The notes beneath the pieces were generated by a model. That model searched no databases. It was given only the letters and a program-made list of their open reading frames with translations, and was not told where the DNA came from. From Ralstonia sp. UNC404CL21Col (GTDB lineage: Bacteria > Pseudomonadota > Gammaproteobacteria > Burkholderiales > Burkholderiaceae): a DNA stretch of 64,000 nt. The position numbers and the translations under genes are program-made. Positions within the stretch are counted from its first letter, which is position 1. Every line of letters starts with the position of its first letter. Location: contig NZ_JIBE01000004.1 in NCBI RefSeq assembly GCF_000620465.1, positions 124,001 to 188,000 on the forward strand, given 5' to 3'. Shown piece by piece: positions 1 to 64,000 of this stretch.

Positions 1-166
1 AGGCAATCGAGTCCGCGCCGACCATGTCGAAGGTGATGTCGCTGCTATCGGCAACGAAGAGGGCTTCGACCTCCGCGCCCGTCGCCTTGCTGACCACAAT
101 CGCCTGGTGCAGCGCGAGGTAGGAGGCATGGCTGCCGTCGATGGCGAGCAGGATTCGCTGATACAT
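1..166 (-). CDS. Universal stress protein, N-terminal part (cut by window edge)
   Basis: Reading leftward from an ATG at 166, the first 55 residues begin MYQRILLAIDGSHAS, the typical first beta-strand and phosphate-binding start of the UspA fold. The remainder lies outside the window. USP proteins are small cytoplasmic nucleotide-binding proteins induced by stress and growth arrest. The gene lies about 80 bp downstream of the alcohol dehydrogenase gene on the same strand, with an FNR-like site in that gap, so it may have its own low-oxygen promoter. Family assignment is firm; the specific role is unknown. Confidence 0.85.
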   Translation of the reverse strand, partial: MYQRILLAIDGSHASYLALHQAIVVSKATGAEVEALFVADSSDITFDMVGADSIA

Positions 167-236
167 GGTGGTCTCCAAGGCGTTGCGCAGTACGGCACCG
201 CGTGTAATCAGCGTAGACAGCGTGGCGGCGGGGCGG

Positions 237-250
237 TTGATGCGCGTCAA
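237..250. promoter_or_regulatory. FNR/ANR-like box upstream of the USP gene
   Basis: TTGAT-GCGC-GTCAA matches the FNR consensus TTGAT-N4-ATCAA at 9 of 10 positions. It ends 70 bp before the USP start at 166 and overlaps the stop codon of the alcohol dehydrogenase gene. Spacing and sequence resemble the other sites in this window, and an FNR-type regulator is encoded at 7349-8149. Function is inferred. Confidence 0.5.
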
Positions 251-1257
251 AGGTCTTTCGACGCCACCTGCAGGACGGCAGCGCCCGCCACGCGCCCCGC
301 GCGGAGGTCTTCCAAGGCGGTGTCGGCGTCTTGCAGCGGATAGGGCGTGACGTGAACCTGCAACGGGATGTCCGCTGCCACGCGCATAAGCGCGAGCCCG
401 TCCGCCCGCGTCAGGTTTGCCACGGAGACCAGCTTGCGTTCTTCCCATAGCCACCGGTACGGAAATGCCGGGATGTCGCTCATGTGAATGCCGCCGCAAA
501 CCACCGCGCCGCCCTTGACCACGGCCTGCAGCGCCTGCGGCACCAGCGCGCCGATCGGCGCGAAGATCAGCGCGGCGTCGAGCGGTTCCGGTGCGGCGTC
601 GTCGCTCGCGCCTGCCCACTTGGCACCGGTGTCCCGCGCAAGTTGCTGGGCCGCTGCGTCGCCGGCGCGGGTGAAGGCGAAGACTTCGCGTTGCTCTGCC
701 ACGGCAATCTGCGTGATGAGGTGGGCCGCCGCGCCAAAGCCGTAGATGCCGATCCTGCGCGCATCGCCTGCCATGCGCAGTGTGCGGTAGCCGATCAGCC
801 CCGCGCAGAGCAGCGGCGCGGCGTGGGCATCGTCGTACCGCGCGGGAATCGGCAGGCAATATCGCGCGTCGCAGACGACGTATTGCGCATAGCCGCCGTC
901 GCGCGTGTAACCGGTGAAGACGGGGTGGTCGCACAGGTTTTCGCGCCCGTGCAGGCAGTACGGGCAGGCGCCGCATGTCCAGCCGAGCCACGGCACGCCG
1001 ACGCGCTCGCCTGGGGCGGGGGCTGTCACGCCATCGCCGCACGACTCGACGATGCCGACAATTTCGTGACCGGGGATGAGCGATGGTTTCGGCGCGGTCA
1101 ATTCGCCGTCCACGATATGCAGGTCGGTACGGCAGACACCACACACCGATACCGCGATCCGGACTTCGCCGGGCCCTGGCGTGGGCATCGGCACGTCACG
1201 CCAGATCAATGGCGTTCCCGCGCGTTCCATCACCATGGCCTGCATCGATTCAGACAT
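247..1257 (-). CDS. Zinc-dependent alcohol dehydrogenase (MDR family, AdhA-like)
   Basis: A 336-residue medium-chain dehydrogenase/reductase that should interconvert primary alcohols and aldehydes with NAD(H). Catalytic zinc ligands are visible as Cys in GVCRTDLH and His in GHE near residues 40-65, with a later Cys in LLCAGL. The structural zinc site is the four-Cys cluster CGACPYCLHGRENLC near residue 100. A Rossmann-like IGIYGFGAAAH stretch follows near residue 170. The start at 1257 is supported by GGAG seven bases upstream. It lies among stress genes, which suggests a fermentative role in disposing of reductant at low oxygen (inference). Confidence 0.9.
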   Translation of the reverse strand: MSESMQAMVMERAGTPLIWRDVPMPTPGPGEVRIAVSVCGVCRTDLHIVDGELTAPKPSLIPGHEIVGIVESCGDGVTAPAPGERVGVPWLGWTCGACPYCLHGRENLCDHPVFTGYTRDGGYAQYVVCDARYCLPIPARYDDAHAAPLLCAGLIGYRTLRMAGDARRIGIYGFGAAAHLITQIAVAEQREVFAFTRAGDAAAQQLARDTGAKWAGASDDAAPEPLDAALIFAPIGALVPQALQAVVKGGAVVCGGIHMSDIPAFPYRWLWEERKLVSVANLTRADGLALMRVAADIPLQVHVTPYPLQDADTALEDLRAGRVAGAAVLQVASKDL

Positions 1258-1333
1258 CGCTGTCTCCGAGGTTGGCGTGTCTGGTCAGTATGGATGCGTG
1301 CCCCTGAACTTCGTACCGCCAGTCGACCGTCCA

Positions 1334-1347
1334 CTGCGCCAGATCAA
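1334..1347. promoter_or_regulatory. Weak FNR-like site upstream of the alcohol dehydrogenase
   Basis: CTGCG-CCAG-ATCAA has one perfect half-site and a degenerate partner (7 of 10 to consensus). It lies 76 bp before the adh start, the same distance range as the better sites in the window. Alone it would not be convincing. Confidence 0.25.
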
Positions 1348-1410
1348 TCGGAATGCGCTGCCGCGCGCAATACTGAACGGGTGCGAGCAACGGCCATCGG
1401 TGTCCACGCA

Positions 1411-2637
1411 ATGTCTTCGCTGCTGTCTTTCTCGGTTGCCTTGGGCGTGGGGCTGGCGATCGGCCTTGAGCGCGAGCGCAGCCATGCCGACCGCGCGGAG
1501 TTGCCGGCGGGCATGCGAACGTTTGCGATCGCGGCGCTGGCGGGTGCCATTGCCGCAAGTTTGCCGATGCCCCTGGCCGTGCCGGCGGTGTTGCTGACGG
1601 TCGCGGTGTTGGCGGCGCTCGGATATCACCATTCGGCCAATGTCGATCCGGGCGTGACGACGGAACTCGCGCTTGTGGCAACCACGCTGTTGGGCGCCTA
1701 TGCCGTGAGCGAGCCCGAAATGACGGCAGGCCTCGGCACGGTCCTCCTAGTTCTGCTCTATGCCAAAGCGGGTTTGCATCGGTTTGCCCGTACGGTCATC
1801 ACCCAGCGCGAGCTGGCCGATCTGCTGATTCTTGCCGTGGCGGCATTGCTGATCTGGCCCGCGGTTCCCGACCGGAACATGGGGCCGCTGAACGCCTGGA
1901 ACCCGCATACGCTGTGGCTGGTCGTGCTGCTCGTCATGCTGACCGGCAACGCGGGGCATTTTGCGGCGCGATGGTTTGGCGAGCGCATCGGCTTGCCGCT
2001 GGCTGGCTTGTTCAGCGGGTTTGCATCGAGCGTGGCTACGACGACGGCCATGGCTGCACGCGTGCGCAAACATCACGGCTCCGTTGACGGCGCGGCTGCC
2101 GGAGCGCTGCTGTCCAATGTCGCCACGCTGGTGCAGATGCTGCTGCTGATTGCCGCCATCAACATCGACTTGCTGCAGCTTCTTGCGGCCCCGCTGGTGG
2201 CGGGCATCACCGTGACCGTGGCATGGTCCGCTCTCTGGATATGGCGGGACAACACGCCACGTCAGGATGCGCAGGACAGTTCAGCGTCCTCCATTAACTG
2301 GCGTGTCGCGATCGGTTTTGCATTGTGGACGGCGGCTTTGCTGCTGGCTGCGGCCGTTGCGCGCACCTGGTTCGGGACAGCGGCGGTGGCGGCTGTCACC
2401 GTGTTGGGTGCGTTTGCCGATGTGCATGCCGCAACCGCGTCCATCGCAACGCAGCTGGCTGGACAGACGCTGCAAAGGTCGACGGCTGGCGAGCTGGTGA
2501 TGCTCGCGCTGACGGCCAACACGCTCTCGAAGGCCGTTGTGACCCTTGGCGGAGGTCACGCTTTTGCCGGCAAGGTCACGGTCGGCTTGCTGAGCATGCT
2601 TGCGCTCAGCTGGGCGGCATTCTGGTTTGTCGCCTAG
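1411..2637 (+). CDS. MgtC/DUF4010-family membrane protein
   Basis: A 408-residue polytopic membrane protein with roughly ten hydrophobic segments. The N-terminus, with GLAIGLERER near residue 13, is typical of the MgtC/SapB module. The C-terminal two thirds look like the DUF4010 module, including GLFSGFASSVATTTAMAARV near residue 205. No transport activity is established for this fusion family. The open frame extends far upstream without a start-like signal. ATG 1411 gives a protein beginning MSSLLSF; an in-frame GTG at 1381 is possible. It converges on the next gene with no spacer. Confidence 0.75.
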   Translation: MSSLLSFSVALGVGLAIGLERERSHADRAELPAGMRTFAIAALAGAIAASLPMPLAVPAVLLTVAVLAALGYHHSANVDPGVTTELALVATTLLGAYAVSEPEMTAGLGTVLLVLLYAKAGLHRFARTVITQRELADLLILAVAALLIWPAVPDRNMGPLNAWNPHTLWLVVLLVMLTGNAGHFAARWFGERIGLPLAGLFSGFASSVATTTAMAARVRKHHGSVDGAAAGALLSNVATLVQMLLLIAAINIDLLQLLAAPLVAGITVTVAWSALWIWRDNTPRQDAQDSSASSINWRVAIGFALWTAALLLAAAVARTWFGTAAVAAVTVLGAFADVHAATASIATQLAGQTLQRSTAGELVMLALTANTLSKAVVTLGGGHAFAGKVTVGLLSMLALSWAAFWFVA

Positions 2638-2820
2638 TCAATCCCGACCAATGCCCAGCATCCAATAGAGCGGGCACATGCGGATCAACCCCGTCACCAG
2701 AGGGATCAACCCCACCCAGCCCACCCACGCGGGGACCTTGCCAAAAAACGCCAGCAGGATCATGGCGAGGCCGATCAAGATGCGGACGGCACGGTCCGCG
2801 GCTCCAACATTGGTGAACAT
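2638..2820 (-). CDS. Small DUF2892 (YgaP transmembrane-type) inner-membrane protein
   Basis: A 60-residue protein starting MFTNVGAADRAVRILIG, with two membrane segments and a conserved C-terminal CPLYWMLGI. This matches the DUF2892 domain that forms the membrane part of YgaP rhodaneses, here without a rhodanese domain. Its stop codon abuts the stop of the convergent DUF4010 gene. It lies 32 bp downstream of the CBS gene on the same strand and may be cotranscribed with it. The role is unknown. Confidence 0.8.
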   Translation of the reverse strand: MFTNVGAADRAVRILIGLAMILLAFFGKVPAWVGWVGLIPLVTGLIRMCPLYWMLGIGRD

Positions 2821-2852
2821 GGCAGGGCTCCTGAAAACGGTGGAAAGACGAT

Positions 2853-3320
2853 TTAGAGCGTCAGGTTGAGCGGCGCATGCTGGCGTGACCCGGTAACGTT
2901 GTCGCGCCCCAGGATGCCGGCCAGCAAGGTCCATTCGCCGCCCATTGCGCGGATGGTGTCGTCCAGGCTCAGCATGCCCACCAGCCGTTGCTGACGATCG
3001 ACCACCGCCAGGCGGTGCAGGCCGTGGCTCAGCATTGCGCGCAAGGCTTCGCTGATCATCGCGTCGTCGTGGATGGTCAGAAGGCCGCGCGTCATGACTT
3101 CGGAGACGGGGGTTTCGCTGCAATCGCTGTGGCTGGCAATGCCGTGCACCACCATGTCGCGGTCCGTGACGATGCCGACCACGCGCGAACCTCCAGCCGT
3201 GTGTTCGGTGACAAGCAGCGCACGGGCGCTTTCGTCACGCATCAAACGCGCGGCCTGTTGCAGCGTTGCCGTTGCCCGGATGTGGACGATGCGGTGGGAG
3301 CAAATCTCGTCGATCCTCAT
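2853..3320 (-). CDS. CBS-domain protein
   Basis: A 155-residue protein made almost entirely of two CBS motifs (about residues 8-65 and 75-130), including VVGIVTDRDMV and the second-motif phrase LVGMLSLDDTI. CBS pairs bind adenine nucleotides and act as energy sensors. The length and stand-alone architecture resemble hypoxic response protein 1 (Rv2626c) of the mycobacterial dormancy regulon. The start at 3320 is preferred over upstream codons because GGAG lies six bases before it. A possible FNR-like site is 54 bp upstream. Confidence 0.85.
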   Translation of the reverse strand: MRIDEICSHRIVHIRATATLQQAARLMRDESARALLVTEHTAGGSRVVGIVTDRDMVVHGIASHSDCSETPVSEVMTRGLLTIHDDAMISEALRAMLSHGLHRLAVVDRQQRLVGMLSLDDTIRAMGGEWTLLAGILGRDNVTGSRQHAPLNLTL

Positions 3321-3374
3321 GCTGAACTCCGATGCGCGTACGTTTTCACTATAAGAACGGGCCGGTGTCAGAAG

Positions 3375-3388
3375 TTGATCCCGCACAA
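3375..3388. promoter_or_regulatory. FNR-like site upstream of the CBS gene
   Basis: TTGAT-CCCG-CACAA has one perfect half-site and 8 of 10 matches overall. It ends 54 bp before the CBS start at 3320. Position and half-site fit the window-wide pattern, but the second half is degenerate. Confidence 0.35.
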
Positions 3389-3514
3389 GGTGCCGTGAGC
3401 TTTCCGTGACTGCCCCAAGATGGGCAGCGGTTAGCGGACGAGTCTATCGAGCGGTGCGCTTCGCTCATTGAGGCAGATCAAGTGCCATTGGCGGCCGATC
3501 TGGCGAGCCAAACG

Positions 3515-3528
3515 CTGATGTAAATCAA
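3515..3528. promoter_or_regulatory. FNR/ANR-like box upstream of the USP-BON operon
   Basis: CTGAT-GTAA-ATCAA matches the FNR consensus at 9 of 10 positions. It ends 79 bp before the USP start at 3608, which heads six same-strand genes running to 7320. It is one of the three best FNR-like matches in the window. Confidence 0.55.
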
Positions 3529-3607
3529 GGGGCGATCCGCCGGGTGGTCCAACATGGAATTCAGCAACCCCGCTTGGGGAAGACGACGGATTCGATGGAG
3601 GCACATC

Positions 3608-4108
3608 ATGTACGACAGGATTCTGGTAGCGGTGGATGGCAGCCCGACCGCAGATCGGGCGCTGGACGAAGCCATCCAGCTTGCACAAAAGCTCGGCTCC
3701 GAGCTGGTGATCGCGCACATCATCGACAACTCGTATCTGATGTACGACGTCGGCTATGTCGATGTGGGCGCCTTTACCGAGGCGTTGGTCAAACAGGGCA
3801 ACCAAATCGTTGCCGACGCGCGTGCCAAGGCCGAAAAGGCCGGTGTGCACGTCCACAGCGTGGTGGTCGACGATCCCATCGGAACCTTCGATATCGGCAC
3901 GGCGATTGAACAGGCTGCCCACAACGTCGGTGCTCAAGCTCTGGTGCTGGGCACGCACGGGCGACGCGGCTTTCGCCGGCTGTTCCTGGGCAGCGTTGCC
4001 GAGAGCGTTGTGCGCATGAGCACACTGCCGGTGCTGCTGGTTCGTGCGGTGTCGACAGAAACACGGCAAGCGGCGACGGAACCGCTGAGCAATGCCGTCA
4101 TCGCCTAG
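3608..4108 (+). CDS. Universal stress protein (single domain)
   Basis: A 166-residue UspA-fold protein starting MYDRILVAVDGSPTAD. The C-terminal ATP-binding signature G-x2-G-x9-G-S is present as GTHGRRGFRRLFLGSVAES around residue 130, so it belongs to the nucleotide-binding subclass. ATG 3608 is used because the longer open frame (from 3554) adds sequence unlike the family. It heads a six-gene row ending at 7320 and carries an FNR-like site upstream, suggesting induction at low oxygen (inference). Confidence 0.92.
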   Translation: MYDRILVAVDGSPTADRALDEAIQLAQKLGSELVIAHIIDNSYLMYDVGYVDVGAFTEALVKQGNQIVADARAKAEKAGVHVHSVVVDDPIGTFDIGTAIEQAAHNVGAQALVLGTHGRRGFRRLFLGSVAESVVRMSTLPVLLVRAVSTETRQAATEPLSNAVIA

Positions 4109-4146
4109 CTCGCGCCTCCTCTCTGACACGACACCGGAATCCGACC

Positions 4147-4986
4147 ATGACCTACGCCAGCGTGATGGTGCATCTGGACCGCAGCGAACGCGCCATGCAC
4201 CGCCTCAACCTTGCGGCCCTGTATGCGCGGGCACACAACGCCAAACTTGTCGGCATCTACGCGAGCTTTGCGCCCAGCATCAGTTGGTTTTACATGATGG
4301 AAAACGCTGCGCGCTATCTGGAGGAAGACCGCATCCGGCGCGACAGCATCCGGGATGCCGTACACGCGCGCTTTCGCCTGGCGATCGAAGGGCTTCCGGT
4401 GGAAACCGAGTGGCGCGCAGTGGAGGGCGACCCCGTGGCGCTCGCGCTGCGCGAAGCGCGGGAGGCCGACCTCCTGGTGGTCGGACAACGAAACCACGAT
4501 GAACCGGACGAATTTGTCGCCGGCGACTTTGTGGAAACGCTGATCCTGGAGTCAGGCCGCCCGGTGCTGGTTGTGCCGTACGCCGGCAGTTTCACGACAT
4601 TGCCCAAGCGCGTTCTGGTGGCCTGGAGCGGTGGTCGCGAATCGGCCCGGGCGTTGCATGACGCCATACCCATCATGGCAGGCGCGAACGCACACGTGCT
4701 GCAGATCACCAGCACCCAGCCTAAGCACTGGGCCGAAGAAACCACGGTGGGGCAAGTCGCGCGTGCGCTGAACGCGCGCGGCATTCATGCCACGGTGGAA
4801 GAGACCGACTGCGCAGATTCCGACACCGCCATCGGCGAGTTGCTGCTCTCGCGAGCGGCCGACTTCAACGCCGACCTGATCGTCATGGGCGCCTACGGGC
4901 ACAGCCGCCTGCGCGAACTCGTGCTCGGCGGGGTGACGCGCACGCTGCTCAAGACGATGACCGTGCCGGTGCTGATGTCGCACTGA
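4147..4986 (+). CDS. Tandem-domain universal stress protein
   Basis: A 279-residue protein of two USP domains. The first (about 1-145) begins MTYASVMVHLDRSERA and has lost the glycine-rich nucleotide loop. The second (about 155-279) retains it as GAYGHSRLRELVLGGVTRTL, close to the family G-x2-G-x9-G-[ST] pattern. The last strand VPVLMSH closes the fold. Tandem USPs are typical of stress regulons in bacteria with anaerobic dormancy responses. It follows the single-domain USP by 38 bp and is probably cotranscribed. Confidence 0.9.
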   Translation: MTYASVMVHLDRSERAMHRLNLAALYARAHNAKLVGIYASFAPSISWFYMMENAARYLEEDRIRRDSIRDAVHARFRLAIEGLPVETEWRAVEGDPVALALREAREADLLVVGQRNHDEPDEFVAGDFVETLILESGRPVLVVPYAGSFTTLPKRVLVAWSGGRESARALHDAIPIMAGANAHVLQITSTQPKHWAEETTVGQVARALNARGIHATVEETDCADSDTAIGELLLSRAADFNADLIVMGAYGHSRLRELVLGGVTRTLLKTMTVPVLMSH

Positions 4987-5024
4987 ATGAGTCTGGGGGC
5001 CGATCGGACATCAGGAGATCACCA

Positions 5025-5678
5025 ATGAAGAACGATATCCAGCTCAAGCACGATGTCGAAGAAGAACTGCAGTGGGATCCGGCAGTGGATGCCAGCTGCT
5101 TTGCAGTGAAAGCCAAGGACGGCGTCGTCACGCTTTCCGGCAGCGTCGATACGTTTGCAGACAAGCACGCGGCGGAAGAGGCTGTCCGACGTGTCGGCGG
5201 TGTGACTGCGCTTGTTGTGCACGTGGATGTGCGCATGCCGCCGGACATGCAGCGCCCGGACGATGAGGTGGCGCAGGCCATCAGCAGTGCGTTGCATTGG
5301 AATGTATCGGTGCCGTCGGAGTCCGTGCGGATCACCGTCGAAAACGGGGCCGTGACGCTGCGTGGTGAGGTTGACCAGGACTTCCAGCGCCGCGCCGCGC
5401 TCGACACCGTGCGCCGAGTGCGCGGCGTGACGTCGGTGGCCAACGCACTCACATTGCGTGCAGCCGCCGGGCCGGCGGATCTGAGCAATCGCATTGCCAA
5501 GGCGCTGCAACGCCTGGCCGCGGTGGACGCCTCGCGGCTCAATGTTTCCGTGGCCGACGGGACGGTGACCTTGTACGGGCCGCTGCGCAACCTCAACGAA
5601 TGCCGCGCCGCCCGAGAGGCCGCGTGGGACGCACCGGGCGTGCGCGCCGTCGTCGATCAGATGTGGGTGGGGTCCTAA
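5025..5678 (+). CDS. Three-BON-domain protein, copy 1
   Basis: A 217-residue protein built from three BON domains (about 3-72, 78-146 and 148-215), each with a G-x-V-T-L-x-G core, for example GVVTLSGSV, GAVTLRGEV and GTVTLYGPL. BON domains are small alpha/beta folds thought to bind membranes or ligands; OsmY is the best-known example. No signal peptide is visible, unlike OsmY, so this one is probably cytoplasmic. GGAG lies before the ATG. A paralogue lies two genes downstream at 6673. Confidence 0.85.
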   Translation: MKNDIQLKHDVEEELQWDPAVDASCFAVKAKDGVVTLSGSVDTFADKHAAEEAVRRVGGVTALVVHVDVRMPPDMQRPDDEVAQAISSALHWNVSVPSESVRITVENGAVTLRGEVDQDFQRRAALDTVRRVRGVTSVANALTLRAAAGPADLSNRIAKALQRLAAVDASRLNVSVADGTVTLYGPLRNLNECRAAREAAWDAPGVRAVVDQMWVGS

Positions 5679-5729
5679 AAGCAATCCAATCCGCCCGTTC
5701 CACTGCTTTCGAGATCCCTGGAGTACGAG

Positions 5730-6260
5730 ATGGAAAAGAAGCTGATTGTGTATTACTCGCGCACCGGTACGGCACGTCAGGTGGCCGAGCAGATGGCGGC
5801 GCAGAGCGGATGGCAGCTTGCCGAGGTGACGGACGAGCACCCGCGCGCCGGCTTTCTCGGAGACGCGCGTTGTGTGATCGAAACGGTATTTCATGCGCGC
5901 GCCAAATATCGCTATGAAGGCCCGCCGCTCGATGATGTCGAACACGTGGTCGTAATCGCGCCCATCTGGATGGGCCACTTGGCTTCGCCTATGCGGGACT
6001 TTCTGGCTGACCAACTGCCGGGGTCCACGCACCTGTCCGTGATCTGCGTCATGGCGGCGCGCGGGGCCTTCCGTGCAGTTGAAGAAATCATGCGCATCAC
6101 CGCCACCATTCCTGCGCCAGTGCTGGCGCTGTTCCAGCGCGACGTGCAGAGCGGGTTGTCGCAGGAGGAGATCGCAGGCTTTATCGACCAGGTAAAGACC
6201 GCCGGCCGGTGGGAGCAATCGAGGCAGCGCCCGGCGTGGCTTTCGCCGTCGGAAGCCTGA
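5730..6260 (+). CDS. Flavodoxin-family protein (HemG-like)
   Basis: A 176-residue flavodoxin-like protein. The FMN phosphate loop is visible as YYSRTGTARQVAEQ near residue 8, and later parts of the fold as VVVIAPIWMGHLASPMRDF near residue 75. It likely carries FMN and passes electrons to an unknown partner. It lies between the BON gene and the zinc-finger gene, 51 and 19 bp away, consistent with one transcript. The partner and physiological substrate cannot be told from sequence. Confidence 0.78.
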   Translation: MEKKLIVYYSRTGTARQVAEQMAAQSGWQLAEVTDEHPRAGFLGDARCVIETVFHARAKYRYEGPPLDDVEHVVVIAPIWMGHLASPMRDFLADQLPGSTHLSVICVMAARGAFRAVEEIMRITATIPAPVLALFQRDVQSGLSQEEIAGFIDQVKTAGRWEQSRQRPAWLSPSEA

Positions 6261-6279
6261 CGATCGAAGGAGATTGGGC

Positions 6280-6642
6280 ATGAGCCGCTTTACCGAGGCG
6301 CAATGGAAACGGCTGAGGAGCTTGCTCGACGAGCAGGAAGCGCGCGTGCGGCGCCAGTTGTCCACGCTCGGGGCCGGTGGCATGCCGGCGCCGCGCGAGG
6401 CGCCGCTGGAAAACGCCGATCTTGCCGATGAAGAAGCAGCGGACCAGGCGAACGACGTCATGCTCGCCCGTTACCGAAGCGAACTTGAGCAATTGGACAC
6501 GGCACGCGAGCGTATGCAGCAGCACAGCTACGGCATCTGCGCCGATTGCGGCGAAGCGATTCCGTTTTTACGCCTGCAAGCCCAGCCGACCGCCGTGTGC
6601 TGTTTGTCGTGTCAAACAGCGCGCGAGCGCCGCTGGGCATAG
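6280..6642 (+). CDS. DksA/TraR-family zinc-finger protein
   Basis: A 120-residue protein with a coiled-coil N-terminal half rich in Arg, Glu and Leu and a C-terminal zinc finger, CADCGEAIPFLRL then CLSCQ, using four cysteines. This is the DksA/TraR C4 layout. Full DksA is longer (about 150) and uses an Asp pair at the coiled-coil tip; here DLADEE near residue 48 may play that part. It may modulate RNA polymerase under stress. ATG 6280 is preferred; GAAGGAG lies upstream. Confidence 0.85.
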   Translation: MSRFTEAQWKRLRSLLDEQEARVRRQLSTLGAGGMPAPREAPLENADLADEEAADQANDVMLARYRSELEQLDTARERMQQHSYGICADCGEAIPFLRLQAQPTAVCCLSCQTARERRWA

Positions 6643-6672
6643 CGCGGCGACTCTATCAAGCAGGAGCGAGCT

Positions 6673-7320
6673 ATGAAAAGCGATCTGGGTATCAAGCAGG
6701 ACGTGAACGACGAACTGCTCTGGGAGCCTGCGGTGGATGCCGCAGCAATTGGTGTGGAGGTGGACAACGGCGTCGTGACGCTGACCGGCCACGTGCGCAG
6801 CTACATGGAAAAGCTCGCGGCCGAACACGCAGCTGAGCGCGTTGCCGGCGTGCGCGGTGTCGTGCAGAAAATCGAAGTCCGCCTGCCGGGCACACACACG
6901 GACGCAGACGTTGCCCAGGCTGCCCGTGACGCGCTGGAATGGCAGGCCACGCTGCCGTCCAACCGCATCGAAGTGCTGGTCGAAAACGGCTGGGTGACGC
7001 TCTCGGGCGAAGTCGATTGGCCCTACCAGAGCGAACAGGCTGCGCATGCGGTGGGCTCGCTGCGCGGTGTCGCCGGGCTGATCAACCGGCTGCAGATCAA
7101 GGCGCGCGTGCAGCCGGTCAATGTTGCCGAGCAGATTGGCGCAGCGCTCAAGCGGCATGCCGCGCGTGAAGCCGAGCACATCCGCGTCACCGTCCAGGGT
7201 GGCACGGTCACACTTAGCGGTCACATTGGTTCAGCATCGGAGCGGCGCGCGGCCAAGGGCGCGGCATGGTCTGCACCCGGCGTGACGCAAGTCATCGATC
7301 ATCTCCAGATCGCGCCTTGA
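6673..7320 (+). CDS. Three-BON-domain protein, copy 2
   Basis: A 215-residue paralogue of the BON protein at 5025, with the same three-domain layout and an almost shared opening, MKSDLGIKQDVNDELLWEP against MKNDIQLKHDVEEELQWDP. Core motifs GVVTLTGHV, GWVTLSGEV and GTVTLSGHI are intact. GGAG precedes the ATG. It ends the six-gene row and converges on the FNR-type regulator gene. Two divergent copies in one operon suggest duplication followed by specialisation. Confidence 0.85.
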   Translation: MKSDLGIKQDVNDELLWEPAVDAAAIGVEVDNGVVTLTGHVRSYMEKLAAEHAAERVAGVRGVVQKIEVRLPGTHTDADVAQAARDALEWQATLPSNRIEVLVENGWVTLSGEVDWPYQSEQAAHAVGSLRGVAGLINRLQIKARVQPVNVAEQIGAALKRHAAREAEHIRVTVQGGTVTLSGHIGSASERRAAKGAAWSAPGVTQVIDHLQIAP

Positions 7321-7348
7321 GGCCGGCTTTTTGAGGCGGGCTGAGCGA

Positions 7349-8149
7349 TCAAAGCTCCGTCAGCGCCGCCTTGTCGGTCAGTTCGATGTTCTTGCCGCTG
7401 ACGACGATCCAGCCTTCGCGCTGGAACCGCGACAGGGCACGGCTGACCGTCTCCAGCTGCATGCCGAGGTAGCTGCCGATTTCCTCGCGCGTCATGCGCA
7501 GCGTGAAGCTCGAAGCGGAGTAGCCGCGGTCCTGCATGCGCGTGGAGAGGTTCAGCAGGAAGGTGGCCACGCGCGCTTCCGCACTCAGCCCAGCGAGCAA
7601 CAGCATGAGGCCCGATTCGCGCACGATCTCTTCGGCCATCAATTGGTGCAGGCGATGTTGCAGTGGGCGGATGTCCTGGCACAGGTCTTCAATGCAGTGG
7701 AAGGGCATGGAGCAGACCGTGCTGTCTTCCAGAGCGATTGCGTCGCAGGTGTGGCGATCGGCGGCAATGCCGTCGAGGCCCAGCGTTTCGCCGGCAAGTT
7801 GAAAGCCGGTGACGTGGCTGGCGCCATTGGGATGCGACACCACGGTTTTGAACGATCCCGAACGGATGGCGTACAGCGCATGAAAGCTGTCACCCGCGCG
7901 GAAAAGAGCTTCTCCCCTGGCGACCTTGCGCCAGGTGTGCACCATCTGGTCGAGCTGATTGCGTTGCGCCGACGGCACAGCGTTCGCGATGCAGGCCCAG
8001 TGCGTCATGCAGTTGGCGCACTGGCTGCTGGGAATCAGTGGCGTCGTCGGCCGCGCCTGTGTCGCGTCACGGACGAGCCTCAGCGTGGGAAGCGAGGCCG
8101 GATGACGGGTTTCGACGGGGGCGGGCGACTCTATCGTGCGGGGAATCAT
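7349..8149 (-). CDS. FNR/ANR-type oxygen-sensing transcription regulator
   Basis: A 266-residue CRP/FNR-superfamily regulator. The N-terminal Fe-S cysteines form Cys44-x2-Cys47-x5-Cys53 (CANCMTHWAC), and a fourth Cys lies in TVCSMPF, the place of FNR Cys122. This indicates a 4Fe-4S cluster that senses oxygen. A cNMP-like beta-roll follows. The recognition helix in GSYLGMQLETVSRALSRF keeps the Glu and Ser-Arg that read TTGAT in FNR. The start at 8149 is chosen because GGAG lies nine bases upstream; the open frame reaches 8233. It probably controls the FNR-like sites annotated here. Confidence 0.92.
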   Translation of the reverse strand: MIPRTIESPAPVETRHPASLPTLRLVRDATQARPTTPLIPSSQCANCMTHWACIANAVPSAQRNQLDQMVHTWRKVARGEALFRAGDSFHALYAIRSGSFKTVVSHPNGASHVTGFQLAGETLGLDGIAADRHTCDAIALEDSTVCSMPFHCIEDLCQDIRPLQHRLHQLMAEEIVRESGLMLLLAGLSAEARVATFLLNLSTRMQDRGYSASSFTLRMTREEIGSYLGMQLETVSRALSRFQREGWIVVSGKNIELTDKAALTEL

Positions 8150-8272
8150 GGGGCGGCTCCGGAAGGCGTCTGTGGTATTTGAACCACGCATCCTCGGTGA
8201 GGTGGTGGTGATCCGGCCACTGCGCTCCATCAACGCCCGGTGTCCGTAAGCTCAGTATCGGAGGCGCGGCGC

Positions 8273-8286
8273 TTGCGCGAAATCAG
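8273..8286. promoter_or_regulatory. Weak FNR-like site between the regulator and the sensor kinase
   Basis: TTGCG-CGAA-ATCAG matches the consensus at 7 of 10 positions. It lies between the divergent FNR-type regulator and sensor kinase genes, more than 110 bp from either start. It could mediate autoregulation, but the match is weak and the spacing differs from the better sites. Confidence 0.2.
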
Positions 8287-8402
8287 GCACCGCTGAGATG
8301 TCCGTCGGCATTGGCCCGGCCCTTGTCAGGGTTTCCTGACAGCGGCGGCAGGCATTTCTGGGGGGCGCCTCCATCACATAGCTAGTATCTGCCGCCCCGG
8401 GA

Positions 8403-9791
8403 ATGGGCTATGTTGGTTGCATCCCAGCCCATTTTTGGTGTTCGGTGGCGGAGCAAGACACGCAATCCTCGAAGGCAGCGCACAGGCGCCTGCCGCAGTT
8501 GCAATCCACCTCTGCCGAACTCGTGGTGGGGGTACTCGCCATCGTGTTGCTCGCCGCGACGGTGGCACGGCTGGCCGTTGTTCTCCCGGCTGGGGATGGT
8601 GCGTTCGTCTTGCTGGCCGCGGCGAGCGTTGCTGCGGTGGTCGCGCTGATGTTCTACGGGCTGCGACTGCGTAAGCTGCGAGCGGCCGTCGCGCGCGACC
8701 TCACTCACCTTGAAAAGAGCGAAGCCCGGCTGGCCGGCATCATCCGCTCGTCCATGGAAGCGATCATTTCCGTGGATGACGCCCAGCGCATCGTGCTGTT
8801 CAATCCGATGGCGGAAACGCTGTTCGGTTGTTCAGCCCGACATGCCATCGGCCGCCCGCTGTCGGACTTTATTCCCGAGCGGTTTCGCGGCGCGCACGAA
8901 GCGCACGTCCGGCGCTTCGGCGTGACGGGCGTATCGGAGCGCCAGATGGGCAAGCAGCGTCCGCTGTTTGCGCTGCATAGCGATGGGCGCGAATTCCCGA
9001 TCGAAGCGTCGATTTCACAGATCGAGGTGAATGGCGGCAAGCTGTTCACAGTCATGTTGCGCGACACCACCGAGCGTGTCCGTGCAGAGGCCGCGCTGCG
9101 TCGCTCACAGGAAGAGCTGCAGCATCTGTCGGATAGCGTCCTGGCGACGCGGGAAGAGGAGCGCCATCGCATCGCCCGAGAGCTGCACGACGACCTGGGT
9201 CAGCGCCTGAGCGCGCTGAAGATGGACATTTCCCTGCTGGCTGCGGACCTGCAGGCCGCACGCAGCGACCAGACCCTGATCGACCAGACGCAGGCGATGC
9301 AACGGGTGATCGACGAGACCATTGCTGCCGTGCGGCAGATTTCCGCCGATCTTCGGCCGCCGTTACTCGACGAGTTGGGGCTTGTGCCCTCTATCGAGTG
9401 GATGGCCAAGAATTTTCGCCAGCGCTTTGGCCTGGTCGTCAATGTGCATGCGCAAGAGGTGGCGATGAATGAGCGCGCCGCCATCTCCGTCTTCCGGATC
9501 GTGCAGGAGGCGCTCAACAATGTCGTGCGCCACGCCGACGCTACGCGCGTTGAAATTGAGTTTTCGCAGCAAGGCGACTTGCTGGAACTGTCCATCCAAG
9601 ACAACGGGCATGGCTGGAGCGGGGCGCCGCCCGCCGTGGGTGAGCGCAAGCCGCTGGGCTTGTTGGGCATTCGCGAGCGGGCCCGCTTACTGGGCGGCCA
9701 GGCAATGACCTCGCACGCGCCTGGTGGCGGATTTCGTTTGAGCGTACGTTTCCCCGCCGTTCACAAAGCCCCCGAGGAGGCCCGGACATGA
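8403..9791 (+). CDS. Sensor histidine kinase, NarX/UhpB type with PAS domain
   Basis: A 462-residue membrane sensor. Two hydrophobic segments lie at about residues 38-85, a PAS domain at about 100-220, and a HisKA_3 dimerisation helix with the phosphorylated His in RIARELHDDLGQRLS near residue 260. The ATPase domain follows, with NNVVRHADAT and DNGHGW. This is the kinase family that pairs with LuxR/NarL-type regulators; DosS/DevS also belongs to it, but no GAF haem domain is visible here. The start is uncertain; GTG 8445 is an alternative. It overlaps the response regulator by four bases. Confidence 0.88.
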   Translation: MGYVGCIPAHFWCSVAEQDTQSSKAAHRRLPQLQSTSAELVVGVLAIVLLAATVARLAVVLPAGDGAFVLLAAASVAAVVALMFYGLRLRKLRAAVARDLTHLEKSEARLAGIIRSSMEAIISVDDAQRIVLFNPMAETLFGCSARHAIGRPLSDFIPERFRGAHEAHVRRFGVTGVSERQMGKQRPLFALHSDGREFPIEASISQIEVNGGKLFTVMLRDTTERVRAEAALRRSQEELQHLSDSVLATREEERHRIARELHDDLGQRLSALKMDISLLAADLQAARSDQTLIDQTQAMQRVIDETIAAVRQISADLRPPLLDELGLVPSIEWMAKNFRQRFGLVVNVHAQEVAMNERAAISVFRIVQEALNNVVRHADATRVEIEFSQQGDLLELSIQDNGHGWSGAPPAVGERKPLGLLGIRERARLLGGQAMTSHAPGGGFRLSVRFPAVHKAPEEART

Positions 9792-10435
9792 TTCGTGTGA
9801 TGATCGCCGACGATCATGCCGTGATGCGCGATGGTGTGCGTCACATCCTGGAGCGTGCGGGAAATTTCGAAGTTGCGTGTGAAGCCTCCGACGGCACGCA
9901 GGTCGTGCAACTGGTGCGAGAGCATCAACCGCAGGTGATCGTGCTCGACCTTTCGATGCCTGGGCGCAGCGGGCTGGAGCTGCTCCGTCAGCTGCATGAC
10001 GATCACCCCAGGGTGCGCGTGCTCGTGCTCACCATGCATGCCGAAGAACAATACGTGGCACGCGCCTTTCGTGCGGGTGCGGCCGGTTATCTCACCAAGG
10101 AAAGCGCTGCCACCGAACTCGTCACCGCGCTGCAGAAGGTGGCGAATGGCGGCACGTACGTCAGCCCGCCCATGGCAGAGAAGCTTGCGCACAGCCTGGG
10201 CGAGCCCAGTGAGGAGGCGGCGCACACGCGCCTGTCCGACCGCGAGATGGAGGTCTATCGCCGGCTTGTGCGGGGTGAGCCGTTGACTGAGATCGCCACC
10301 AGCCTGTGCGTGAGCGCCAAAACCATCAGCACCTACAAGATGCGGCTGATGGACAAGCTGCAGCTTTCCAGCGAAGCCGCGCTGGTGCGTTACGCGATAC
10401 GTCATCGCCTGTTTTCCGACGACGATACGCTGTAG
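9788..10435 (+). CDS. NarL/LuxR-family response regulator
   Basis: A 215-residue two-domain regulator. The receiver (about 1-120) has the acidic pair in IADDHAV, the phospho-acceptor Asp in VIVLDLSMPG near residue 55, and the conserved Lys in GYLTKES. The C-terminal LuxR helix-turn-helix is visible in LSDREMEVYRRLVRGEPLTEIA and VSAKTISTYKMRL. The start codon overlaps the kinase stop (ATGA), so the two form one translationally coupled system. Its target sites are unknown; flanking genes suggest control of the stress island. Confidence 0.92.
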   Translation: MIRVMIADDHAVMRDGVRHILERAGNFEVACEASDGTQVVQLVREHQPQVIVLDLSMPGRSGLELLRQLHDDHPRVRVLVLTMHAEEQYVARAFRAGAAGYLTKESAATELVTALQKVANGGTYVSPPMAEKLAHSLGEPSEEAAHTRLSDREMEVYRRLVRGEPLTEIATSLCVSAKTISTYKMRLMDKLQLSSEAALVRYAIRHRLFSDDDTL

Positions 10436-10531
10436 CGCAGTCCCCGCGGGAGCCATCCCGACCCGGCGACACCTCAAAGCCAACTGCCCCCGCAGTCGCT
10501 GGTCCCTCCAATGGCTGGATGACAGGGACCG

Positions 10532-10545
10532 TTGAGTTGCATCAA
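10532..10545. promoter_or_regulatory. FNR/ANR-like box upstream of the P-type ATPase
   Basis: TTGAG-TTGC-ATCAA matches the FNR consensus at 9 of 10 positions. It ends 63 bp before the ATG at 10609. This position argues against an earlier in-frame ATG at 10552, which would lie only 6 bp after the site. Confidence 0.55.
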
Positions 10546-10608
10546 GCCTGGATGTCTGCGCTGCGCTCTAATGGTTTGCACATCCCATGCGGTTGCTCGT
10601 CATCCTCC

Positions 10609-13215
10609 ATGCGCACCACACCCGTGCCGCCTTCCCGCTCGCTTGAGCACGACCTATCGAAGTGGTCGGCCCTTGCCTCGCAAGACGTGCTTGACAGGCT
10701 CCAGACCGAGATCCATGGGCTGACGCAGGAAGCTGCCGCGCAGCGCTTGCGTGAATATGGGCTCAACCGCGTGGCCAACGGTCATCACGAGAGTGTGCTG
10801 GCCGAGTTGTTTCGTCGTTCGATCAATCCGCTGAATCTGCTGCTCATTTCGCTGGCGGCCGTTTCTGCGGTGTTGGGCGATGTGCGGGCGGCGGTGCTGA
10901 TTGCCGTCATGGTGGTGCTGAGCGTTGTGCTGGGCTTCCTGCAGGAGCATCGCTCGAACCGCGCCGCGGAAGCACTGCGCCGCATGGTCCACACAACGGC
11001 GACGGTCAGGCGCATCGGTGCAGGCGGCGCTGAGGCCGGCCAGGAAATCCCCATCGAGCAGTTGGTGCCGGGCGATATCGTTCAGCTGTCCGCCGGTGAC
11101 ATGGTGCCGGCGGATTTGAGGCTGCTCGGCGCCAAGGACGTGTTCGTCAACCAGTCGGCTCTGACCGGCGAGGCCATGCCGCAGGAGAAGCATGCGGAGC
11201 CCTCCGATAGCCACGCTGCAGCGGATTTCGATCAGCCTAACCTGTGCTTCATGGGCAGCGCCGTGGTGAGCGGCTACGCCACCGGCGTGGTCCTGACCAC
11301 CGGGCGCCGGACGGCATTCGGTCATGTGGCCAACCTGATTGCCGCGTAACGCGTGCAGACCAGTTTTGATCGCGGCATTACGCGGTTCACCTGGCTGATG
11401 CTCACGCTGATCCTGGTGATGGCGCCTACCGTTTTCGTCATCAACGGCCTGACCAAGGGCAACTGGTTCGAGGCGCTGTTGTTTGCGGTGGCCGTGGCCG
11501 TCGGCCTGACGCCAGAGATGCTGCCGATGATCGTCACGGTCAATCTGGCGAAGGGCGCCATCGCCCTGTCGCGCAAGAAGGTCATCGTCAAGCGGCTCAA
11601 TGCCATCCAGAACTTTGGTGCGATGGACGTGCTGTGCACCGACAAGACGGGCACGCTCACGCAAGACCGCATCATCCTCAAGCATCACCTGGATTTGCGT
11701 GGCGAAGAGTCCGACCTGGTGCTGGAGTATGCGTTCCTGAACAGCTTCTATCAGTCGGGCCTGAAGAACCTGCTGGACGTGGCCGTGCTCAAGCACGTGG
11801 AGCTGGAGCAGCGCCTGGATGTGCATGCGCGTTTTCAGAAGATCGATGAGCTGCCGTTTGACTTCGAGCGCAGGCGCATGTCGGTGGTGCTGGCGCGTGA
11901 CGACGGCACGCACGTGCTCATCTGCAAGGGCGCAGTGGAAGAAGTGCTGGCTGCCAGTACTCGTTACGTCAGCGGTGACGATGCGGGCCCGCTCGAGGCA
12001 AGCCACCTGGAAGATACGCGGCGACTGGCGGAGGGCCTGAACGCCGACGGCTTCCGTGCCGTGGCTGTCGCATACAGGGAAATGCCGGCTGAGCAAAGCG
12101 AGTACGCCGTGCGAGACGAGTCCGGGTTGACCTTGCTGGGGTTTATCGCCTTTCTGGACCCACCGCGTGAGACGGCCGCGCCCGCCATTGCCGCCTTGAA
12201 GGCCAGCGGCGTGGCGGTCAAGATCCTGACGGGTGACAACGCCATTGTTGCGCGCAAGATCTGTCGCGAGGTTGGCCTCGCTGTTGAGCCGGTGGTACTT
12301 GGCACCGAATTGGCCGCCATGTCACCAGACCAGATGGCCGACATCGCCGAGCGTGCGTCGGTTTTCGCCAAGGTGTCGCCTGCGCAGAAAGCGGCCATTG
12401 TCGAGGCGCTGCACCGCAGGGGCCATGTGGTGGGCTTCATGGGCGACGGCATCAACGACGGGCCCGCGCTCAAGGCAGCCGATGTCGGTATCTCCGTGGA
12501 TAGCGCGGTCGATATCGCCAAGGAGTCCGCCGACATCATCCTGCTGGAGAAAAGCCTGGCCGTGCTTGGGGAGGGCGTGACGGAAGGGCGCAAGGTATTC
12601 GGCAACATCGTCAAGTACATCAAGATGGGCGCCAGTTCGAATTTCGGAAACATGTTCAGCGTGCTGGGCGCCAGCCTGTTTCTGCCATTCCTGCCGATGG
12701 CGCCGGTGCAGGTGCTGCTCAACAACCTGCTTTACGACTTCTCGCAAACCGCCATCCCGACTGACAACGTGGACGACGACTACCTCGTCAAGCCACGACG
12801 GTGGGAGATCGGCAGCATCCTGAAGTTCATGCTGTACATGGGGCCCGTCAGTTCGCTGTTTGATTTCGCGACCTATGCGCTGCTACTGGGCATCTTCCAC
12901 GCGTGGGGCAACCCGGCGCTGCTCCAGTCGGGGTGGTTCGTTGAATCGCTCCTCACGCAGACACTCATCATCCATATCATCCGCACGGGCAAGGTGCCCT
13001 TCGTGCAAAGCCGGGCAAGTACCGCGCTGGTGCTGACGAGCATCGCCATTGCCGGCGTGGGTGTTGCCATGCCGTTGACGCCAGCCGGCGCGCTGTTCGG
13101 CTTTGTGCCACTGCCAGCGGCCTACTGGCCCTGCCTGGCAGCGATCGTGTTGGCTTATGGTTTGTCCGCTTACGTGATGAAAGCCTGGTACGTGCGCAGA
13201 TACGGTCTTGACTGA
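10609..13215 (+). pseudogene. Magnesium-type (MgtA/CtpF-like) P-type ATPase, interrupted by one in-frame stop
   Basis: The full reading frame would encode about 868 residues, the length of MgtA-type cation P-ATPases. A TAA at 11347-11349 (codon 247) splits it, with no frame change on either side. The N-terminal fragment has the actuator motif SALTGEAMPQE. The C-terminal part has GLTPEMLP, the phosphorylation site CTDKTGTLT, GDGINDGPALKAADVG and the last membrane helices. A C-to-T change from CAA would explain the stop. A GTG at 11353 could restart a 620-residue product lacking the actuator domain, which should be inactive. Recent mutation, read-through or a sequencing error are all possible. 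Confidence 0.85.
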
Positions 13216-13257
13216 CTGTGAGGCGAATCGGAGCGGGGGAAGGGGCTGACGGCCGTG

Positions 13258-13908
13258 TCAGCCGGCCCGGCGTTCGGTGTGCGGGCCGGTGCCCAACGCT
13301 GCACGCACTTCCGCATCCTCGACCTGGGGAAAGTCGGCGTAATACATACCCACCGCGTGGAAACCCTTCGGCGCGTAAAGGCAGACGACTTCATCGGCCA
13401 AGGGGCGAATGTCTTCCAGGCTGTCAGGTGCCGCCACGGGCACTGCGCAGATGAGGTGCTGCCGATGGCGCTGCCGAATGGCGTGAAGTGCAGCCTTCAT
13501 GGAAGCCCCGGTTGCCAGCCCATCGTCCACCACGATCACAATGCGTCCCTCCACGTCATACGGGCCGCGGTTCGGGGTATAGAGCGCGCGGCGCCGGCGG
13601 ATCACATCCATCTGTTCAGCGCTTTCCTGTTCGAGGTAGGTCGTATCTGCACCAATGCGCGCTGCATACGGCGCGATGTAGGTCCAACCGCCTTCTTCCA
13701 CGGAGCCGACTGCCAGTTCGGGGTTGAACGGCGCGCCCAGCTTACGAACCAGCACCACATCGAGCTGACCGTCGAGCGCAGTGGCGATGAGCGCGCCCAT
13801 GGGTACCGCGCCTCTTGGAATCGCCAGCACCAACGGGTGCATGCCCCTGTATTTTTCCAGCGCCTGCGCCAGCATGCGCGCAGCATCCAGTCGATCTGTG
13901 AAACGCAC
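13258..13908 (-). CDS. Phosphoribosyltransferase-family protein
   Basis: A 216-residue type I phosphoribosyltransferase-like protein. The PRPP-binding loop is clear as IVIVVDDGLATGASMKAAL near residue 125, and an N-terminal AIPRGAVPMGALIA forms the first conserved turn. GTG 13908 is chosen over the longer frame because it sits five bases after the upstream hydrolase stop with GAGG ahead. Similar domains occur in the mycobacterial DosR regulon (Rv0571c, Rv2030c). The base substrate is unknown. It ends a same-strand row with the hydrolase and phasin. Confidence 0.82.
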   Translation of the reverse strand: MRFTDRLDAARMLAQALEKYRGMHPLVLAIPRGAVPMGALIATALDGQLDVVLVRKLGAPFNPELAVGSVEEGGWTYIAPYAARIGADTTYLEQESAEQMDVIRRRRALYTPNRGPYDVEGRIVIVVDDGLATGASMKAALHAIRQRHRQHLICAVPVAAPDSLEDIRPLADEVVCLYAPKGFHAVGMYYADFPQVEDAEVRAALGTGPHTERRAG

Positions 13909-13912
13909 GGCG

Positions 13913-14596
13913 CTACCTCGCGTGGTGGTGGATTTGGACGGTGGCGCCGAGATGGCGCACAAACCATGCACGCGCCAACTCGGCAACGTGTTCAAGGGCG
14001 CCGGCTTCTTCAAAAAGGTGTGTTGCGCCGGGCACCGTCTCCAGCGCTGTCTCGCAACGCATCTGACTCAGCGCCTGCCGGTTGAGATCGAGCACGTCCA
14101 GATCGGCGGCCCCGACGATCAGGAGGGTCGGGCAGGTGAGTTTGCTCAGCGCACGTTGGCCGGCAAGATCGGGGCGACCGCCGCGACTGACGACCGCTTC
14201 GATCGGATAAGTGTCGTCCGGCTCGGCTGCTGCCAGGATGGCAGCCGCGGCTCCCGTGCTCGCGCCAAAGTAGCCGAGGCGCAGCCCGCGTTTGCGCGCG
14301 ATGTCGCCCACCGCGTGTGTGGCCGTATGCAGGCGCTGCGCCAGAAGGCCGATGTCGAATCGGCACGACGCGTGTGACGCCTCATCGGCGCTCAAGAGGT
14401 CGAACAGCAGCGTGCCCAGCCCGGCTGCGTGGAGCTGATCGGCAACGTATCGGTTGCGCGGGCTCAGCCGTGAACTGCCGCTGCCATGCGCAAAGATCAC
14501 CAGGCCGGTGGCGTTGCCGGGGCAGGTCAGCGTGCCCTCCAGCACGGCTTCGTCCGCCACGATGTCCATGCTGAGGGAAAGCGGCGGGGCGTTCAT
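13913..14596 (-). CDS. Alpha/beta hydrolase (dienelactone-hydrolase-like)
   Basis: A 227-residue alpha/beta hydrolase. An oxyanion-type turn is seen in VIFAHGSGSSR near residue 35, and the nucleophile elbow G-x-S-x-G as GYFGASTGAAAA near residue 110. An acid follows in IVGAADLDVLD, and the catalytic His in VPGATHLFEE near residue 200. Related hydrolases are commonly fused to or paired with phosphoribosyltransferase domains, which matches the adjacent downstream gene only four bases away. The ester or amide substrate cannot be told. Confidence 0.8.
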   Translation of the reverse strand: MNAPPLSLSMDIVADEAVLEGTLTCPGNATGLVIFAHGSGSSRLSPRNRYVADQLHAAGLGTLLFDLLSADEASHASCRFDIGLLAQRLHTATHAVGDIARKRGLRLGYFGASTGAAAAILAAAEPDDTYPIEAVVSRGGRPDLAGQRALSKLTCPTLLIVGAADLDVLDLNRQALSQMRCETALETVPGATHLFEEAGALEHVAELARAWFVRHLGATVQIHHHAR

Positions 14597-14621
14597 GGCG
14601 AGGGCTTCCTATGCCGGTCGA

Positions 14622-15110
14622 TCAGGCAACCTGTTCCGCCTTTGCCTTTGCAGAACGTGCGAGTCCTGTCTTCCTGGCTTCGGAGTCGGGCAGGGCCATG
14701 AGGTTGAAGCTGTCAAAGAAGGCCTTCAACGAATCGGACGATGCCGCGAACAACTGAGACGAAGAGGTTTGCCCTTCCGACTGCTGCATTTGCTGCGTCC
14801 ACTCCGTCAGCCGACGCAAATAGGCGGCCTGCAGCTTGTTCGTAAACTCGGCCCACGTCTTCAGCGCCGTCGCACTGTGACTCGATTGCATCTTCATGAA
14901 GAGGCTTTGCGCAGACGCTAGCGATGTCCAGTCATGCGTTCCGCTCAGTTCATGTTCCAGTTCACGCACATCTTCCAGCGCAGCCTCGGCCAGCTTCAGC
15001 CGGAAGTGAGCCAGGTCGATTTGCGATTCGAGCATGAAGCTGGCGGTGCGGCTCATATCGCGCAGCACGGCGCACGCCACATTGCAGGTCATATCAGCAG
15101 GTTGTTGCAT
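14622..15110 (-). CDS. Phasin-like polyhydroxyalkanoate granule protein
   Basis: A 162-residue, mostly alpha-helical amphipathic protein without signal or membrane segments. The sequence is rich in Ala, Gln and Leu with regular spacing, such as LFMKMQSSHSATALKTWAEF, as in the phasin family (Phasin_2) that coats PHB granules. ATG 15110 follows GGAGAA at good spacing; the frame continues upstream without an equally good start. It heads phasin-hydrolase-PRTase. A second phasin lies at 38168 in the PHA synthase operon. Function is from family only. Confidence 0.75.
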   Translation of the reverse strand: MQQPADMTCNVACAVLRDMSRTASFMLESQIDLAHFRLKLAEAALEDVRELEHELSGTHDWTSLASAQSLFMKMQSSHSATALKTWAEFTNKLQAAYLRRLTEWTQQMQQSEGQTSSSQLFAASSDSLKAFFDSFNLMALPDSEARKTGLARSAKAKAEQVA

Positions 15111-15201
15111 GACGTTCTCCAGTGGGGTCTTGGCGGACGGGTGAGCAGGACCGCCGAATGAGGAATCCATCTGCAGCGTAGGCGTTCTGTGGTCGTATGC
15201 G

Positions 15202-15215
15202 TTGATATGACGCAA
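15202..15215. promoter_or_regulatory. FNR-like site upstream of the phasin gene
   Basis: TTGAT-ATGA-CGCAA has a perfect left half-site and 8 of 10 matches overall. It ends 91 bp before the phasin start at 15110. The same TTGAT-N4-CGCAA variant occurs upstream of hsp20 at 16995, which supports it as a real variant. Confidence 0.4.
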
Positions 15216-15300
15216 ATGGGTGGCCGCCGCGGGAACACCTTCGCTGGCACCGCTTCGTTTCAAGGCACTTATTGCCTGAGCCAGCGGCTCCGAAACAGTG

Positions 15301-16848
15301 TTACTGACTACCTCGGATGGTCTGCACCACTTTGCAGATGTCGTCGGGGATGACATGTGTGCGCTCCTCCACGTTGAGGGGCTCTTGTGTGGCGATCTGT
15401 GTATCCAGCACGTGCAGGTCTGCTTCGGACGCGTCGCGCCCGTCGCGCATGCGATTGCGGATGCGCGCACGCAGCGTGTCGACATCGGCCACGCAGTCGG
15501 CGATGGCTAAGGCAACGCCCAAGCGCCGGCCCAGCGAAAAGAAGCGTCTGCGCTGGTGCTCAGCCAGGAACGTGGCATCGGCAATCATCGGGAAACCGGC
15601 GCATGCACCGAGTTTGCAGATGGCCGCCAGACGTCGATAAGTACGCTCGACCGCACGCGGCAGGTAGCGATCGGCAGCGGCGACATGCCGGCTGCGTTGA
15701 CGTTCGACGTCGGAGCGCACGCGGATCATCTGTTCTGTTTGGGCAAGCTGTGCAGCCCGGGTTGATTTTCCGCTGCCTGAAAGGCCATGCATGAGAAGGA
15801 TGCAGGCCTCGTTTCGGCTGAGCAGTTCGTGAGACAGATTGAGCATGCGACGTGCCTCGGCCCGGGGCTTGGCGGCCAGATCCGGGGCGCCGTCCAGCTG
15901 ATGGGCGCGTTCGAGCAGGACACGAGCCCGCACGAGTGCGCGCATCGACGCGTAGAAGGGCAGAACTGCCAACCCGCCGTAGTCGCCGCATCGTTCAAGG
16001 TAGCGGTTGATGAGTCGATACGCCAGCCCGTCCAGACCTGCGGCGAGCAAATCCATGAACAGAAACGCGGTGTCGTACATGGTGTCGATCCACCGCAGCG
16101 ACGGCGAGAATTCGAGACAGTCGAACGGCGTCGGTTGCCCGTCGATGAGCACGATGTTGCCCAGGTGCAGATCGCCGTGGCATTCGCGGACGTGGCGGCT
16201 GCGCCGGCGTGACGCGAATGCCGCTTCCAGGCGATCGGCCTCCTGACGAAGCTGCGATACCGTGGCTTCCGCCAGTGTCGGGGCAGTGCTCAACGCGATG
16301 ACTCCCGCTGCGCAGTCTTCAAGCGTGCGCCGAATGCTTGAGGGCGTTCCATCATCCGAACTCGAGCTGGCAACAGGCGCGGTTGCGTGGAAATCTGCGA
16401 TCAGGTCGGCCAGCGCGTCGATTTCCTTCGGGCCAAGTCGGCCGTCATGTGCCACTGCGCTCAGTACGTCCTGCTGGGAAAAGCGGCGCATGCAGACCGC
16501 GTACTCACAAGGCGCGCCTTGGCCGTTGACGCGGATGGCGCCAGTGGCCGGATCGAGCGAAATCGGCACCACGCCAACGTATAGCGTGGGGGCGAGGCGA
16601 CGGTTGAGACGGCACTCTTCCTCGCAATCGATCTGCCGCGCACGAAGCGTCGAAAAGTCGACGAAATCGAGCGTGACCGGCTTGCGCACCTTGTACGCAA
16701 ATTCACCGGCCAAAAAGACCCACGACAAATGGGTTTCGATCATTTGCAGATCCGCAGCGGGATGCGGATACGCCGCGGCGTCAAGCATGCGGCTGACAAA
16801 CGCTTCTTCTGCCTGCGTGCTTGCAAGGATAGTGGCTTGTTCGGCCAT
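15301..16848 (-). CDS. Aminoglycoside-phosphotransferase-like/P-loop kinase fusion
   Basis: A 515-residue two-domain protein. The first 330 residues look like an APH-type kinase, with the catalytic CHGDLHLGNIVL near residue 225 and the metal-binding FDCLEF just after. The last 160 residues carry a Walker A, LMHGLSGSGKST, near residue 355, and resemble an AAA_33/gluconate-kinase-like P-loop domain. The same fusion occurs in Rv2004c, a member of the mycobacterial DosR regulon. The phosphorylated substrate is unknown and antibiotic resistance should not be assumed. Possible FNR-like sites lie upstream. Confidence 0.85.
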   Translation of the reverse strand: MAEQATILASTQAEEAFVSRMLDAAAYPHPAADLQMIETHLSWVFLAGEFAYKVRKPVTLDFVDFSTLRARQIDCEEECRLNRRLAPTLYVGVVPISLDPATGAIRVNGQGAPCEYAVCMRRFSQQDVLSAVAHDGRLGPKEIDALADLIADFHATAPVASSSSDDGTPSSIRRTLEDCAAGVIALSTAPTLAEATVSQLRQEADRLEAAFASRRRSRHVRECHGDLHLGNIVLIDGQPTPFDCLEFSPSLRWIDTMYDTAFLFMDLLAAGLDGLAYRLINRYLERCGDYGGLAVLPFYASMRALVRARVLLERAHQLDGAPDLAAKPRAEARRMLNLSHELLSRNEACILLMHGLSGSGKSTRAAQLAQTEQMIRVRSDVERQRSRHVAAADRYLPRAVERTYRRLAAICKLGACAGFPMIADATFLAEHQRRRFFSLGRRLGVALAIADCVADVDTLRARIRNRMRDGRDASEADLHVLDTQIATQEPLNVEERTHVIPDDICKVVQTIRGSQ

Positions 16849-16906
16849 ACGCGGGTTTCATCTCCGGACACTGAAGATCAATATCGCGCGGTTGCTGCCA
16901 TGCGCC

Positions 16907-16920
16907 CTGACGTAGATCAA
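16907..16920. promoter_or_regulatory. FNR-like site upstream of the kinase fusion gene
   Basis: CTGAC-GTAG-ATCAA matches 8 of 10 strictly, and sits inside a 16-bp near-perfect dyad (GACGT...ACGTC). It ends 58 bp before the kinase start at 16848 on the minus strand, the preferred spacing in this window, and is 163 bp from hsp20 on the other side. Confidence 0.45.
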
Positions 16921-16994
16921 CGTCGGCGCAGGGCGGTTGCCTGGCATGGAGTCATCGTCTTCGTTGGGGACTCCCGTGGTCACCTGCGGCCCCG

Positions 16995-17008
16995 TTGATC
17001 TGCCGCAA
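16995..17008. promoter_or_regulatory. FNR-like site upstream of the hsp20 operon
   Basis: TTGAT-CTGC-CGCAA has a perfect left half-site and 8 of 10 matches overall. It ends 75 bp before the hsp20 ATG at 17084. It is the same variant found upstream of the phasin gene at 15202. Confidence 0.42.
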
Positions 17009-17083
17009 GGCGCTCCGCCACCGCCGTGCCACGATGAATGTGCTCACCCCAAGATACCGGGGGCCAATCATCAGGAGGCAGTC

Positions 17084-17506
17084 ATGAGTCAACTCAAGCG
17101 TTATGACCCGTTCGCCATTGAGCCGGTCGGCGACATCTTCCAAGGGCTGCTGCGCTCGTTTCGCGGCGGGATGGACGGGGCGCTACCGTTCAAGGTGGAC
17201 GTGACGGAGTCGGACAAGGCCTACAACGTGGTCGCAGAAATCCCGGGCGCGAAGAAGGAAGACATCGACGTGACGGTCGATCGCGGCACGGTCATGATCT
17301 CGGCCAAGGTGGAGCGCAACTCCGAAGAGAAGGAAGGCGAACGCATCATCCGCAGCGAGCGCTACAGCGGCGCCATGCAGCGCATGTTCACGCTGGACGC
17401 GGCTGTCGATGAAAGCAAGGTCGATGCGACGTACGAGAACGGGCTGCTGCGCGTAACGCTGCCCAAGAAGGAAGCGTCGCCGCAGCAGCGCGTGACGATT
17501 CGCTGA
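17084..17506 (+). CDS. Hsp20/alpha-crystallin small heat-shock protein
   Basis: A 140-residue small heat-shock protein. The alpha-crystallin domain runs from about residue 38, with FKVDVTESDKAYNVVAEIPG and the closing ENGLLRVTLPKK, and a short C-terminal tail. It should act as an ATP-independent holdase in the cytoplasm. AGGAGG lies ahead of ATG 17084, so the longer open frame is not used. It is the first gene of a five-gene operon with a nuclease, a PRPP-synthetase-like protein and a nucleoside phosphorylase. HspX is the equivalent in the DosR regulon. Confidence 0.93.
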   Translation: MSQLKRYDPFAIEPVGDIFQGLLRSFRGGMDGALPFKVDVTESDKAYNVVAEIPGAKKEDIDVTVDRGTVMISAKVERNSEEKEGERIIRSERYSGAMQRMFTLDAAVDESKVDATYENGLLRVTLPKKEASPQQRVTIR

Positions 17507-17523
17507 GCGTCAGGGGCGATCGC

Positions 17524-18888
17524 ATGCGGCTGCAATTTCTCGGCGCGACCGACACGGTGACGGGCTCCAAGTACGTGCTTGAGACCGGCGGGCGCCGGGT
17601 CATGGTCGACTGCGGGCTCTTCCAGGGCTACAAGTCGCTGCGTCTGCGCAACTGGGACAAGCTCGCCGTCAACCCGCACCACATCGACGCGGTTGTACTG
17701 ACGCATGCCCATATCGACCACAGCGGCTACCTGCCGCTGCTCGTGCGCAATGGTTTTCATGGCCCGGTCTATTGCACGAAGGGCACCGCCGAACTGTGCA
17801 ACATCCTGCTGCCTGACAGCGCCCGGCTTGCGCAGGAGGATGCGCAGTACGCGAATGCCGAAGGGTTCTCGCGTCATCATCCGGCCTTGCCCCTCTACGA
17901 CGAAAAGGACGCCGCCAGGGCGTTACACCGGCTGCATCCCGTCGCCTATGGCGAGCGGTTTCCCGTTGCTGAGGGCGTGGAAGCCGAGTTCCACCGTGCA
18001 GGGCACATCATCGGTGCGGCCACGGCGACATTGTTCGCGGAGGGCCGTCGCGTCGTTTTTTCCGGCGACCTCGGGCGGCAGATCGACCCCGTCATGCGCC
18101 CACCCGAGCCCATTGCCGAGGCCGATACCCTGCTGGTTGAATCCACCTATGGCGATCGCGTGCATCCGGAAGGCGACCCGCTCGATGCGCTCCAGCAGGT
18201 TGTGCAGCGAACCATCGGGCAGGGCGGCACGCTGCTGATTCCCGCCTTTGCGGTCGGGCGTACGCAGGCGCTTCTGTATTGCCTGTACGTGCTGATTCGC
18301 GAACGTCGGATTCCGCATGTGCCGATCTACCTCGACAGCCCGATGGCCGAACTGGCGACCGAGGTGTTTGCGCGCCATGTCGACGATCTGCATATCGGCG
18401 CCTCCGACTGTCAGGCGGCGTGTGCGTTGGCCGTTCCGGTGCAGAGCCCTGAACAGTCCAGACATCTGGGCAGCGATCGCGCGCCCAAGATCATTCTTGC
18501 GGCAAGCGGCATGGCCACGGGTGGGCGGGTGCTGCATCACCTGAAGAGCTTTGGCGGGGGTAAGCGCAACGCCATCCTGATGTCGGGCTTCCAGGCGGCC
18601 GGCACGCGGGGCGCTGCGCTGCTGGCTGGTCAACGGGCGTTGCGCGTGCACGGACGCGAGGTCGCCATCCGCGCCTCGGTCGAGCAGATCCAGAACCTGT
18701 CCGCCCATGCGGACGCCAATGAACTGATGGCCTGGCTGCGCGGCTTTACGCGACCGCCACGGCAGACCTTCATCGTGCATGGCGAGCCGGCCGCCAGCGA
18801 CGCCTTGCGCCAGCGCATCGAGCACGAACTGCAGTGGCCCGTTCGGATGCCTGAGTATCGCCAGTCCTACGATCTGGAGGCCACATGA
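17524..18888 (+). CDS. Beta-CASP metallo-beta-lactamase-fold RNase
   Basis: A 454-residue protein with the metal-binding H-x-H-x-D-H motif as LTHAHIDHSGYLP near residue 60, a further His in HRAGHIIGAA, Asp in VFSGDLGRQ, and the beta-CASP motifs in DSPMAELATEVF, ILAASGMATGGRV and NLSAHADANEL. This layout fits RNA-processing exo/endonucleases of the YSH1/RNase J-like group. It probably degrades or trims RNA in the cytoplasm. It follows hsp20 by 17 bp and overlaps the next start by four bases. Its target RNAs are unknown. Confidence 0.9.
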   Translation: MRLQFLGATDTVTGSKYVLETGGRRVMVDCGLFQGYKSLRLRNWDKLAVNPHHIDAVVLTHAHIDHSGYLPLLVRNGFHGPVYCTKGTAELCNILLPDSARLAQEDAQYANAEGFSRHHPALPLYDEKDAARALHRLHPVAYGERFPVAEGVEAEFHRAGHIIGAATATLFAEGRRVVFSGDLGRQIDPVMRPPEPIAEADTLLVESTYGDRVHPEGDPLDALQQVVQRTIGQGGTLLIPAFAVGRTQALLYCLYVLIRERRIPHVPIYLDSPMAELATEVFARHVDDLHIGASDCQAACALAVPVQSPEQSRHLGSDRAPKIILAASGMATGGRVLHHLKSFGGGKRNAILMSGFQAAGTRGAALLAGQRALRVHGREVAIRASVEQIQNLSAHADANELMAWLRGFTRPPRQTFIVHGEPAASDALRQRIEHELQWPVRMPEYRQSYDLEAT

Positions 18889-19826
18889 CTGCCCCGGCCG
18901 TCGGCCTGGACCCGCAGCGTGTGCTGATTGCCATGCCGGGCTGCGAGGCCGCCACCATGCGACTCGCCATCCCGCTGAGCGCGGAACTGGGGCATGCCGC
19001 CGTGACGCACTTTCCGGACGGTGAATCGTACGTGCGGCTTTACACGCCCGTGCACGGCGCAGAGGTTGCCATTGTCTGCACGCTCGATCATCCCGACGAA
19101 AAGCTGTTGCCGCTGCTCTGGCTGGCCATTGCCGCACGCCAGGGCGGAGCGCGCCGCGTTGGCCTGATTGCGCCGTACCTGCCGTATATGCGGCAGGACG
19201 TCGTCTTCAACGCAGGCGAGATTCGCGCTGCCGAGCACTTTGCCGCTTTGCTGAATCCGGCGTTCAACTGGCTTGTCACGGTCGACCCGCATCTGCATCG
19301 CCTCGCGCATCTGTCGGATGTCTATCGCATACCCACGGTCGCCGTGCAAGCCGCGCCAGCGATTGCCGCATGGATCCAGACCCATGTACAGGCGCCGTTC
19401 CTGATCGGGCCCGACGATGAAAGCCGCCAGTGGGTCCAGCATGTGGCTGGCATTTGCAAGGCACCATGGGCAGCATTGGCCAAGACGCGGCACAGTGCGT
19501 GGCACGTGGAGATTACTGAAGTGCCGACCATTCCGGCGGGGTATGTACCGGTCCTCGTCGACGACATCATCTCGACCGGCCGCACGATGCTCGCCGCGGC
19601 AGCGTTGTTGCAGCGTGCCGGTCAGCGTCAGCCAATCTGCGTAGGCGTGCATGCCGTGTTTGCCGCCGACGCGTACAGCCGCCTGTGCGCTGCCAGCGCA
19701 GATGTCGTCACGTGCGACACCATTCCGCACCCTTCGAACCAGGTCGCGCTGACAGAGCCGCTGGTCGACGCCGTTTCACGCATGTTTGATCTACCCCTGC
19801 CTTCGAACAAGCCGATGCTTGTTTGA
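18885..19826 (+). CDS. Ribose-phosphate pyrophosphokinase-like protein
   Basis: A 313-residue member of the PRPP-synthetase family. The N-terminal half keeps the pattern PDGESYVRLYTPVHGAEV and the ATP-region APYLPYMRQD. The C-terminal PRPP-binding loop is VLVDDIISTGRTMLAAA near residue 225. Divergence from housekeeping Prs suggests a paralogue with a specialised role, such as PRPP or ribose-phosphate turnover in stress. ATGA overlap with the nuclease gene indicates coupling. It sits with a phosphorylase that could make ribose phosphates from nucleotides. Confidence 0.85.
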   Translation: MTAPAVGLDPQRVLIAMPGCEAATMRLAIPLSAELGHAAVTHFPDGESYVRLYTPVHGAEVAIVCTLDHPDEKLLPLLWLAIAARQGGARRVGLIAPYLPYMRQDVVFNAGEIRAAEHFAALLNPAFNWLVTVDPHLHRLAHLSDVYRIPTVAVQAAPAIAAWIQTHVQAPFLIGPDDESRQWVQHVAGICKAPWAALAKTRHSAWHVEITEVPTIPAGYVPVLVDDIISTGRTMLAAAALLQRAGQRQPICVGVHAVFAADAYSRLCAASADVVTCDTIPHPSNQVALTEPLVDAVSRMFDLPLPSNKPMLV

Positions 19827-19855
19827 CCGGGGCGTTTTCGTATCTGGAGGCCATC

Positions 19856-20134
19856 ATGAAACAGATCCGGTTCCTGCCTGACGAGCCGACCTACTGCGCA
19901 GCGGGGCCGCGTCTGCAATGCCGCGCCTCGGTCGATGGCAACTCCGCAAGCTACGCGATCACGGCTGAAGCGCTCGAAGATCATTTCGGCGCGCGCTCCT
20001 GCCGCTCTGACGATCTGCTCAGCGCATTCCAGGTGCACCGCGGTGACATTGAAGAAGTCGCACGCATGCTGTTCGAGCAAACGGGGTCGAAAGAGATCAC
20101 GCTTCACAGCGGGCACTTCCGCTTTGCCGGCTGA
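19856..20134 (+). CDS. Small DUF1488-like protein
   Basis: A 92-residue cytoplasmic protein starting [18 protein letters not shown]. It has the [25 protein letters not shown] pattern that looks like the DUF1488 family, whose members have no known function. GGAGG lies before ATG 19856. It sits 29 bp after the Prs-like gene and 10 bp before the phosphorylase, so it is part of the operon. It may regulate or stabilise one of the neighbouring enzymes, but nothing in the sequence shows this. Confidence 0.65.
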
Positions 20135-20144
20135 CGTACCTGCC

Positions 20145-21692
20145 ATGAGCACCGTTTCCGTGCCGTCTCTGGACGCACCCCTTGCGCCGCAGGGGTGTCT
20201 CAGGTTCAAGGCGCTTGGCATTGATACGTGGCAGGAGCACGTCATCTACATGCATCCGGACAGCGCTGTTTGCCGGTCGGAGGGTTTTGCCGCGCAGGCC
20301 CGTGTGGAAGTGCAGATCGGGCAGCGATCAGCCATCGCAACGCTGAACCTCGTGGGATCGGGTCTGCTGGAGAAGCATGAGGTGAGCCTGTCTGCCAGCG
20401 CGGTCGATGCGTTGATGGCGCGACCCGGGGATGAAGTCTGTGTCAGGCATGCGCCGTCGCTCGAATCGCTGCGGGCCCTGCGGGCGAAGATCTACGGCGC
20501 GCATCTGGATGCCAAGCAATTGCAGGACATCGTGGCGGACATTTCGCACGAGCGCTATGCCGATGTCCATATCGCAGCCTTCCTGAGTGCGTGCTCATCC
20601 GGCCGAATGACCATCAAGGAGACCATCGACCTCACACAGGCGATGGTCGACGCGGGCGAGCGCCTGCAGTGGGATCGCGCCGTCGTGGCAGACAAGCACT
20701 GCGTGGGCGGGTTGCCCGGCAACCGCACCAGCCCCATCGTGGTGGCCATCTGCGCGGCGGCGGGGCTGCTGCTGCCCAAAACGTCATCACGCGCCATCAC
20801 CTCGCCGGCAGGCACCGCAGACATGATGGAAACGCTCACCCGCGTCAACCTGAGTGCTGCAGAGCTGCGAAGCGTTGTGGGGCAGGTCGGCGCATCGCTC
20901 GCGTGGGGCGGCGCGTTGAGCCTCAGCCCCGCGGACGACGTCTTGATTCGCGTGGAAAGGGCGCTCGATGTCGACAGCGATGCACAGCTTGTGGCGTCCA
21001 TTCTCTCCAAGAAGATCGCGGCCGGGTCCACCCATGTGTTGATCGACGTGCCCGTCGGCCCAACGGCCAAAGTCCGCAGTGTCGAAGACCTCGAACGCCT
21101 GGAGATGTTGCTCAAGCGAGTGGCCCAGGCGTTTGATGTGCAGGTGTTGATGGTGCGCACGGATGGCGCTCAACCGGTTGGCCGCGGAATCGGCCCTGCG
21201 CTGGAAGCAAGAGACGTCCTGGCGGTGCTGCAGCGCTCTCCGACTGCGCCATTCGACTTGCGGGAACGGTCTTTATTGCTTGCCGGCGCGTTGCTGGAAT
21301 TCTGCGGCGCAGGCATTGCCGGAACGGGGCTCGACATGGCAACCGGCCTGCTCGACAGCGGCGCTGCATGGCGCAAGTTCGAAGCGATCTGCGAGGCGCA
21401 GGGCGGCTTGCGCATCCCCGGAGAAGCCGTGTTCCGCCGCGACGTGGTTGCCGAACAAAATGGCATCGTCACCAACATCGACAACCGCCACCTGGCCCGC
21501 ATCGCAAAGCTTGCGGGCGCACCGATGCGTCAAGTCGCGGGCGTGCAGATGCATGTGCGGCTGCGGGATCAGGTGAGTGTGGGGCAGCCGCTATTCACGA
21601 TTCATGCGCAGGCCTCGGGCGAGCTGGAGTATTCGTCGGCATATGCCTTGGCGCATGCTGCCGTGGATTTGTCTCCGATGGGAATCAGTTGA
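20145..21692 (+). CDS. Thymidine/AMP phosphorylase (long archaeal-type form)
   Basis: A 515-residue nucleoside phosphorylase of the long form, with about 90 extra N-terminal residues compared with E. coli DeoA. The phosphate and substrate regions are visible as [18 protein letters not shown] and [17 protein letters not shown] (residues about 185-235). Archaeal members release bases from NMPs to give ribose 1,5-bisphosphate, while bacterial members are annotated as putative thymidine phosphorylases. Presence with a nuclease and a PRPP-synthetase-like protein supports nucleotide salvage from RNA. The true substrate is uncertain. Confidence 0.85.
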
Positions 21693-21759
21693 TCTTGATT
21701 GCACACCGTTGGTGGTTCGGCGCCGTCAAATGCAAGGCACATTGCGTTACAATCCGCGC

Positions 21760-22230
21760 ATGCCACGTGCGACTGCAAGCCTCTCGCTTCGGGCAATGCT
21801 GTTATTGACCATCGTGTTGATGCAGCTGCTCAGCCCGCTTCTGCACGGCCATCTCGGAACACCGAAACAATTTGGCCTGCACGTGCACACCGCACTTCCT
21901 GCTGCGGTTGATTCTCATTTCTCGTCCATCTCGTTTGCCCATCGGCCTTCCGCTGAAACGTCGGCCACGACCGATCTGCATGACTGGGCATTGACGAGTC
22001 AGGAACCCTTCGAAGTGGATGTCGAGCCCGCCATGGGCCCAGCGGAACTCGCCGCCTTTCTTTGGGCAGCGGCGGCGGCTGGCGTTTCCGCGCTGACGTT
22101 CCTCCTCCTTGCGGCGCTTGCTCGCGCCGCTGCATTGCGTCCCGCCTATCGGCCAACGCCCGTTCGAGCGCGCTGGCGGGATCGCATCAACCGGCCACCT
22201 CCGTCCCAAGCACCTCCGCTGCAGTCCTGA
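21760..22230 (+). CDS. Small membrane-associated protein upstream of the RND efflux genes
   Basis: A 156-residue protein. It has a hydrophobic N-terminus (MLLLTIVLMQLLSPLLHGHL), a His-containing loop HGHLGTPKQFGLHVH, a second hydrophobic segment near residue 110 and a Pro/Arg-rich tail. This size and layout recall CzcI-type accessory proteins found ahead of metal efflux operons, but I cannot match it to a family. ATG 21760 lies just after TACAAT, a -10-like element, which would allow a very short or absent leader. An earlier in-frame ATG at 21730 is possible. Confidence 0.6.
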   Translation: MPRATASLSLRAMLLLTIVLMQLLSPLLHGHLGTPKQFGLHVHTALPAAVDSHFSSISFAHRPSAETSATTDLHDWALTSQEPFEVDVEPAMGPAELAAFLWAAAAAGVSALTFLLLAALARAAALRPAYRPTPVRARWRDRINRPPPSQAPPLQS

Positions 22231-22529
22231 TCCGTACCCGGTTGACGGCCGGCGTGCGCGTGGCTCCGCAGCTTGTTGACTTGCAACAAGCCCTTCGTGT
22301 CTGCATTGGCGATGATGAATGTGTCAAAAGCGCTGTCTTTTGCTGCATTGCGCCCGCCTAACGCTACGCGGCGATAGCCACACCGCTTTCCACTGGCCAT
22401 CCACTGCAAGCGTTTGTCGCTCGCGTCGCATGCAGACGCTGAGCGACGGTTGATCTTTAGGTTGCTCCGCGTACGCGTGGCAACCAGGGGTGGCGCCCGC
22501 AGCGCTGCCTCCGAGGATTGGAGTCAGGC
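22231..22529. other. Intergenic region ahead of the RND operon, with one dyad
   Basis: About 300 bp with no convincing gene. It holds one perfect 8-bp inverted repeat, GCTTGTTG (22271-22278) and CAACAAGC (22284-22291), with a five-base loop. There is no U-tract after it, so it may be an operator or an mRNA hairpin rather than a terminator. GGAG at 22520-22523 is the ribosome binding site of the adaptor gene. No other structure was seen. Confidence 0.5.
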
Positions 22530-23615
22530 ATGTCTTTCAAACGAATCTTCACCGCCAGTGCGTGTGTCGCGCTGATCGTGTGCCCGCTCGGGCAGGCCGT
22601 TGCCCAAGCAGGTGCCCAGGCGGTGCCGCTGTCTGCGGAGCAGGCGCGCTCGCTTGGCGTGCGCTTCAGCCCGGTCGGCAGTGCTTCCGGGCTGGAGGTG
22701 GGTACGCACGCGCGCGTCGTCTTCAAGCCGGATGCGCAATATGTGGTGGCGGCGCCGTACGGGGGCATGGTGCCCCGGGTGTTGGTGTCGGTCGGGCAAA
22801 CCGTTCGCACGGGCCAGCCGCTGGCGGGTTTTGTGAGTCCGCAACTCTTCGAAACGAGCCGCGCACTTACGGAAGCCAATTCGCAGGCGCGGCTCGCACA
22901 GCAGTCGCTTGCGCGCGACAAGGCCCTCTACGACGACGGCATCATCGCGGCAAGCCGCTGGCAGGCAACGCAGGCGCGGGCTGCTGAGGCCGGCGCCATG
23001 GTCAAGGCGCGCAGGGCGGAATTGGCTTCCGCAGGCATCGCATTCAGCGGTGCGGGCGGTGAGGCGCAACTGGTTGCGAGCCGTGGCGGTGTCGTGTCCG
23101 AAGTGAACGCCGTTCCGGGCGCGCGAGTGGAAGCGGCGGCACCGCTTTTCAGGATCGTCGATCCGGCTGCCCTTGAACTGGACTTGCTCGTCGGACGCGA
23201 TATACCGGTGCCGGCCCCAGGCGATCGCGTGGAGGTCGCGCAACGCGGCGCGGGCGGCACCGTCATTGGCGTCGCGCCTTCCGGTGATGGCACAGCGGGC
23301 GTGCGGGTACGCGCATCGCTGGAGCGACGTGGCGATCTGCGTGCCGGAGAGAGTGTCAACGTCACGCTCAAGCTCAGGGGCCAGGCCAGCGCGAACGCTC
23401 CCGGGCTGCTGCGCGTGCCTGTGGCCGCGCTGGTCTATGTGCGCGGCGTGCCGGGTGTGTTCGTCGCGACCGATAAGGGCTTCCGCTTCCAGGACGTCGC
23501 CGTCGCCAGTACGGACGACGCCATCGCCGTCGTTCGTGCCAACCTCCCTGCCGGTGCGCGCGTAGCGGGGGCAGGTGTCGGCGCCCTCAAGGGCTTGCTC
23601 GCGGGAGAGCAGTGA
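22530..23615 (+). CDS. RND efflux periplasmic adaptor (CzcB-like)
   Basis: A 361-residue membrane-fusion protein. A signal sequence ends near ...GQAVAQA (about residue 25). The biotinyl/lipoyl halves are seen in AAPYGGMVPRVLVSVGQTV and VASRGGVVSEVNAVPGARV, separated by a coiled-coil hairpin (about residues 105-165). It should link the inner-membrane pump to the outer-membrane channel. ATG 22530 follows GGAG. It lacks the His-rich N-terminal extension found in some CzcB proteins. Its stop overlaps the pump start (TGATG). Confidence 0.9.
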   Translation: MSFKRIFTASACVALIVCPLGQAVAQAGAQAVPLSAEQARSLGVRFSPVGSASGLEVGTHARVVFKPDAQYVVAAPYGGMVPRVLVSVGQTVRTGQPLAGFVSPQLFETSRALTEANSQARLAQQSLARDKALYDDGIIAASRWQATQARAAEAGAMVKARRAELASAGIAFSGAGGEAQLVASRGGVVSEVNAVPGARVEAAAPLFRIVDPAALELDLLVGRDIPVPAPGDRVEVAQRGAGGTVIGVAPSGDGTAGVRVRASLERRGDLRAGESVNVTLKLRGQASANAPGLLRVPVAALVYVRGVPGVFVATDKGFRFQDVAVASTDDAIAVVRANLPAGARVAGAGVGALKGLLAGEQ

Positions 23616-26600
23616 TGTTGCCCCGCCTGATTGAGTTTTCGTTGCGCCAGCGCGTGCTGGTGCTGATCGCGGCTGGCGTGCTGGCAGTGGCCTGCGTCTG
23701 GGCGTATCTGAACCTGCCGATCGACGCGTTTCCCGATATCTCGCCGACGCAGGTCAAGGTCGTGCTGAAGGCGCCGGGCATGACCCCCGAGGAGGTTGAG
23801 CAGCGGGTCTCGACGCCGATCGAGCAGGAGCTGCTCGGCCTGCCGCACAAGACAATCGTGCGCTCGGTGTCCAAATACGGCATCAGCGATGTGACGGTCG
23901 ATTTTGAAGAGGGGGTGGACGTTTACTGGGCACGCCAGCAGGTGTCGGAACGCCTGGCCGGCCTGGCGCGCGATCTGCCGTCGACTGCCGTGGGCGGCCT
24001 GGCGCCCATCACCACTCCGCTGGGCGAGATGTTCATGTTCACGGTGGAGGGCGATGGCTATTCGCTGGCCGAACGGCGCCGTGTGCTGGACTGGGTGATC
24101 CGGCCGGCGCTGCGCACCGTCGCGGGCGTGGCCGACGTTAACGCGCTCGGCGGCGAGGTGCGCAGCTATGAGGTGACACCCGACCCGGCCCGGCTGCGCG
24201 CACGCGGCGTCACGCTCGAACAATTGCGTCAGGCGCTGGACGCCAACAATCGCAACGACGGAGCAGGGCGGCTGGACCGCGGAGACGAACATTGGGTCGT
24301 GCGCGTAGAAGGTGGAGTGCGCGGGCTCGATGATCTACGCGCGATTGTCGTGGTGCCGGCACAGAGCCTGTCTTCCCCCCCAGCAGTTACGGTGGGCGAT
24401 GTTGCGACCGTGCGACTGGGCGAAGCCACCCGCAACGGCGCCGTCAGCAAAGACGGCAATGGCGAGGCGGTTGAAGGGCTGGTGCTGGGCCTGCGCGGCA
24501 GCGATGCGCGCAAGCTCGTGGAGGCGGTGCAGGAGCGGCTGGACACGTTAGGGCCCCAGTTGCCGAAAGGCATGTCGACCCACGTGTTCTACAACCGCGG
24601 CGAGCTGGTCACCCGTGCGGCGAATACCGTGGTCCGCGCGTTGATTGAAGCCAGCGTGCTGGTCGTCATCACGCTGTACCTGTTCCTGGGTGGCGTGCGG
24701 GCGGCGCTGGTCGTGGCGGCCACGCTGCCGCTGTCGATGCTGGCAACGTTCCTGCTGATGCGCTATGTGGGCCTGACGGCCAACCTGATGAGCCTCGGTG
24801 GCCTGGCCATTGCGCTGGGCATGCTTGTGGACGCCGCTGTCGTCGTGGTCGAGAACATCGAGACGGCCATGGCGCGTGCGCAAGACCACAAGACAGATCC
24901 GGCGTTGCGCGGCGCGGTCATCCGCCATGCAGTGGCCACGGTAGCGGTACCGATGCTGTCGGGCGTGTCGATCATTGCCATCGTGTTTCTGCCGCTACTG
25001 TCGTTGCAGGGCCTGGAAGGCAAACTCTTCGGCCCGGTGGCGCTGACCATCGTGCTGGCGCTGGCCTCGTCCGTGGTGATTGCGTTTACGGTGGTTCCCG
25101 CGCTTGCTTCGTTGCTCTTGCTGGCGCATGCAGACGAGCCGCCCTGGCTGATGCGCAAGGTCGCGAGCGGCTTTGCGCGACTGCAGGCATGGACGACAAC
25201 GCATCGCCGCGCGGTGTTCAGTCTGGCCGGGGTGGCGCTCGCGCTGGCCGTGGTGCTGTACATGTCGGTCGGCAAGACGTTCATGCCGACGATGGATGAG
25301 GGCGATCTGATCGTCCAATTGCAGAAAGCGCCGTCCGTTTCCCTCGCGGCGTCGCTCGACATCGACCAACGTGTGCAGCAGGCGCTCCTCAAGGAGGTGC
25401 CGGAAATCCGGTCGATCGTCGCGCGTTCGGGCTCGGATGATCTTGGCCTGGACCCGATGGGCCTGAATGAAACCGATACGTTCCTGGTACTCAAGCCCAA
25501 GGACCAGTGGCGCGGCAGCAAGGAAGACATCGCGATGGCGATCCGGCGTGTGATGGAGCGGTTTCCCGGCGTCATCTACGGCTTCACGCAGCCCATTGAG
25601 ATGCGTGTCTCGGAGATGCTGACCGGCACACGAGGCGACGTTGCCATCAAGCTGTTTGGCAGCGACCTTGCCGCCATTGACGCAGCTGCGCAGGCCATCG
25701 CGGCGAAGGTCCGCACCATTCCGGGCGCGGCGGAGGTGATTGCGCCCAGCAACAGCGGCGTGCAGTACCTCAAGGTATCGCTGGACCGCGCTGCAGTGGG
25801 CCAGGCCGGCTTCTCCGGCGATGCCCTGCAGGCACAACTGCGCGCGCTGATCGAGGGTGACCGGATTGGCGTGGTGCCTGAGGGCATCGTCCGCACGCCG
25901 CTGATCTTGCGTGGTGGAGCCGGCTTGCGACAGGCCCCCGAGAACCTGACCAGCCTTCTGGTAACGGCGCCCGACGGCAAGGTATGGCCGCTCACGTCCC
26001 TCGCGCGCATCGAACGCGTGGACGGCCCCGTGCGCATCAACCACGAAGACGGCGCCCGGTTTGCCGTAATCCAGGCCAATGTCGACGGTCGGGACCTCGC
26101 AGGTTTCGTGCAGGAAGCCCAGGCAGCGGTCGGTGGCATTGGCACCTTGCCGAAAGGGCTGCGCGTGGTGTGGGGCGGTCAGTTCGAGAACCAGCAACGC
26201 GCCGCGGCGCGCCTTGCGCTGGTGGTTCCCCTGGCCCTGGGCGCGATCTTCCTATTGTTGATGCTGACGTTCCGCTCGGTGCGGCAGGCCGTGCTCGTGG
26301 TCGCCAACATTCCGTTCGCGCTCGTGGGCGGCATTGCGGCGCTCCGGATATCGGGCGAGTACCTCTCGGTGCCGGCATCCGTCGGCTTCATCGCGTTGCT
26401 CGGGATCGCCGTGCTCAACGGCGTGGTGCTGGTGTCGCACTTCAACACGCTGCTGGAGTCTGGCATTGGCATGGCGCAAGCCGTGCGCAACGGCGTACGA
26501 GACCGCCTGCGGCCTGTCCTGATGACGGCCTGCATCACGGCGCTGGGGATGATTCCGCTGCTGCTGGCCAGCGGGCCGGGGTCAGAAATTCAGCGGCCGC

Positions 26601-26728
26601 TGGCGATTGTCGTATCGGGCGGACTCATCTCTTCGACCGCGCTGACGCTGCTTCTTCTGCCCCTGCTGTTTGAACGTTTTGGGTTGCCTCGGCCGCGTGC
26701 GGCCGCCGGGCAGGGAGATTCACAATGA
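23615..26728 (+). CDS. Heavy-metal efflux RND pump (CzcA family)
   Basis: A 1037-residue RND pump with twelve expected membrane segments and two large periplasmic loops, starting MLPRLIEFSLRQRVLVLIA. The proton-relay helix four reads LGMLVDAAVVVVEN near residue 400. The Asp and Glu that match CzcA Asp408 and Glu415 are present, but the position of CzcA Asp402 holds Ala. This is nearer to the CusA/other HME pattern than to Zn/Co/Cd CzcA, so the metal is uncertain. Overlaps with both neighbours show a single coupled operon. Confidence 0.92.
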   Translation: MLPRLIEFSLRQRVLVLIAAGVLAVACVWAYLNLPIDAFPDISPTQVKVVLKAPGMTPEEVEQRVSTPIEQELLGLPHKTIVRSVSKYGISDVTVDFEEGVDVYWARQQVSERLAGLARDLPSTAVGGLAPITTPLGEMFMFTVEGDGYSLAERRRVLDWVIRPALRTVAGVADVNALGGEVRSYEVTPDPARLRARGVTLEQLRQALDANNRNDGAGRLDRGDEHWVVRVEGGVRGLDDLRAIVVVPAQSLSSPPAVTVGDVATVRLGEATRNGAVSKDGNGEAVEGLVLGLRGSDARKLVEAVQERLDTLGPQLPKGMSTHVFYNRGELVTRAANTVVRALIEASVLVVITLYLFLGGVRAALVVAATLPLSMLATFLLMRYVGLTANLMSLGGLAIALGMLVDAAVVVVENIETAMARAQDHKTDPALRGAVIRHAVATVAVPMLSGVSIIAIVFLPLLSLQGLEGKLFGPVALTIVLALASSVVIAFTVVPALASLLLLAHADEPPWLMRKVASGFARLQAWTTTHRRAVFSLAGVALALAVVLYMSVGKTFMPTMDEGDLIVQLQKAPSVSLAASLDIDQRVQQALLKEVPEIRSIVARSGSDDLGLDPMGLNETDTFLVLKPKDQWRGSKEDIAMAIRRVMERFPGVIYGFTQPIEMRVSEMLTGTRGDVAIKLFGSDLAAIDAAAQAIAAKVRTIPGAAEVIAPSNSGVQYLKVSLDRAAVGQAGFSGDALQAQLRALIEGDRIGVVPEGIVRTPLILRGGAGLRQAPENLTSLLVTAPDGKVWPLTSLARIERVDGPVRINHEDGARFAVIQANVDGRDLAGFVQEAQAAVGGIGTLPKGLRVVWGGQFENQQRAAARLALVVPLALGAIFLLLMLTFRSVRQAVLVVANIPFALVGGIAALRISGEYLSVPASVGFIALLGIAVLNGVVLVSHFNTLLESGIGMAQAVRNGVRDRLRPVLMTACITALGMIPLLLASGPGSEIQRPLAIVVSGGLISSTALTLLLLPLLFERFGLPRPRAAAGQGDSQ

Positions 26729-27996
26729 GGTTGGAACTGTTTCGCATCGTATTGGCGGGAGCGGGCGCGATGCTGCTGTGGAGTGCCGCGGCGCAAGCGC
26801 AATGGCAAGGTTCGCCGAGCTATCTACCCGCCGAGAGCGCCGTGCGCGAGGCCGTCGCGCAGTCGCCCGACGTGCTGGCGGCAGAGGCCCGCCGCGATGC
26901 CGTACTGGCCCGCGCTGAGGGCATCCGCGTCGGCACGGCGGAAACGGTGGTGCGTGCCATTGGCCAGGGCCGACAGGTGCGCGACCCTTCCGAGCGCCAT
27001 GCCGAAGGGCAGATTGCCGTGGAACGGCCATTGCGGCTATGGGGCAAAGCGCAAGCCGACGGACAGCTTGCCGATGCGGCTGCCGAGGCCGGCCAGCTTG
27101 CCGTCAAGGACGCGCGCCATGAGGCATCGCGGCAGGTTCTCGCCTTGTGGTTTGCAGCCGTGCGTGCAGGTCAGGCACGCCAAGCGGCGCAGGAGAATGC
27201 CAAGGCGGCCACCGATCTGGCGACGCTGACGGCCCGCCGGGTGCAACTGGGTGATGCCTCTCGCCTGGAGGCTGAGCTGGCCGCAGCCGACCGCGCGCGC
27301 ATGCAGGCCGCGCTGGCGACCGCCGAGGCGGCGGAGCGGACAGCGCTGGCGGAGCTGCAAGCCCGGTTTCCGGGACTCGGCCATCTCGCGTTGAGCGCCG
27401 ATGCCGGACTCGCAGCGTTGCCGCGCGACCCACAGGATCCGCCAGATCGATTACGTGTCCAGTACATCCAGGACAGTCACGAATACCGGCTTGCCATGGC
27501 AGAAGAGGCGCAGGCGCAGCAGATGGCCAAGCGTGCCGATCTGGACCGTCGGCCCGACCCGACTGTCGGCATGTTCGTTACGGTGGAACGCGGCGGCGCC
27601 GAACGCATCATGGGCGTGAGCGTTGCCATGCCGATCGGTTCGGCGCATCGGCGCTCAGCGGCAGTGGCGGCCGCTGCCGATGCAGAAACGGCGGCACGGC
27701 GCAGGCTGGGTGCGGAGCGGCGGCTGGGTGCCGAATTCGATGTTCTCTACGGCAACTTGCAAGGCAAGCGGGCCAGCGCGCAAGCGCAGATGGAAGCGGC
27801 CACGCTGCAAAAGAGCGCTTCCGACAGGGCTACCCGTGCGTATCGCGCAGGGGAGTCGGGCTTGACCGAGCTATTGGCCGCGCGCCGCAGTCTGGCCGAG
27901 GCGCAACTGGCCGAGCGGCTTGCCCGCGTCGACCTGCTGGAAGCCGACAGCCGCCTTCAACTCGATCTGCATCGGATGTGGGATTTCGACGATTGA
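26725..27996 (+). CDS. Outer-membrane efflux protein (CzcC/TolC family)
   Basis: A 423-residue outer-membrane factor. A signal peptide ends near SAAAQAQ (about residue 27). The body is long alpha-helical coiled coil rich in Ala, Arg, Gln and Glu, with a repeated TolC-like structure, for example AEAERTALAELQARF and the C-terminal RAGESGLTELLAARRSLAEA. It should form the trimeric exit duct of the RND system. Its ATG overlaps the stop of the pump gene by four bases. The order B-A-C differs from classical czcCBA. Confidence 0.88.
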   Translation: MRLELFRIVLAGAGAMLLWSAAAQAQWQGSPSYLPAESAVREAVAQSPDVLAAEARRDAVLARAEGIRVGTAETVVRAIGQGRQVRDPSERHAEGQIAVERPLRLWGKAQADGQLADAAAEAGQLAVKDARHEASRQVLALWFAAVRAGQARQAAQENAKAATDLATLTARRVQLGDASRLEAELAAADRARMQAALATAEAAERTALAELQARFPGLGHLALSADAGLAALPRDPQDPPDRLRVQYIQDSHEYRLAMAEEAQAQQMAKRADLDRRPDPTVGMFVTVERGGAERIMGVSVAMPIGSAHRRSAAVAAAADAETAARRRLGAERRLGAEFDVLYGNLQGKRASAQAQMEAATLQKSASDRATRAYRAGESGLTELLAARRSLAEAQLAERLARVDLLEADSRLQLDLHRMWDFDD

Positions 27997-28041
27997 CCTG
28001 CAACCGCTTGACCGCCCACTCAACACATTCTGGATAACGCT

Positions 28042-28566
28042 ATGCAAACCGAACTGAAATATTCGCCCACGATGCGCGCGCTCCACTGGCTGGTGGTCCT
28101 GGCGGTGTCGATCGCCGTCGTGGCCATCGAGATCATGGATTTCTTCCCGAAAGGCAGTGCCGAGCGCGCAGCGCTATTTATTGTTCACCAGACAGCGGGG
28201 CTCTCCGTGCTCGCCTTGATGGTGTTGCGCCTGTTGGCCCGGGTGGCCACGCAGGCCCCGCCACCGGTTCCGGGCACACCGCTAGTGCAGCTTGCGGCGC
28301 GACTCACGCATGGCGTGCTCTACGTCCTGATGGTCGGGATGCCCGTTCTGGGCCTGTTGGCACTGGCTTGGGGCGGCAAGCCGATTCAACCGTTCGGGCT
28401 GAATCTGCCGCTGGCGCTTACGCAAGACAAGACCCTGGCGCACTGGTCCAAGGAAATTCATGAGTCAGGCGCCACGCTCGTCTATATCGCGGTCGGGCTG
28501 CACGCCGCTGCGGCGCTCTGGCACGAGTTCATCCTGAAGGATCGGCTGCTGCGCCGCATGCTGTAG
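28042..28566 (+). CDS. Cytochrome b561-family protein
   Basis: A 174-residue four-helix membrane protein. Candidate haem-ligating His residues are in MRALHWLVVL (His15), FIVHQTAGL, RLTHGVLY and the last helix, VGLHAAAALWHEF. This is the prokaryotic di-haem b561 layout (CybB type), which shuttles electrons between quinol and periplasmic partners and can relieve superoxide. It lies 45 bp after the czcC-like gene and 19 bp before the P1B-ATPase. Its role beside metal pumps may be redox control of iron or copper (inference). Confidence 0.88.
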   Translation: MQTELKYSPTMRALHWLVVLAVSIAVVAIEIMDFFPKGSAERAALFIVHQTAGLSVLALMVLRLLARVATQAPPPVPGTPLVQLAARLTHGVLYVLMVGMPVLGLLALAWGGKPIQPFGLNLPLALTQDKTLAHWSKEIHESGATLVYIAVGLHAAAALWHEFILKDRLLRRML

Positions 28567-28585
28567 CCAACATGGGCATGAGCAC

Positions 28586-30907
28586 ATGAAGACCGCCCTG
28601 ACAACGAGCCCCACGATGCACTCCACGCGCCTGCTCGCCAACGTTGCGTTGCTTGCCGTGTCAGCGCTGACCTTGGCGGCGGGGTTATGGGCGCGGTATG
28701 TCGGTGCCGATGCGCTGGCGCAGCAACTCTGGCTGATCGGCGTGGTGCCGAACTGGGTCGCGCTGGTCGCCGCGATTGTTCGCTCACTGATGCGACGGCA
28801 GGCCGGCGTGGATGTGCTGGCGGTGATGTCGATCAGCTTTGCGCTCCTGTCTGGCGAGGTGCTGGTCGCTGCGGTCATTGCGTTGATGCTCGCGACGGGC
28901 CGCACGTTGGAAGACTTCGCCCAGGCGCGCGCACAGCGCGAGATGACCGCGTTGCTCGGCCACGCGCCCAAGCGGGCGAATCGCTTCGACGACGGTCAGT
29001 GGCGCCAAGTCAGTCTGGAGGCGGTCCAAGCCGGTGACCGGTTGCTGGTGCGGCACGGCGAAGTCGTACCGGTGGACGGTACGCTGTCCGAGCCCGCCGA
29101 TCTCGATGAATCCACGTTGACCGGAGAATCGCTCACCCGCCATCGGTGGGCCGCAGATGCCATTTGCAGCGGCGTGCTCAATGTGGGCGCCGCTTTCGAA
29201 ATGATCGCGAGCGCGTCAGCCGAGAAGAGCACGTTTGCCGGCGTTGTCCGCCTGGTCGGTGCGGCGCAGTCAGAGCGCAGCCCTTCGGTGAGGCTGGCTG
29301 ACCGATACGCCTTTGCCTTTGGCGGCGTCGCCATTCTTCTGGCCGGGGCAAGCTGGATCCTCACGGGCGATTCGGCGCGTTGTCTTGCCGTGCTCGTTGT
29401 CGCCACGCCGTGTCCGTTGATCCTTGCGGTGCCGGTCGCCATCGTTTCCGGGTTGTCGCGTTGCGCCAAACGGGGCGTACTCGCCAAAGGCGGCAGCGCG
29501 CTGGAGCGACTGGCATTGGCCGACACGCTGTTCTTCGACAAAACGGGCACGCTGACCAGCGGATATGCACGATTGGTCGATGTTGAATGCGCACCGGAGT
29601 ACGCGTCCGATGTTGTGCTTGGGCTGGCCGGTTCACTCGCGCAGGCGTCGAATCACGTTACGGCAGAAGCCGTCGCCAAGGCCGCGCGCGAGCAGGGCGC
29701 CACGCTGCGATTGCCAAGCGCGGTTGTCGAAAGTCCCGGAGCGGGCGTCTGCGGCCGCGTTGAAGGGCATGTCGTTGCCATCGGCGCGTTGCCTTATGTC
29801 TTGGGTTCAGCCGCCGTGCCGGCCTGGGTGGAAGCGTTCGTCAAGCGCGTGAGCTATGCCGGTGCGTCGGCCGTCTTTGTCGGCGTAGACGGGGCACTGG
29901 TGGGCGCATTGCAGTTGATCGACCGCGTTCGCCTAGAGGCCCCTCGTGCGCTGCGCCTCCTGCGCCGAGAGGGCATCGTCCGGCAGGCGATGTTGACTGG
30001 CGATCGACCAGACGTTGCGGAATCGGTCGGATCCATGCTGGGGGTGACGGAGATCTATGCGTCGTTGTCGCCGGCGGCCAAGCTCGCAGCGATTCGGGAT
30101 GCCCGCGTAAACGGCACAGTCATCATGGTCGGTGACGGCGTCAACGATGCACCTGCGCTGGCTGCGGCAGACATTGGCGTGGCCATGGGTGCGCGCGGCG
30201 CGGCCGCCTCTTCGGAGGCTGCAGACGTTGTCTTGCTGGTGGACCGCCTGGACCGGCTCGTTGATGCGGTCCGGATCGCGCACCGCACACGCCGCATCGC
30301 GCTGCAGAGCGTGATGATCGGCATGTCGTTGTCGCTGGCGGCCATGGTTGTGGCAGCACTGGGCCATCTACCGCCGTTGGCGGGCGCACTGCTGCAGGAA
30401 GTGATTGATGTATTGGCAATCGCCAACGCGTTACGCGCGCTGTTGCCCAATCAAGCTGGAGCGGCCCGTTCAATGATCTCTGCAGACGTCGAACGTCTGA
30501 AGGCCGAACACGCCGAGCTAGAGCCCATTCTCAGCCGCATCCGCGTCGTTGCAGACGCGCTGCCCCATATGGCCGGCGCAGCGGCAAAAGCCGCGCTGCT
30601 ATCGCTCAACCAATCGTTGGCCGACGTCCTGCTGCCGCATGAGCGCCGTGACGACACCCAGCTGTACCCGGACGTCGCGCGCCTGCTCGGCGGAGACGAC
30701 CCGATGGCGGCAATGAGCGCCATGCATCGCGAGATATTCCGCGTGACGAACCTGTTGGATCGCATCGTGGCGGATGTTTCCCCCGACGGACCCGATGCCG
30801 CCGTCACACAAGAGTTGCAACGCCTGCTGTATGGCCTCGATGCCATCTTGCGGCTGCATTGCGCACAAGAAGACGAACTGTTCCACGTGCTGGGTCGAGA
30901 GGCCTGA
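28586..30907 (+). CDS. P1B-type metal ATPase (TPC motif) with C-terminal hemerythrin-like domain
   Basis: A 773-residue heavy-metal ATPase. Motifs are the actuator STLTGES, the membrane metal motif TPCPLI in place of CPC, the phosphorylation site FFDKTGTLTSG and VGDGVNDAPALAAADIG. No N-terminal CxxC metal-binding domain is present. The last 145 residues form a separate four-helix region with His and Glu at helix ends (LKAEHAELEPILSR, LLPHERRDD, SAMHREIFR, LHCAQEDELFHVL), typical of hemerythrin-like domains. TPC plus hemerythrin is the signature of the P1B-5 group, reported to export nickel and iron (Nia of Sinorhizobium). Confidence 0.88.
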   Translation: MKTALTTSPTMHSTRLLANVALLAVSALTLAAGLWARYVGADALAQQLWLIGVVPNWVALVAAIVRSLMRRQAGVDVLAVMSISFALLSGEVLVAAVIALMLATGRTLEDFAQARAQREMTALLGHAPKRANRFDDGQWRQVSLEAVQAGDRLLVRHGEVVPVDGTLSEPADLDESTLTGESLTRHRWAADAICSGVLNVGAAFEMIASASAEKSTFAGVVRLVGAAQSERSPSVRLADRYAFAFGGVAILLAGASWILTGDSARCLAVLVVATPCPLILAVPVAIVSGLSRCAKRGVLAKGGSALERLALADTLFFDKTGTLTSGYARLVDVECAPEYASDVVLGLAGSLAQASNHVTAEAVAKAAREQGATLRLPSAVVESPGAGVCGRVEGHVVAIGALPYVLGSAAVPAWVEAFVKRVSYAGASAVFVGVDGALVGALQLIDRVRLEAPRALRLLRREGIVRQAMLTGDRPDVAESVGSMLGVTEIYASLSPAAKLAAIRDARVNGTVIMVGDGVNDAPALAAADIGVAMGARGAAASSEAADVVLLVDRLDRLVDAVRIAHRTRRIALQSVMIGMSLSLAAMVVAALGHLPPLAGALLQEVIDVLAIANALRALLPNQAGAARSMISADVERLKAEHAELEPILSRIRVVADALPHMAGAAAKAALLSLNQSLADVLLPHERRDDTQLYPDVARLLGGDDPMAAMSAMHREIFRVTNLLDRIVADVSPDGPDAAVTQELQRLLYGLDAILRLHCAQEDELFHVLGREA

Positions 30908-30912
30908 ACGCC

Positions 30913-31557
30913 ATGACAAACCTGCTCGCGTTGTTTGCGACCCTCTTTTTGCTGAACGTGATGCCGGCCTTCGCCCCGCCGACGTGGATGGTCATGTCAT
31001 GGGTTGGCTTCTCTCGGCCCGATGCGAATCCAGCGCTTCTTGCAGGCGTGGCTGCCTGCGCGGCAACCCTCGGCCGCCTGGTCCTTGCGCGGCTGTCCTG
31101 CACGCTGGTACGCAACCGCTGGATGCGCGAGGCGGATCGTCAGAACATCGATGTGGTGCGCGCGTGGTTGGAAGACCGCAAGGGTATGACGGTCGGCCTG
31201 ATGCTTGCCTACGCGTTTAGCCCCTTCCCATCCAACTACATCTTCATTGCGTACGGTTTGACCGGGATGCGGCTATGGCTGATCGGCGTTCCGTTCTTCA
31301 TCGGCCGCTGGATCAGCTACCTGACCTGGACGCACATTGCCCAGGTCGGCGCCCGGTATCTGGATGCGGAGGCGGAGATCGACGGGGCGTATATGGGCGT
31401 GTATTTCGTCGTGTCGCAGGTGGCGTTTCTTACGCTCGTTTATGGGTTCGCCAAAGTGGATTGGGGACACTTCTTGCAAACGAAGCGGCTGCGCTGGCGG
31501 CGCCTGCGGGGCCTCGAATCGGCGTCCGAAGAGACGAGCGCACCGGCAAAGAGATGA
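30913..31557 (+). CDS. Conserved integral membrane protein next to the P1B-ATPase
   Basis: A 214-residue membrane protein with about five hydrophobic segments, starting MTNLLALFATLFLLNVMPAF. Notable phrases are APPTWMVMSW near residue 22 and FSPFPSNYIFIAYGL near residue 108. It resembles small VTT/YqaA-like membrane proteins, but not strongly enough to name it. It begins 5 bp after the ATPase stop, so it is probably cotranscribed and may assist metal or lipid handling. The tail is Arg-rich and cytoplasmic by the positive-inside rule. Confidence 0.7.
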   Translation: MTNLLALFATLFLLNVMPAFAPPTWMVMSWVGFSRPDANPALLAGVAACAATLGRLVLARLSCTLVRNRWMREADRQNIDVVRAWLEDRKGMTVGLMLAYAFSPFPSNYIFIAYGLTGMRLWLIGVPFFIGRWISYLTWTHIAQVGARYLDAEAEIDGAYMGVYFVVSQVAFLTLVYGFAKVDWGHFLQTKRLRWRRLRGLESASEETSAPAKR

Positions 31558-31639
31558 ATTTGGCTCTGACGCCTTTGCCTGGTGCTCAGGCAACAGTGTC
31601 ATTTTTACCGTCGCCTGTACGCCACGTTTGTACACAACG

Positions 31640-31661
31640 AATGTATTTAGATAAATACATT
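31640..31661. promoter_or_regulatory. AT-rich 22-bp palindrome (candidate operator)
   Basis: Perfect 9-bp arms AATGTATTT and AAATACATT are separated by AGAT. The half-site resembles the ATGYATTT half of NsrR operators, but NsrR arms are normally one to three bases apart, not four. It lies 134 bp before the Cys-rich gene, with a terminator between them. Confidence 0.5.
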
Positions 31662-31714
31662 TGAACTCGGCGCTGATACATTGGCTTTGAGAGCTCGCTC
31701 TCCCCACGGTCTTG

Positions 31715-31752
31715 AAGGCGGTCCACCTCTCTCCGGACCGCCTTTATTTTTT
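31715..31752 (+). terminator. Rho-independent terminator upstream of the Cys-rich gene
   Basis: A 10-bp perfect stem, AAGGCGGTCC (31715-31724) with GGACCGCCTT (31735-31744), is followed by TTATTTTTT-like sequence. It may end the metal efflux operon or a short leader/sRNA that starts near the palindrome at 31640. A second hairpin, GAGAGC (31689-31694) with GCTCTC (31697-31702), lies just before it. Confidence 0.8.
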
Positions 31753-31795
31753 CCGTGGGACGGTGCCTGGGCAGGAAAATTGCGCATCTGGAGGT

Positions 31796-32170
31796 ATGTC
31801 ATGCAGATTCACGCCAACCATGCCTTTTGCACGGGACAGCCGATCGAGCCCTGCCGGCGCCACCAACGCGCGGTCGTCCGACCGTTTTCTCGAATGCGCC
31901 CAGGAATGTGAGCGCCTGGCGTTGTCCCCGCGCGTCCCGCCCCGCATCGCCGCCGTGGCGCGCGAGTGCAGCCATTTCTGCTACATGGCCGCCGCGCTGC
32001 CGGGTGTCGAAACCGAGCATTCCTCGTACTTCATCTATCGCAGTTGCATGGAGCACTGCGCGGGCTTGGCGTTCGCCTGTGCCGGCTTGAGCGGGGCGGC
32101 GCAGTGTGCCGAACTGTGCTGTGAGTGCGAGGCGCTTTGCCATGAACGCTGTGGCCGCGCGGTTTTGTGA
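31796..32170 (+). CDS. Cys-rich four-helix protein, putative copper/metal binding (DUF326-like)
   Basis: Up to 124 residues with about 14 Cys spaced as C-x3-C pairs on helices: FLECAQECERL, ARECSHFCYM, YRSCMEHCAGL and CCECEALCHERC. This is the pattern of DUF326/Csp-like four-helix copper-storage proteins. The start is unclear. ATG 31796 is too close to the GGAGG, and ATG 31820 has no clear site. The best-placed ATG (31801) is in another frame that ends at 31911. A single-base frameshift near the N-terminus is therefore possible. Proximity to metal pumps fits metal buffering. Confidence 0.7.
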   Translation: MSCRFTPTMPFARDSRSSPAGATNARSSDRFLECAQECERLALSPRVPPRIAAVARECSHFCYMAAALPGVETEHSSYFIYRSCMEHCAGLAFACAGLSGAAQCAELCCECEALCHERCGRAVL

Positions 32171-32296
32171 AACCCGGTGCCGTCTGCATGGGACGCCCCT
32201 TCCTGACGTTGCGCCTGCAGTAAAAGGTGCGGCCGCGTTTGCTGCACCCTACAATGCCTTGGCTGGCAACCTGCCGGCTTCCACTTGGCGGCTCCA

Positions 32297-33865
32297 ATGC
32301 AACTGCCCTACGGCGTATTAAAGGTCCTTCCTGAACCGTATATCGTCGTAGACGAGCGGCTCTTCATCGTGTTCGCCAATACAGCGGCGCGCGACATGCT
32401 CATGCTCCCGCATCAAGAGGGGCGGGCGCTCGATCTGCGGACGGATGCGCTCGATGCCGTTTCGGCCGCCATGCATCGCGCTTCACCGCAAACGATTGAA
32501 TTCGATGGGCCGGGCGGCGCCCGCTTCCAGGCGGAGGTCCTGCCTGAAGGCGAAGAGGCGACGCCCCGCCGCGCGATCATTCGTTTCCACCGCGTTATCG
32601 ACAACGTCGAGCACCCCCGTAGCGAGACACACGACGCCTTTCAAGACGAGGCGATGCTGCGCATGGCGGTTGAGGCAGCAGAGATCGGGACGTTCTATTG
32701 CCCGATGCCGCTGCACAAGATCGTCTGGAATGCGAAGTGCAAAGAGCATTTCTGGCTCCCGGCCGATGCCGATGTCGATATCGACGTCTTCTACGCACGG
32801 CTTCACCCTGACGACGTTGCACATACGCGCGAGGCGGTTGAAGCGGCGGTGTATCGCGCCATGCCGTACGACATCGAATACCGGACGCTGTCGCCATCGG
32901 GCGATGTGCGATGGCTGCGGGCGATGGGCCGCACGCGGTATTCCGAATCGGGCGACCCCGTTCAGTTTGACGGCATCACGATCGACATCACCAAGCAGAA
33001 ATTGGTGGAAAAGGAGCGGGACCGGCTCCTGGAGCATGAGCGGCTGCGCCGGCAGGAAGCCCAAACCGCAAGCTCGCTCAAAGACGCGTTGATCGCGACG
33101 GTTTCGCACGAACTGCGCACGCCGCTGAACGCAATCAAGGCGTGGACCGAGGTGCTGGCCGCCAAAGCGGCTGACCCTGAGGCCGTCATGCGATGCGTCG
33201 AGGTGCTGCATCGAAACATCGATGCGCAGGCGCGGCTGGTGGACGATCTGCTGGATGTCAATCGCGCGGCAACCGACAAGCTGGTCATTGAACGTGAGCC
33301 GCTGCGGATCGAGAACATTGTCTCGGCGGAGGTCCAAAGCTGGATGCCGATCGCGCAACGCAAGCAGATCGAGTTGCGCTACCGGCTGGAAGCCGGCGGC
33401 CCCGTGGTGGGCGACGCGGTGCGTCTGCGCCAGATCATCTCCAACGTGCTCAGCAACGCCATGCGCTACACGCCTGCAGGCGGGCACATCGACGTTGCCG
33501 TCACCGTGGACGGACCGCTCGTTAAAGTCGCCATGTCCGACAGCGGCAAAGGCATCCCGCCGGAGAAACTCGAAACGATCTTTGAGCCATTTGCGCAGCT
33601 GGGCGCGTCGCGTCCCAGCGATCATGGCGGCTTGGGTCTCGGGCTTGCCATCGCCCGCAAACTGGCCACGCTGCATGGCGGCACGTTGACGGCGACCAGC
33701 GCGGGCGAAGGGAAGGGCGCCACGTTCGCCCTGGCGTTGCCGCTGGAGGCCGTGACCGCAGCGACGATCGGCACGATTGACGCCGGCGCGAGGAATCCAC
33801 CGGAAGACGTGCCGGTTGCTGCGGCGTTGTTGGCGGCGCCGCTCGCCGCTGTATCCGTGTCGTGA
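32297..33865 (+). CDS. Soluble PAS-domain sensor histidine kinase (orphan)
   Basis: A 522-residue kinase with no membrane segment. A first PAS-like domain spans about 10-105. A second, with FYARLHPDDVAHTREAVEAA and a PAC tail QFDGITIDITKQK, spans about 115-235. HisKA has the His in TVSHELRTPLNAIKAW near residue 270. The ATPase domain shows NVLSNAMRYTPAGG, DSGKGIPPEKLETIFEPF and HGGLGLGLAIARKL. No response regulator lies next to it. Its signal is unknown. The last 40 residues are Ala/Pro-rich and probably disordered. Confidence 0.9.
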   Translation: MQLPYGVLKVLPEPYIVVDERLFIVFANTAARDMLMLPHQEGRALDLRTDALDAVSAAMHRASPQTIEFDGPGGARFQAEVLPEGEEATPRRAIIRFHRVIDNVEHPRSETHDAFQDEAMLRMAVEAAEIGTFYCPMPLHKIVWNAKCKEHFWLPADADVDIDVFYARLHPDDVAHTREAVEAAVYRAMPYDIEYRTLSPSGDVRWLRAMGRTRYSESGDPVQFDGITIDITKQKLVEKERDRLLEHERLRRQEAQTASSLKDALIATVSHELRTPLNAIKAWTEVLAAKAADPEAVMRCVEVLHRNIDAQARLVDDLLDVNRAATDKLVIEREPLRIENIVSAEVQSWMPIAQRKQIELRYRLEAGGPVVGDAVRLRQIISNVLSNAMRYTPAGGHIDVAVTVDGPLVKVAMSDSGKGIPPEKLETIFEPFAQLGASRPSDHGGLGLGLAIARKLATLHGGTLTATSAGEGKGATFALALPLEAVTAATIGTIDAGARNPPEDVPVAAALLAAPLAAVSVS

Positions 33866-33916
33866 TGCTTCCCGCGGCGAAGCGGCATGGATTGCCGCCG
33901 GGCCGCAATAAGTGAA

Positions 33917-34603
33917 TCAAAGGCGTGCCGACATGTACTGCTCACGCACGGCCAAGCCAGCGTAAGGAAGATTGCTGGCCGTGACGATTGCAAGGTAATC
34001 GGCAAACCGATACTGCAAACGTGCTGTCTGCAGTGGCGACCCGCTCAATGCCTGCGGTGATGCATCACCCACCGCCGACGTTGGCATACCGAGCGCATTG
34101 CGCAACGCATCTGTCGCGCCGTTCCAGGCAGCAGTTGTGTCGCTGGCAGTCATACCGCGCCGGTAGACGTCTATGCCGATGAGGCGGCCGGCTGGACCGA
34201 AGCTGAGCCACAACTCACTGACGGGCGGACCGGCCAGACCCAGCTTATTGGCATCGACGCCGCGGCAGCGAAGATAGCTGTAGCCGTGCTTGACGTCATC
34301 GCACGCAACGCCGTTTTCGTGTGCCCAGCGGGCGGCCTCCTCGGCTGTCGTGCCATCCAGCACGAACCCGCCCGGGACCGGGCGCGCCGGTGCGGACCGA
34401 TCCGCGCGCAAGTGCGCCAGTCCGCTTGCACGCAGCGCGCTGACTTGCTCGGCCGTGGTCTGGTCGACGGGGCAGGGGACGCCAAGCATCGCCAGCACGG
34501 GGCGGGCCGCCTTCAAATGCATCGCCCCGACGAGACCGATCGCCACCGCAAGCGCGGCAACACTGGGCACGGCATAGCGTTGCAGTCGGCGTTGCGGGCT
34601 CAT
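33917..34603 (-). CDS. Membrane-anchored protein of unknown function, partner of the lipoprotein haemoglobin
   Basis: A 228-residue protein with one N-terminal hydrophobic segment (VPSVAALAVAIGLVGAM) and a periplasmic body. It has three Cys (GVPCPVD, GVACDDV, YLRCRG) that could form disulfides. I do not recognise the family. Its start overlaps the stop of the lipoprotein gene by four bases, so the two are made together. It could be an assembly or electron-transfer partner of the haemoglobin, but there is no direct evidence for this. Confidence 0.7.
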   Translation of the reverse strand: MSPQRRLQRYAVPSVAALAVAIGLVGAMHLKAARPVLAMLGVPCPVDQTTAEQVSALRASGLAHLRADRSAPARPVPGGFVLDGTTAEEAARWAHENGVACDDVKHGYSYLRCRGVDANKLGLAGPPVSELWLSFGPAGRLIGIDVYRRGMTASDTTAAWNGATDALRNALGMPTSAVGDASPQALSGSPLQTARLQYRFADYLAIVTASNLPYAGLAVREQYMSARL

Positions 34604-35181
34604 TGGCAGTTCTGGGCGGTGTTAGGGCCCAGGTACTTAGGCATCGGCGACACGATGGACGACTTCAGACCGGTCAGCACAGGAGCCACACGAGAGATGT
34701 ACCCGTCCGGAACGCCATCGGTCTTCATGACAGCCGCGGCGTCGGTGATGAACTGGTCGAATACGCAGCCCGGGATGCCGACGTCGGAGTGTGCCGTCGC
34801 CATGTCCTCACACATGATGGTGGCGCCGTCCGCCGAGACTTTTCCTGGATAGCTGAACGGGCCGCCAAACAGCGCCTTGAACTGGAGGTTCAGGCAAGCC
34901 TTCAGGCGTCCCACCGTATCGTGCCCGGGTTGGCCGATGTTGGCGAAGTACGGCGCTTCTTTGGGATCCGCCAGCAAACCGGACACCGCGTCGTCGACCA
35001 CCTTTGAAATGGCTGCCGGTGCGCTGGCGTCTCCGCCAAGCCCCGCCCACATGTCGGCGTTTTGCGGAAACTGTGCCGTCGCCGCCGTCGATGCCATCGA
35101 CATGGGTGCATCGTCGCCGCCTCCGCATGCACTCAGCGTCGCGGTGGTCAGCGTCAAAGCCAATAGCAGTGCTCGCTTCAT
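34600..35181 (-). CDS. Lipoprotein with a group-1 truncated haemoglobin-like domain
   Basis: A 193-residue protein. The signal ends in a lipobox (LTTATLSAC) near residue 19, followed by a Gly/Asp/Ser-rich linker. From about residue 50 the sequence follows group-1 truncated haemoglobins: SGLLADPKEAPYFANIG, RLKACLNLQFKALFGGPFSY, then MATAHSDVGIPGCVFDQF with the His expected to ligate haem. Three additional Cys could be disulfide-bonded. It should be anchored in the periplasm, unusual for this globin class. ATG 35181 follows AAGGAG. Haem binding is inferred. Confidence 0.75.
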   Translation of the reverse strand: MKRALLLALTLTTATLSACGGGDDAPMSMASTAATAQFPQNADMWAGLGGDASAPAAISKVVDDAVSGLLADPKEAPYFANIGQPGHDTVGRLKACLNLQFKALFGGPFSYPGKVSADGATIMCEDMATAHSDVGIPGCVFDQFITDAAAVMKTDGVPDGYISRVAPVLTGLKSSIVSPMPKYLGPNTAQNCQ

Positions 35182-35534
35182 CGTCAATCTCCTTGGGCCG
35201 GATAGGGATCGGGCGCTGTGTGGCTTGCCTCACGCGCTACGCAGCGCTGGATTCATATACGGTGGCGATGCGTGATCGGATGCAGTCGGAACCGAGGAGA
35301 TATGTACGGGAGCAGAGACGAATCTCAACGCAGTTTCAACTCATCTTGGGGATAGCGCGTGCAGTCTAGGAGCGAGTAGCTTTCAGCGGTCAAGCTGCAC
35401 CTAGACGCGACTTGGCGCCAACACCAATATGTCGCGTAATTTGTGTTATGTAAAATGAAAGAACACCTCCGCGCAACGCTGTGGCGGCCTCCTTCGTCCT
35501 GCTCCTTCGGCTGCTCCTTCGGCAATCACACTCG
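35182..35534. other. Intergenic region between the haemoglobin operon and acetate kinase
   Basis: About 350 bp without a credible gene; short frames here lack starts and coding character. It should carry the promoter for the leftward haemoglobin operon and the end of the ackA operon. A perfect 12-bp tandem repeat lies at 35499-35522. Around 35430-35470 the sequence is AT-rich. No FNR-like site, riboswitch or clear terminator was seen. Confidence 0.5.
35499..35522. repeat. Perfect 12-bp tandem repeat
   Basis: CTGCTCCTTCGG occurs twice, head to tail, about 12 bp after the acetate kinase stop codon on the minus strand. It lies in non-coding DNA and is probably a simple slippage duplication. Confidence 0.8.
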
Positions 35535-36716
35535 TCACTGCAGCTTGCATCGAACTGCATGCCGTGCCGCCACCCACTCCTCATTCGTCGGCTCGACCGC
35601 CACGCGAACCCGGCTCGCTGAACTGGAAATGATTGCGGCATGGGCTTGGTTGGCCGCTTCATCCAGCTCGGCACCCAAGTAACCCAGTGCGCCGACAACG
35701 CGTTCGCGCAGTACCGCGTTGTGTTCGCCAATCCCAGCCGTGAACACCAGGAAATCCAGGCCGCCAAGTACCGCCACCAGTGCGCCGATCTCGCGGACGA
35801 TACGGCGCACGTAGAGCGCCAGCGCTGCCTGCGCGCGCGGGTGATCGGCTTCGTGCGAAATGAGTTCGCGCGGGTCGGAAGACAATCCTGACACGCCAAG
35901 CAGACCCGATTCGTGATACAGCACGTGTCCGACCTGTGCCGGGGAAAGATGCTCCGTCTCCATCATGTAAAGCACAGCACCCGGATCGAGCGAGCCACAT
36001 CGCGTGCCCATCATCAGGCCCTCGAGCGCTGAAAACCCCATCGTGGTGGCCACGCTCTTCAGCTCGTGCATTGCGCACAGGCTGGCGCCGCTGCCGAGGT
36101 GCGCGACGATGGTTCGCCCGCGGGCGATATCGCCGTGCCGTTCTGGCAAGGCGATCGACATGTACTCGTACGACAGCCCATGAAAGCCATAACGCCGCAG
36201 GCCGCGTTCCCATGCCGAGTAAGGCAACGGCAGCATTGTTTCGACCTGTGGCAGCGTGCGGTGGAACGCGGTATCGAAGCAGGCGACTTGCGGCACGTCA
36301 GGCAAGTCCGACAGAAGCGCCTCGATGGCTTCCAGTGCAAACGGTTGATGCAGCGGCGCCAGCGGAATATAGGTGCGCAGATCGGAAAGCACCTCGGCAT
36401 CCACGCATACCGGCGCAAAGTACTTGGCGCCGCCGTGCACCACCCGATGCGCCACGGCCATCAGCCGGCGGCCGTCCAGCCTTTGCTCGACACGTCGGCG
36501 AATGTGCACGAGCGCGGCGTGATACGGCTGTGCAGCGTCAAGCTCCACCGCCTGTGTCGGCGCGCCTGCCTCAGTTGCGGTGGGGTGTGCAGTGCCGATC
36601 CCCTCCACTTTTCCGTTCCACATGGGCACGCGCGGCAACGGGTCCAAGGTGGCATCGAACAACGCAAACTTGATGCTCGACGAGCCGCAGTTCAGTACGA
36701 CGATGCAATCGTTCAT
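35535..36716 (-). CDS. ackA: Acetate/butyrate-type kinase
   Basis: A 393-residue acetokinase that makes ATP and a short-chain acid from acyl phosphate and ADP. Family motifs are LNCGSSSIKFALFD at the N-terminus, the catalytic-region HRVVHGGAKYF, VACFDTAFHRTLP, RYGFHGLSYEYM, IVAHLGSGASLCA and FTAGIGEHNAVLRERV. ATG 36716 overlaps the previous stop by four bases. It ends the eight-gene phaC operon. With the acyltransferase just upstream it could form ATP from acetyl- or butyryl-CoA without respiration (inference). Confidence 0.93.
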   Translation of the reverse strand: MNDCIVVLNCGSSSIKFALFDATLDPLPRVPMWNGKVEGIGTAHPTATEAGAPTQAVELDAAQPYHAALVHIRRRVEQRLDGRRLMAVAHRVVHGGAKYFAPVCVDAEVLSDLRTYIPLAPLHQPFALEAIEALLSDLPDVPQVACFDTAFHRTLPQVETMLPLPYSAWERGLRRYGFHGLSYEYMSIALPERHGDIARGRTIVAHLGSGASLCAMHELKSVATTMGFSALEGLMMGTRCGSLDPGAVLYMMETEHLSPAQVGHVLYHESGLLGVSGLSSDPRELISHEADHPRAQAALALYVRRIVREIGALVAVLGGLDFLVFTAGIGEHNAVLRERVVGALGYLGAELDEAANQAHAAIISSSASRVRVAVEPTNEEWVAARHAVRCKLQ

Positions 36717-38158
36717 GGTGGTAAGTTGCGGTAGCGGTGGGCCAGCAATGTGGCAAGGGCGCACGACGCAATGCGCGATTCACGCGAGTCGGCACGGCTG
36801 GTCAACACAATGGGCACGCGGGCGCCGAGCACAATGCCCGCGCTGGCGGCCCCGCCCAGGTATTCCAACTGTTTGGCGAGCATGTTGCCGCTTTCGAGAT
36901 CGGGCACCACGAGCACATCGGCCTGCCCTGCCACTTCCGAGACGATGCCCTTGATGCGCGCGGCAGCGGCGGATACTGCGTTATCGAAGGCCAATGGCCC
37001 GTCCAGCACCCCACCCTCAATCTGGCCGCGGTCCGCCATCTTGCACAGCGCAGCCGCATCGAGCGTGGCCGGCATGCGTGGGTTCACCGTCTCCACCGCC
37101 GCAAGGATCGCCACCCGGGGGCGTTCCACGCCAATCGCATGAGCTAGATCGATGGCGTTGCGCACGATGTCCGCCTTCTGATCGAGGGTCGGCGTGATGT
37201 TGATCGCCGCATCCGTCACGATAAACGGGCGCGGGTACGCGGGCGACTGCATGAGGAAGCAATGGCTGATCCGGCGCTTCGTACGCAGCCCTGCCTCTTC
37301 GCGCACAACTGCCGCCATCAATTCATCGGTATGCAGGCTGCCTTTCATGAGCGCCTCTGCCCTGCCCTGCGTGACAAGCTCCACGGCGCGCGTGGCAGCG
37401 GCGCTGCTGTGGGGCACGTCTTCAATCTCGATGCCGCGGAGGTCCAGGCCGGCTTCGGCGGCTACGCGCATCAGCTTGGCATGCGGCGCGACGAGACAAG
37501 GCACGATCAGCCCTTCAGCGCGCGCGTCCATCACGGCCGACAGGCTCAGCACATCGCACGGATGAACGACAGCCATGTGAATCGCACCCATAGGCCGCAC
37601 ATGGTCGAGCAGCCGGTGGATACCGTCACTGCCGGTGGTGATGCGCACATCCGGCAGTGTGGTCCGCGGACGCTCGATCCGCTCGGTGGGCGCGATGACC
37701 TCCGCCTCGCCCGCGATGGCCACCGTGCCGCTGTCGTTCGTACACGTGCATGCCAGCTTGACCCGCTTTCTCTCTTCCTCCTTGCTGACCACCGTCACGC
37801 GGATGGTCAACGTGTCGCCCACGCGCACCGGCGCCAGGAATTGCAGCGTCTGCCCAAGGTAGATCGTTCCTGGGCCCGGCAAACGGGTCCCGAGCAAGGC
37901 GGAAATCAGCGCCCCGCCCAGCATGCCGTGGGCAATCACGCCATGAAAGCGCGTGGATGCGGCAAATTCGGGGTCCAGGTGCTGCGGGTTGACGTCCCCA
38001 GACAGCACGGCAAAGAGCTGGATATCTTCCGCCGTGAGGGTGCGCAGAATGGCCACGGTGTCGCCAACCGCAATTTCGTCAAAGGTGCGATTGCGCACCA
38101 CGCTGAGGTCGCTGCCCGGCAGGAGCGCCGGCGGCGCAGGCAGATGATCGGGGCTCAT
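36713..38158 (-). CDS. Bifunctional MaoC-like enoyl-CoA hydratase/phosphate acetyl- or butyryltransferase
   Basis: A 481-residue fusion. The first 165 residues form a MaoC hot-dog domain, with the hydratase motif SGDVNPQHLDPEFAAST containing the catalytic Asp and His, and FHGVIAHGMLGGALIS. Residues 175-481 form the Pta/Ptb domain, ending with GLLPLQ-like replaced motifs: VVPDLESGNMLAKQLEYLGG. MaoC hydratases supply (R)-3-hydroxyacyl-CoA for PHA synthesis, while the C-terminal half makes acyl phosphate for the next gene product. It lies 9 bp after the phasin and overlaps ackA by four bases. Confidence 0.9.
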   Translation of the reverse strand: MSPDHLPAPPALLPGSDLSVVRNRTFDEIAVGDTVAILRTLTAEDIQLFAVLSGDVNPQHLDPEFAASTRFHGVIAHGMLGGALISALLGTRLPGPGTIYLGQTLQFLAPVRVGDTLTIRVTVVSKEEERKRVKLACTCTNDSGTVAIAGEAEVIAPTERIERPRTTLPDVRITTGSDGIHRLLDHVRPMGAIHMAVVHPCDVLSLSAVMDARAEGLIVPCLVAPHAKLMRVAAEAGLDLRGIEIEDVPHSSAAATRAVELVTQGRAEALMKGSLHTDELMAAVVREEAGLRTKRRISHCFLMQSPAYPRPFIVTDAAINITPTLDQKADIVRNAIDLAHAIGVERPRVAILAAVETVNPRMPATLDAAALCKMADRGQIEGGVLDGPLAFDNAVSAAAARIKGIVSEVAGQADVLVVPDLESGNMLAKQLEYLGGAASAGIVLGARVPIVLTSRADSRESRIASCALATLLAHRYRNLPP

Positions 38159-38167
38159 GTGCGCTCG

Positions 38168-38680
38168 TCAGGAAGCTTTGCGGAGTTGTCCGTTGCCCTT
38201 GCCGGGGGCACGCAGAAGATTCGGGTTCGACGGCTCGCTTGCGAAGCGGACCATTGCATCGCTCGGCACGCCCCACGTCGACAGCATGCCCTGCAGCGCT
38301 GTGTGGATCGGCATGGCATTGCCGGCCGTGCTCAGGGCGCGAACGGAAGCCTGCTGCCATTCCAGCATGACGCGCTGGTAATCCGCCACGAAGCTCGACT
38401 GGTTCGAGATGGCGGTCTGCAGCACCCCTTGCAGCACATCCATGGCGCGCTGGCTGCCCTGCCAGAAAACGTTCGGCAGCAGTGCTGCAAACGCGTTCCA
38501 CTCCTCGACGTTTTGCAGGTCGGCGAGCGCAGATTCCGTGCGGGCCACGTCTGCGGCAAGCAGGTCGGCGCCGAGTTCATACCAGCGCTGTCGCGTTGCC
38601 TTGAGCAGACCCAACGTCTGCAGTCCGAATGCAATCTGCGCCTTTTGAAGCGCGAGAGGAACGTTGGCGGGTGTATCCAT
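38168..38680 (-). CDS. Phasin (PHA granule-associated protein)
   Basis: A 170-residue helical amphipathic protein without signal or membrane segments, starting MDTPANVPLALQKAQIAFGL. Regular helices such as VEEWNAFAALLPNVFWQGSQ and SNQSSFVADYQRVMLEWQQA fit the Phasin_2 family that coats PHB granules. AGGAG lies five bases before ATG 38680. It is the sixth gene of the phaC operon, 9 bp from each neighbour, which supports a granule function. It differs clearly from the phasin-like protein at 14622. Confidence 0.85.
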   Translation of the reverse strand: MDTPANVPLALQKAQIAFGLQTLGLLKATRQRWYELGADLLAADVARTESALADLQNVEEWNAFAALLPNVFWQGSQRAMDVLQGVLQTAISNQSSFVADYQRVMLEWQQASVRALSTAGNAMPIHTALQGMLSTWGVPSDAMVRFASEPSNPNLLRAPGKGNGQLRKAS

Positions 38681-38689
38681 GTTGGCTCC

Positions 38690-39841
38690 TTAAGCCATCT
38701 GGCTGATGGTTTGGCGAAAGCGTGTCAATGATGCGAGAAACAGCACGGTGCCGATGACGCAGATGGCCAGACACTGCGGCCACACGACGTCCAGCCCCGC
38801 CCCTCGATAGAGAATGGCCTGCGACGCCGATACAAAATGCGTGGTCGGCGCGGCGAGCATGATGTCTCGCACCACACCGGGCATGCTCTCGCGCGGTGTG
38901 GTGCCGCCGGAAAGCAACTGCAGCGGCAGCAGCACCAGAACCAGCAGCATGCCGAACTGCGGCATGGACCGCGCCACCGTCGCGAGAAAGATCCCCATGG
39001 ACGTCGTAGCAAACAGATGCAGCGTGGCCACCAGCATGAACAGCAGGATCGAGCCTTCGATCGGGACATGCAGCGCGCCTTGCACCACGAACACCAGCGC
39101 CACGAGCGCGGCGAGCACCACCACCAGCCCCATCGACCAGACCTTGGACACCATGATTTCGAACGGCGTGACAGGCATCACCAGCAGGTGCTCGATCGTG
39201 CCGTGCTCGCGTTCGCGGATCAGCGCCGCGCCCGTCAGGATGATCGACAGCATGGTCACGTTATTGATGATCTCCATCAACGAGCCGAACCACGTCTGCT
39301 CCAGGTTGGGGTTGAAGCGCGTGCGCAGCACCAGGTCGACCGGCGTGGCAGGCGCGGCGCGGTGGCGCTGCAGGAACGTGTTCACCTCGCCCGAGACGAT
39401 CTGCTGGATGTAGCCGTTGCCGGTGAAGGCCTGGCTCATACGCGTGGCGTCAATATTGAGTTGGATTGAGGGTGCGCGTCCGGCCAGCACGTCGCGCTGG
39501 AAATTGGGCGGGATGTCCAGGACGAACGTGTAGCGGCCGCTGTCCATGCCTGGGTCCACCTCCGTGAGCGGAATCAGCGCCGGCGTGCGGAAATGCGGCG
39601 GATAGAAGCTCGAGACAATGCGCGCCGACAACGGCGAGCTGTCTTCATCGACGATGGCGATCGAGGCATTGTGCAGGCTCTCTGGCATGGCGGTGGCGGC
39701 CACGTAGATCGACAGCGTGAAGGTGTAGACGATCAGCACGAGCATCATCGGGTCGCGCAGCAGGCTTCGCAATTCCTTGATGCCCAGCCGGAAAATGTTG
39801 CTCAGGCGGGCGGTGCGGCGATCGGTCTGAAGACTCGGCAT
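38690..39841 (-). CDS. ABC-2 type permease (YhhJ/YbhR-like)
   Basis: A 383-residue membrane protein of the ABC-2 export family. One membrane helix follows a short cytoplasmic N-terminus (LRSLLRDPMMLVLIVYTFTL), then a large external domain (about 50-170), then five helices carrying the family motif ALIREREHGTIEHLLVMPVTPFEIM near residue 220. Together with the ABC fusion protein upstream and the HlyD adaptor it should form the YhhJ-RbbA-YhiI-type exporter. It starts 12 bp after the ABC gene, with AGGAG ahead. Substrate unknown. Confidence 0.88.
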   Translation of the reverse strand: MPSLQTDRRTARLSNIFRLGIKELRSLLRDPMMLVLIVYTFTLSIYVAATAMPESLHNASIAIVDEDSSPLSARIVSSFYPPHFRTPALIPLTEVDPGMDSGRYTFVLDIPPNFQRDVLAGRAPSIQLNIDATRMSQAFTGNGYIQQIVSGEVNTFLQRHRAAPATPVDLVLRTRFNPNLEQTWFGSLMEIINNVTMLSIILTGAALIREREHGTIEHLLVMPVTPFEIMVSKVWSMGLVVVLAALVALVFVVQGALHVPIEGSILLFMLVATLHLFATTSMGIFLATVARSMPQFGMLLVLVLLPLQLLSGGTTPRESMPGVVRDIMLAAPTTHFVSASQAILYRGAGLDVVWPQCLAICVIGTVLFLASLTRFRQTISQMA

Positions 39842-39853
39842 GGTGTGACGCTC

Positions 39854-42637
39854 CTACCGATCCTGCTTGCGCAGCATCAGCAAGGTGGCGCCCAGGATGA
39901 ATGGCACCGCCGCCAGCAGCGGCCAGAAGGCGCTGCCCAGCGCGCCCACATCCAGCGCCTTGCTGAACACGCCGCGGCTGATCGTCAGGAAATGCGTGGC
40001 CGGATACACGCGCCCGATCACAGCGCCCGCCCCTTCCAGCGACGACACCGGATTGAGCAGTCCTGCAAACTGCACGCACGGAATGATCGTGCCGATCATG
40101 GTGACAAACATGGCCGCAATCTGGCTTTGCGTGAAGGTGGAGGCAAACAACCCGAAACCCGTCGAGCACGTCACGAAAATTAGCGCCCCCAGCGCGAGCG
40201 TCGCAAAGCTGCCCTTGATGGGCACACCGAACACCGTCACCGCCAGCAGCGCCAGCAAGAAGAAGTTCAGCATGGCGAGCACGATGTACGGCGCCTGCTT
40301 GCCGAGCACGAATTCCGCACGCGTGACCGGCGTCACGTAGAAATTGATGATGGAGCCCAGCTCCTTTTCTCGCACCACCGACAACGCCGCCAGCATGGCG
40401 GGAATCATCATCAGCAGCATTGGAATCACGGCGGGCACCATGGCAGGCAGGCTTTTCACGTCGGGGTTATAGCGATAGCGCGTTTCGATGCTGCTGGGCG
40501 CCGCCGGGCGCACGCCCAGCCGGTGCACGGCCGCATCTGCCAGCCAGAGCTGGTGGATGGCCTGCACGTAACCGCGCACGGTTTCCGCGCGGGTGGGCAT
40601 GGCGCCGTCCACCCAGGCACCGATCTGCACGGCCGTGCCTCGCTCCACGTCGCGCGCAAAGCCAGGCGGAATTTCGATTGCCAGCGACAGCTCGCCGTTG
40701 CGCATGCGGCGGTCCAACTCAGCGTAGTCGCGAATCGGGGGTTTTTCGATGAAATAACGGGAGCCGGCCAGGTTGAGCGTGTAGTCGTGTGAAAGCACGG
40801 TCTGGTCGCGGTCGAGCACGGCGTAGGTCAGGTTCTCCACATCGAGGCTGATGCCGTATCCGATGATGAACATCAGGATGGCCGTGCCCAGCAGCGCCAG
40901 CGTGGCGCGCACGCGGTCGCGGCGCAGTTCCAGGGCCTCACGCAGCGAGTAGCTCATCGCACGCGCCAGACTGAAGCGGCGCCCGGCCGACATGTCGGTA
41001 GGCGCACGGCTTGGCGCCGCGCGCTCCGGCAGCGGCGCGGCAACCTCGTCGGCACCCGCAGACGCTTCGGCCGCCTCCTGCAGATAAGCGATGAACGCTT
41101 GCTCCAGCGTCTCTGTACCCCGGGCACGCACCAGCGCGGCGGGCGCATCGCTCACCAGCACGCGGCCCGCATGCATGAGCGAGATGCGGTCGCATCGCTC
41201 GGCCTCGTTCATGAAATGCGTGGAGATGAAGATGGTCACGCGATCCCGCCGCGCGAGGTCGATCATCAGGCGCCAGAACATGTCGCGGGCGACCGGGTCC
41301 ACGCCGGAGGTCGGCTCGTCCAGGATCAGCAACTCGGGCTTGTGCACCATCGCCACGGCCAGTGAGAGGCGCTGCCGCATGCCCAGCGGCACGCTCTGGG
41401 GCAGGCTGTCGGCCGCCTCCTGCAGCCCGAAGCGGGTCAGCATCTCAGCCACACGCGACTGCACTTCCGGCTCGGGCACCTGGAACAGGCGCGCATGCAG
41501 GACAAGGTTCTGGCGCACCGTCAACTCGCCATACAGCGAGAACGCCTGCGACATGTAGCCCACGCGGCGGCGTGTGTCGATGTCCTTCGGGTCGACCGGA
41601 TGGCCGAACAGCCATGCCTGCCCTTCGCTGGCAGGCAGCAGGCCGGTGAGCATCTTCATGGTGGTCGATTTTCCGCAGCCGTTGGAGCCGAGAAAACCGA
41701 AGATCTCTCCACGACGGATGCGGAAGTCGACGTGATCGACGGCAACGAAGTCGCCGAAGCGCATGGCCAGGCCGCTCGCCTGCACAGCCACATCGTCTTC
41801 TGCACCGGCCACCAGGGGTGGCACCACCACGGCCTGATGGCCCTGCCGGCGCGTTGGCGGCAACAGCGCGATGAAGGCGGCCTCAAGCGAATCGGCACCG
41901 GCGCGGCTGCGCAGCTCGGCCGGCGTGCCGGTGGCGAGCACCTGCCCGGCGTCCATGGCGACAAGCCAGTCGAAGCGCTCGGCCTCTTCCATGTACGCGG
42001 TGGCCACGATCACGCTCATGCCGGGGCGTGCGACGCGAATACTGGCAATCAGGTCCCAGAACTGCCTGCGCGAAAGCGGGTCGACGCCCGTGGTCGGTTC
42101 ATCGAGGATCAGCAGATCCGGGTCGTGGATCAGCGCGCAGCACAACGCCAGCTTCTGTTTCATGCCGCCCGAGAGCTTGCCTGCAGGCCGTGAGAGAAAC
42201 GCCCGCAGGCCGGTGCTGGCCGTGAGTGCATCAATGCGGCGGCGGCGCTCCGCTGCATCGTGGCCGAACAGGCGCCCGAAGAACTGCAGGTTCTCTTCGA
42301 TCGACAACGTGGGATACAGGTTGCGCCCCAACCCTTGCGGCATGTAGGCGATGCGTGGGCCGACGGCGGCGCGCGCCCGGCGGTCGGCCATGTCGCTGCC
42401 CAGCACATGGACGGAGCCCTCCTGCAGGGCCCGGGCACCCGCCACCAGAGACAGCAGGCTGGACTTGCCAACGCCGTCCGGGCCGATCAACCCGACCATG
42501 CGGCCGGCGGGCAGGTCGAGCGTGACGCCATCCAGCGCGAGTGTCTTGCGGTAGCGCAGGCGCACGCCGGCCAGGCTGGCCACCGGCGCCGCCGGGCGCG
42601 CGTCAGGCGAGGCGCATGGGTCGGCAGAGGCGGTCAC
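39854..42637 (-). CDS. RbbA-like ABC transporter fusion (two ATPase domains plus ABC-2 permease)
   Basis: A fusion of about 927 residues. ATPase domain 1 (about 25-255) has Walker [13 protein letters not shown] and signature [11 protein letters not shown]. Domain 2 (about 290-520) has Walker [13 protein letters not shown] and a [17 protein letters not shown] signature with Walker [11 protein letters not shown]. The last 370 residues are an ABC-2 permease with one helix, an external domain and five helices. E. coli RbbA has the same order. GTG 42637 is chosen because it overlaps the adaptor stop by four bases with AAGG ahead; ATG 42670 is an alternative. Confidence 0.9.
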
Positions 42638-43707
42638 TGCGGAACCTTGATCGCTAGGCTGGCCGGCCATTCGGCTTGCGCGTCGAGCTTGAGCCACGCC
42701 ACGCCGGGCAAGCCGGTCTTCACCAGCTTCAGGTGCTTGCGCAGCAGATCGCGATCGATCTGCGCCTTGACGCGGAACATCAGCTTCTGGCGCTCGCTGG
42801 CCGTTTCCACGGTCTTGGGCGTGAATTGCGCGGTGCTGGCGACAAACGACACGCGCGCCGGAATGACATATTGCGGCGCTGCGTCGAGCACGATACGCAC
42901 CTCGCTGCCCATGGCGATGCGGCCCGCGTCCGTCTCCGGCACGAAGAAAATCATGTAGACGTCGGACAGATCGACGAGATTGAGCAGCCGCCCGCCGCCG
43001 GCCAGGACCTCGCCGGGCTGGGCGATGCGGTATTGCACGCGGGCATCGCGCGGCGCCGTCAGGGCGCTGTCATCGATATCGGCCTTGATGCGCAGTACGG
43101 TGGCGTCTGCCGCCTTGACGGTGGCACCGGCGCCGGCCACCTGTGTACGCGCGGCCAATACGGCTGCCTGCGCCGCCTCGGCTTGCGCGCGGGCCGCCAC
43201 CAGCGCGGCCTTGGCGCTGCGCACGCGGGCGCGGTCGTCGTCCAGCTCCTGCATCGACGATGCCCCTTCGTGCGACAGCGTCTCGGAACGCGCCAGCCGG
43301 CGCTGCGCGGCGTCGAGGTCGCTCTCACGCAGAGCAATTTGCGCGAGAGCCGCTTGCCTATCGGCTTCTCGCACGGCCACCTGCGCCTGTGCGCTCGCCA
43401 CGGCAGAGACCGATTGCTGCTGCCGCGCCAGAGCCTCGTCGCGCTGCGCTTCCAGCGTCTGCACCTGCATGTGTGCAAGCGGCTGCCCTGCCGTCACGAA
43501 GTCGCCCTCGTCCACCAGGATGTCCTGCACGCGGCCGGGGAGCTTGGTTGCCACGTCGATTTCGGTGGCTTCGATGCGGCCGTTGCCGCTCACAAAGCCC
43601 TTGCCGGGCCCTTCTTGCCTTAAAGCCTTCCACGCGAACGCCGCTCCGGCTGCCACCAGGGCGGCCGCCAGCAGCGCAATCCATCGTTGTTGGGGAGTCG
43701 TCGTCAT
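42634..43707 (-). CDS. HlyD-family periplasmic adaptor (YhiI-like)
   Basis: A 357-residue membrane-fusion protein. A single membrane anchor ([18 protein letters not shown]) lies near residue 10, the lipoyl half-motifs in [19 protein letters not shown] and [19 protein letters not shown], and a long coiled-coil hairpin rich in Ala/Arg/Gln at about 95-205. It should connect the ABC exporter to the outer-membrane factor. ATG 43707 overlaps the outer-membrane factor stop by four bases. The longer open frame upstream has no start signal. Confidence 0.92.
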
Positions 43708-45218
43708 GGTGTTGTTCGGCCCGATACGCGCGGGGCCGGCGTCAGGCTCAGAGGATGGGGTTGCGGATCGGTTGCGGATTCGACGGCCTGCGTGCCACCG
43801 CCCAGTGCCGCATACAGACCAACGCGGCTGGAGAGAAGCGCGCGACGCATTTGCACCAGTTGCTGCTGCGCGGCCAGCAGATCGCGCTGGGCGTCGAGCA
43901 CCTCCAGGAACGTCGATGCTCCCGCGTCGAAGCGCAGTTGCGACAGCCGCGCCCGTTCGGTCTGCGCGGCCAATGCGGCCTGTGCAATGTCGAGCTGTTC
44001 GGCCAGCCACCTGCGTGCCGACAGCGCGTCGGACACGTCGCGGAATGCGCCTTGTACGGTCTTTTCGTAGGCGGCCACGGCGAGGTCTCGGCGGGCTTCT
44101 GCCAGGTCGAGGTTGCTGCGCAGCTTCCCACCTTCAAACAGCGGCAGGCTGATGCTCGGCGCAAACACCCAGGCGCGTGTGCCGGGTGCGAACAGATTGC
44201 CCAGTTCGGGGCCGACGGTGCCGTAAGCGCCCGTCAGCGCGACGCGCGGAAAGAACGCCGCCCGTGCCGCGCCGATGCTGGCGTGCGCAGCCCGCAGCCG
44301 ATGCTCCGCAGCTGCAATGTCCGGGCGCTGCGTCAGCAGATCGGAAGGCAGACCGGCGCGCAGCTCGGCCAGCATGTGGCGCTCGTCAAGCGGCTCGGCA
44401 ACCGGTGGCAAGTCGATGGGCTTGCCGACAAGCACGGCCAAGCCGTGCGCTTGAACGTCGCGCGCCTGCCGTAGTTGCGTCAGCAGCGCCTGCGCCTGGG
44501 TCAGCAGGGTCTCGACCTGCGTTTGGTTCAACCGTGAAGTGGCCCCGACCGCCACCCGGCGCGAGAAGATGCGCAGTGTCTCGGTGCGGCTGTCTACGGT
44601 CTGCTGGGCCAGCGTGATCCGCTCGTCCAGTTCACGCAGGACCAGGTAGCTGTGGGCCACCTGTGCGATCAGCCCAAGCGCGACCGCGCGGCGCGCTGCG
44701 TCGGAAGCTACGTAGCTCTCCAGAGCGGCGTCGTTGAGGTTGCGCACGCGCCCCCAGAAATCGATCTCCCAGCTGGAGACACCCGCCCCAACCTGGTACT
44801 GGGTGACACGCATCGGCATGCCGAATGGGCTGACGTCTGCCGGAATGCTCAGGCGGCTGATGCCGGCCTGCGCGTCGAGGTGCGGAAAAGACTCCGAGCG
44901 CTGGATGCCAAACGCGGCACGCGCCTCTTCCACGCGCAGCACGGCAGTGCGCAAGTCACGGTTGTTCTCCAGCGCTTGGGCGATCAGGGCCTGCAGGCGC
45001 GTGTCCGTAAAGTACGCCTGCCAGCCCGTGGCGGCGGCCGACAGGCCGTCCGTGCCGTCGTCGGTGTCGTAGTGCTGGGCTACAGGCAACGCGGGCGCCT
45101 CGTAAGGCGGCGCCATCGAGATGCAAGCCGACAGGGCCAGCAATGCGGCGGCCGCCATCGCCGCCGTGCGCGTGCCTGCGTACCTGCCATCTTGCAGGCG
45201 TTGTTTCTCCACACGCAT
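43704..45218 (-). CDS. Outer-membrane efflux lipoprotein (NodT/OprM family)
   Basis: A 504-residue outer-membrane factor. The signal ends in a lipobox (ALLALSAC) near residue 32. NodT features are YEAPALPVAQHYD after the lipobox, SWEIDFWGRVRNLNDAALE near residue 140 and repeated coiled-coil segments such as LRVEEARAAFGIQRSESFP and LQLVQMRRALLSSRVGLY-like ends. It completes a tripartite exporter with the HlyD and ABC genes. GGAG seven bases before ATG 45218 lies inside the end of phaC. Confidence 0.93.
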   Translation of the reverse strand: MRVEKQRLQDGRYAGTRTAAMAAAALLALSACISMAPPYEAPALPVAQHYDTDDGTDGLSAAATGWQAYFTDTRLQALIAQALENNRDLRTAVLRVEEARAAFGIQRSESFPHLDAQAGISRLSIPADVSPFGMPMRVTQYQVGAGVSSWEIDFWGRVRNLNDAALESYVASDAARRAVALGLIAQVAHSYLVLRELDERITLAQQTVDSRTETLRIFSRRVAVGATSRLNQTQVETLLTQAQALLTQLRQARDVQAHGLAVLVGKPIDLPPVAEPLDERHMLAELRAGLPSDLLTQRPDIAAAEHRLRAAHASIGAARAAFFPRVALTGAYGTVGPELGNLFAPGTRAWVFAPSISLPLFEGGKLRSNLDLAEARRDLAVAAYEKTVQGAFRDVSDALSARRWLAEQLDIAQAALAAQTERARLSQLRFDAGASTFLEVLDAQRDLLAAQQQLVQMRRALLSSRVGLYAALGGGTQAVESATDPQPHPLSLTPAPRVSGRTTP

Positions 45219-46967
45219 CTATTTCTCCAGCACGTAGGTGCCGGGCGCGTCGGCCAATGGCGGCGATCCTGGAACGCCCATCTTCGGCGGCTTCACCACT
45301 GCCGAGCCCGATGCATGCGCAACGAGCCATGCATGCCACGCCGGCCACCAAGAGCCGTCTGTGGCCGGTGCCGAGGCCAGCCAGTCATCCGGCGCCGCCG
45401 ATGTCTCGCCTGCATGGCGTGTCTGCATCTGGAACCGTCGATGCGAGTTGGTCGGCGGGCTGACGATGCCGGCGTTATGGCCGCCGCTGGTCAACACGAA
45501 CGTCAGCTCAGCTTCGGTCAGGTGATGCAGCTTGTAGACGGAGCGCCAGGGTGCAACGTGGTCGGTCAGCGTGCCCACCACAAAGATGGGCAAATCGATA
45601 TCGTTGAGCGCCACGGGCTTGCCGTTGACGGGGTAGTGGCCCTCGCTCAGGTCGTCGTTCAGGAACAGGTGCCGCAGGTACTGGCTGTGCATGCGCGCGG
45701 GCATGCGCGTGGCATCGGCGTTCCAGGCCATCAGGTCGTTCATGGGCGCACGGTCGCCCAGCAGGTATTCGCCCACCAAGCGCGACCACAGCAAGTCGTA
45801 CGAGCGCAGCATCTGGAAGGCACCGGCCATCTGGCTGGCGCGCAGATAGCCAGTCTGGTCCATCTGTGCTTCAAGCAGGCTGACCTGGGCCTCGTCGATG
45901 AACAGCCCCAGTTCGCCCGGCTCGCAGAAGTCTGTCTGCGCGGCAAACAGCGTCATGGACGCCAGCCGCGCATCGCCATCGCGCGCCATGGCCGCTGCGG
46001 CAATGGCCAATAGCGTGCCCCCAAGGCAGTAGCCGGTCGCATGTACGCGCTGGCCCGGCACGATGGCATTGACGGCATCGAGCGCGGCAAAGACGCCGAG
46101 CTTGAGGTAGTCGTCCATGTCGAGGGCGCGATCCGCCTCGTCAGGGTTCTTCCAGGAGATGCAGAACACGGTATGGCCCTGCTCGACCAGATAGCGGATC
46201 AGCGAGTTTTGCGGCGACAGATCGAGGATGTAGTACTTCATGATCCAGGCCGGCACGATCAGGATGGGCTCGGCCTGGACCTTGCCCGTGGCCGGCGTGT
46301 ACTGGATCAGCTCGATGAGACGGTTGAGCAGGACCACCTTGCCGGGCGTGATGGCCACGTCGCGGCCCACCATAAAGCGTTCGGTACCGGCAGCGGGCGC
46401 GCCGCTCATGGAGCGCTCCAGATCGTCAAGCGCATTGAGCGCGCCGCGCACAAGATTGGTGCCGTGCTGTTCAAAGGTCCGGCGCAGGACAATCGGATTG
46501 GTTGCCAATTGATTGCCCGGCGACATCATGTCGAGCCACTGACGCGCAGCAAAGGCGACCACGTCCTCATGATGTTTGGCGACTCCCCACACGCCGCGCG
46601 TTGCGGCCTCCCACCATTGTTCTGTCAAGAGGAAGGCCTGATGCAGCACGTTGAACGGCCATAAGCGCCACTCGTCGGCAGAGAAACGACGGTCGCGGGC
46701 GGGCGGCTGGACGCAAAGACACGCGTTCTGGGGCCCGGATGCCATGCAGTTCCGGATGTAACCATCGAGTTGTTGGGCCTGCGTCAGCGCCAAACGGTAC
46801 AGATCCAGCTGCTTGCCGGGCGAGACGGCCAGATGCAGCGCCCAGTCGAGCAGCGCCAGTTGCATCGATGCAAGCGACAGCGAATTGGAGGCGCGGGCCA
46901 GCGCGGCGTGAAACGGTAGGTCGATCTGCTCTGCAGTCGGCGGAGACGGCACGGGGGCGGTGCGCAT
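45219..46967 (-). CDS. phaC: Polyhydroxyalkanoate synthase (PhaC, class I-like)
   Basis: A 582-residue PHA synthase that polymerises (R)-3-hydroxyacyl-CoA at the granule surface. The lipase-like box with catalytic Cys is GYCLGGTLLA near residue 310. The catalytic Asp is in VVGTLTDHVAPW and the His in TSGGHNAGIVSPP. The upstream half carries NPIVLRRTFEQHGTNLVRGA, seen in class I enzymes. ATG 46967 is used; the frame can open from a TTG at 47000, but that leaves only 31 bp after the FNR-like site. It heads an eight-gene operon with no gap above 12 bp. Confidence 0.92.
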   Translation of the reverse strand: MRTAPVPSPPTAEQIDLPFHAALARASNSLSLASMQLALLDWALHLAVSPGKQLDLYRLALTQAQQLDGYIRNCMASGPQNACLCVQPPARDRRFSADEWRLWPFNVLHQAFLLTEQWWEAATRGVWGVAKHHEDVVAFAARQWLDMMSPGNQLATNPIVLRRTFEQHGTNLVRGALNALDDLERSMSGAPAAGTERFMVGRDVAITPGKVVLLNRLIELIQYTPATGKVQAEPILIVPAWIMKYYILDLSPQNSLIRYLVEQGHTVFCISWKNPDEADRALDMDDYLKLGVFAALDAVNAIVPGQRVHATGYCLGGTLLAIAAAAMARDGDARLASMTLFAAQTDFCEPGELGLFIDEAQVSLLEAQMDQTGYLRASQMAGAFQMLRSYDLLWSRLVGEYLLGDRAPMNDLMAWNADATRMPARMHSQYLRHLFLNDDLSEGHYPVNGKPVALNDIDLPIFVVGTLTDHVAPWRSVYKLHHLTEAELTFVLTSGGHNAGIVSPPTNSHRRFQMQTRHAGETSAAPDDWLASAPATDGSWWPAWHAWLVAHASGSAVVKPPKMGVPGSPPLADAPGTYVLEK

Positions 46968-47031
46968 GGTCGAGGCGTCAAACGATTGCGAAATATGCAA
47001 TCCATTAGATGCCAGGGGCTAAGGCCCGGAC

Positions 47032-47045
47032 TTGACGCACCTCAA
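47032..47045. promoter_or_regulatory. FNR-like site upstream of the phaC operon
   Basis: TTGAC-GCAC-CTCAA matches the consensus at 8 of 10 positions and reads as the related TTGAY-type on both arms. It ends 64 bp before the preferred phaC ATG at 46967, matching the distance seen at the P-ATPase gene. It would place the eight-gene operon under the FNR-type regulator. Confidence 0.45.
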
Positions 47046-47170
47046 ACTGGGACAAGAGGGCCGACTCTAGGTGGTTTCACAGAAACGACATCTGTGCCCT
47101 CGATCTTTGAGACAAACGGGAGCCGTTGCCCGCTCTCTCGCAGGCTCCCCAGGCCTGATACCTCTGGTCG

Positions 47171-47500
47171 CTACCGACGCACAGGCTCCCCCCGCATATC
47201 AGCCGACCCGCCCGAACCTGCAGCAGCACCCGTCCCCGGCAACCCATCGCTGCCACCAGAGCCTCGCGATCCTGCAGCCGTGGCGGCGCCATCGGAGGTA
47301 GACGCTTTCGGCGCGGATGCAGGCTGTGCACCGGGACGCCGAGGCACATTCCCGGTCGCCTTCCGTTGGACCGCGGCTCGTCCATCCGGCGACGTCGAAT
47401 GCGTCTGGGCTGGCTGGGCGAACGACAAGCCGCTTCCGAGTCCGAACAGAAACAGCAGCCCTGCTGCCGCGTTTATCTGCACTTTCCTCACGCGTTCCAT
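47171..47500 (-). CDS. Small secreted low-complexity protein
   Basis: A 109-residue protein starting MERVRKVQINAAAGLLFLF, with a clear signal peptide ending near GLSFAQ (about residue 29). The mature part is disordered and rich in Gly, Ala, Ser, Pro and Thr, with GSRGSGGSDGLPGTGAAAG near the end. GGAGG lies six bases before ATG 47500, which is the main reason for calling it. It is divergent from the dehydrogenase operon at 47648. No family was recognised. Confidence 0.6.
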   Translation of the reverse strand: MERVRKVQINAAAGLLFLFGLGSGLSFAQPAQTHSTSPDGRAAVQRKATGNVPRRPGAQPASAPKASTSDGAATAAGSRGSGGSDGLPGTGAAAGSGGSADMRGEPVRR

Positions 47501-47647
47501 GCTGAGCCTCCGTCGTCTTCCGTGTTGGAAAGCAGTGGACATGCCACCGGCTTCGGCCCGCAGTCACGATTCTTGCTGCCCGGCTTGCTCTTCTGCGCGC
47601 TTTTGCGCTGCGTCTCCACCGCGAAGCCCCAAGACACGGAGTGTCCT

Positions 47648-48517
47648 ATGCACGACGACTTCAAGCCGGCCCGACGCCGTTTGCTCAAGGCCCTGGGGAT
47701 CACGCTGCCTGCCTCGACAACCGTATTTGCCGTGGCGCAAAGCCCGCCGGCGCGCACACCGGCGCCCCCGCCTGGAATGACGAGCGCGCCGCATCCGACG
47801 GCCGCCGCAGGCGCAAGCGCACCCGAACCCGTCAGTCTTTTCTTCAATGCCGATGAAAAAGCGGCCGTCGATGCGATCGTCGCGCGGCTGATTCCGGCAG
47901 ACGAACTCGGGCCTGGTGCGAAAGAGGCTGGCGTCACGGTGTTTCTGGATCGACAACTGGCGGGCAGTTTCGGCAGCGGCGCGAACTTTTATCGCCATGG
48001 CCCCTTCCAGCAAGGCACACCGGAACAGGGCTATCAGCTGGCGCTGACACCGGCGGAATGCTACCGCCTCGGGCTGGCGGCATTGGACCGCGTCTGTGCA
48101 AGCCGTTATGGCGGAAAGCGATTCGCCCAGCTCGATGCAGCAACGCAGGATGCGGTGCTCAGCGACGCTGAAGCCGGCAAGCTTGAGATGGACGCCGTGC
48201 CGAGCGCGGTGTTCTTCCAGATGCTGCTGGACGGCGCTGTCGAGGGCTATTTCTCCGACCCGCTCTACGGCGGCAATCGCGACATGGTGGGCTGGAAGCT
48301 GGTTGGTTTTCCGGGTGCGATGGCCAGTTTTGCCAATGACATCGAGCGCCACAATCAGCCCTACACGCGCGCGCCTGTTTCGATTGCCACGGCACACCCG
48401 CACGACATGGCAACAGCGCCACCGCGCTCGGAAGCCCAACCGATTGCCTTCGTCGCGCTTGCAAGTAACGAGGTATGCCGCAGCCGCACGGGCACCGATC
48501 ACGGAGGCGGCGAATGA
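47648..48517 (+). CDS. Tat-exported gluconate 2-dehydrogenase subunit 3-like protein
   Basis: A 289-residue small subunit. The twin-arginine signal RRRLLKALGITL lies at about residue 9, followed by a Pro/Ala-rich linker. The subunit 3 domain shows FFNADEKAAVDAIVARLIPAD near residue 62 and YFSDPLYGGNRDMVGWKLVGFPGA near residue 200. In this family it escorts the FAD subunit through the Tat pathway. ATG 47648 gives the shortest frame with an intact signal. It overlaps the GMC gene by four bases. Confidence 0.9.
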   Translation: MHDDFKPARRRLLKALGITLPASTTVFAVAQSPPARTPAPPPGMTSAPHPTAAAGASAPEPVSLFFNADEKAAVDAIVARLIPADELGPGAKEAGVTVFLDRQLAGSFGSGANFYRHGPFQQGTPEQGYQLALTPAECYRLGLAALDRVCASRYGGKRFAQLDAATQDAVLSDAEAGKLEMDAVPSAVFFQMLLDGAVEGYFSDPLYGGNRDMVGWKLVGFPGAMASFANDIERHNQPYTRAPVSIATAHPHDMATAPPRSEAQPIAFVALASNEVCRSRTGTDHGGGE

Positions 48518-50280
48518 AGACATTGCCTCCCGTGGATGCCGTGATCATCGGCGGCGGCTGGACCGGCGCCATCATCGGCAAGGAGTTGGCGGCACATGGC
48601 TCGCGTGTGGTGGTGATGGAGCGTGGGCAGCCCCGCTGGCCGTCGCCCGATTTTCAGGCGCCGGCAATCCACGACGAACTGAAATACACGCGCCGGCATG
48701 CGCTGCACCAGGACACGTCGACCGAGACCTTCACCTTCCGCAACCGCAGCGACCAGGTGGCCTTGCCGATGCGCCGCTGGCAGTTCGCCTATCCGGCCAC
48801 GCATCTGGGCGGCGCCGGCAACCACTGGTCCGGCGCCTATTACCGATTCGACCCAACCGACCTCAAGCTGCGCAGCCACTATCGCCAGCGCTATGGCGAC
48901 CGCATCTTCGACGCCAACCTCACCGCCCAGGACTGGCCTCTCACCTACGACGAGCTGGAACCGTATTACGACCGCTTCGACTACCTGATCGGCGCGTCGG
49001 GTTTTGCCGGCAACCTGAAGGGGCAGTTGCAGCCAGGCGGCAACCCCTTCGAGCCGTGGCGCTCGCGGCCGTATCCGAATCCGCCGATGAAGGTGCCGTT
49101 TGCATCGGCATTGTTCGGCACGGCTGCAGCATCAATGGGATACCACCCTTACATCCAGCCCTCTGCGCTGTGCACGCGCCCCTACGTGAATACCGAGGGG
49201 CTGCCGATGAATGCATGCGTGTATTGCGGCTTTTGCTCCAACTTCGGCTGCGAGCATTTTGCGAAGGCGTCCCCGCAAATCTGTGTCCTGCCGGCCGCGC
49301 TCAAGCTCAACACGTTTGAGCTGCGCACGAACGCCCACGTGCTGAAGGTCGAGCTGGACGAAGCGCGCAAGCATGCGCGAGGCGTGACCTATGTCGACGC
49401 GAGCGGCCAGCAGTTTTTCCAGCCCGCAGAGATGGTGGTGCTGTGCGCGTTCAGCGTTCAGAACGTGCGGCTGCTGCTCCTGTCCGGCATCGGCAAGCCT
49501 TACGACGCTGCCACGGGTCAAGGCGTGGTGGGCCGCAATTACACGCACCAGACAACGTCCGGCGTGAACCTGTTCTTCGACGAAAAGACGTGGCTCAACC
49601 CCTTCATGGGCGCCGGTGCCGCGGCGGTAACGATTGACGACTTCAGCGCCGACAATTTCGACCACGGTCCGCATGGCTTCGTGGGAGGCGGCTACATCCA
49701 GATCCAGGTGGTGAGCGGTGCGCCCATCGGATACCACCCGACCCCGCACGGCACCCCGCAGTGGGGCAGCGCCTGGAAGCGTGCCGTGAAGCGCTATTAC
49801 AACCATTCCGCGTCGATCACGATCACCGGCTCGGCCATGCCGACGCGCGGCGGCTATCTCGACCTGGACCCGACGTACCGCGATGTTTACGGCCTGCCGC
49901 TGCTGCGCATCACCTATGACTTTCCCGACAACGACATCCGCATGTCGGCCTTCCTCACCGACCGTGGGAACGCAATCGGCAAGGCCATGCAGGGTGTGGT
50001 GGCAACCGAGCCCGGCCCACGCAAGCGGCCATACACGGCGACGAGCTATCAGTCGACGCACCTCACCGGCGGCGCCGCGATCGGCGACGATCCGGCCACC
50101 AGTGTCGTCAACCGCTTCGGGCAATGTTGGGATGTGCCCAACGTGTTCGTGACCGGGGCCAGCCTCTTCCCGCAAAACTCGAATTACAACCCCACCGGTA
50201 CCGTCGGTGCCACCGCGTACTGGATCGCCGACGCCATCAAGGCGCGCTATCTGAAATCCCCGGGGAAGGGGCTGGTATGA
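48514..50280 (+). CDS. GMC-family FAD dehydrogenase, large subunit (gluconate/sorbitol dehydrogenase type)
   Basis: A 588-residue flavoprotein. The FAD-binding Rossmann turn is VIIGGGWTGAIIGKELAAHG near residue 9. Family features include THLGGAGNHWSGAYYRFDP, the Cys-containing ACVYCGFCSNFGCEHF near residue 235 and the C-terminal GASLFPQNSNYNPTGTVGATAYW with the active-site His/Asn region. It should oxidise a sugar or sugar acid in the periplasm and pass electrons to the cytochrome encoded next. It has no signal of its own and relies on the Tat partner. Substrate unknown. Confidence 0.9.
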   Translation: MKTLPPVDAVIIGGGWTGAIIGKELAAHGSRVVVMERGQPRWPSPDFQAPAIHDELKYTRRHALHQDTSTETFTFRNRSDQVALPMRRWQFAYPATHLGGAGNHWSGAYYRFDPTDLKLRSHYRQRYGDRIFDANLTAQDWPLTYDELEPYYDRFDYLIGASGFAGNLKGQLQPGGNPFEPWRSRPYPNPPMKVPFASALFGTAAASMGYHPYIQPSALCTRPYVNTEGLPMNACVYCGFCSNFGCEHFAKASPQICVLPAALKLNTFELRTNAHVLKVELDEARKHARGVTYVDASGQQFFQPAEMVVLCAFSVQNVRLLLLSGIGKPYDAATGQGVVGRNYTHQTTSGVNLFFDEKTWLNPFMGAGAAAVTIDDFSADNFDHGPHGFVGGGYIQIQVVSGAPIGYHPTPHGTPQWGSAWKRAVKRYYNHSASITITGSAMPTRGGYLDLDPTYRDVYGLPLLRITYDFPDNDIRMSAFLTDRGNAIGKAMQGVVATEPGPRKRPYTATSYQSTHLTGGAAIGDDPATSVVNRFGQCWDVPNVFVTGASLFPQNSNYNPTGTVGATAYWIADAIKARYLKSPGKGLV

Positions 50281-51128
50281 CCGAAGACCGCCCGCCCCCG
50301 CGCCGCCTGCCGGTCGTTTTATGGCTGCTGCCGTTGCTCGGCATTGCGCTGCCGATCGGCGCGGTCTTCTATGACGTGTTGTCGGATCGGGGCATCCCGT
50401 CATTCCGCAGACCAAGTCACGCGGAAGACCGTACGAAACCGCCAGGCAACGTGGCGGAAACCGGCACGGCGGTCAGGCGCGCCACCGATTTCATCCCCAA
50501 GCCGACAGCGTGGTCCGCCCTGCTGGCGAAGGCGCCGCAAGAGGACACCGAGCGCGGGCGGATCCTTGTCACACAGGGCAGTGGCGCCGTGCCGCCTGCA
50601 TGCGCAACCTGCCACGGTGCGAGGTCGGTTGCGCCGCAACCGTTTCCTGCACTGGAGGGATTGCCGGCCGAGTACATCGTCAAGCAATTGCTCGACTACC
50701 GCAGTGGCGCGCGGCAATCGTCCGTCATGCAACCGGTCGCGCGCGAGTTGTCGGACAGCGATATCACGGCAGTCGCTCGGTACTACGCGGCGCAAGCGCG
50801 GTCGGCCACCGCAGCGTTGCCCACGGATGGCGCCGCCGCGAGCTTGCATTGGTCGGGCGACAACGGGCGTGCCCTGCCCGCCTGCGCAGACTGCCACGGC
50901 GCCTCCGGACGCGGCGGCGGCCCCGTCTTGCCGCCGCTGACGGGGCAACCCAAGGGCATGGTCGCTGCGCAGCTCAATGCGTTTCGCTCCGGCACGCGCG
51001 CCAACGACGACGACGGCGTCATGCGTGCTTTTGCCCGCCGCCTGACCGCTGCCGAGATCGAAGGCCTCGACAACTTCTATGCCGCAGCTTCCTCCCCGCA
51101 GGGCGGCGTCCGCAAGCCAGCGCAGTAG
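50277..51128 (+). CDS. Membrane-anchored dihaem cytochrome c
   Basis: A 283-residue protein with an N-terminal membrane anchor (LPVVLWLLPLLGIALPIGAV) and two c-type haem motifs, CATCHG near residue 104 and CADCHG near residue 203. Axial Met candidates lie in SSVMQPVAREL and DGVMRAFARR. It should accept electrons from the GMC subunit and pass them to the respiratory chain. Classical partners of this family carry three haems; this one has two and is shorter. ATGA overlap with the GMC gene. Confidence 0.9.
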   Translation: MTEDRPPPRRLPVVLWLLPLLGIALPIGAVFYDVLSDRGIPSFRRPSHAEDRTKPPGNVAETGTAVRRATDFIPKPTAWSALLAKAPQEDTERGRILVTQGSGAVPPACATCHGARSVAPQPFPALEGLPAEYIVKQLLDYRSGARQSSVMQPVARELSDSDITAVARYYAAQARSATAALPTDGAAASLHWSGDNGRALPACADCHGASGRGGGPVLPPLTGQPKGMVAAQLNAFRSGTRANDDDGVMRAFARRLTAAEIEGLDNFYAAASSPQGGVRKPAQ

Positions 51129-51317
51129 AAATCGACCTGCCACATCCCGGTGAGATGAGACGGAACCGCTACTTGTCCCAAGGCGGGGCGTTTCCGTGGT
51201 ACAACCGGCGCCAGCGTCTCATTCACTTCCTGCATTCAGGTTGACATCGGCGCACTTACGGCCCGATTCCCCTTGCCTCGCGCCGAGGCACAACGACACC
51301 TCCATTTAGAGAAAACC

Positions 51318-51503
51318 GTGTTCACTTGCATCAACCAGAGCTGCGGCACGCAGTGGCAGCTTTCCGACGTCGTCATCAAAGACGAGGGCCAAGGGCCGCT
51401 GTTCCGCTGTGCGCTATGCGGCGCACGCAACTATCTCAAACGCGTCGAAACCAAAGACGGCCGGGTCATCTACAAGCAAATCGAAGGCAAGCTGCTCAAG
51501 TGA
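51318..51503 (+). CDS. Small zinc-ribbon-like protein
   Basis: A 61-residue protein starting (V)FTCINQSCGTQW, with two CxxxxC/CxxC pairs, CINQSC and CALC, that could bind zinc. The rest is charged: VVIKDEGQGPLFR and RVETKDGRVIYKQIEGK. GTG 51318 is chosen because the family-like part starts there; a TTG at 51273 is less likely. It lies 14 bp before the helicase and may be cotranscribed with it. Function unknown. Confidence 0.65.
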   Translation: MFTCINQSCGTQWQLSDVVIKDEGQGPLFRCALCGARNYLKRVETKDGRVIYKQIEGKLLK

Positions 51504-51517
51504 TCCAACGCAACGAC

Positions 51518-52915
51518 ATGACCATCGAACCGACCGCCGCGCCTTTCAGCACCCTAGCGCTCCCCCCGGCCGTGCTGGCGAACCTCACGCAGCTTGGCTA
51601 CACCGACATGACGCCGATCCAGGCTGCAAGCCTGCCGATCGCCCTTGCGGGCCACGACCTGATCGCACAGGCAAAAACCGGCAGCGGCAAAACCGCAGCC
51701 TTTGCGCTGGCCCTCCTCGCACGGCTCGACGCGCGAAGCTTCGACGTGCAGGCGATGGTGCTCTGCCCGACGCGCGAGCTTGCCGATCAGGTGGCACAGG
51801 AGATCCGCCGCCTGGCACGCGCGGAAGAAAACGTAAAGGTGCTGACGCTGTGCGGCGGTACACCGATGCGCCCGCAGGCCGCGAGCCTGGAGCACGGCGC
51901 CCACGTCATCGTCGGCACGCCGGGCCGCATCATGGACCATCTGGAGCGGGGCAATCTCACGCTCGGTGCACTGAAGACGCTTGTCCTCGACGAAGCCGAC
52001 CGCATGCTCGACATGGGCTTCTTCGATGACATTGCGACGGTCGTGCGCCAATGCCCGACCGACCGGCAAACGCTGCTGTTCTCGGCGACGTACCCGGAAG
52101 GCATTGCGAAGCTGAGCCAGCGGATTCTGCGCAACCCGAAAGAAGTGAAGCTTGAAGAGCGCCACGACGACAGCAAGATTCGCCAGCGCTTCTACGAGGT
52201 GACCGACAGCCAGCGGCTGCATGCCGTGGGACAACTGCTCAAGCACTATCGACCGGTCAGCACGCTCGCGTTCTGCAACACCAAGCAGCAATGCCGAGAC
52301 CTGCTCGACGTGCTGCGCGCGCAGGGCATTCACGCGCTTGCGCTGCATGGCGAACTCGAACAGCGCGAGCGCGACCAGGTGTTGATCCAGTTTGCGAACC
52401 GCAGTTGCTCAGTGCTGGTTGCGACCGACGTTGCCGCGCGAGGGCTCGACATCGCCCAGCTTGAAGCGGTGATCAACGTTGACGTGACGCCCGATCCCGA
52501 AGTGCATGTGCACCGGATTGGCCGCACGGGCCGCGCGGATGAGAACGGCTGGGCGTTGAGCCTCGCGAGCATGGACGAGATGGGCCGCGTCGGCAATATC
52601 GAAGAAGCGATGGGCCGCGAGGTCGAATGGCACAAGCTCGACGAGCTTGATACCGGCAACGATGCGCCGCTGCTGCCGCCCATGGAAACGCTGCAGATTC
52701 TGGGCGGGCGCAAGGAGAAGATCCGCCCCGGCGATGTGCTCGGCGCCTTGACCGGCGATGCCGGCTTTCGCGGCGACCAGATCGGCAAGATCAACGTGAC
52801 GGAATTCTCGACCTACGTCGCGGTCGAGCGCGGCATCGCACGCGACGCGCTGCGCAAGCTCAACGCCGGCACGGTGAAGGGCAAGAAGGTCAGGGTCCGG
52901 CTGATGGAGGAGTGA
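51518..52915 (+). CDS. dbpA: DEAD-box RNA helicase DbpA
   Basis: A 465-residue ATP-dependent RNA helicase. Motifs in order are the Q motif YTDMTPIQAASLPIA, I AKTGSGKT, Ia PTRELA, II VLDEADRMLD, III LFSATYPEG, V ATDVAARGLD and VI HRIGRTGRA. The C-terminal DbpA RNA-binding domain (about residues 390-465) includes KEKIRPGDVLGALTGDAGF and QIGKINVTEFSTYVAV, which binds helix 92 of 23S rRNA during large-subunit assembly. ATG 51518 follows the short zinc-ribbon gene by 14 bp. Confidence 0.94.
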   Translation: MTIEPTAAPFSTLALPPAVLANLTQLGYTDMTPIQAASLPIALAGHDLIAQAKTGSGKTAAFALALLARLDARSFDVQAMVLCPTRELADQVAQEIRRLARAEENVKVLTLCGGTPMRPQAASLEHGAHVIVGTPGRIMDHLERGNLTLGALKTLVLDEADRMLDMGFFDDIATVVRQCPTDRQTLLFSATYPEGIAKLSQRILRNPKEVKLEERHDDSKIRQRFYEVTDSQRLHAVGQLLKHYRPVSTLAFCNTKQQCRDLLDVLRAQGIHALALHGELEQRERDQVLIQFANRSCSVLVATDVAARGLDIAQLEAVINVDVTPDPEVHVHRIGRTGRADENGWALSLASMDEMGRVGNIEEAMGREVEWHKLDELDTGNDAPLLPPMETLQILGGRKEKIRPGDVLGALTGDAGFRGDQIGKINVTEFSTYVAVERGIARDALRKLNAGTVKGKKVRVRLMEE

Positions 52916-52964
52916 CGCTCTGCCCTGCGCCGCGTGCGGTTGCGGCTCGCGGGGCGCGTGCGAC

Positions 52965-54200
52965 TCAACCCAGCATGGCAGCGGCAACACCCGCCGCCGC
53001 ACACAACGCCACCACGATCAGCGGTGGCGTTTTCCATCGTGTCAGCAGCAGGAACGCGATCACCGCGACAGCAACATCGCGCCATGACCGCACGGCGCTC
53101 GTCCAGACCGGCGTGTAAAGGGCAAACGCCAGCAATCCCACCACGGCCGCATTCACACCCGCCAGCAGCGCTGCCATGGAAGGACGCGCGCGCAATGCCT
53201 GCCAATAAGGCAATGCCGCGACGACCAACAGCAGGCCCGGCAGAAAAATACCCACCGTGGCGAGCGCGGCGCCAGCCCAGTGATTGAGCCCCGGTGCGAT
53301 CGTCCACCCCAGGGACGCGGCGAAGGTGAATAGCGGCCCGGGCACGGCCTGCGCGGCACCGTAGCCGGCCAGAAAATCGTTCGACGCGACCCAACCGGTT
53401 GCGACCGTCTGCTGCTCCAGCAGCGGAAGCACGACATGACCACCCCCGAAAACCAACGCGCCCGAACGATAGAACGCATCGAACACCTTCGCGGGCATCC
53501 ACGGATAAAGGTCCGCGGCAACCGGGAGCCCGAACAGCAGCGCGCAAAACAGCACGAGGCTCGCGATGCTGGCCATGTGAGACACGCGGAATGCGCTGCC
53601 CTGCCCTGCCTGCAAGCCAGCAGGCACCGGACGGGCCGATCGGCACAGCAACAGCCCCAGCACGGCGCCCAGCGCAATCACGACCAGTTGCGCGTAGACG
53701 GTCGTCAACGCACCAAGCAATGCAATGTTGATCACCGCAATGCCCGCGCGTTGCCAGTCGGGACAGAGCTTGCGCGCCATGTCCCACACGGCCTGCGCCA
53801 CTACCGCAACGGCAACGAGCTTCAAACCGTGGATCAGGCCTGCGCCGACCGGGCCGCCCAGGCTCGGCGCGAGCATTGCAAAGGCCAGCAGCAACAGGAC
53901 GGACGGCAGCGTAAAGCCGCACCATGCCGCCAAACCGCCGCGCCATCCGGCCCGGAGCAAGCCGACGGAAAACCCAACTTGGCTGCTGGCCGGCCCCGGC
54001 AGAAACTGGCAGAGCCCGACCAGGTCGGTGAATGTGGCGTCGTCGAGCCAACGACGGCGCTCCACGAACTCGCGGCGGAAGTAGCCGATATGCGCGACAG
54101 GGCCGCCGAAGCTCGTGAGGCCCAGCTTGAGAAAGACCGCCAACACTTCCATGGCAGAGCCCGCTTGCTGTGTACGGGACGGTGTGGCGGAAGCGGTCAT
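52965..54200 (-). CDS. chrA: Chromate transporter ChrA
   Basis: A 411-residue membrane protein with two homologous halves, each about six helices. The N-terminal half has the conserved FLKLGLTSFGGPVAHIGYFR and FCQFLPGPASSQVGF-like GLCQFLPGP, and the C-terminal half has GALVFGGGHVVLPLLEQQ and AQAVPGPLFTFA. This is the long ChrA type that exports chromate from the cytoplasm. No chrB lies next to it in this window. It is convergent with dbpA. Confidence 0.93.
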   Translation of the reverse strand: MTASATPSRTQQAGSAMEVLAVFLKLGLTSFGGPVAHIGYFRREFVERRRWLDDATFTDLVGLCQFLPGPASSQVGFSVGLLRAGWRGGLAAWCGFTLPSVLLLLAFAMLAPSLGGPVGAGLIHGLKLVAVAVVAQAVWDMARKLCPDWQRAGIAVINIALLGALTTVYAQLVVIALGAVLGLLLCRSARPVPAGLQAGQGSAFRVSHMASIASLVLFCALLFGLPVAADLYPWMPAKVFDAFYRSGALVFGGGHVVLPLLEQQTVATGWVASNDFLAGYGAAQAVPGPLFTFAASLGWTIAPGLNHWAGAALATVGIFLPGLLLVVAALPYWQALRARPSMAALLAGVNAAVVGLLAFALYTPVWTSAVRSWRDVAVAVIAFLLLTRWKTPPLIVVALCAAAGVAAAMLG

Positions 54201-54324
54201 CAGGGCGGGATATCGATGTTTAAGAAACGCGTATTAGAACATTGCCGCCATGGCTTGGAAGGCAACTAAAGTGGCAGGATAGGCGTCGCCGTCACCGTCA
54301 TTGGACTCTGCCGCGTATCCCATC

Positions 54325-55707
54325 ATGCACTTTGCCCACACCATTGGCGCACAGCGTCATGTGTTCAACGATCTCAAGACGCTTCTGGCCAAAGCCAGCC
54401 CAGCGCGCTCCGGCGACTACCTTGCGGGCCTGGGCGCGGCCAGCGAGGGCGAACGCATGGCCGCGCGGATGGCGTTGGCGGACGTGCCGCTGTCGGTCTT
54501 CCTCAACGAAGCGCTGGTGCCGTATGAAGACGACGAGGTCACGCGCCTGATTCTGGATCGGCACGACGCGCAGGCCTTCGAGCCGATCGCCTCGCTCACC
54601 GTGGGTGAATTTCGGAACTGGCTGCTCCTGCACGAGACCGACAGCGCGACATTGACGAGCGTCGCCGCTGGCATCACGCCGGAAATGGCCGCCGCGGTCA
54701 GCAAGCTGATGCGCAACCAGGATCTGATCGCCGTGGCCCGCAAGTGCCGCGTGGTCACGCGCTTTCGCAACACGATCGGTCTGCCGGGCCGGTTGTCAGT
54801 CCGGCTGCAGCCCAATCACCCGACGGATGATCCCAAAGGCATTGCTGCGTCGATCATCGATGGCCTGCTCTACGGCTGCGGCGACGCGACCATCGGCATC
54901 AACCCCGCCGGCGACAATCTCGGCGCCATCGTTTCGCTGCTGCAACTGGTGGATGAGCTGCGCCATCGCTACGCCATTCCCACGCAGTCGTGCGTGCTGA
55001 CCCACGTGACGAACACCATGCGCGCCATTGACCAAGGCGCCCCGGTCGACTTGGTGTTCCAGTCGGTGGCCGGCAGCGAGCAAGCCAATGCGGGGTTCGG
55101 CATCAGCCTCGCATTGCTGGGCGAAGCGCATGACGCAGCGCAAAGCCTCTCGCGCGGCACGGTCGGCAACAACGTGATGTATTTCGAGACCGGCCAGGGC
55201 AGCGCGCTATCGGCCAACGCGCACCACGGCGTCGATCAGCAAACGATGGAAGCGCGGGCCTATGCCGTAGCGCGGGCGTTCTCGCCGTTGCTGGTGAATA
55301 CGGTCGTCGGCTTCATCGGCCCGGAGTACCTCTACGACGGCAAGCAGATCATCCGCGCCGGATTGGAAGACCATTTCTGCGGCAAGCTGATGGGCCTGCC
55401 GATGGGCTGCGACGTCTGCTACACCAACCACGCAGAAGCCGATCAGGACGACATGGATACGCTGCTGACGCTGTTTGGCGTGGCGGGCATCCATTTCATC
55501 ATGGGCGTGCCGGGCGCTGACGACATCATGCTGAACTACCAGAGCACGTCGTTTCACGACGCCCTCTATCTGCGCGACACGCTCGGCCTGCGGCCTGCAC
55601 CGGAGTTCGAGGCGTGGCTGCAAAGCATGGGCATCGTCGATGCGACCGGCCGCCTGCAAGACGCCACGGCGCGGCAACCGCTGCTGCAATTGGCTCACGC
55701 ACTGTGA
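54325..55707 (+). CDS. eutB: Ethanolamine ammonia-lyase large subunit
   Basis: A 460-residue protein starting MHFAHTIGAQRHVFNDLKTL. It is the EutB catalytic TIM-barrel of the adenosylcobalamin-dependent enzyme that converts ethanolamine to acetaldehyde and ammonia. Conserved stretches include RLQPNHPTDDPKGIAASIID, GDATIGINPAGDN, SEQANAGFGISLA and CGKLMGLPMGCDVCYTNHAEAD. ATG 54325 is preferred to the TTG at 54301. It precedes eutC by 20 bp. No microcompartment genes are nearby, so this is the simple non-compartment form. Confidence 0.95.
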   Translation: MHFAHTIGAQRHVFNDLKTLLAKASPARSGDYLAGLGAASEGERMAARMALADVPLSVFLNEALVPYEDDEVTRLILDRHDAQAFEPIASLTVGEFRNWLLLHETDSATLTSVAAGITPEMAAAVSKLMRNQDLIAVARKCRVVTRFRNTIGLPGRLSVRLQPNHPTDDPKGIAASIIDGLLYGCGDATIGINPAGDNLGAIVSLLQLVDELRHRYAIPTQSCVLTHVTNTMRAIDQGAPVDLVFQSVAGSEQANAGFGISLALLGEAHDAAQSLSRGTVGNNVMYFETGQGSALSANAHHGVDQQTMEARAYAVARAFSPLLVNTVVGFIGPEYLYDGKQIIRAGLEDHFCGKLMGLPMGCDVCYTNHAEADQDDMDTLLTLFGVAGIHFIMGVPGADDIMLNYQSTSFHDALYLRDTLGLRPAPEFEAWLQSMGIVDATGRLQDATARQPLLQLAHAL

Positions 55708-55727
55708 ACCCGGTGGAGAAGCCGAAC

Positions 55728-56513
55728 ATGCCGAAACACCCCCTCGTTCAGCCCAATCCGTGGGCGCACCTGCGCGCCTTTACCGACGCCCGTATCGCGC
55801 TGGGCCGCGCCGGCAACAGCCAGACGACCGACGCCGTGCTGGCATTCGGCGTGGCGCATGCCCAGGCGCGCGATGCCGTGCACCTGCCGCTCGATAGCGC
55901 CGCGGTGGCGGCAGCACTTGGGGAGGTGGGCTTCACTGCGGTGACGGCACACAGCGCGGCTACCGATCGCGCGGAATATCTGCGCCGTCCCGACCTTGGC
56001 CGCCGTCTTGACGAAGCCAGCCGCGCAAGACTCGGCGCATTGCGGCTAGCGCAGCCGTTCGATGTGGTGTTCGTGATTGCCGATGGGCTCTCCGCGTTGG
56101 CGGTGCAAAGCCATGCCGTGCCGCTGCTTTGCAGCGTGCGTGAGCGTCTGCCGGCCGGCTGGTCGATCGGGCCAGTCGCCATCGCCGAGCAGTCCCGCGT
56201 TGCGCTGGGGGATGAGATCGGTGCGCTGCTGGGCGCGCGGCAGGTGGTGATGCTGATCGGCGAGCGGCCGGGGCTGAGTTCGCCTGACAGCCTAGGCATT
56301 TACCTAACCTACGCGCCGCGTGTTGGCCGCTCCGATGCTGAGCGCAATTGCATCTCCAATGTGCGGCCGGCAGGCTTGTCCTATGACCAGGCAGCGAGCC
56401 GGCTGGTGTTCCTGCTCAACGGCGCGTTGGCGCTCGGCCGCAGCGGCGTCGACCTGAAGGACGACACCCCACCCCGTTTCTGCGGTTGCCTCGGGTACGG
56501 CCCGACTTGCTGA
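55728..56513 (+). CDS. eutC: Ethanolamine ammonia-lyase small subunit
   Basis: A 261-residue small subunit that, with EutB, forms the cobalamin-binding enzyme. Conserved features are LRAFTDARIALGRAGNSQTT near the N-terminus, FVIADGLSALAVQSHAVPLL near residue 120, and IGERPGLSSPDSLGIYLTYAP near residue 185. GGAGAAG lies before ATG 55728. A glycine riboswitch starts about 90 bp after the stop and belongs to the next gene. Confidence 0.94.
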   Translation: MPKHPLVQPNPWAHLRAFTDARIALGRAGNSQTTDAVLAFGVAHAQARDAVHLPLDSAAVAAALGEVGFTAVTAHSAATDRAEYLRRPDLGRRLDEASRARLGALRLAQPFDVVFVIADGLSALAVQSHAVPLLCSVRERLPAGWSIGPVAIAEQSRVALGDEIGALLGARQVVMLIGERPGLSSPDSLGIYLTYAPRVGRSDAERNCISNVRPAGLSYDQAASRLVFLLNGALALGRSGVDLKDDTPPRFCGCLGYGPTC

Positions 56514-56602
56514 ACGGCAGAACCCATGACACACTCCCTCCCGCTGCCCACACCGGCAGCACGCAGGCGCGGCTGACGCACCAACGACAGCTGCAACACG
56601 CC

Positions 56603-56800
56603 GCAGGAGAGACCGGGCCTAACGCGCATACGCGCAACGCCCGGCGCCGATGGAGCAACCACCCCGGAAACTCTCAGGCAAAAGGACTGTGGCGTCGACT
56701 GCGAATCTGGAGAGAGGCGTGCACGCGCGCGCCCACCGAAGGGGAAGGCGCCAGCGCTGCTGATGCCCAAGCTCTCAGGTCCCAAGACAGATGGGGTGAG
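56603..56800 (+). ncRNA. Tandem glycine riboswitch
   Basis: Two glycine aptamers in series. The first has GGAGAGACCGGGCC (from about 56606) and the paired half CCCGGAAACTCTCAGG, with GGCAAAAGGAC closing it near 56690. The second has GGAGAG at 56709, CACCGAAGGGG near 56734 and CTCTCAGGTCCCAAGACAG near 56772-56790. The conserved purine-rich cores of both match the proteobacterial tandem glycine type. It lies in the leader of the D-amino-acid dehydrogenase gene. Whether it turns the gene on or off cannot be read from sequence alone. Confidence 0.92.
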
Positions 56801-56802
56801 CC

Positions 56803-56819
56803 GACCGGATCGTCCGGTC
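56803..56819 (+). promoter_or_regulatory. Perfect hairpin after the riboswitch (candidate expression platform)
   Basis: GACCGGA and TCCGGTC form a 7-bp perfect stem with a three-base loop, 2 bp after the second aptamer and 25 bp before the ATG at 56845. No U-tract follows, so it may act on ribosome access rather than as a terminator. Confidence 0.5.
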
Positions 56820-56844
56820 ATGACATCACTCCATAGGGACCGCC

Positions 56845-58098
56845 ATGACGCACATCGTCATCGTCGGCGCCGGCATATCCGGCGTCACTACCGCTTACAC
56901 GCTCTCGCAACTCGGCTACCAGGTCACGGTGCTCGACCGCCACCTGTATCCGGCCATGGAAACCTCCTTCGCCAACGGCGGGCAGCTTTCCGCCAGCAAC
57001 GCTGAAGTCTGGAACAGCACCGGCACGCTGCTCAAGGGCATCAAATGGATGCTGCGCAACGACGCTCCGCTGCTGCTCAACCCCAAGCCCTCGTGGCACA
57101 AATACTCGTGGATCGGCGAGTTCGTCGCCAGCATCGCGCACTACCGCCGCAACACCATCGAAACCACCCGCATGGCCATCGAGGCACGCAAGCATCTGTT
57201 TGCGATGGCCGAACGGGAGCAGATCGATTTCGACCTGCAAAAGCGCGGCATTCTGCACGTCTATCACGACAAGGCCAGCTTTGCGGCAGCAGGCAAGGCC
57301 AACGCCCTGCTCGTTGCCGGCGGGCTTGAGCGCCACGCCGTGAGCCCCGAGGAGATTGCCGCCATTGAGCCGACGCTGCGCGGCAACTACTACGGCGGCT
57401 ACTTCACCGCATCCGACGCCACCGGTGACATCCACAAATTCACGCGGGGCCTGGCGCAGGCGTGTGAAAAGCGCGGCGTGCGGTTTATGCACGGCGTGGA
57501 TGTGCGCGATGTGGAAACCACCGAAAGCGGCGTGCGCCTGCTGTTGCAAACCACGCTCGATGACCGCCTTTCCACCAGCGCGGCGAATGTCGTACAGGAC
57601 CTTGCCGCCGATGCGATGGTCGTGTGCGCGGGCGTGGGCAGCCGGCATATCGCGCAGCTGGTGGGCGATCGCATCAACGTGTATCCGGTCAAGGGCTATT
57701 CGATCACGGTCCACCTGGACGACGATGCCAGCGTGCAAGGCGCACCGTGGGTGAGCCTGCTGGACGAGAGCGCGAAGATCGTGACAAGCCGGCTGGGCAC
57801 GGGCCGCTTCCGCGTGGCGGGCACGGCGGAATTCAACGGCTACAACCGCGACATCCGCGCGGATCGCATCGAACCGCTGGTGGCCTGGACGCGCCGCAAC
57901 TTTGCGATTGGCACGTCGCGTGTGGTGCCATGGGCCGGCTTGCGCCCGATGATGCCGGACATGATGCCGCGCGTCGGCCGTGGGCGGCACGCGCGCGTGT
58001 TCTACAACACGGGCCACGGGCATCTGGGCTGGACGCTGTCTGGCGCCACCGCCGCGATGGTGGGCGACGTGATCGCGCGAGATTGCCCACTGCATTGA
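56845..58098 (+). CDS. D-amino-acid dehydrogenase (DadA-type FAD enzyme)
   Basis: A 417-residue FAD-dependent oxidoreductase. The dinucleotide-binding motif VIVGAGISGVTTAYTLSQLG starts at residue 4, with ETSFANGGQLSASNAEVW typical of DadA near residue 40 and NTGHGHLGWTLSGATAA near the C-terminus. It should oxidise D-alanine or related D-amino acids (possibly glycine) to keto acids with electrons passed to quinone. The tandem glycine riboswitch in its leader suggests control by glycine. No dadX racemase lies nearby. Confidence 0.9.
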   Translation: MTHIVIVGAGISGVTTAYTLSQLGYQVTVLDRHLYPAMETSFANGGQLSASNAEVWNSTGTLLKGIKWMLRNDAPLLLNPKPSWHKYSWIGEFVASIAHYRRNTIETTRMAIEARKHLFAMAEREQIDFDLQKRGILHVYHDKASFAAAGKANALLVAGGLERHAVSPEEIAAIEPTLRGNYYGGYFTASDATGDIHKFTRGLAQACEKRGVRFMHGVDVRDVETTESGVRLLLQTTLDDRLSTSAANVVQDLAADAMVVCAGVGSRHIAQLVGDRINVYPVKGYSITVHLDDDASVQGAPWVSLLDESAKIVTSRLGTGRFRVAGTAEFNGYNRDIRADRIEPLVAWTRRNFAIGTSRVVPWAGLRPMMPDMMPRVGRGRHARVFYNTGHGHLGWTLSGATAAMVGDVIARDCPLH

Positions 58099-58110
58099 TC
58101 GCAGCAAACG

Positions 58111-58145
58111 AAAAAGCCCGCCGGGACACTGGCGGGCTCTTTTTC
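58111..58145. terminator. Bidirectional Rho-independent terminator
   Basis: An 8-bp perfect stem, AGCCCGCC (58115-58122) with GGCGGGCT (58131-58138), is flanked by AAAAA before and CTTTTT after. It lies between the convergent dehydrogenase and porin genes and serves both. Confidence 0.9.
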
Positions 58146-58167
58146 ATTGCGGGAACGAACCAAGCAA

Positions 58168-59232
58168 TCAGAACTTGTGCCGCACGCCCAACATCACGCC
58201 CAAGCGCGAGTTGTTGCCGTACGTGTTGCCCGAATTGTTGAATGCGGCCGCGCTGTTCAGGGCAACCCAGGCGCCCTGCAGGCGGGTGTAGTCCACTTCG
58301 GCGTAGACGTCGGTGCGCTTGCTGAAGGCGTAGTCGAGCATGCCGGCGGTGGTCAGACGCTTGCCGCTGGCATCAAGATGTTTCATCCAGTCGTACTGCA
58401 CGGTGCCGATGAAGCTCAGTGCGCCGGAGATCGGCACCTTTGCACCAACATAGGCGGCCTGGTTCTTGTAGTCGGCCACGTCGAGACGGCTGTTCGTATA
58501 GCCGAGGTACCACGTGGCAATCGACGTATCGAGTTTGCCGCCAAAGCCCCAGACCGTTTGCTTGCTGGCCTGCGCTGCCGGCACCGCCCCGAAGAACGCC
58601 GACGACACATCGCGCGTGACCTGGTACACCGCGCCCACTTCAGCCGCCCCCATGCTGTAGACGATCGAGCCGGCGCCGGCCGAACTCTTGCTGAAGCTGC
58701 CGGCTGCTTCGCCAAACGTCCATGCGCCGGCAAGCTGCAGACCCCCGAACGACTTGATGTATTTGACCGTGTTGTCGTAGCGCAGGCCGGTGTAGTTGCC
58801 GCCTTGATAGCCGACGATGGAGTTATTGGCGAACGCCATCGCCTCATACGAAGACAGCACTTCATGCGCCAGCGTGTATTGGCGGCCCAGGTACAGCTTG
58901 CCGTAGTCGCCCTCCAGGCCCACCACCGCGGTGCGCCCAAACAGACGCCCGCCCTGCTGGCTGCCGCCCGTATCGGGGAAGAAGCCCGATTCCAGGATAA
59001 ACATGGCCTTGGTACCACCGCCCAGGTCTTCAGTGCCGCGCAGGCCCCAGCGGCTGCCGGTCAGCACGCCGTCCATCATTTGCAGATTGCTGTTGCCTGC
59101 CGCGTTTTCGTGCGTGCTGTAGCGGATCGTGGTGTCGATCAGCCCATAGAGCGTGACACCGCCCGCGCTTTGCGCCGCAGCCGGCAGGCTCGTGGCTCCG
59201 AGCACCAGTGCGGCAATCATGGTCTTGTTCAT
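58168..59232 (-). CDS. Gram-negative general porin
   Basis: A 354-residue outer-membrane porin. A signal peptide ends near LPAAAQS (about residue 22). The mature protein opens with GGVTLYGLIDTTIRYST, has the loop-3 region phrase YEAMAFANNSIVGYQGG and ends LGVMLGVRHKF with the C-terminal Phe required for outer-membrane insertion. This is the betaproteobacterial OmpC-like family. It lies 141 bp downstream of quiC on the same strand and might admit aromatic acids, but could be independent. Confidence 0.92.
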   Translation of the reverse strand: MNKTMIAALVLGATSLPAAAQSAGGVTLYGLIDTTIRYSTHENAAGNSNLQMMDGVLTGSRWGLRGTEDLGGGTKAMFILESGFFPDTGGSQQGGRLFGRTAVVGLEGDYGKLYLGRQYTLAHEVLSSYEAMAFANNSIVGYQGGNYTGLRYDNTVKYIKSFGGLQLAGAWTFGEAAGSFSKSSAGAGSIVYSMGAAEVGAVYQVTRDVSSAFFGAVPAAQASKQTVWGFGGKLDTSIATWYLGYTNSRLDVADYKNQAAYVGAKVPISGALSFIGTVQYDWMKHLDASGKRLTTAGMLDYAFSKRTDVYAEVDYTRLQGAWVALNSAAAFNNSGNTYGNNSRLGVMLGVRHKF

Positions 59233-59373
59233 GGCTCCCTTGTCTCCTTTTTTCGATATGACGGGCGTGGATGTGCGATGGCTGCCCGCGCTGCCTTTGC
59301 TGCGTTGAAATCGCCCATGACTGCACTGGCCATTGGCGGGTGATGGATCAATCGATGGATGAGCGGTGCGAGT

Positions 59374-61257
59374 TCAGCCGCCCGCGTTGGCGTGTTCGCG
59401 GCTCAGTTGCGCCTGCACCGCCATGCGCACGGCGGCGTTTGCGGCGCCGTAGCCCAGGTAGCCGTTGCGCTGGACCAGCTCGAAGAAGAAGCGCTCGCGA
59501 AACGGTTCGGTGTAGGTGTGCAGGAAATCGCCGTGCGGGTCGCGGTCGTAGAGCAGGCCGTCGTCGTGCAGGCGCGTGACCAGTGCATCGTCGAGCCCGA
59601 GCCGGGCAGCGACGTCGTCGTAATAGTTCTCGGGCACGTGCTGCAGGTGGGCGGCACTGCGGTCGATGGCTTCAATGGTTTCGAACAGCCGCTCGGTGCG
59701 GAAGGCAATGTGATGCACGCCCGAGCCCGCGTAGGCGGCAATGAACCGGCCGGTGGCCGTACGCCCGCTTTCCGACACGCTGAGCGGAATCCGCACGTTG
59801 CGATCGGGGCTCACCATGGCGCGGCTCTTCACAAGGCCGTACGGGTCGGCAATCTCCTGCATCGCTTCAGCCTGCATGCCGAAGATGGCGCGGTAGAACA
59901 GCACGAAGCTGTCGAGCCGATGCGCCGGCAGCGCCTGTGCAACGTGGTCGATCGATGCCCACCCTGCTGCCTCGTCCTGCACCTGCGGCAGCAAGACAAA
60001 ATCGCTCTCGTAGATGCTGCGATCGGCCTGGCGGTCGTCGATCAAATAGAGCAACGTGCCGTCCGGGGCACGCAGCGCCGGAATGCTGCGCTCCCTCGGC
60101 CCGACCGGCCCGCGCCATTCCTGGGCGCATAACTCGCGCGCACGTGTCATGGCGCGCTCGGCGTCGTCCACCTTCAGGCCGATCGCGCAGACAGACGCCC
60201 CATGCAACTCGAAATGTTCCGACGCCGCGCTGTCCTGCTCCATATTCAGGATGACGTTGACGCCGCCTTGCCGATACAGGTCGACAGCCTTGGAGCGATG
60301 GTGCCCCGCAAGGGTAAAACCGAGCGCACGTAGCCGCGTTTCAAGCTCGTGCCCGGCGGCGGCGTCCACGGCAAACTCGAGGAAATCCACGCCGCCAAAA
60401 CGAGCGGGAGTCGGCAATGGCGCACCGCCCGCCTCGGACTCCAGCCACCGCAGCGAGCGCATGCCGTCGAGCGCCGTCAAGCGCGCAGGCGCCGCACGAA
60501 ACTCGTCATTGAAGACTTCCAGCGACAGCGGCCCGGTGTAGCCCGCGGCAAGCAGGTCGCGTGCAAATGCCGTTACGGCCAGCTCGCCCTGCCCCGGGAA
60601 ATTGCGGTGATGGCGGCTCCAGGACAGCACGTCCATCGACAACTTCGGGGCATCCGCAAACTGCACAAAAAAGAGCTTGTCCGCCGGCACCTCGTTGAGA
60701 CCGTCCAGCGAGTCGCCCAGCGAGAGCGTGTGAAAACTGTCGAGAATCAGCCCCAGCGCCGGATGATCGGCCTGCTTCACGATCTGCCAGGCCTGGCGCC
60801 AAGTCCGCGTGTGCCGCGCCCAGGCCAGCGCTTCGTAACCCACGCGCAGCCCGCGCTGGGCGGCCGCTTCCGCCATCTGGCGCAGATCGTCCGCTGCGCG
60901 CGCAGGATCGTCGATGGCGATGTCCTGGATGTTGCTGCAGACCAGCACCATCTCAACGCCCAGTTCGGCCATGACGTCGAACTTGCGCTCCGCGCGCGCA
61001 AGGTTGCGGGCAAGGAACTCACGCGGCATGGCTTCGAAATCGCGGAACGGCTGGTACAGCATGATCGCGAGCCCAAGGTCTGCCGCCATCTGCCGCACGC
61101 GCGCCGGCGAGCCATCGAAGTTCAGCAGGTCGTTCTCGAACATCTCGATGCCGTCAAAGCCGGCAGCAGCTGCCGCTTCCAACTTTTCAGGCAGCGTGCC
61201 GGACAGGCACACGGTGGCGATGCATTTGGGATGGCGCGCTGCGCGGGGCGGATTCAT
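59374..61257 (-). CDS. quiC: 3-dehydroshikimate dehydratase fused to an HPPD-like domain
   Basis: A 627-residue fusion converting 3-dehydroshikimate to protocatechuate. The first 280 residues are a sugar-isomerase-like barrel with metal ligands in YEALAW (Glu), LDSFHTL (Asp), VQFADAP (Gln) and LEVFND (Glu). The last 340 residues resemble 4-hydroxyphenylpyruvate dioxygenase with iron-type ligands in SIDHVAQ, GVHHIAF and FFFELVQR. P. putida QuiC1 has the same fusion. ATG 61257 lacks a strong ribosome binding site but is supported by family length. It is divergent from the IclR gene. Confidence 0.9.
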   Translation of the reverse strand: MNPPRAARHPKCIATVCLSGTLPEKLEAAAAAGFDGIEMFENDLLNFDGSPARVRQMAADLGLAIMLYQPFRDFEAMPREFLARNLARAERKFDVMAELGVEMVLVCSNIQDIAIDDPARAADDLRQMAEAAAQRGLRVGYEALAWARHTRTWRQAWQIVKQADHPALGLILDSFHTLSLGDSLDGLNEVPADKLFFVQFADAPKLSMDVLSWSRHHRNFPGQGELAVTAFARDLLAAGYTGPLSLEVFNDEFRAAPARLTALDGMRSLRWLESEAGGAPLPTPARFGGVDFLEFAVDAAAGHELETRLRALGFTLAGHHRSKAVDLYRQGGVNVILNMEQDSAASEHFELHGASVCAIGLKVDDAERAMTRARELCAQEWRGPVGPRERSIPALRAPDGTLLYLIDDRQADRSIYESDFVLLPQVQDEAAGWASIDHVAQALPAHRLDSFVLFYRAIFGMQAEAMQEIADPYGLVKSRAMVSPDRNVRIPLSVSESGRTATGRFIAAYAGSGVHHIAFRTERLFETIEAIDRSAAHLQHVPENYYDDVAARLGLDDALVTRLHDDGLLYDRDPHGDFLHTYTEPFRERFFFELVQRNGYLGYGAANAAVRMAVQAQLSREHANAGG

Positions 61258-61340
61258 GGCGATGCTTCGGTCGGGCGTCTGGCAATGCCCGCAGCGTAGG
61301 TGGGCACACCCCGCGCTCACAAGCGGCATTCGCGCAACAG

Positions 61341-61359
61341 CGTGCGATCATCGTACAAT
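61341..61359. promoter_or_regulatory. IclR-type operator in the quiC-iclR divergent region
   Basis: The 15-bp element GTGCGATCATCGTAC (61342-61356) is close to the PcaR/PcaU-type consensus GTTCGATAATCGCAC as I recall it. The 19-bp stretch matches the site at 62253-62271 on the opposite strand at 16 positions. It lies 36 bp before the IclR ATG and 84 bp before quiC, so it may control both. Confidence 0.6.
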
Positions 61360-61395
61360 CGTGCGCACATATCGCTCGTTTTTAGGGTTATCGCC

Positions 61396-62163
61396 ATGAC
61401 GAAGGAACCGCTGAACCGGCGCGACTGGATCGCCGGATTGGAGAAAGGGCTCGCGATCCTGGAGGCGTTCGATCACGAGCACCCGCGGCTGACGCCCACC
61501 CAGGCCGCCGAGCTGACGGGCCTGACCCGCACCGCCGCGCGCCGCTACCTGCTGACGCTCGAGCATCTGGGCTACCTCACCAGCGAAGGAACGCTCTTCA
61601 GCCTGACGCCGCGCGTGCTGAAGGTGGGCTGGTCGTACTTTGATTCGGCCCGGCTGCCACGCACCGTGCAGCCTTTCCTGCAGCAGGTGACGGCCGCCGT
61701 TGGCGAGGTGGCGTACCTCAGCGTGCTGGACGACTGGGAACTCGTCTTCATCTCGCGCACCAGCACCAGCCGCGTCATGAGCACAGGGTTCGTGCTGGGC
61801 GCGCGTGTGCCGGCGCCGCTCGCCTCGGCGGGGGTGATGATGCTGGCCGCGCAGCCCGAGCAGAAGGTCAAGGCATGGCTGGAAACCTGCGTGCTGACGC
61901 CCTATACGCCCTACACGATCCTGCAGCGGGACCGTCTGTTCGATGAAATCCGCAAAGCCGGCAGGCAGGACTACGCCGTGGTCGAGCAGCAGTTGCAGAT
62001 TGGCGTACGCGGCGTGGCCGTGCCGTTGCGCGACCGGCACGGCAACGTGATTGCAGCGTTGAGCGTGAACATGCAAGTCGGCGACGAGACCTCCGAGCAG
62101 GCCTTGCACCGTGTGCTGCAAGTGCTGCAGGACACCGCGCTTTCAATCATGCGGGTGCTGTAG
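61396..62163 (+). CDS. IclR-family regulator (PcaU/PobR/QuiR type)
   Basis: A 255-residue regulator. The N-terminal winged helix has LEAFDHEHPRLTPTQAAELT and LTRTAARRYLLTLEHLGYL near residues 22-58, and the effector domain includes AYLSVLDDWELVFISR and the conserved RGVAVPLRDRHGNVIAALSV. This subgroup activates protocatechuate and related pathways in response to aromatic acids. ATG 61396 fits the family length. Matched sites upstream of itself/quiC and of the transporter indicate that it controls this cluster (inference). Confidence 0.92.
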   Translation: MTKEPLNRRDWIAGLEKGLAILEAFDHEHPRLTPTQAAELTGLTRTAARRYLLTLEHLGYLTSEGTLFSLTPRVLKVGWSYFDSARLPRTVQPFLQQVTAAVGEVAYLSVLDDWELVFISRTSTSRVMSTGFVLGARVPAPLASAGVMMLAAQPEQKVKAWLETCVLTPYTPYTILQRDRLFDEIRKAGRQDYAVVEQQLQIGVRGVAVPLRDRHGNVIAALSVNMQVGDETSEQALHRVLQVLQDTALSIMRVL

Positions 62164-62252
62164 TTCCACACGCGCCGCGCGCATACAACGCCCTTTCTCT
62201 GGCAGGCGGACAGACTCGGAGAAACCCTTGAGTCGTACGTTATTCGCACCAT

Positions 62253-62271
62253 ATTGTGCGATTATCGAACG
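62253..62271. promoter_or_regulatory. IclR-type operator upstream of the MFS transporter
   Basis: On the minus strand it contains GTTCGATAATCGCAC exactly, which is the PcaR-box consensus as I recall it. It also forms part of a TCGCAC-N6-GTGCGA dyad (62244-62261). It lies 121 bp before the MFS start and shares 16 of 19 bases with the site at 61341. Confidence 0.65.
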
Positions 62272-62392
62272 TTTTCAGCCGACAGTCGCTTGTGCCCCGC
62301 CATGGCGGCGGACTACGCTGCGGTGCGTGTACAGACGGCCCTTGATTGCACCCATTGCACGACAGGCCGCACAGATAAAACCGGAGACAACC

Positions 62393-63778
62393 ATGACCGC
62401 AGCCCCTGCCTACGAGCCTTTGGGCAAGCACCAGTCGAAGAAAGCTGCCGCCAGCGGCTGGATCGGCTCGGCGCTCGAGTACTACGATTTCTTTATCTAC
62501 GCCACCGCAGCGGCGCTGATCTTTCCGCAGATTTTCTTCCCCAAGGGCGACCCCAAGACGGCCATCATCGCCTCGCTGGCCACGTACGGCGTGGGTTACA
62601 TCGCGCGGCCGATCGGTGCATTCGTGCTGGGCCACATGGGCGACACGCACGGGCGCAAGAACGTGCTGCTCTGGTGCATGTTCCTGATGGGCTTTTCGAC
62701 CATTGCCGTGGGCCTGCTGCCGACCTACGACCAGGTTGGGCTGTGGGCGCCAACGCTTCTGGTCATCATGCGGCTGATCCAGGGCTTTGCCGTGGCCGGT
62801 GAAATTTCCGGGGCCAGCTCGATGATCCTGGAGCATGCACCGTTTGGCCGGCGCGGGTTCTTTGCGAGCTTTACGCTGCAGGGCGTGCAGGCCGGGCAGA
62901 TCCTGGCGGCCGCCGTGTTCCTGCCGCTGGCGCACTACATGCCCGCCGAACAGTTCAACACCTGGGGCTGGCGCATTCCGTTCCTGCTGAGTTTCGTGGT
63001 CATCATCGCGGGCTACGTGATCCGCCGCGAGGTGCATGAGACGCCGGCCTTCACGGCAGAAAAAGAGCAGCAGGCGCGCCCGCGTTCGCCGGTGCTTGAC
63101 GCCTTCAAACACAGCACGCCCAACATGCTGCGCGTGGTCTGCATGGCCCTGATGAACGTCATTCCCGTGGTGGCGACCATCTTCGGCGCGGCCTATGCGG
63201 TGCAGCCGGCTTACGGCATCGGTTTCGCCAAAGACATCTACCTCTGGATTCCGGTGGTGGGCAACATCGTTGCCGTGCTGATCATCCCGTATGTCGGCGA
63301 TCTGTCCGACCGCGTCGGCCGCAAGCCGCCCATCGTGATCGGTTCGCTGCTCGCCGGGCTGCTCGCGTTCGCCTATCTGTACGCCATCAGCATCAAGAAC
63401 GTGCCGCTCGCATTTGCCATGTCGATTCTGATGTGGGGCGTGGTGTACCAGGGCTATAACGCGGTGTTCCCGAGCTTCTATCCGGAGCTGTTCCCGACGC
63501 GCACCCGTGTGTCGGCGATGGCGATTTCGCAGAACATCGGCACCGCCATCACCGCCATGCTGCCGGCCATCTTTACCGCCGTCGCGCCGCCGGGTTCCAC
63601 CAACATCTGGCTGACCGTGGGCGCCATTGCCTTTGGCGTGACCGTGGTTGCCGCCGCAGCCGCCATGAGCGCACGCGAGACCTACCGCATCCACATGGAT
63701 GACCTGGGCCAGCCCGCCGCCCAACCCGTCGACAAGGCAGAATACGCCCGCCAACGGGCCGGAGCCCTCGTCGCCTGA
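62393..63778 (+). CDS. MFS transporter of the metabolite:H+ symporter (ShiA-like) family
   Basis: A 461-residue, 12-helix transporter of the MHS subgroup. The first helix has the typical GSALEYYDFFIYATAAALIF, the loop 2-3 motif is GHMGDTHGRKNVLL, and helix 5 has RLIQGFAVAGEISGASSM. Members transport shikimate, alpha-ketoglutarate or dicarboxylates. Position between the IclR regulator and the shikimate dehydrogenase suggests shikimate, quinate or dehydroshikimate uptake. GGAGA lies before ATG 62393; the frame is longer upstream but has no good start. Confidence 0.92.
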   Translation: MTAAPAYEPLGKHQSKKAAASGWIGSALEYYDFFIYATAAALIFPQIFFPKGDPKTAIIASLATYGVGYIARPIGAFVLGHMGDTHGRKNVLLWCMFLMGFSTIAVGLLPTYDQVGLWAPTLLVIMRLIQGFAVAGEISGASSMILEHAPFGRRGFFASFTLQGVQAGQILAAAVFLPLAHYMPAEQFNTWGWRIPFLLSFVVIIAGYVIRREVHETPAFTAEKEQQARPRSPVLDAFKHSTPNMLRVVCMALMNVIPVVATIFGAAYAVQPAYGIGFAKDIYLWIPVVGNIVAVLIIPYVGDLSDRVGRKPPIVIGSLLAGLLAFAYLYAISIKNVPLAFAMSILMWGVVYQGYNAVFPSFYPELFPTRTRVSAMAISQNIGTAITAMLPAIFTAVAPPGSTNIWLTVGAIAFGVTVVAAAAAMSARETYRIHMDDLGQPAAQPVDKAEYARQRAGALVA

Positions 63779-63797
63779 AACACGCCTTCCCTGAACC

Positions 63798-64000
63798 ATG
63801 ATTTCTGGAAAAACCACCCTCATCGCCCACATCGGCTACCCGACCGAGACGTTCAAGTCGCCGATGATTTACAACCCCTGGTTCGACCAGAAAGGCATCG
63901 ACGCCGTTGTGGTGCCGATGGGGGTCAAGGCGGAGGACTACGCGCAGAGCTTCGAATCGATCTGCCGTTTCACCAACCTGCGCGGCGCGCTGATCACCAT
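63798..64000 (+). CDS. Shikimate/quinate dehydrogenase, N-terminal part (cut by window end)
   Basis: The first 67 residues begin MISGKTTLIAHIGYPTETF and continue FKSPMIYNPWFDQKGIDAVV, the substrate-binding N-terminal domain of AroE-type shikimate dehydrogenases. The Ser-Pro pair, normally in SKSPxIHN, is present as FKSPMIYN, a catabolic variant. The NAD(P) domain lies outside the window. It starts 19 bp after the transporter stop and is probably cotranscribed with it. It would oxidise shikimate or quinate towards the QuiC substrate. Confidence 0.88.
   Translation, partial: MISGKTTLIAHIGYPTETFKSPMIYNPWFDQKGIDAVVVPMGVKAEDYAQSFESICRFTNLRGALIT

Follow-up and report, generated by a model that had tools for sequence, protein, structure and literature searches.

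The closest described relative of the locus considered here is the lxa locus of Burkholderia cenocepacia (BCAM0275–BCAM0323; Sass et al., 2013), which the available portions of several reports describe as upregulated by low oxygen (PMC6127331, PMC9733578, PMC9104464, PMC3759415) and as encoding universal stress proteins (USPs), larger USPs among them, a DUF1488 protein, Hsp20, BON proteins, Pta, a zinc alcohol dehydrogenase (ADH) and an MBL protein (PMC6127331). B. cenocepacia H111, according to similarly partial text, lacks lxa and still survives anoxia; PMC9700705, also in part, served as a further source. In Bradyrhizobium, an MBL protein, a PRPP synthetase-like enzyme (Prs) and a phosphorylase are reported, in the available text, to be raised in microoxia at the protein and transcript level (PMC6515984). 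The excerpted 2019 table gives these three operon genes a '-' in its FixK2-target and soybean-bacteroid columns (PMC6515984), and the accessible part of a later table lists a predicted FixK2 box for bll3117 (PMC9104804).

The window analysed here is a 64,000-nucleotide stretch of Ralstonia sp. UNC404CL21Col, a genome whose phosphorylase is 94% identical to its R. pickettii SSH4 counterpart. We consider it very probable that this region represents, in Ralstonia, the lxa-type low-oxygen survival island of the Burkholderiales, with positions 1–21692 as its left half. Pfam matches confirmed the genes listed by the initial annotation, i.e. those for a CBS protein, USPs, Hsp20, a P-type ATPase, a phosphoribosyltransferase, an APH + AAA_33 fusion and a kinase/regulator pair. 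Two of the three USPs that it had claimed lie inside the window, and the third is genuine but mostly left of the window edge. The left half, up to the operon treated below, reads as follows:

1–166, on to about −286, minus: universal stress protein truncated at the left window edge (PF00582, C4:123729–124166, minus; frame and start Met near 166)
247–1257, minus: zinc alcohol dehydrogenase (PF08240; 66–74% identity in B. pyrrocinia and Cupriavidus loci)
1405–2637, plus: MgtC/DUF4010 membrane protein (PF02308, PF13194; start assumed inside ORF 484–2637)
2638–2823, minus: YgaP-like small membrane protein (PF11127; start assumed)
2853–3386, minus: two-CBS-domain protein (PF00571)
3554–4108, plus: universal stress protein, USP1 (PF00582; start perhaps 3608)
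4147–4986, plus: tandem universal stress protein (PF00582 twice)
5025–5678, plus: three-BON-domain protein (PF04972)
5730–6260, plus: flavodoxin-like protein (PF12724, 33.5 bits; 52–57% identity in two Cupriavidus islands)
6673–7320, plus: second three-BON-domain protein (PF04972)
7349–8233, minus: FNR-type regulator (PF13545/PF00027; start probably inside the ORF)
8403–9791, plus: histidine kinase (hydrophobic N-terminal region, PAS, HisKA_3)
9788–10435, plus: NarL/LuxR-type response regulator (PF00072, PF00196)
10306–11349, plus: N-terminal piece of an MgtA-type P-type ATPase (gene probably starting near 10630)
11353–13215, plus: MgtA-type P-type ATPase, C-terminal piece (TIGR01524, 907.7 bits)
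13258–14013, minus: phosphoribosyltransferase (PF00156)
13913–14596, minus: alpha/beta hydrolase (PF20408, 22.5 bits, under the cut-off of 27)
14622–15227, minus: phasin-like protein, judged by eye (82–85% identity in loci L113 and L110)
15301–16848, minus: APH-like + AAA_33 P-loop kinase fusion (PF01636, PF13671)
16937–17506, plus: Hsp20 (PF00011; start probably 17081)

The phasin-like ORF (14622–15485) matched no Pfam family. The translated APH-AAA fusion contains GLSGSGKST and HGDLHLGN stretches and had no PDB relatives at E 0.001. The right edge that had been set at 21692 proved arbitrary, and same-genus neighbourhoods indicate that the island runs on to about 47 kb: in three of four such stretches (L110–L112), phaC–efflux–ABC or AckA–Pta–PhaC genes, which occupy 35.5–47 kb of the window, adjoin mgtA, the phosphorylase gene or the FNR/kinase pair, so that 21692 is no natural boundary. 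The genes on this side are:

22518–26728, plus: RND efflux, HlyD-type adaptor and AcrB-type pump (profile matches)
28586–30907, plus: P1B-type ATPase with C-terminal hemerythrin domain (PF00122, PF01814)
35535–38158, minus: acetate kinase and MaoC-phosphotransacetylase (profile matches; Pta at 36713–38158)
38690–45218, minus: ABC transporter, HlyD adaptor and outer-membrane efflux protein (in L111 and L112 next to phaC and mgtA)
45219–47000, minus: PHB synthase PhaC (PF07167)

Compared with lxa through the accessible part of its published product list, the Ralstonia island shares clustered genes for USPs, DUF1488, Hsp20, BON proteins, Pta (the one member outside 1–21692), Zn-ADH and the MBL RNase; by product name, the Zn-ADH corresponds to BCAM0299, the MBL RNase to BCAM0300 and the DUF1488 protein to BCAM0277. 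The Ralstonia island differs in holding FNR, the kinase pair, MgtA, the APH-AAA fusion, PhaC, RND and the NMP phosphorylase, whereas in B. cenocepacia FNR/Anr (BCAM0049) is placed outside lxa by the same partial sources. Three lxa products given in that text, PfkB, PhbB and cytochrome c, were not among the scanned ORFs of the window. As nearest named stand-in for lxa in the sequence comparison we used the B. pyrrocinia BX1 locus, which has, in one row, MBL, ADH, three USPs, a response regulator, FNR and ADH.

The initial annotation had proposed to examine synteny across Burkholderiales. Two Cupriavidus plasmids carry most of the set, and B. pyrrocinia carries part of it. Query pieces from 1–21692 recurred in one 49-kb stretch of C. 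necator C39 p1 (18 of 23) and within 49 kb of Cupriavidus sp. P-10 pMTS1 (17 of 23), at identities of about 28–74% and in a gene order reshuffled relative to Ralstonia; judged from these raw counts of sequence matches, the recurrence is probably more than chance. Four Cupriavidus records had the MBL and kinase-fusion genes no more than 60 kb from each other, and the two with the shortest spacing were used. In two Cupriavidus islands, counterparts of the P1B ATPase–hemerythrin protein (64–65% identity) adjoin the kinase fusion. C. necator H16 pHG1 has part only (MBL, DUF4010, USP, ADH, PRT-hydrolase), next to genes for anaerobic ribonucleotide reductase and for denitrification, and in C. metallidurans CH34 about 700 kb separate the RNase gene from the kinase fusion. 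Twelve plasmid loci for the fusion were hand-picked, not sampled, from 102 records, and some of them show few of the island's genes (Amphritea L100, Chelatococcus L108, Azospirillum L107, Methylobacterium L109). Microoxia/FixK2 genes of Bradyrhizobium, in the available tables, also include USP, CBS, Hsp20, ADH, phosphoketolase and acetate kinase; there they are tied to FixLJ–FixK2, with locus tags spread over the genome.

The island encodes candidate oxygen-responsive regulators. Fe–S FNR proteins carry four cluster cysteines, C-X2-C-X5-C plus a fourth, and translation of the island regulator revealed a C-X2-C-X5-C motif and a further Cys, the pattern expected of an Fe–S-type FNR; its score against the NF008365 Fnr model is 211.9 bits, under the cut-off of 228. 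For the neighbouring kinase, the top PDB match of the PAS domain is the haem-binding FixL, and a His aligned with that of the FixL SRHDSY stretch is kept in all five orthologues listed. FixL-type haem PAS sensors have a proximal His in this domain, and a His at that position may also occur in non-haem PAS domains; the alignment suggests that the kinase is a candidate haem-PAS sensor. The earlier proposal that an FNR-type Fe–S regulator stands here instead of a haem sensor is doubtful in this light. FNR-type boxes (no strand assigned) were found at these places:

237–250: TTGATGCGCGTCAA, a perfect match to TTGAYNNNNRTCAA, about 71 bp ahead of the left-edge USP gene
3468–3481: 1 mismatch, between the divergent CBS and USP genes
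3515–3528: 1 mismatch, upstream of USP
10532–10545: 1 mismatch, upstream of mgtA; L113 has a near-identical box at the corresponding place
16907–16920: 1 mismatch, between the divergent kinase-fusion and Hsp20 genes; L113 has the same 14-mer
22276–22289: 1 mismatch, between the phosphorylase and RND genes; L011 has the same 14-mer
47032–47045: 1 mismatch, upstream of phaC, which in L110–L112 is preceded by TTGATGCANCTCAA

No box was seen before mgtA in L110–L112, where this gene has other neighbours. Positions 1–22500 contain six boxes against 1.47 expected from the genome rate (332 per 5,087,452 bp), and 100 control sequences, first-order Markov sequences rather than exact shuffles, gave a mean of 1.35 and a largest value of four; the backward pattern occurs 139 times genome-wide, vs 332 forward. 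Over the wider stretch 1–47100 the apparent excess is less clear (eight vs 3.07 by genome rate; largest of 60 Markov sequences, nine). Perfect boxes number four to five each in P-10 pMTS1, C39 p1 and H16 pHG1; by locus, L094, L095, L092 and L093 have 5, 5, 3 and 4 (Markov means 0.07–0.13), and C. metallidurans L096 has none. L093 includes denitrification genes, possibly bringing FNR boxes of their own.

These boxes also bear on the alternative of a general stress and metal-tolerance island, in which RND, P-type ATPases, USPs, BON and Hsp20 would have no particular link to oxygen. USPs and Hsp20 respond to many kinds of stress, and RND efflux, hemerythrin–P1B ATPase, MgtA and MgtC-type genes lie in or beside the island; however, an FNR gene and FNR boxes are present, low-oxygen induction of lxa has been published, and the Bradyrhizobium counterparts are microoxia-induced with predicted FixK2 boxes, the last two points as given in the available parts of those reports, and we regard this reading as very unlikely. 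A hypoxic survival programme in a betaproteobacterium, as initially suggested, is well supported because of the lxa-type content, the FNR boxes, the predicted Fe–S-type FNR and the microoxia induction of related genes in Bradyrhizobium. Its use at low oxygen in this strain, and the assignment of regulators to promoters, we infer. In such a programme, a fall in oxygen would allow the island-encoded Fe–S FNR, helped by the FixL-like PAS kinase/NarL-type pair, to switch on several short operons. Their products would cover the stress response (USPs, Hsp20, CBS, BON), fermentation and redox reactions (alcohol dehydrogenase, Pta–AckA, PHB), the transport of cations and metals and, through one operon, the recycling of RNA and nucleotides, and the outcome may be cell survival without growth.

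The mycobacterial DosR regulon, to which the island had been likened and which is likewise linked to hypoxia, draws on the superfamilies USP, CBS, Hsp20, APH-AAA fusion, phosphoribosyltransferase, P-type ATPase and NarL-family regulator, is scattered over the genome, and is served by the sensor kinases DosS and DosT with haem GAF domains. The likeness stands at this superfamily level, and orthology beyond it is not supported. USP1 matches TB31.7 and 3cis, which we take to be Rv2623, at only 32 bits (ranks 7–8 of 13 PDB matches), and neither is among the four PDB matches of the tandem USP, which speaks against an Rv2623 orthologue; nor is the CBS protein a convincing Rv2626c orthologue, its match of 37.7 bits ranking 14 of 51 in the PDB sequence ranking. 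None of the 20 PDB matches of Hsp20, listed without organisms, is named HspX. For the fusion, whose proposed counterpart Rv2004c is an APH + AAA protein, Rhodococcus homologues are 27–30% identical and form a separate clade. The island kinase has PAS instead of GAF, which is absent from its eight Pfam matches, and the DosT and DevS chains match its ATPase part only (26.2 and 23.6 bits). The DosR box consensus gave no matches at up to three mismatches, and a loose half-form gave 12 vs 16.1 expected.

The supposed CtpF counterpart was rejected: CtpF is an ATPase type other than MgtA, and the island ATPase scores as Mg-transporting MgtA (TIGR01524) and is broken in this assembly by an in-frame TAA at 11347–11349, leaving 621 aa. 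Fifteen other genomes of the genus were searched, and in 13 of them counterparts of at least 88% have an open frame of 876–1056 aa; the remaining two (88 and 90% complete) gave distant mgtA matches only. DosR orthology is thus unsupported, because of the weak or absent USP and CBS matches, the MgtA-type ATPase and the missing DosR box; the two systems differ in sensor domain, boxes, sequence and ATPase type, and one is scattered where the other is a single island. The comparison of lxa with the DosR regulon has itself been published, as its available text shows (Cullen et al., 2018; PMC6127331).

Related sets nevertheless recur on both Rhodococcus plasmids read, so that the same families co-occur in Actinomycetota, with an ADH 50% identical: pDK1 of strain DK17 has a GAF-domain kinase or protein, USPs, the APH-AAA fusion, CBS proteins and PfkB together, and strain BH4 a GAF-domain kinase or protein, USPs, the fusion, P-type ATPases, ADH and flavodoxin-domain proteins. 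This could mean that the island and the DosR regulon descend from one set, or that one of them was assembled by gene exchange with Actinobacteria, as initially raised, which we consider quite improbable. In the APH-AAA tree (17 rows), the three actinobacterial rows form one starred clade (100/100, branch 1.62) and Ralstonia groups with Cupriavidus (99/98), and in the ADH tree (10 rows) the two actinobacterial rows pair (95/94); both trees are without mycobacterial rows and retain long-branch rows (the second Rhizobium fusion, the Rhizobium ADH). The USP and CBS proteins are likewise far from the M. tuberculosis chains, and the DosR box is missing. Recent exchange is not supported, as actinobacterial and proteobacterial copies of the two treed genes (three and two actinobacterial rows) stay apart. 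Since plasmids of both Proteobacteria and Rhodococcus carry related sets, yet the two treed genes stay within their groups, these comparisons suggest that the DosR likeness reflects parallel use of the same protein families.

The left half ends with an operon in which the first two genes overlap by 4 bp:

17524–18888, plus: MBL/beta-CASP ribonuclease (PF10996, PF07521)
18885–19826, plus: PRPP synthetase-like enzyme, Prs (NF005537, 411.7 bits)
19823–20134, plus: DUF1488 protein (PF07369)
20142–21692, plus: NMP (AMP) phosphorylase-like enzyme (TIGR02645)

The closest PDB chains are RNase TTHA0252 for the ribonuclease (270 bits), 1u9y for Prs (132.5 bits) and 4ga5/4ga6 for the phosphorylase (327.5 bits); the last scores 688.9 bits against TIGR02645, above the cut-off of 434.6, and 461.2 against the AMP_phos equivalog, whose cut-off of 535 it does not reach. 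Bradyrhizobium bll3117-bll3116-bll3115, in the accessible tables, comprises the same three enzymes in one operon. Parts of the operon recur across phyla, and the module shows no general tie to USP islands, a USP lying within the flanks of only 11 of 80 phosphorylase loci (the best 80 of at least 587 confirmed, some on short contigs). The archaeal NMP shunt (NMP phosphorylase–R15P isomerase–RuBisCO) uses the same phosphorylase family, whereas the Ralstonia locus has Prs-like and RNase genes beside it; RuBisCO and R15P isomerase had no matches in this genome, so a shunt with either was discarded, and PhnN gave a single genome match of 63 bits (cut-off 156). The literature searched yielded nothing on the biochemical role of this operon in bacteria.

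We tentatively propose, as a possibility with the odds against it, that the operon is an oxygen-controlled form of the archaeal NMP shunt that lacks RuBisCO. The beta-CASP RNase or other RNases would free NMPs in anoxia, and the phosphorylase would split NMP and Pi into base and ribose-1,5-bisphosphate; AMP would thereby be pulled from the adenylate pool, holding up the energy charge and banking the phosphoribosyl unit, and the Prs-like enzyme and phosphoribosyltransferases could restore nucleotides once oxygen returns. Such a shunt may be a widespread bacterial starvation device that entered lxa-type islands as one module.

This kind of low-oxygen island is already known from Burkholderia, and the Ralstonia version extends it. 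What had been described as a dormancy island thereby becomes part of a system that is already known and can be tested, its FNR-type boxes are defined and its kinase is a candidate haem-PAS sensor. The analysis also singles out the operon at 17524–21692, with its parts across phyla and a Bradyrhizobium counterpart that, in the available reports, is induced in microoxia.

The gene list of the initial annotation, which proposed a DosR-like island at window positions 1–21692, was confirmed by Pfam and NCBIfam, although two of its entries, the P-type ATPase and the third universal stress protein (USP), need correcting. Family models and the reading frame identify the ATPase as MgtA-type, with an in-frame TAA at 11347–11349 that splits mgtA. 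Of 15 further genomes searched in this genus, 13 carry a counterpart (at least 88% identity, open frame of 876–1056 AA) and two (88 and 90% complete) gave distant matches only, so the break is either a sequencing error or, among the genomes compared, unique to this one. The genome comprises 5.09 Mb in 11 contigs, with the window on contig 4, and the third USP lies mostly beyond the window's left edge. Missing from the list was an operon at 17524–21692 encoding a β-CASP ribonuclease (MBL, 17524–18888), a PRPP synthetase-like enzyme (Prs), a DUF1488 protein and an NMP phosphorylase-like enzyme, the gene ends of which overlap or almost touch. The phosphorylase is 93–94% identical to Ralstonia entries (among the matches listed, the R. 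edaphi cluster and R. pickettii SSH4).

Searches with the USP and CBS proteins do not support orthology with the mycobacterial DosR dormancy regulon beyond shared superfamilies, as matches to M. tuberculosis chains were weak, low-ranked or absent. Neither TB31.7 nor 3cis was among the four PDB matches of the tandem USP; the single USP matched them at 32.4 and 31.9 bits (ranks 7 and 8 of 13), and the CBS protein matched Rv2626c at 37.7 bits (rank 14 of 51). No DosR box was found, and a loose form occurred at chance level. DosR-like sets with APH–AAA kinase fusions of the kind found at 15301–16848 also occur on two Rhodococcus plasmids, pDK1 and BH4, and the same families have therefore been assembled in Actinomycetota as well; a GAF-domain kinase or protein and USPs accompany the fusions there, along with either PfkB/CBS or P-ATPase/ADH genes. 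The assembly had been suggested to be convergent or exchanged. Trees of the fusion (17 rows, three actinobacterial) and of ADH (10 rows, two actinobacterial), in both of which actinobacterial and proteobacterial rows separate, disfavour recent exchange of these two genes; the resemblance is best explained by old families having been put to use in parallel.

Cullen et al. (2018; PMC6127331) had already compared the DosR regulon with lxa, the low-oxygen-induced locus BCAM0275–BCAM0323 of Burkholderia cenocepacia, and the main idea of the initial annotation is therefore already in print. The genes described for lxa encode USPs, DUF1488, Hsp20, BON, Pta, zinc ADH and MBL; low oxygen reportedly induces the locus, which is said to be required for anoxic persistence (PMC6127331, PMC9733578, PMC9104464, PMC3759415). 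Strain H111 is described as lacking lxa yet surviving anoxia. Among 23 query pieces from 1–21692, 17 lie inside 49 kb on Cupriavidus sp. P-10 pMTS1 and 18 inside 49 kb on C. necator C39 p1, two plasmids picked for the smallest distance between MBL and kinase-fusion matches, and B. pyrrocinia BX1 has MBL, ADH, three USPs, a regulator, fnr and ADH in one row, whereas the MBL and kinase-fusion genes of C. metallidurans CH34 are ~700 kb apart. As a new lxa-type locus the island is solid; as a 'DosR island' it is ordinary. Related sets, partial to varying degree and drawn from USPs, CBS, ADH, APH–AAA, mgtA or other P-ATPases and BON, occur on plasmids of Bradyrhizobium, Leisingera, Rhizobium, Sinorhizobium and Variovorax, which suggests movable low-oxygen islands. 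On C. necator H16 pHG1 (NC_005241.1, 246623–247966), a phosphoribosyltransferase and an alpha/beta hydrolase are annotated as one protein in reversed order, whereas in the window they are separate overlapping genes.

A glutamine-amidotransferase gene lies to the left of the edge USP; the same side also holds, within 20 kb, genes of FliD-like and VgrG type and ORFs without Pfam match. Rightward follow RND efflux, cytochrome b561, a P1B ATPase with hemerythrin domain, AckA, MaoC-Pta, an ABC transporter and PhaC. Right-half genes adjoin left-half genes in three of the four same-genus stretches read: phaC-OEP-HlyD-ABC (OEP, outer-membrane efflux protein) adjoins mgtA-phosphorylase-DUF1488-Prs-MBL-Hsp20 in L111 and L112, and in L110 AckA-Pta-PhaC separates mgtA from the kinase/FNR pair. 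We read the island as a single unit of ~47 kb, rearranged from species to species. The hemerythrin domain is fused C-terminally to the P1B-type ATPase (28586–30907), relatives of which adjoin the APH–AAA fusion in two Cupriavidus islands. A glycine riboswitch (RF00504, 66.2 bits) at 56594–56699 precedes an ORF (56845–58098) resembling, by look, an amino-acid oxidase.

The island regulator retains C-X2-C-X5-C plus one more Cys in translation, in agreement with its designation as an FNR-type Fe-S regulator. FNR-type boxes (at most one mismatch to TTGAYNNNNRTCAA) number 332 genome-wide, against 139 for the backward control pattern. Positions 1–22500 hold six versus 1.47 expected (Poisson P 0.004; 100 Markov sequences: mean 1.35, maximum 4), and the signal is weaker over 1–47100 (eight versus 3.07, P 0.014; maximum 9 among 60 Markov sequences). 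Perfect boxes number five each in the P-10 and C39 loci, three in a further relative (L092), four in H16 pHG1, a stretch also holding denitrification genes, and none in C. metallidurans (Markov means 0.00–0.13). Some boxes are conserved at corresponding positions. Identical 14-mers of boxes 16907 and 22276 occur in L113 (same genus) and L011 (another locus), respectively; nearly identical counterparts exist for box 10532, before mgtA, in L113 and for box 47032 in L110–L112, and upstream of mgtA L110–L112 have no box. Outside the island, a perfect box (G000:C3:1604267–1604280) lies ~84–97 bp before another USP match (C3:1604364), which may be under the same control. In the PDB, the PAS-HisKA_3 kinase (8403–9791) matches FixL haem-PAS chains best (57.6 bits); one of its His residues, kept in all five orthologues compared, lines up with that of the FixL SRHDSY stretch, marking the PAS domain as a candidate FixL-like haem sensor.

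The phosphorylase of the enzyme operon scores above the TIGR02645 cut-off and below that of AMP_phos, and its closest solved relatives are 4ga5/4ga6, the Thermococcus AMP phosphorylase. Three stretches, RQD, KTR and DDIISTG, are common to the Prs-like enzyme and 1u9y, and the RNase matches TTHA0252. Of the best 80 of at least 587 confirmed phosphorylase loci, 65 have a Prs relative on the same strand no more than 3 kb away and 41 an MBL relative, with USPs in the examined flanks of 11; record titles among the phosphorylase loci listed include Bacteroidota and Verrucomicrobia bins. A sample of 120 genomes from the phylum, this one counted, contains 18 with TIGR02645 above cut-off. R. pickettii SSH4 carries two phosphorylase copies on one contig; the second is 62% identical to the window's and is accompanied by a separate MBL gene (54%), whereas a single copy was found in the window's genome.

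The Bradyrhizobium diazoefficiens counterparts bll3115, bll3116 and bll3117 rise in microoxia at the transcript (15.4-, 7.7- and 5.1-fold) and protein level (log2 2.9, 4.4 and 2.1) and are unchanged in soybean bacteroids (PMC6515984); a later table predicts a FixK2 box for bll3117, in an operon bll3117-bll3116-bll3115 (PMC9104804). In archaea, a phosphorylase of this type supplies R15P isomerase and then RuBisCO; neither was found in the window's genome. Shunt genes are also mentioned for some bacteria. Among the papers listed by our literature searches, we saw no described bacterial role beyond the Bradyrhizobium induction and the archaeal-type shunt. We infer that the operon could act as an energy-charge or ribose-bank device, and we believe that it deserves biochemistry.
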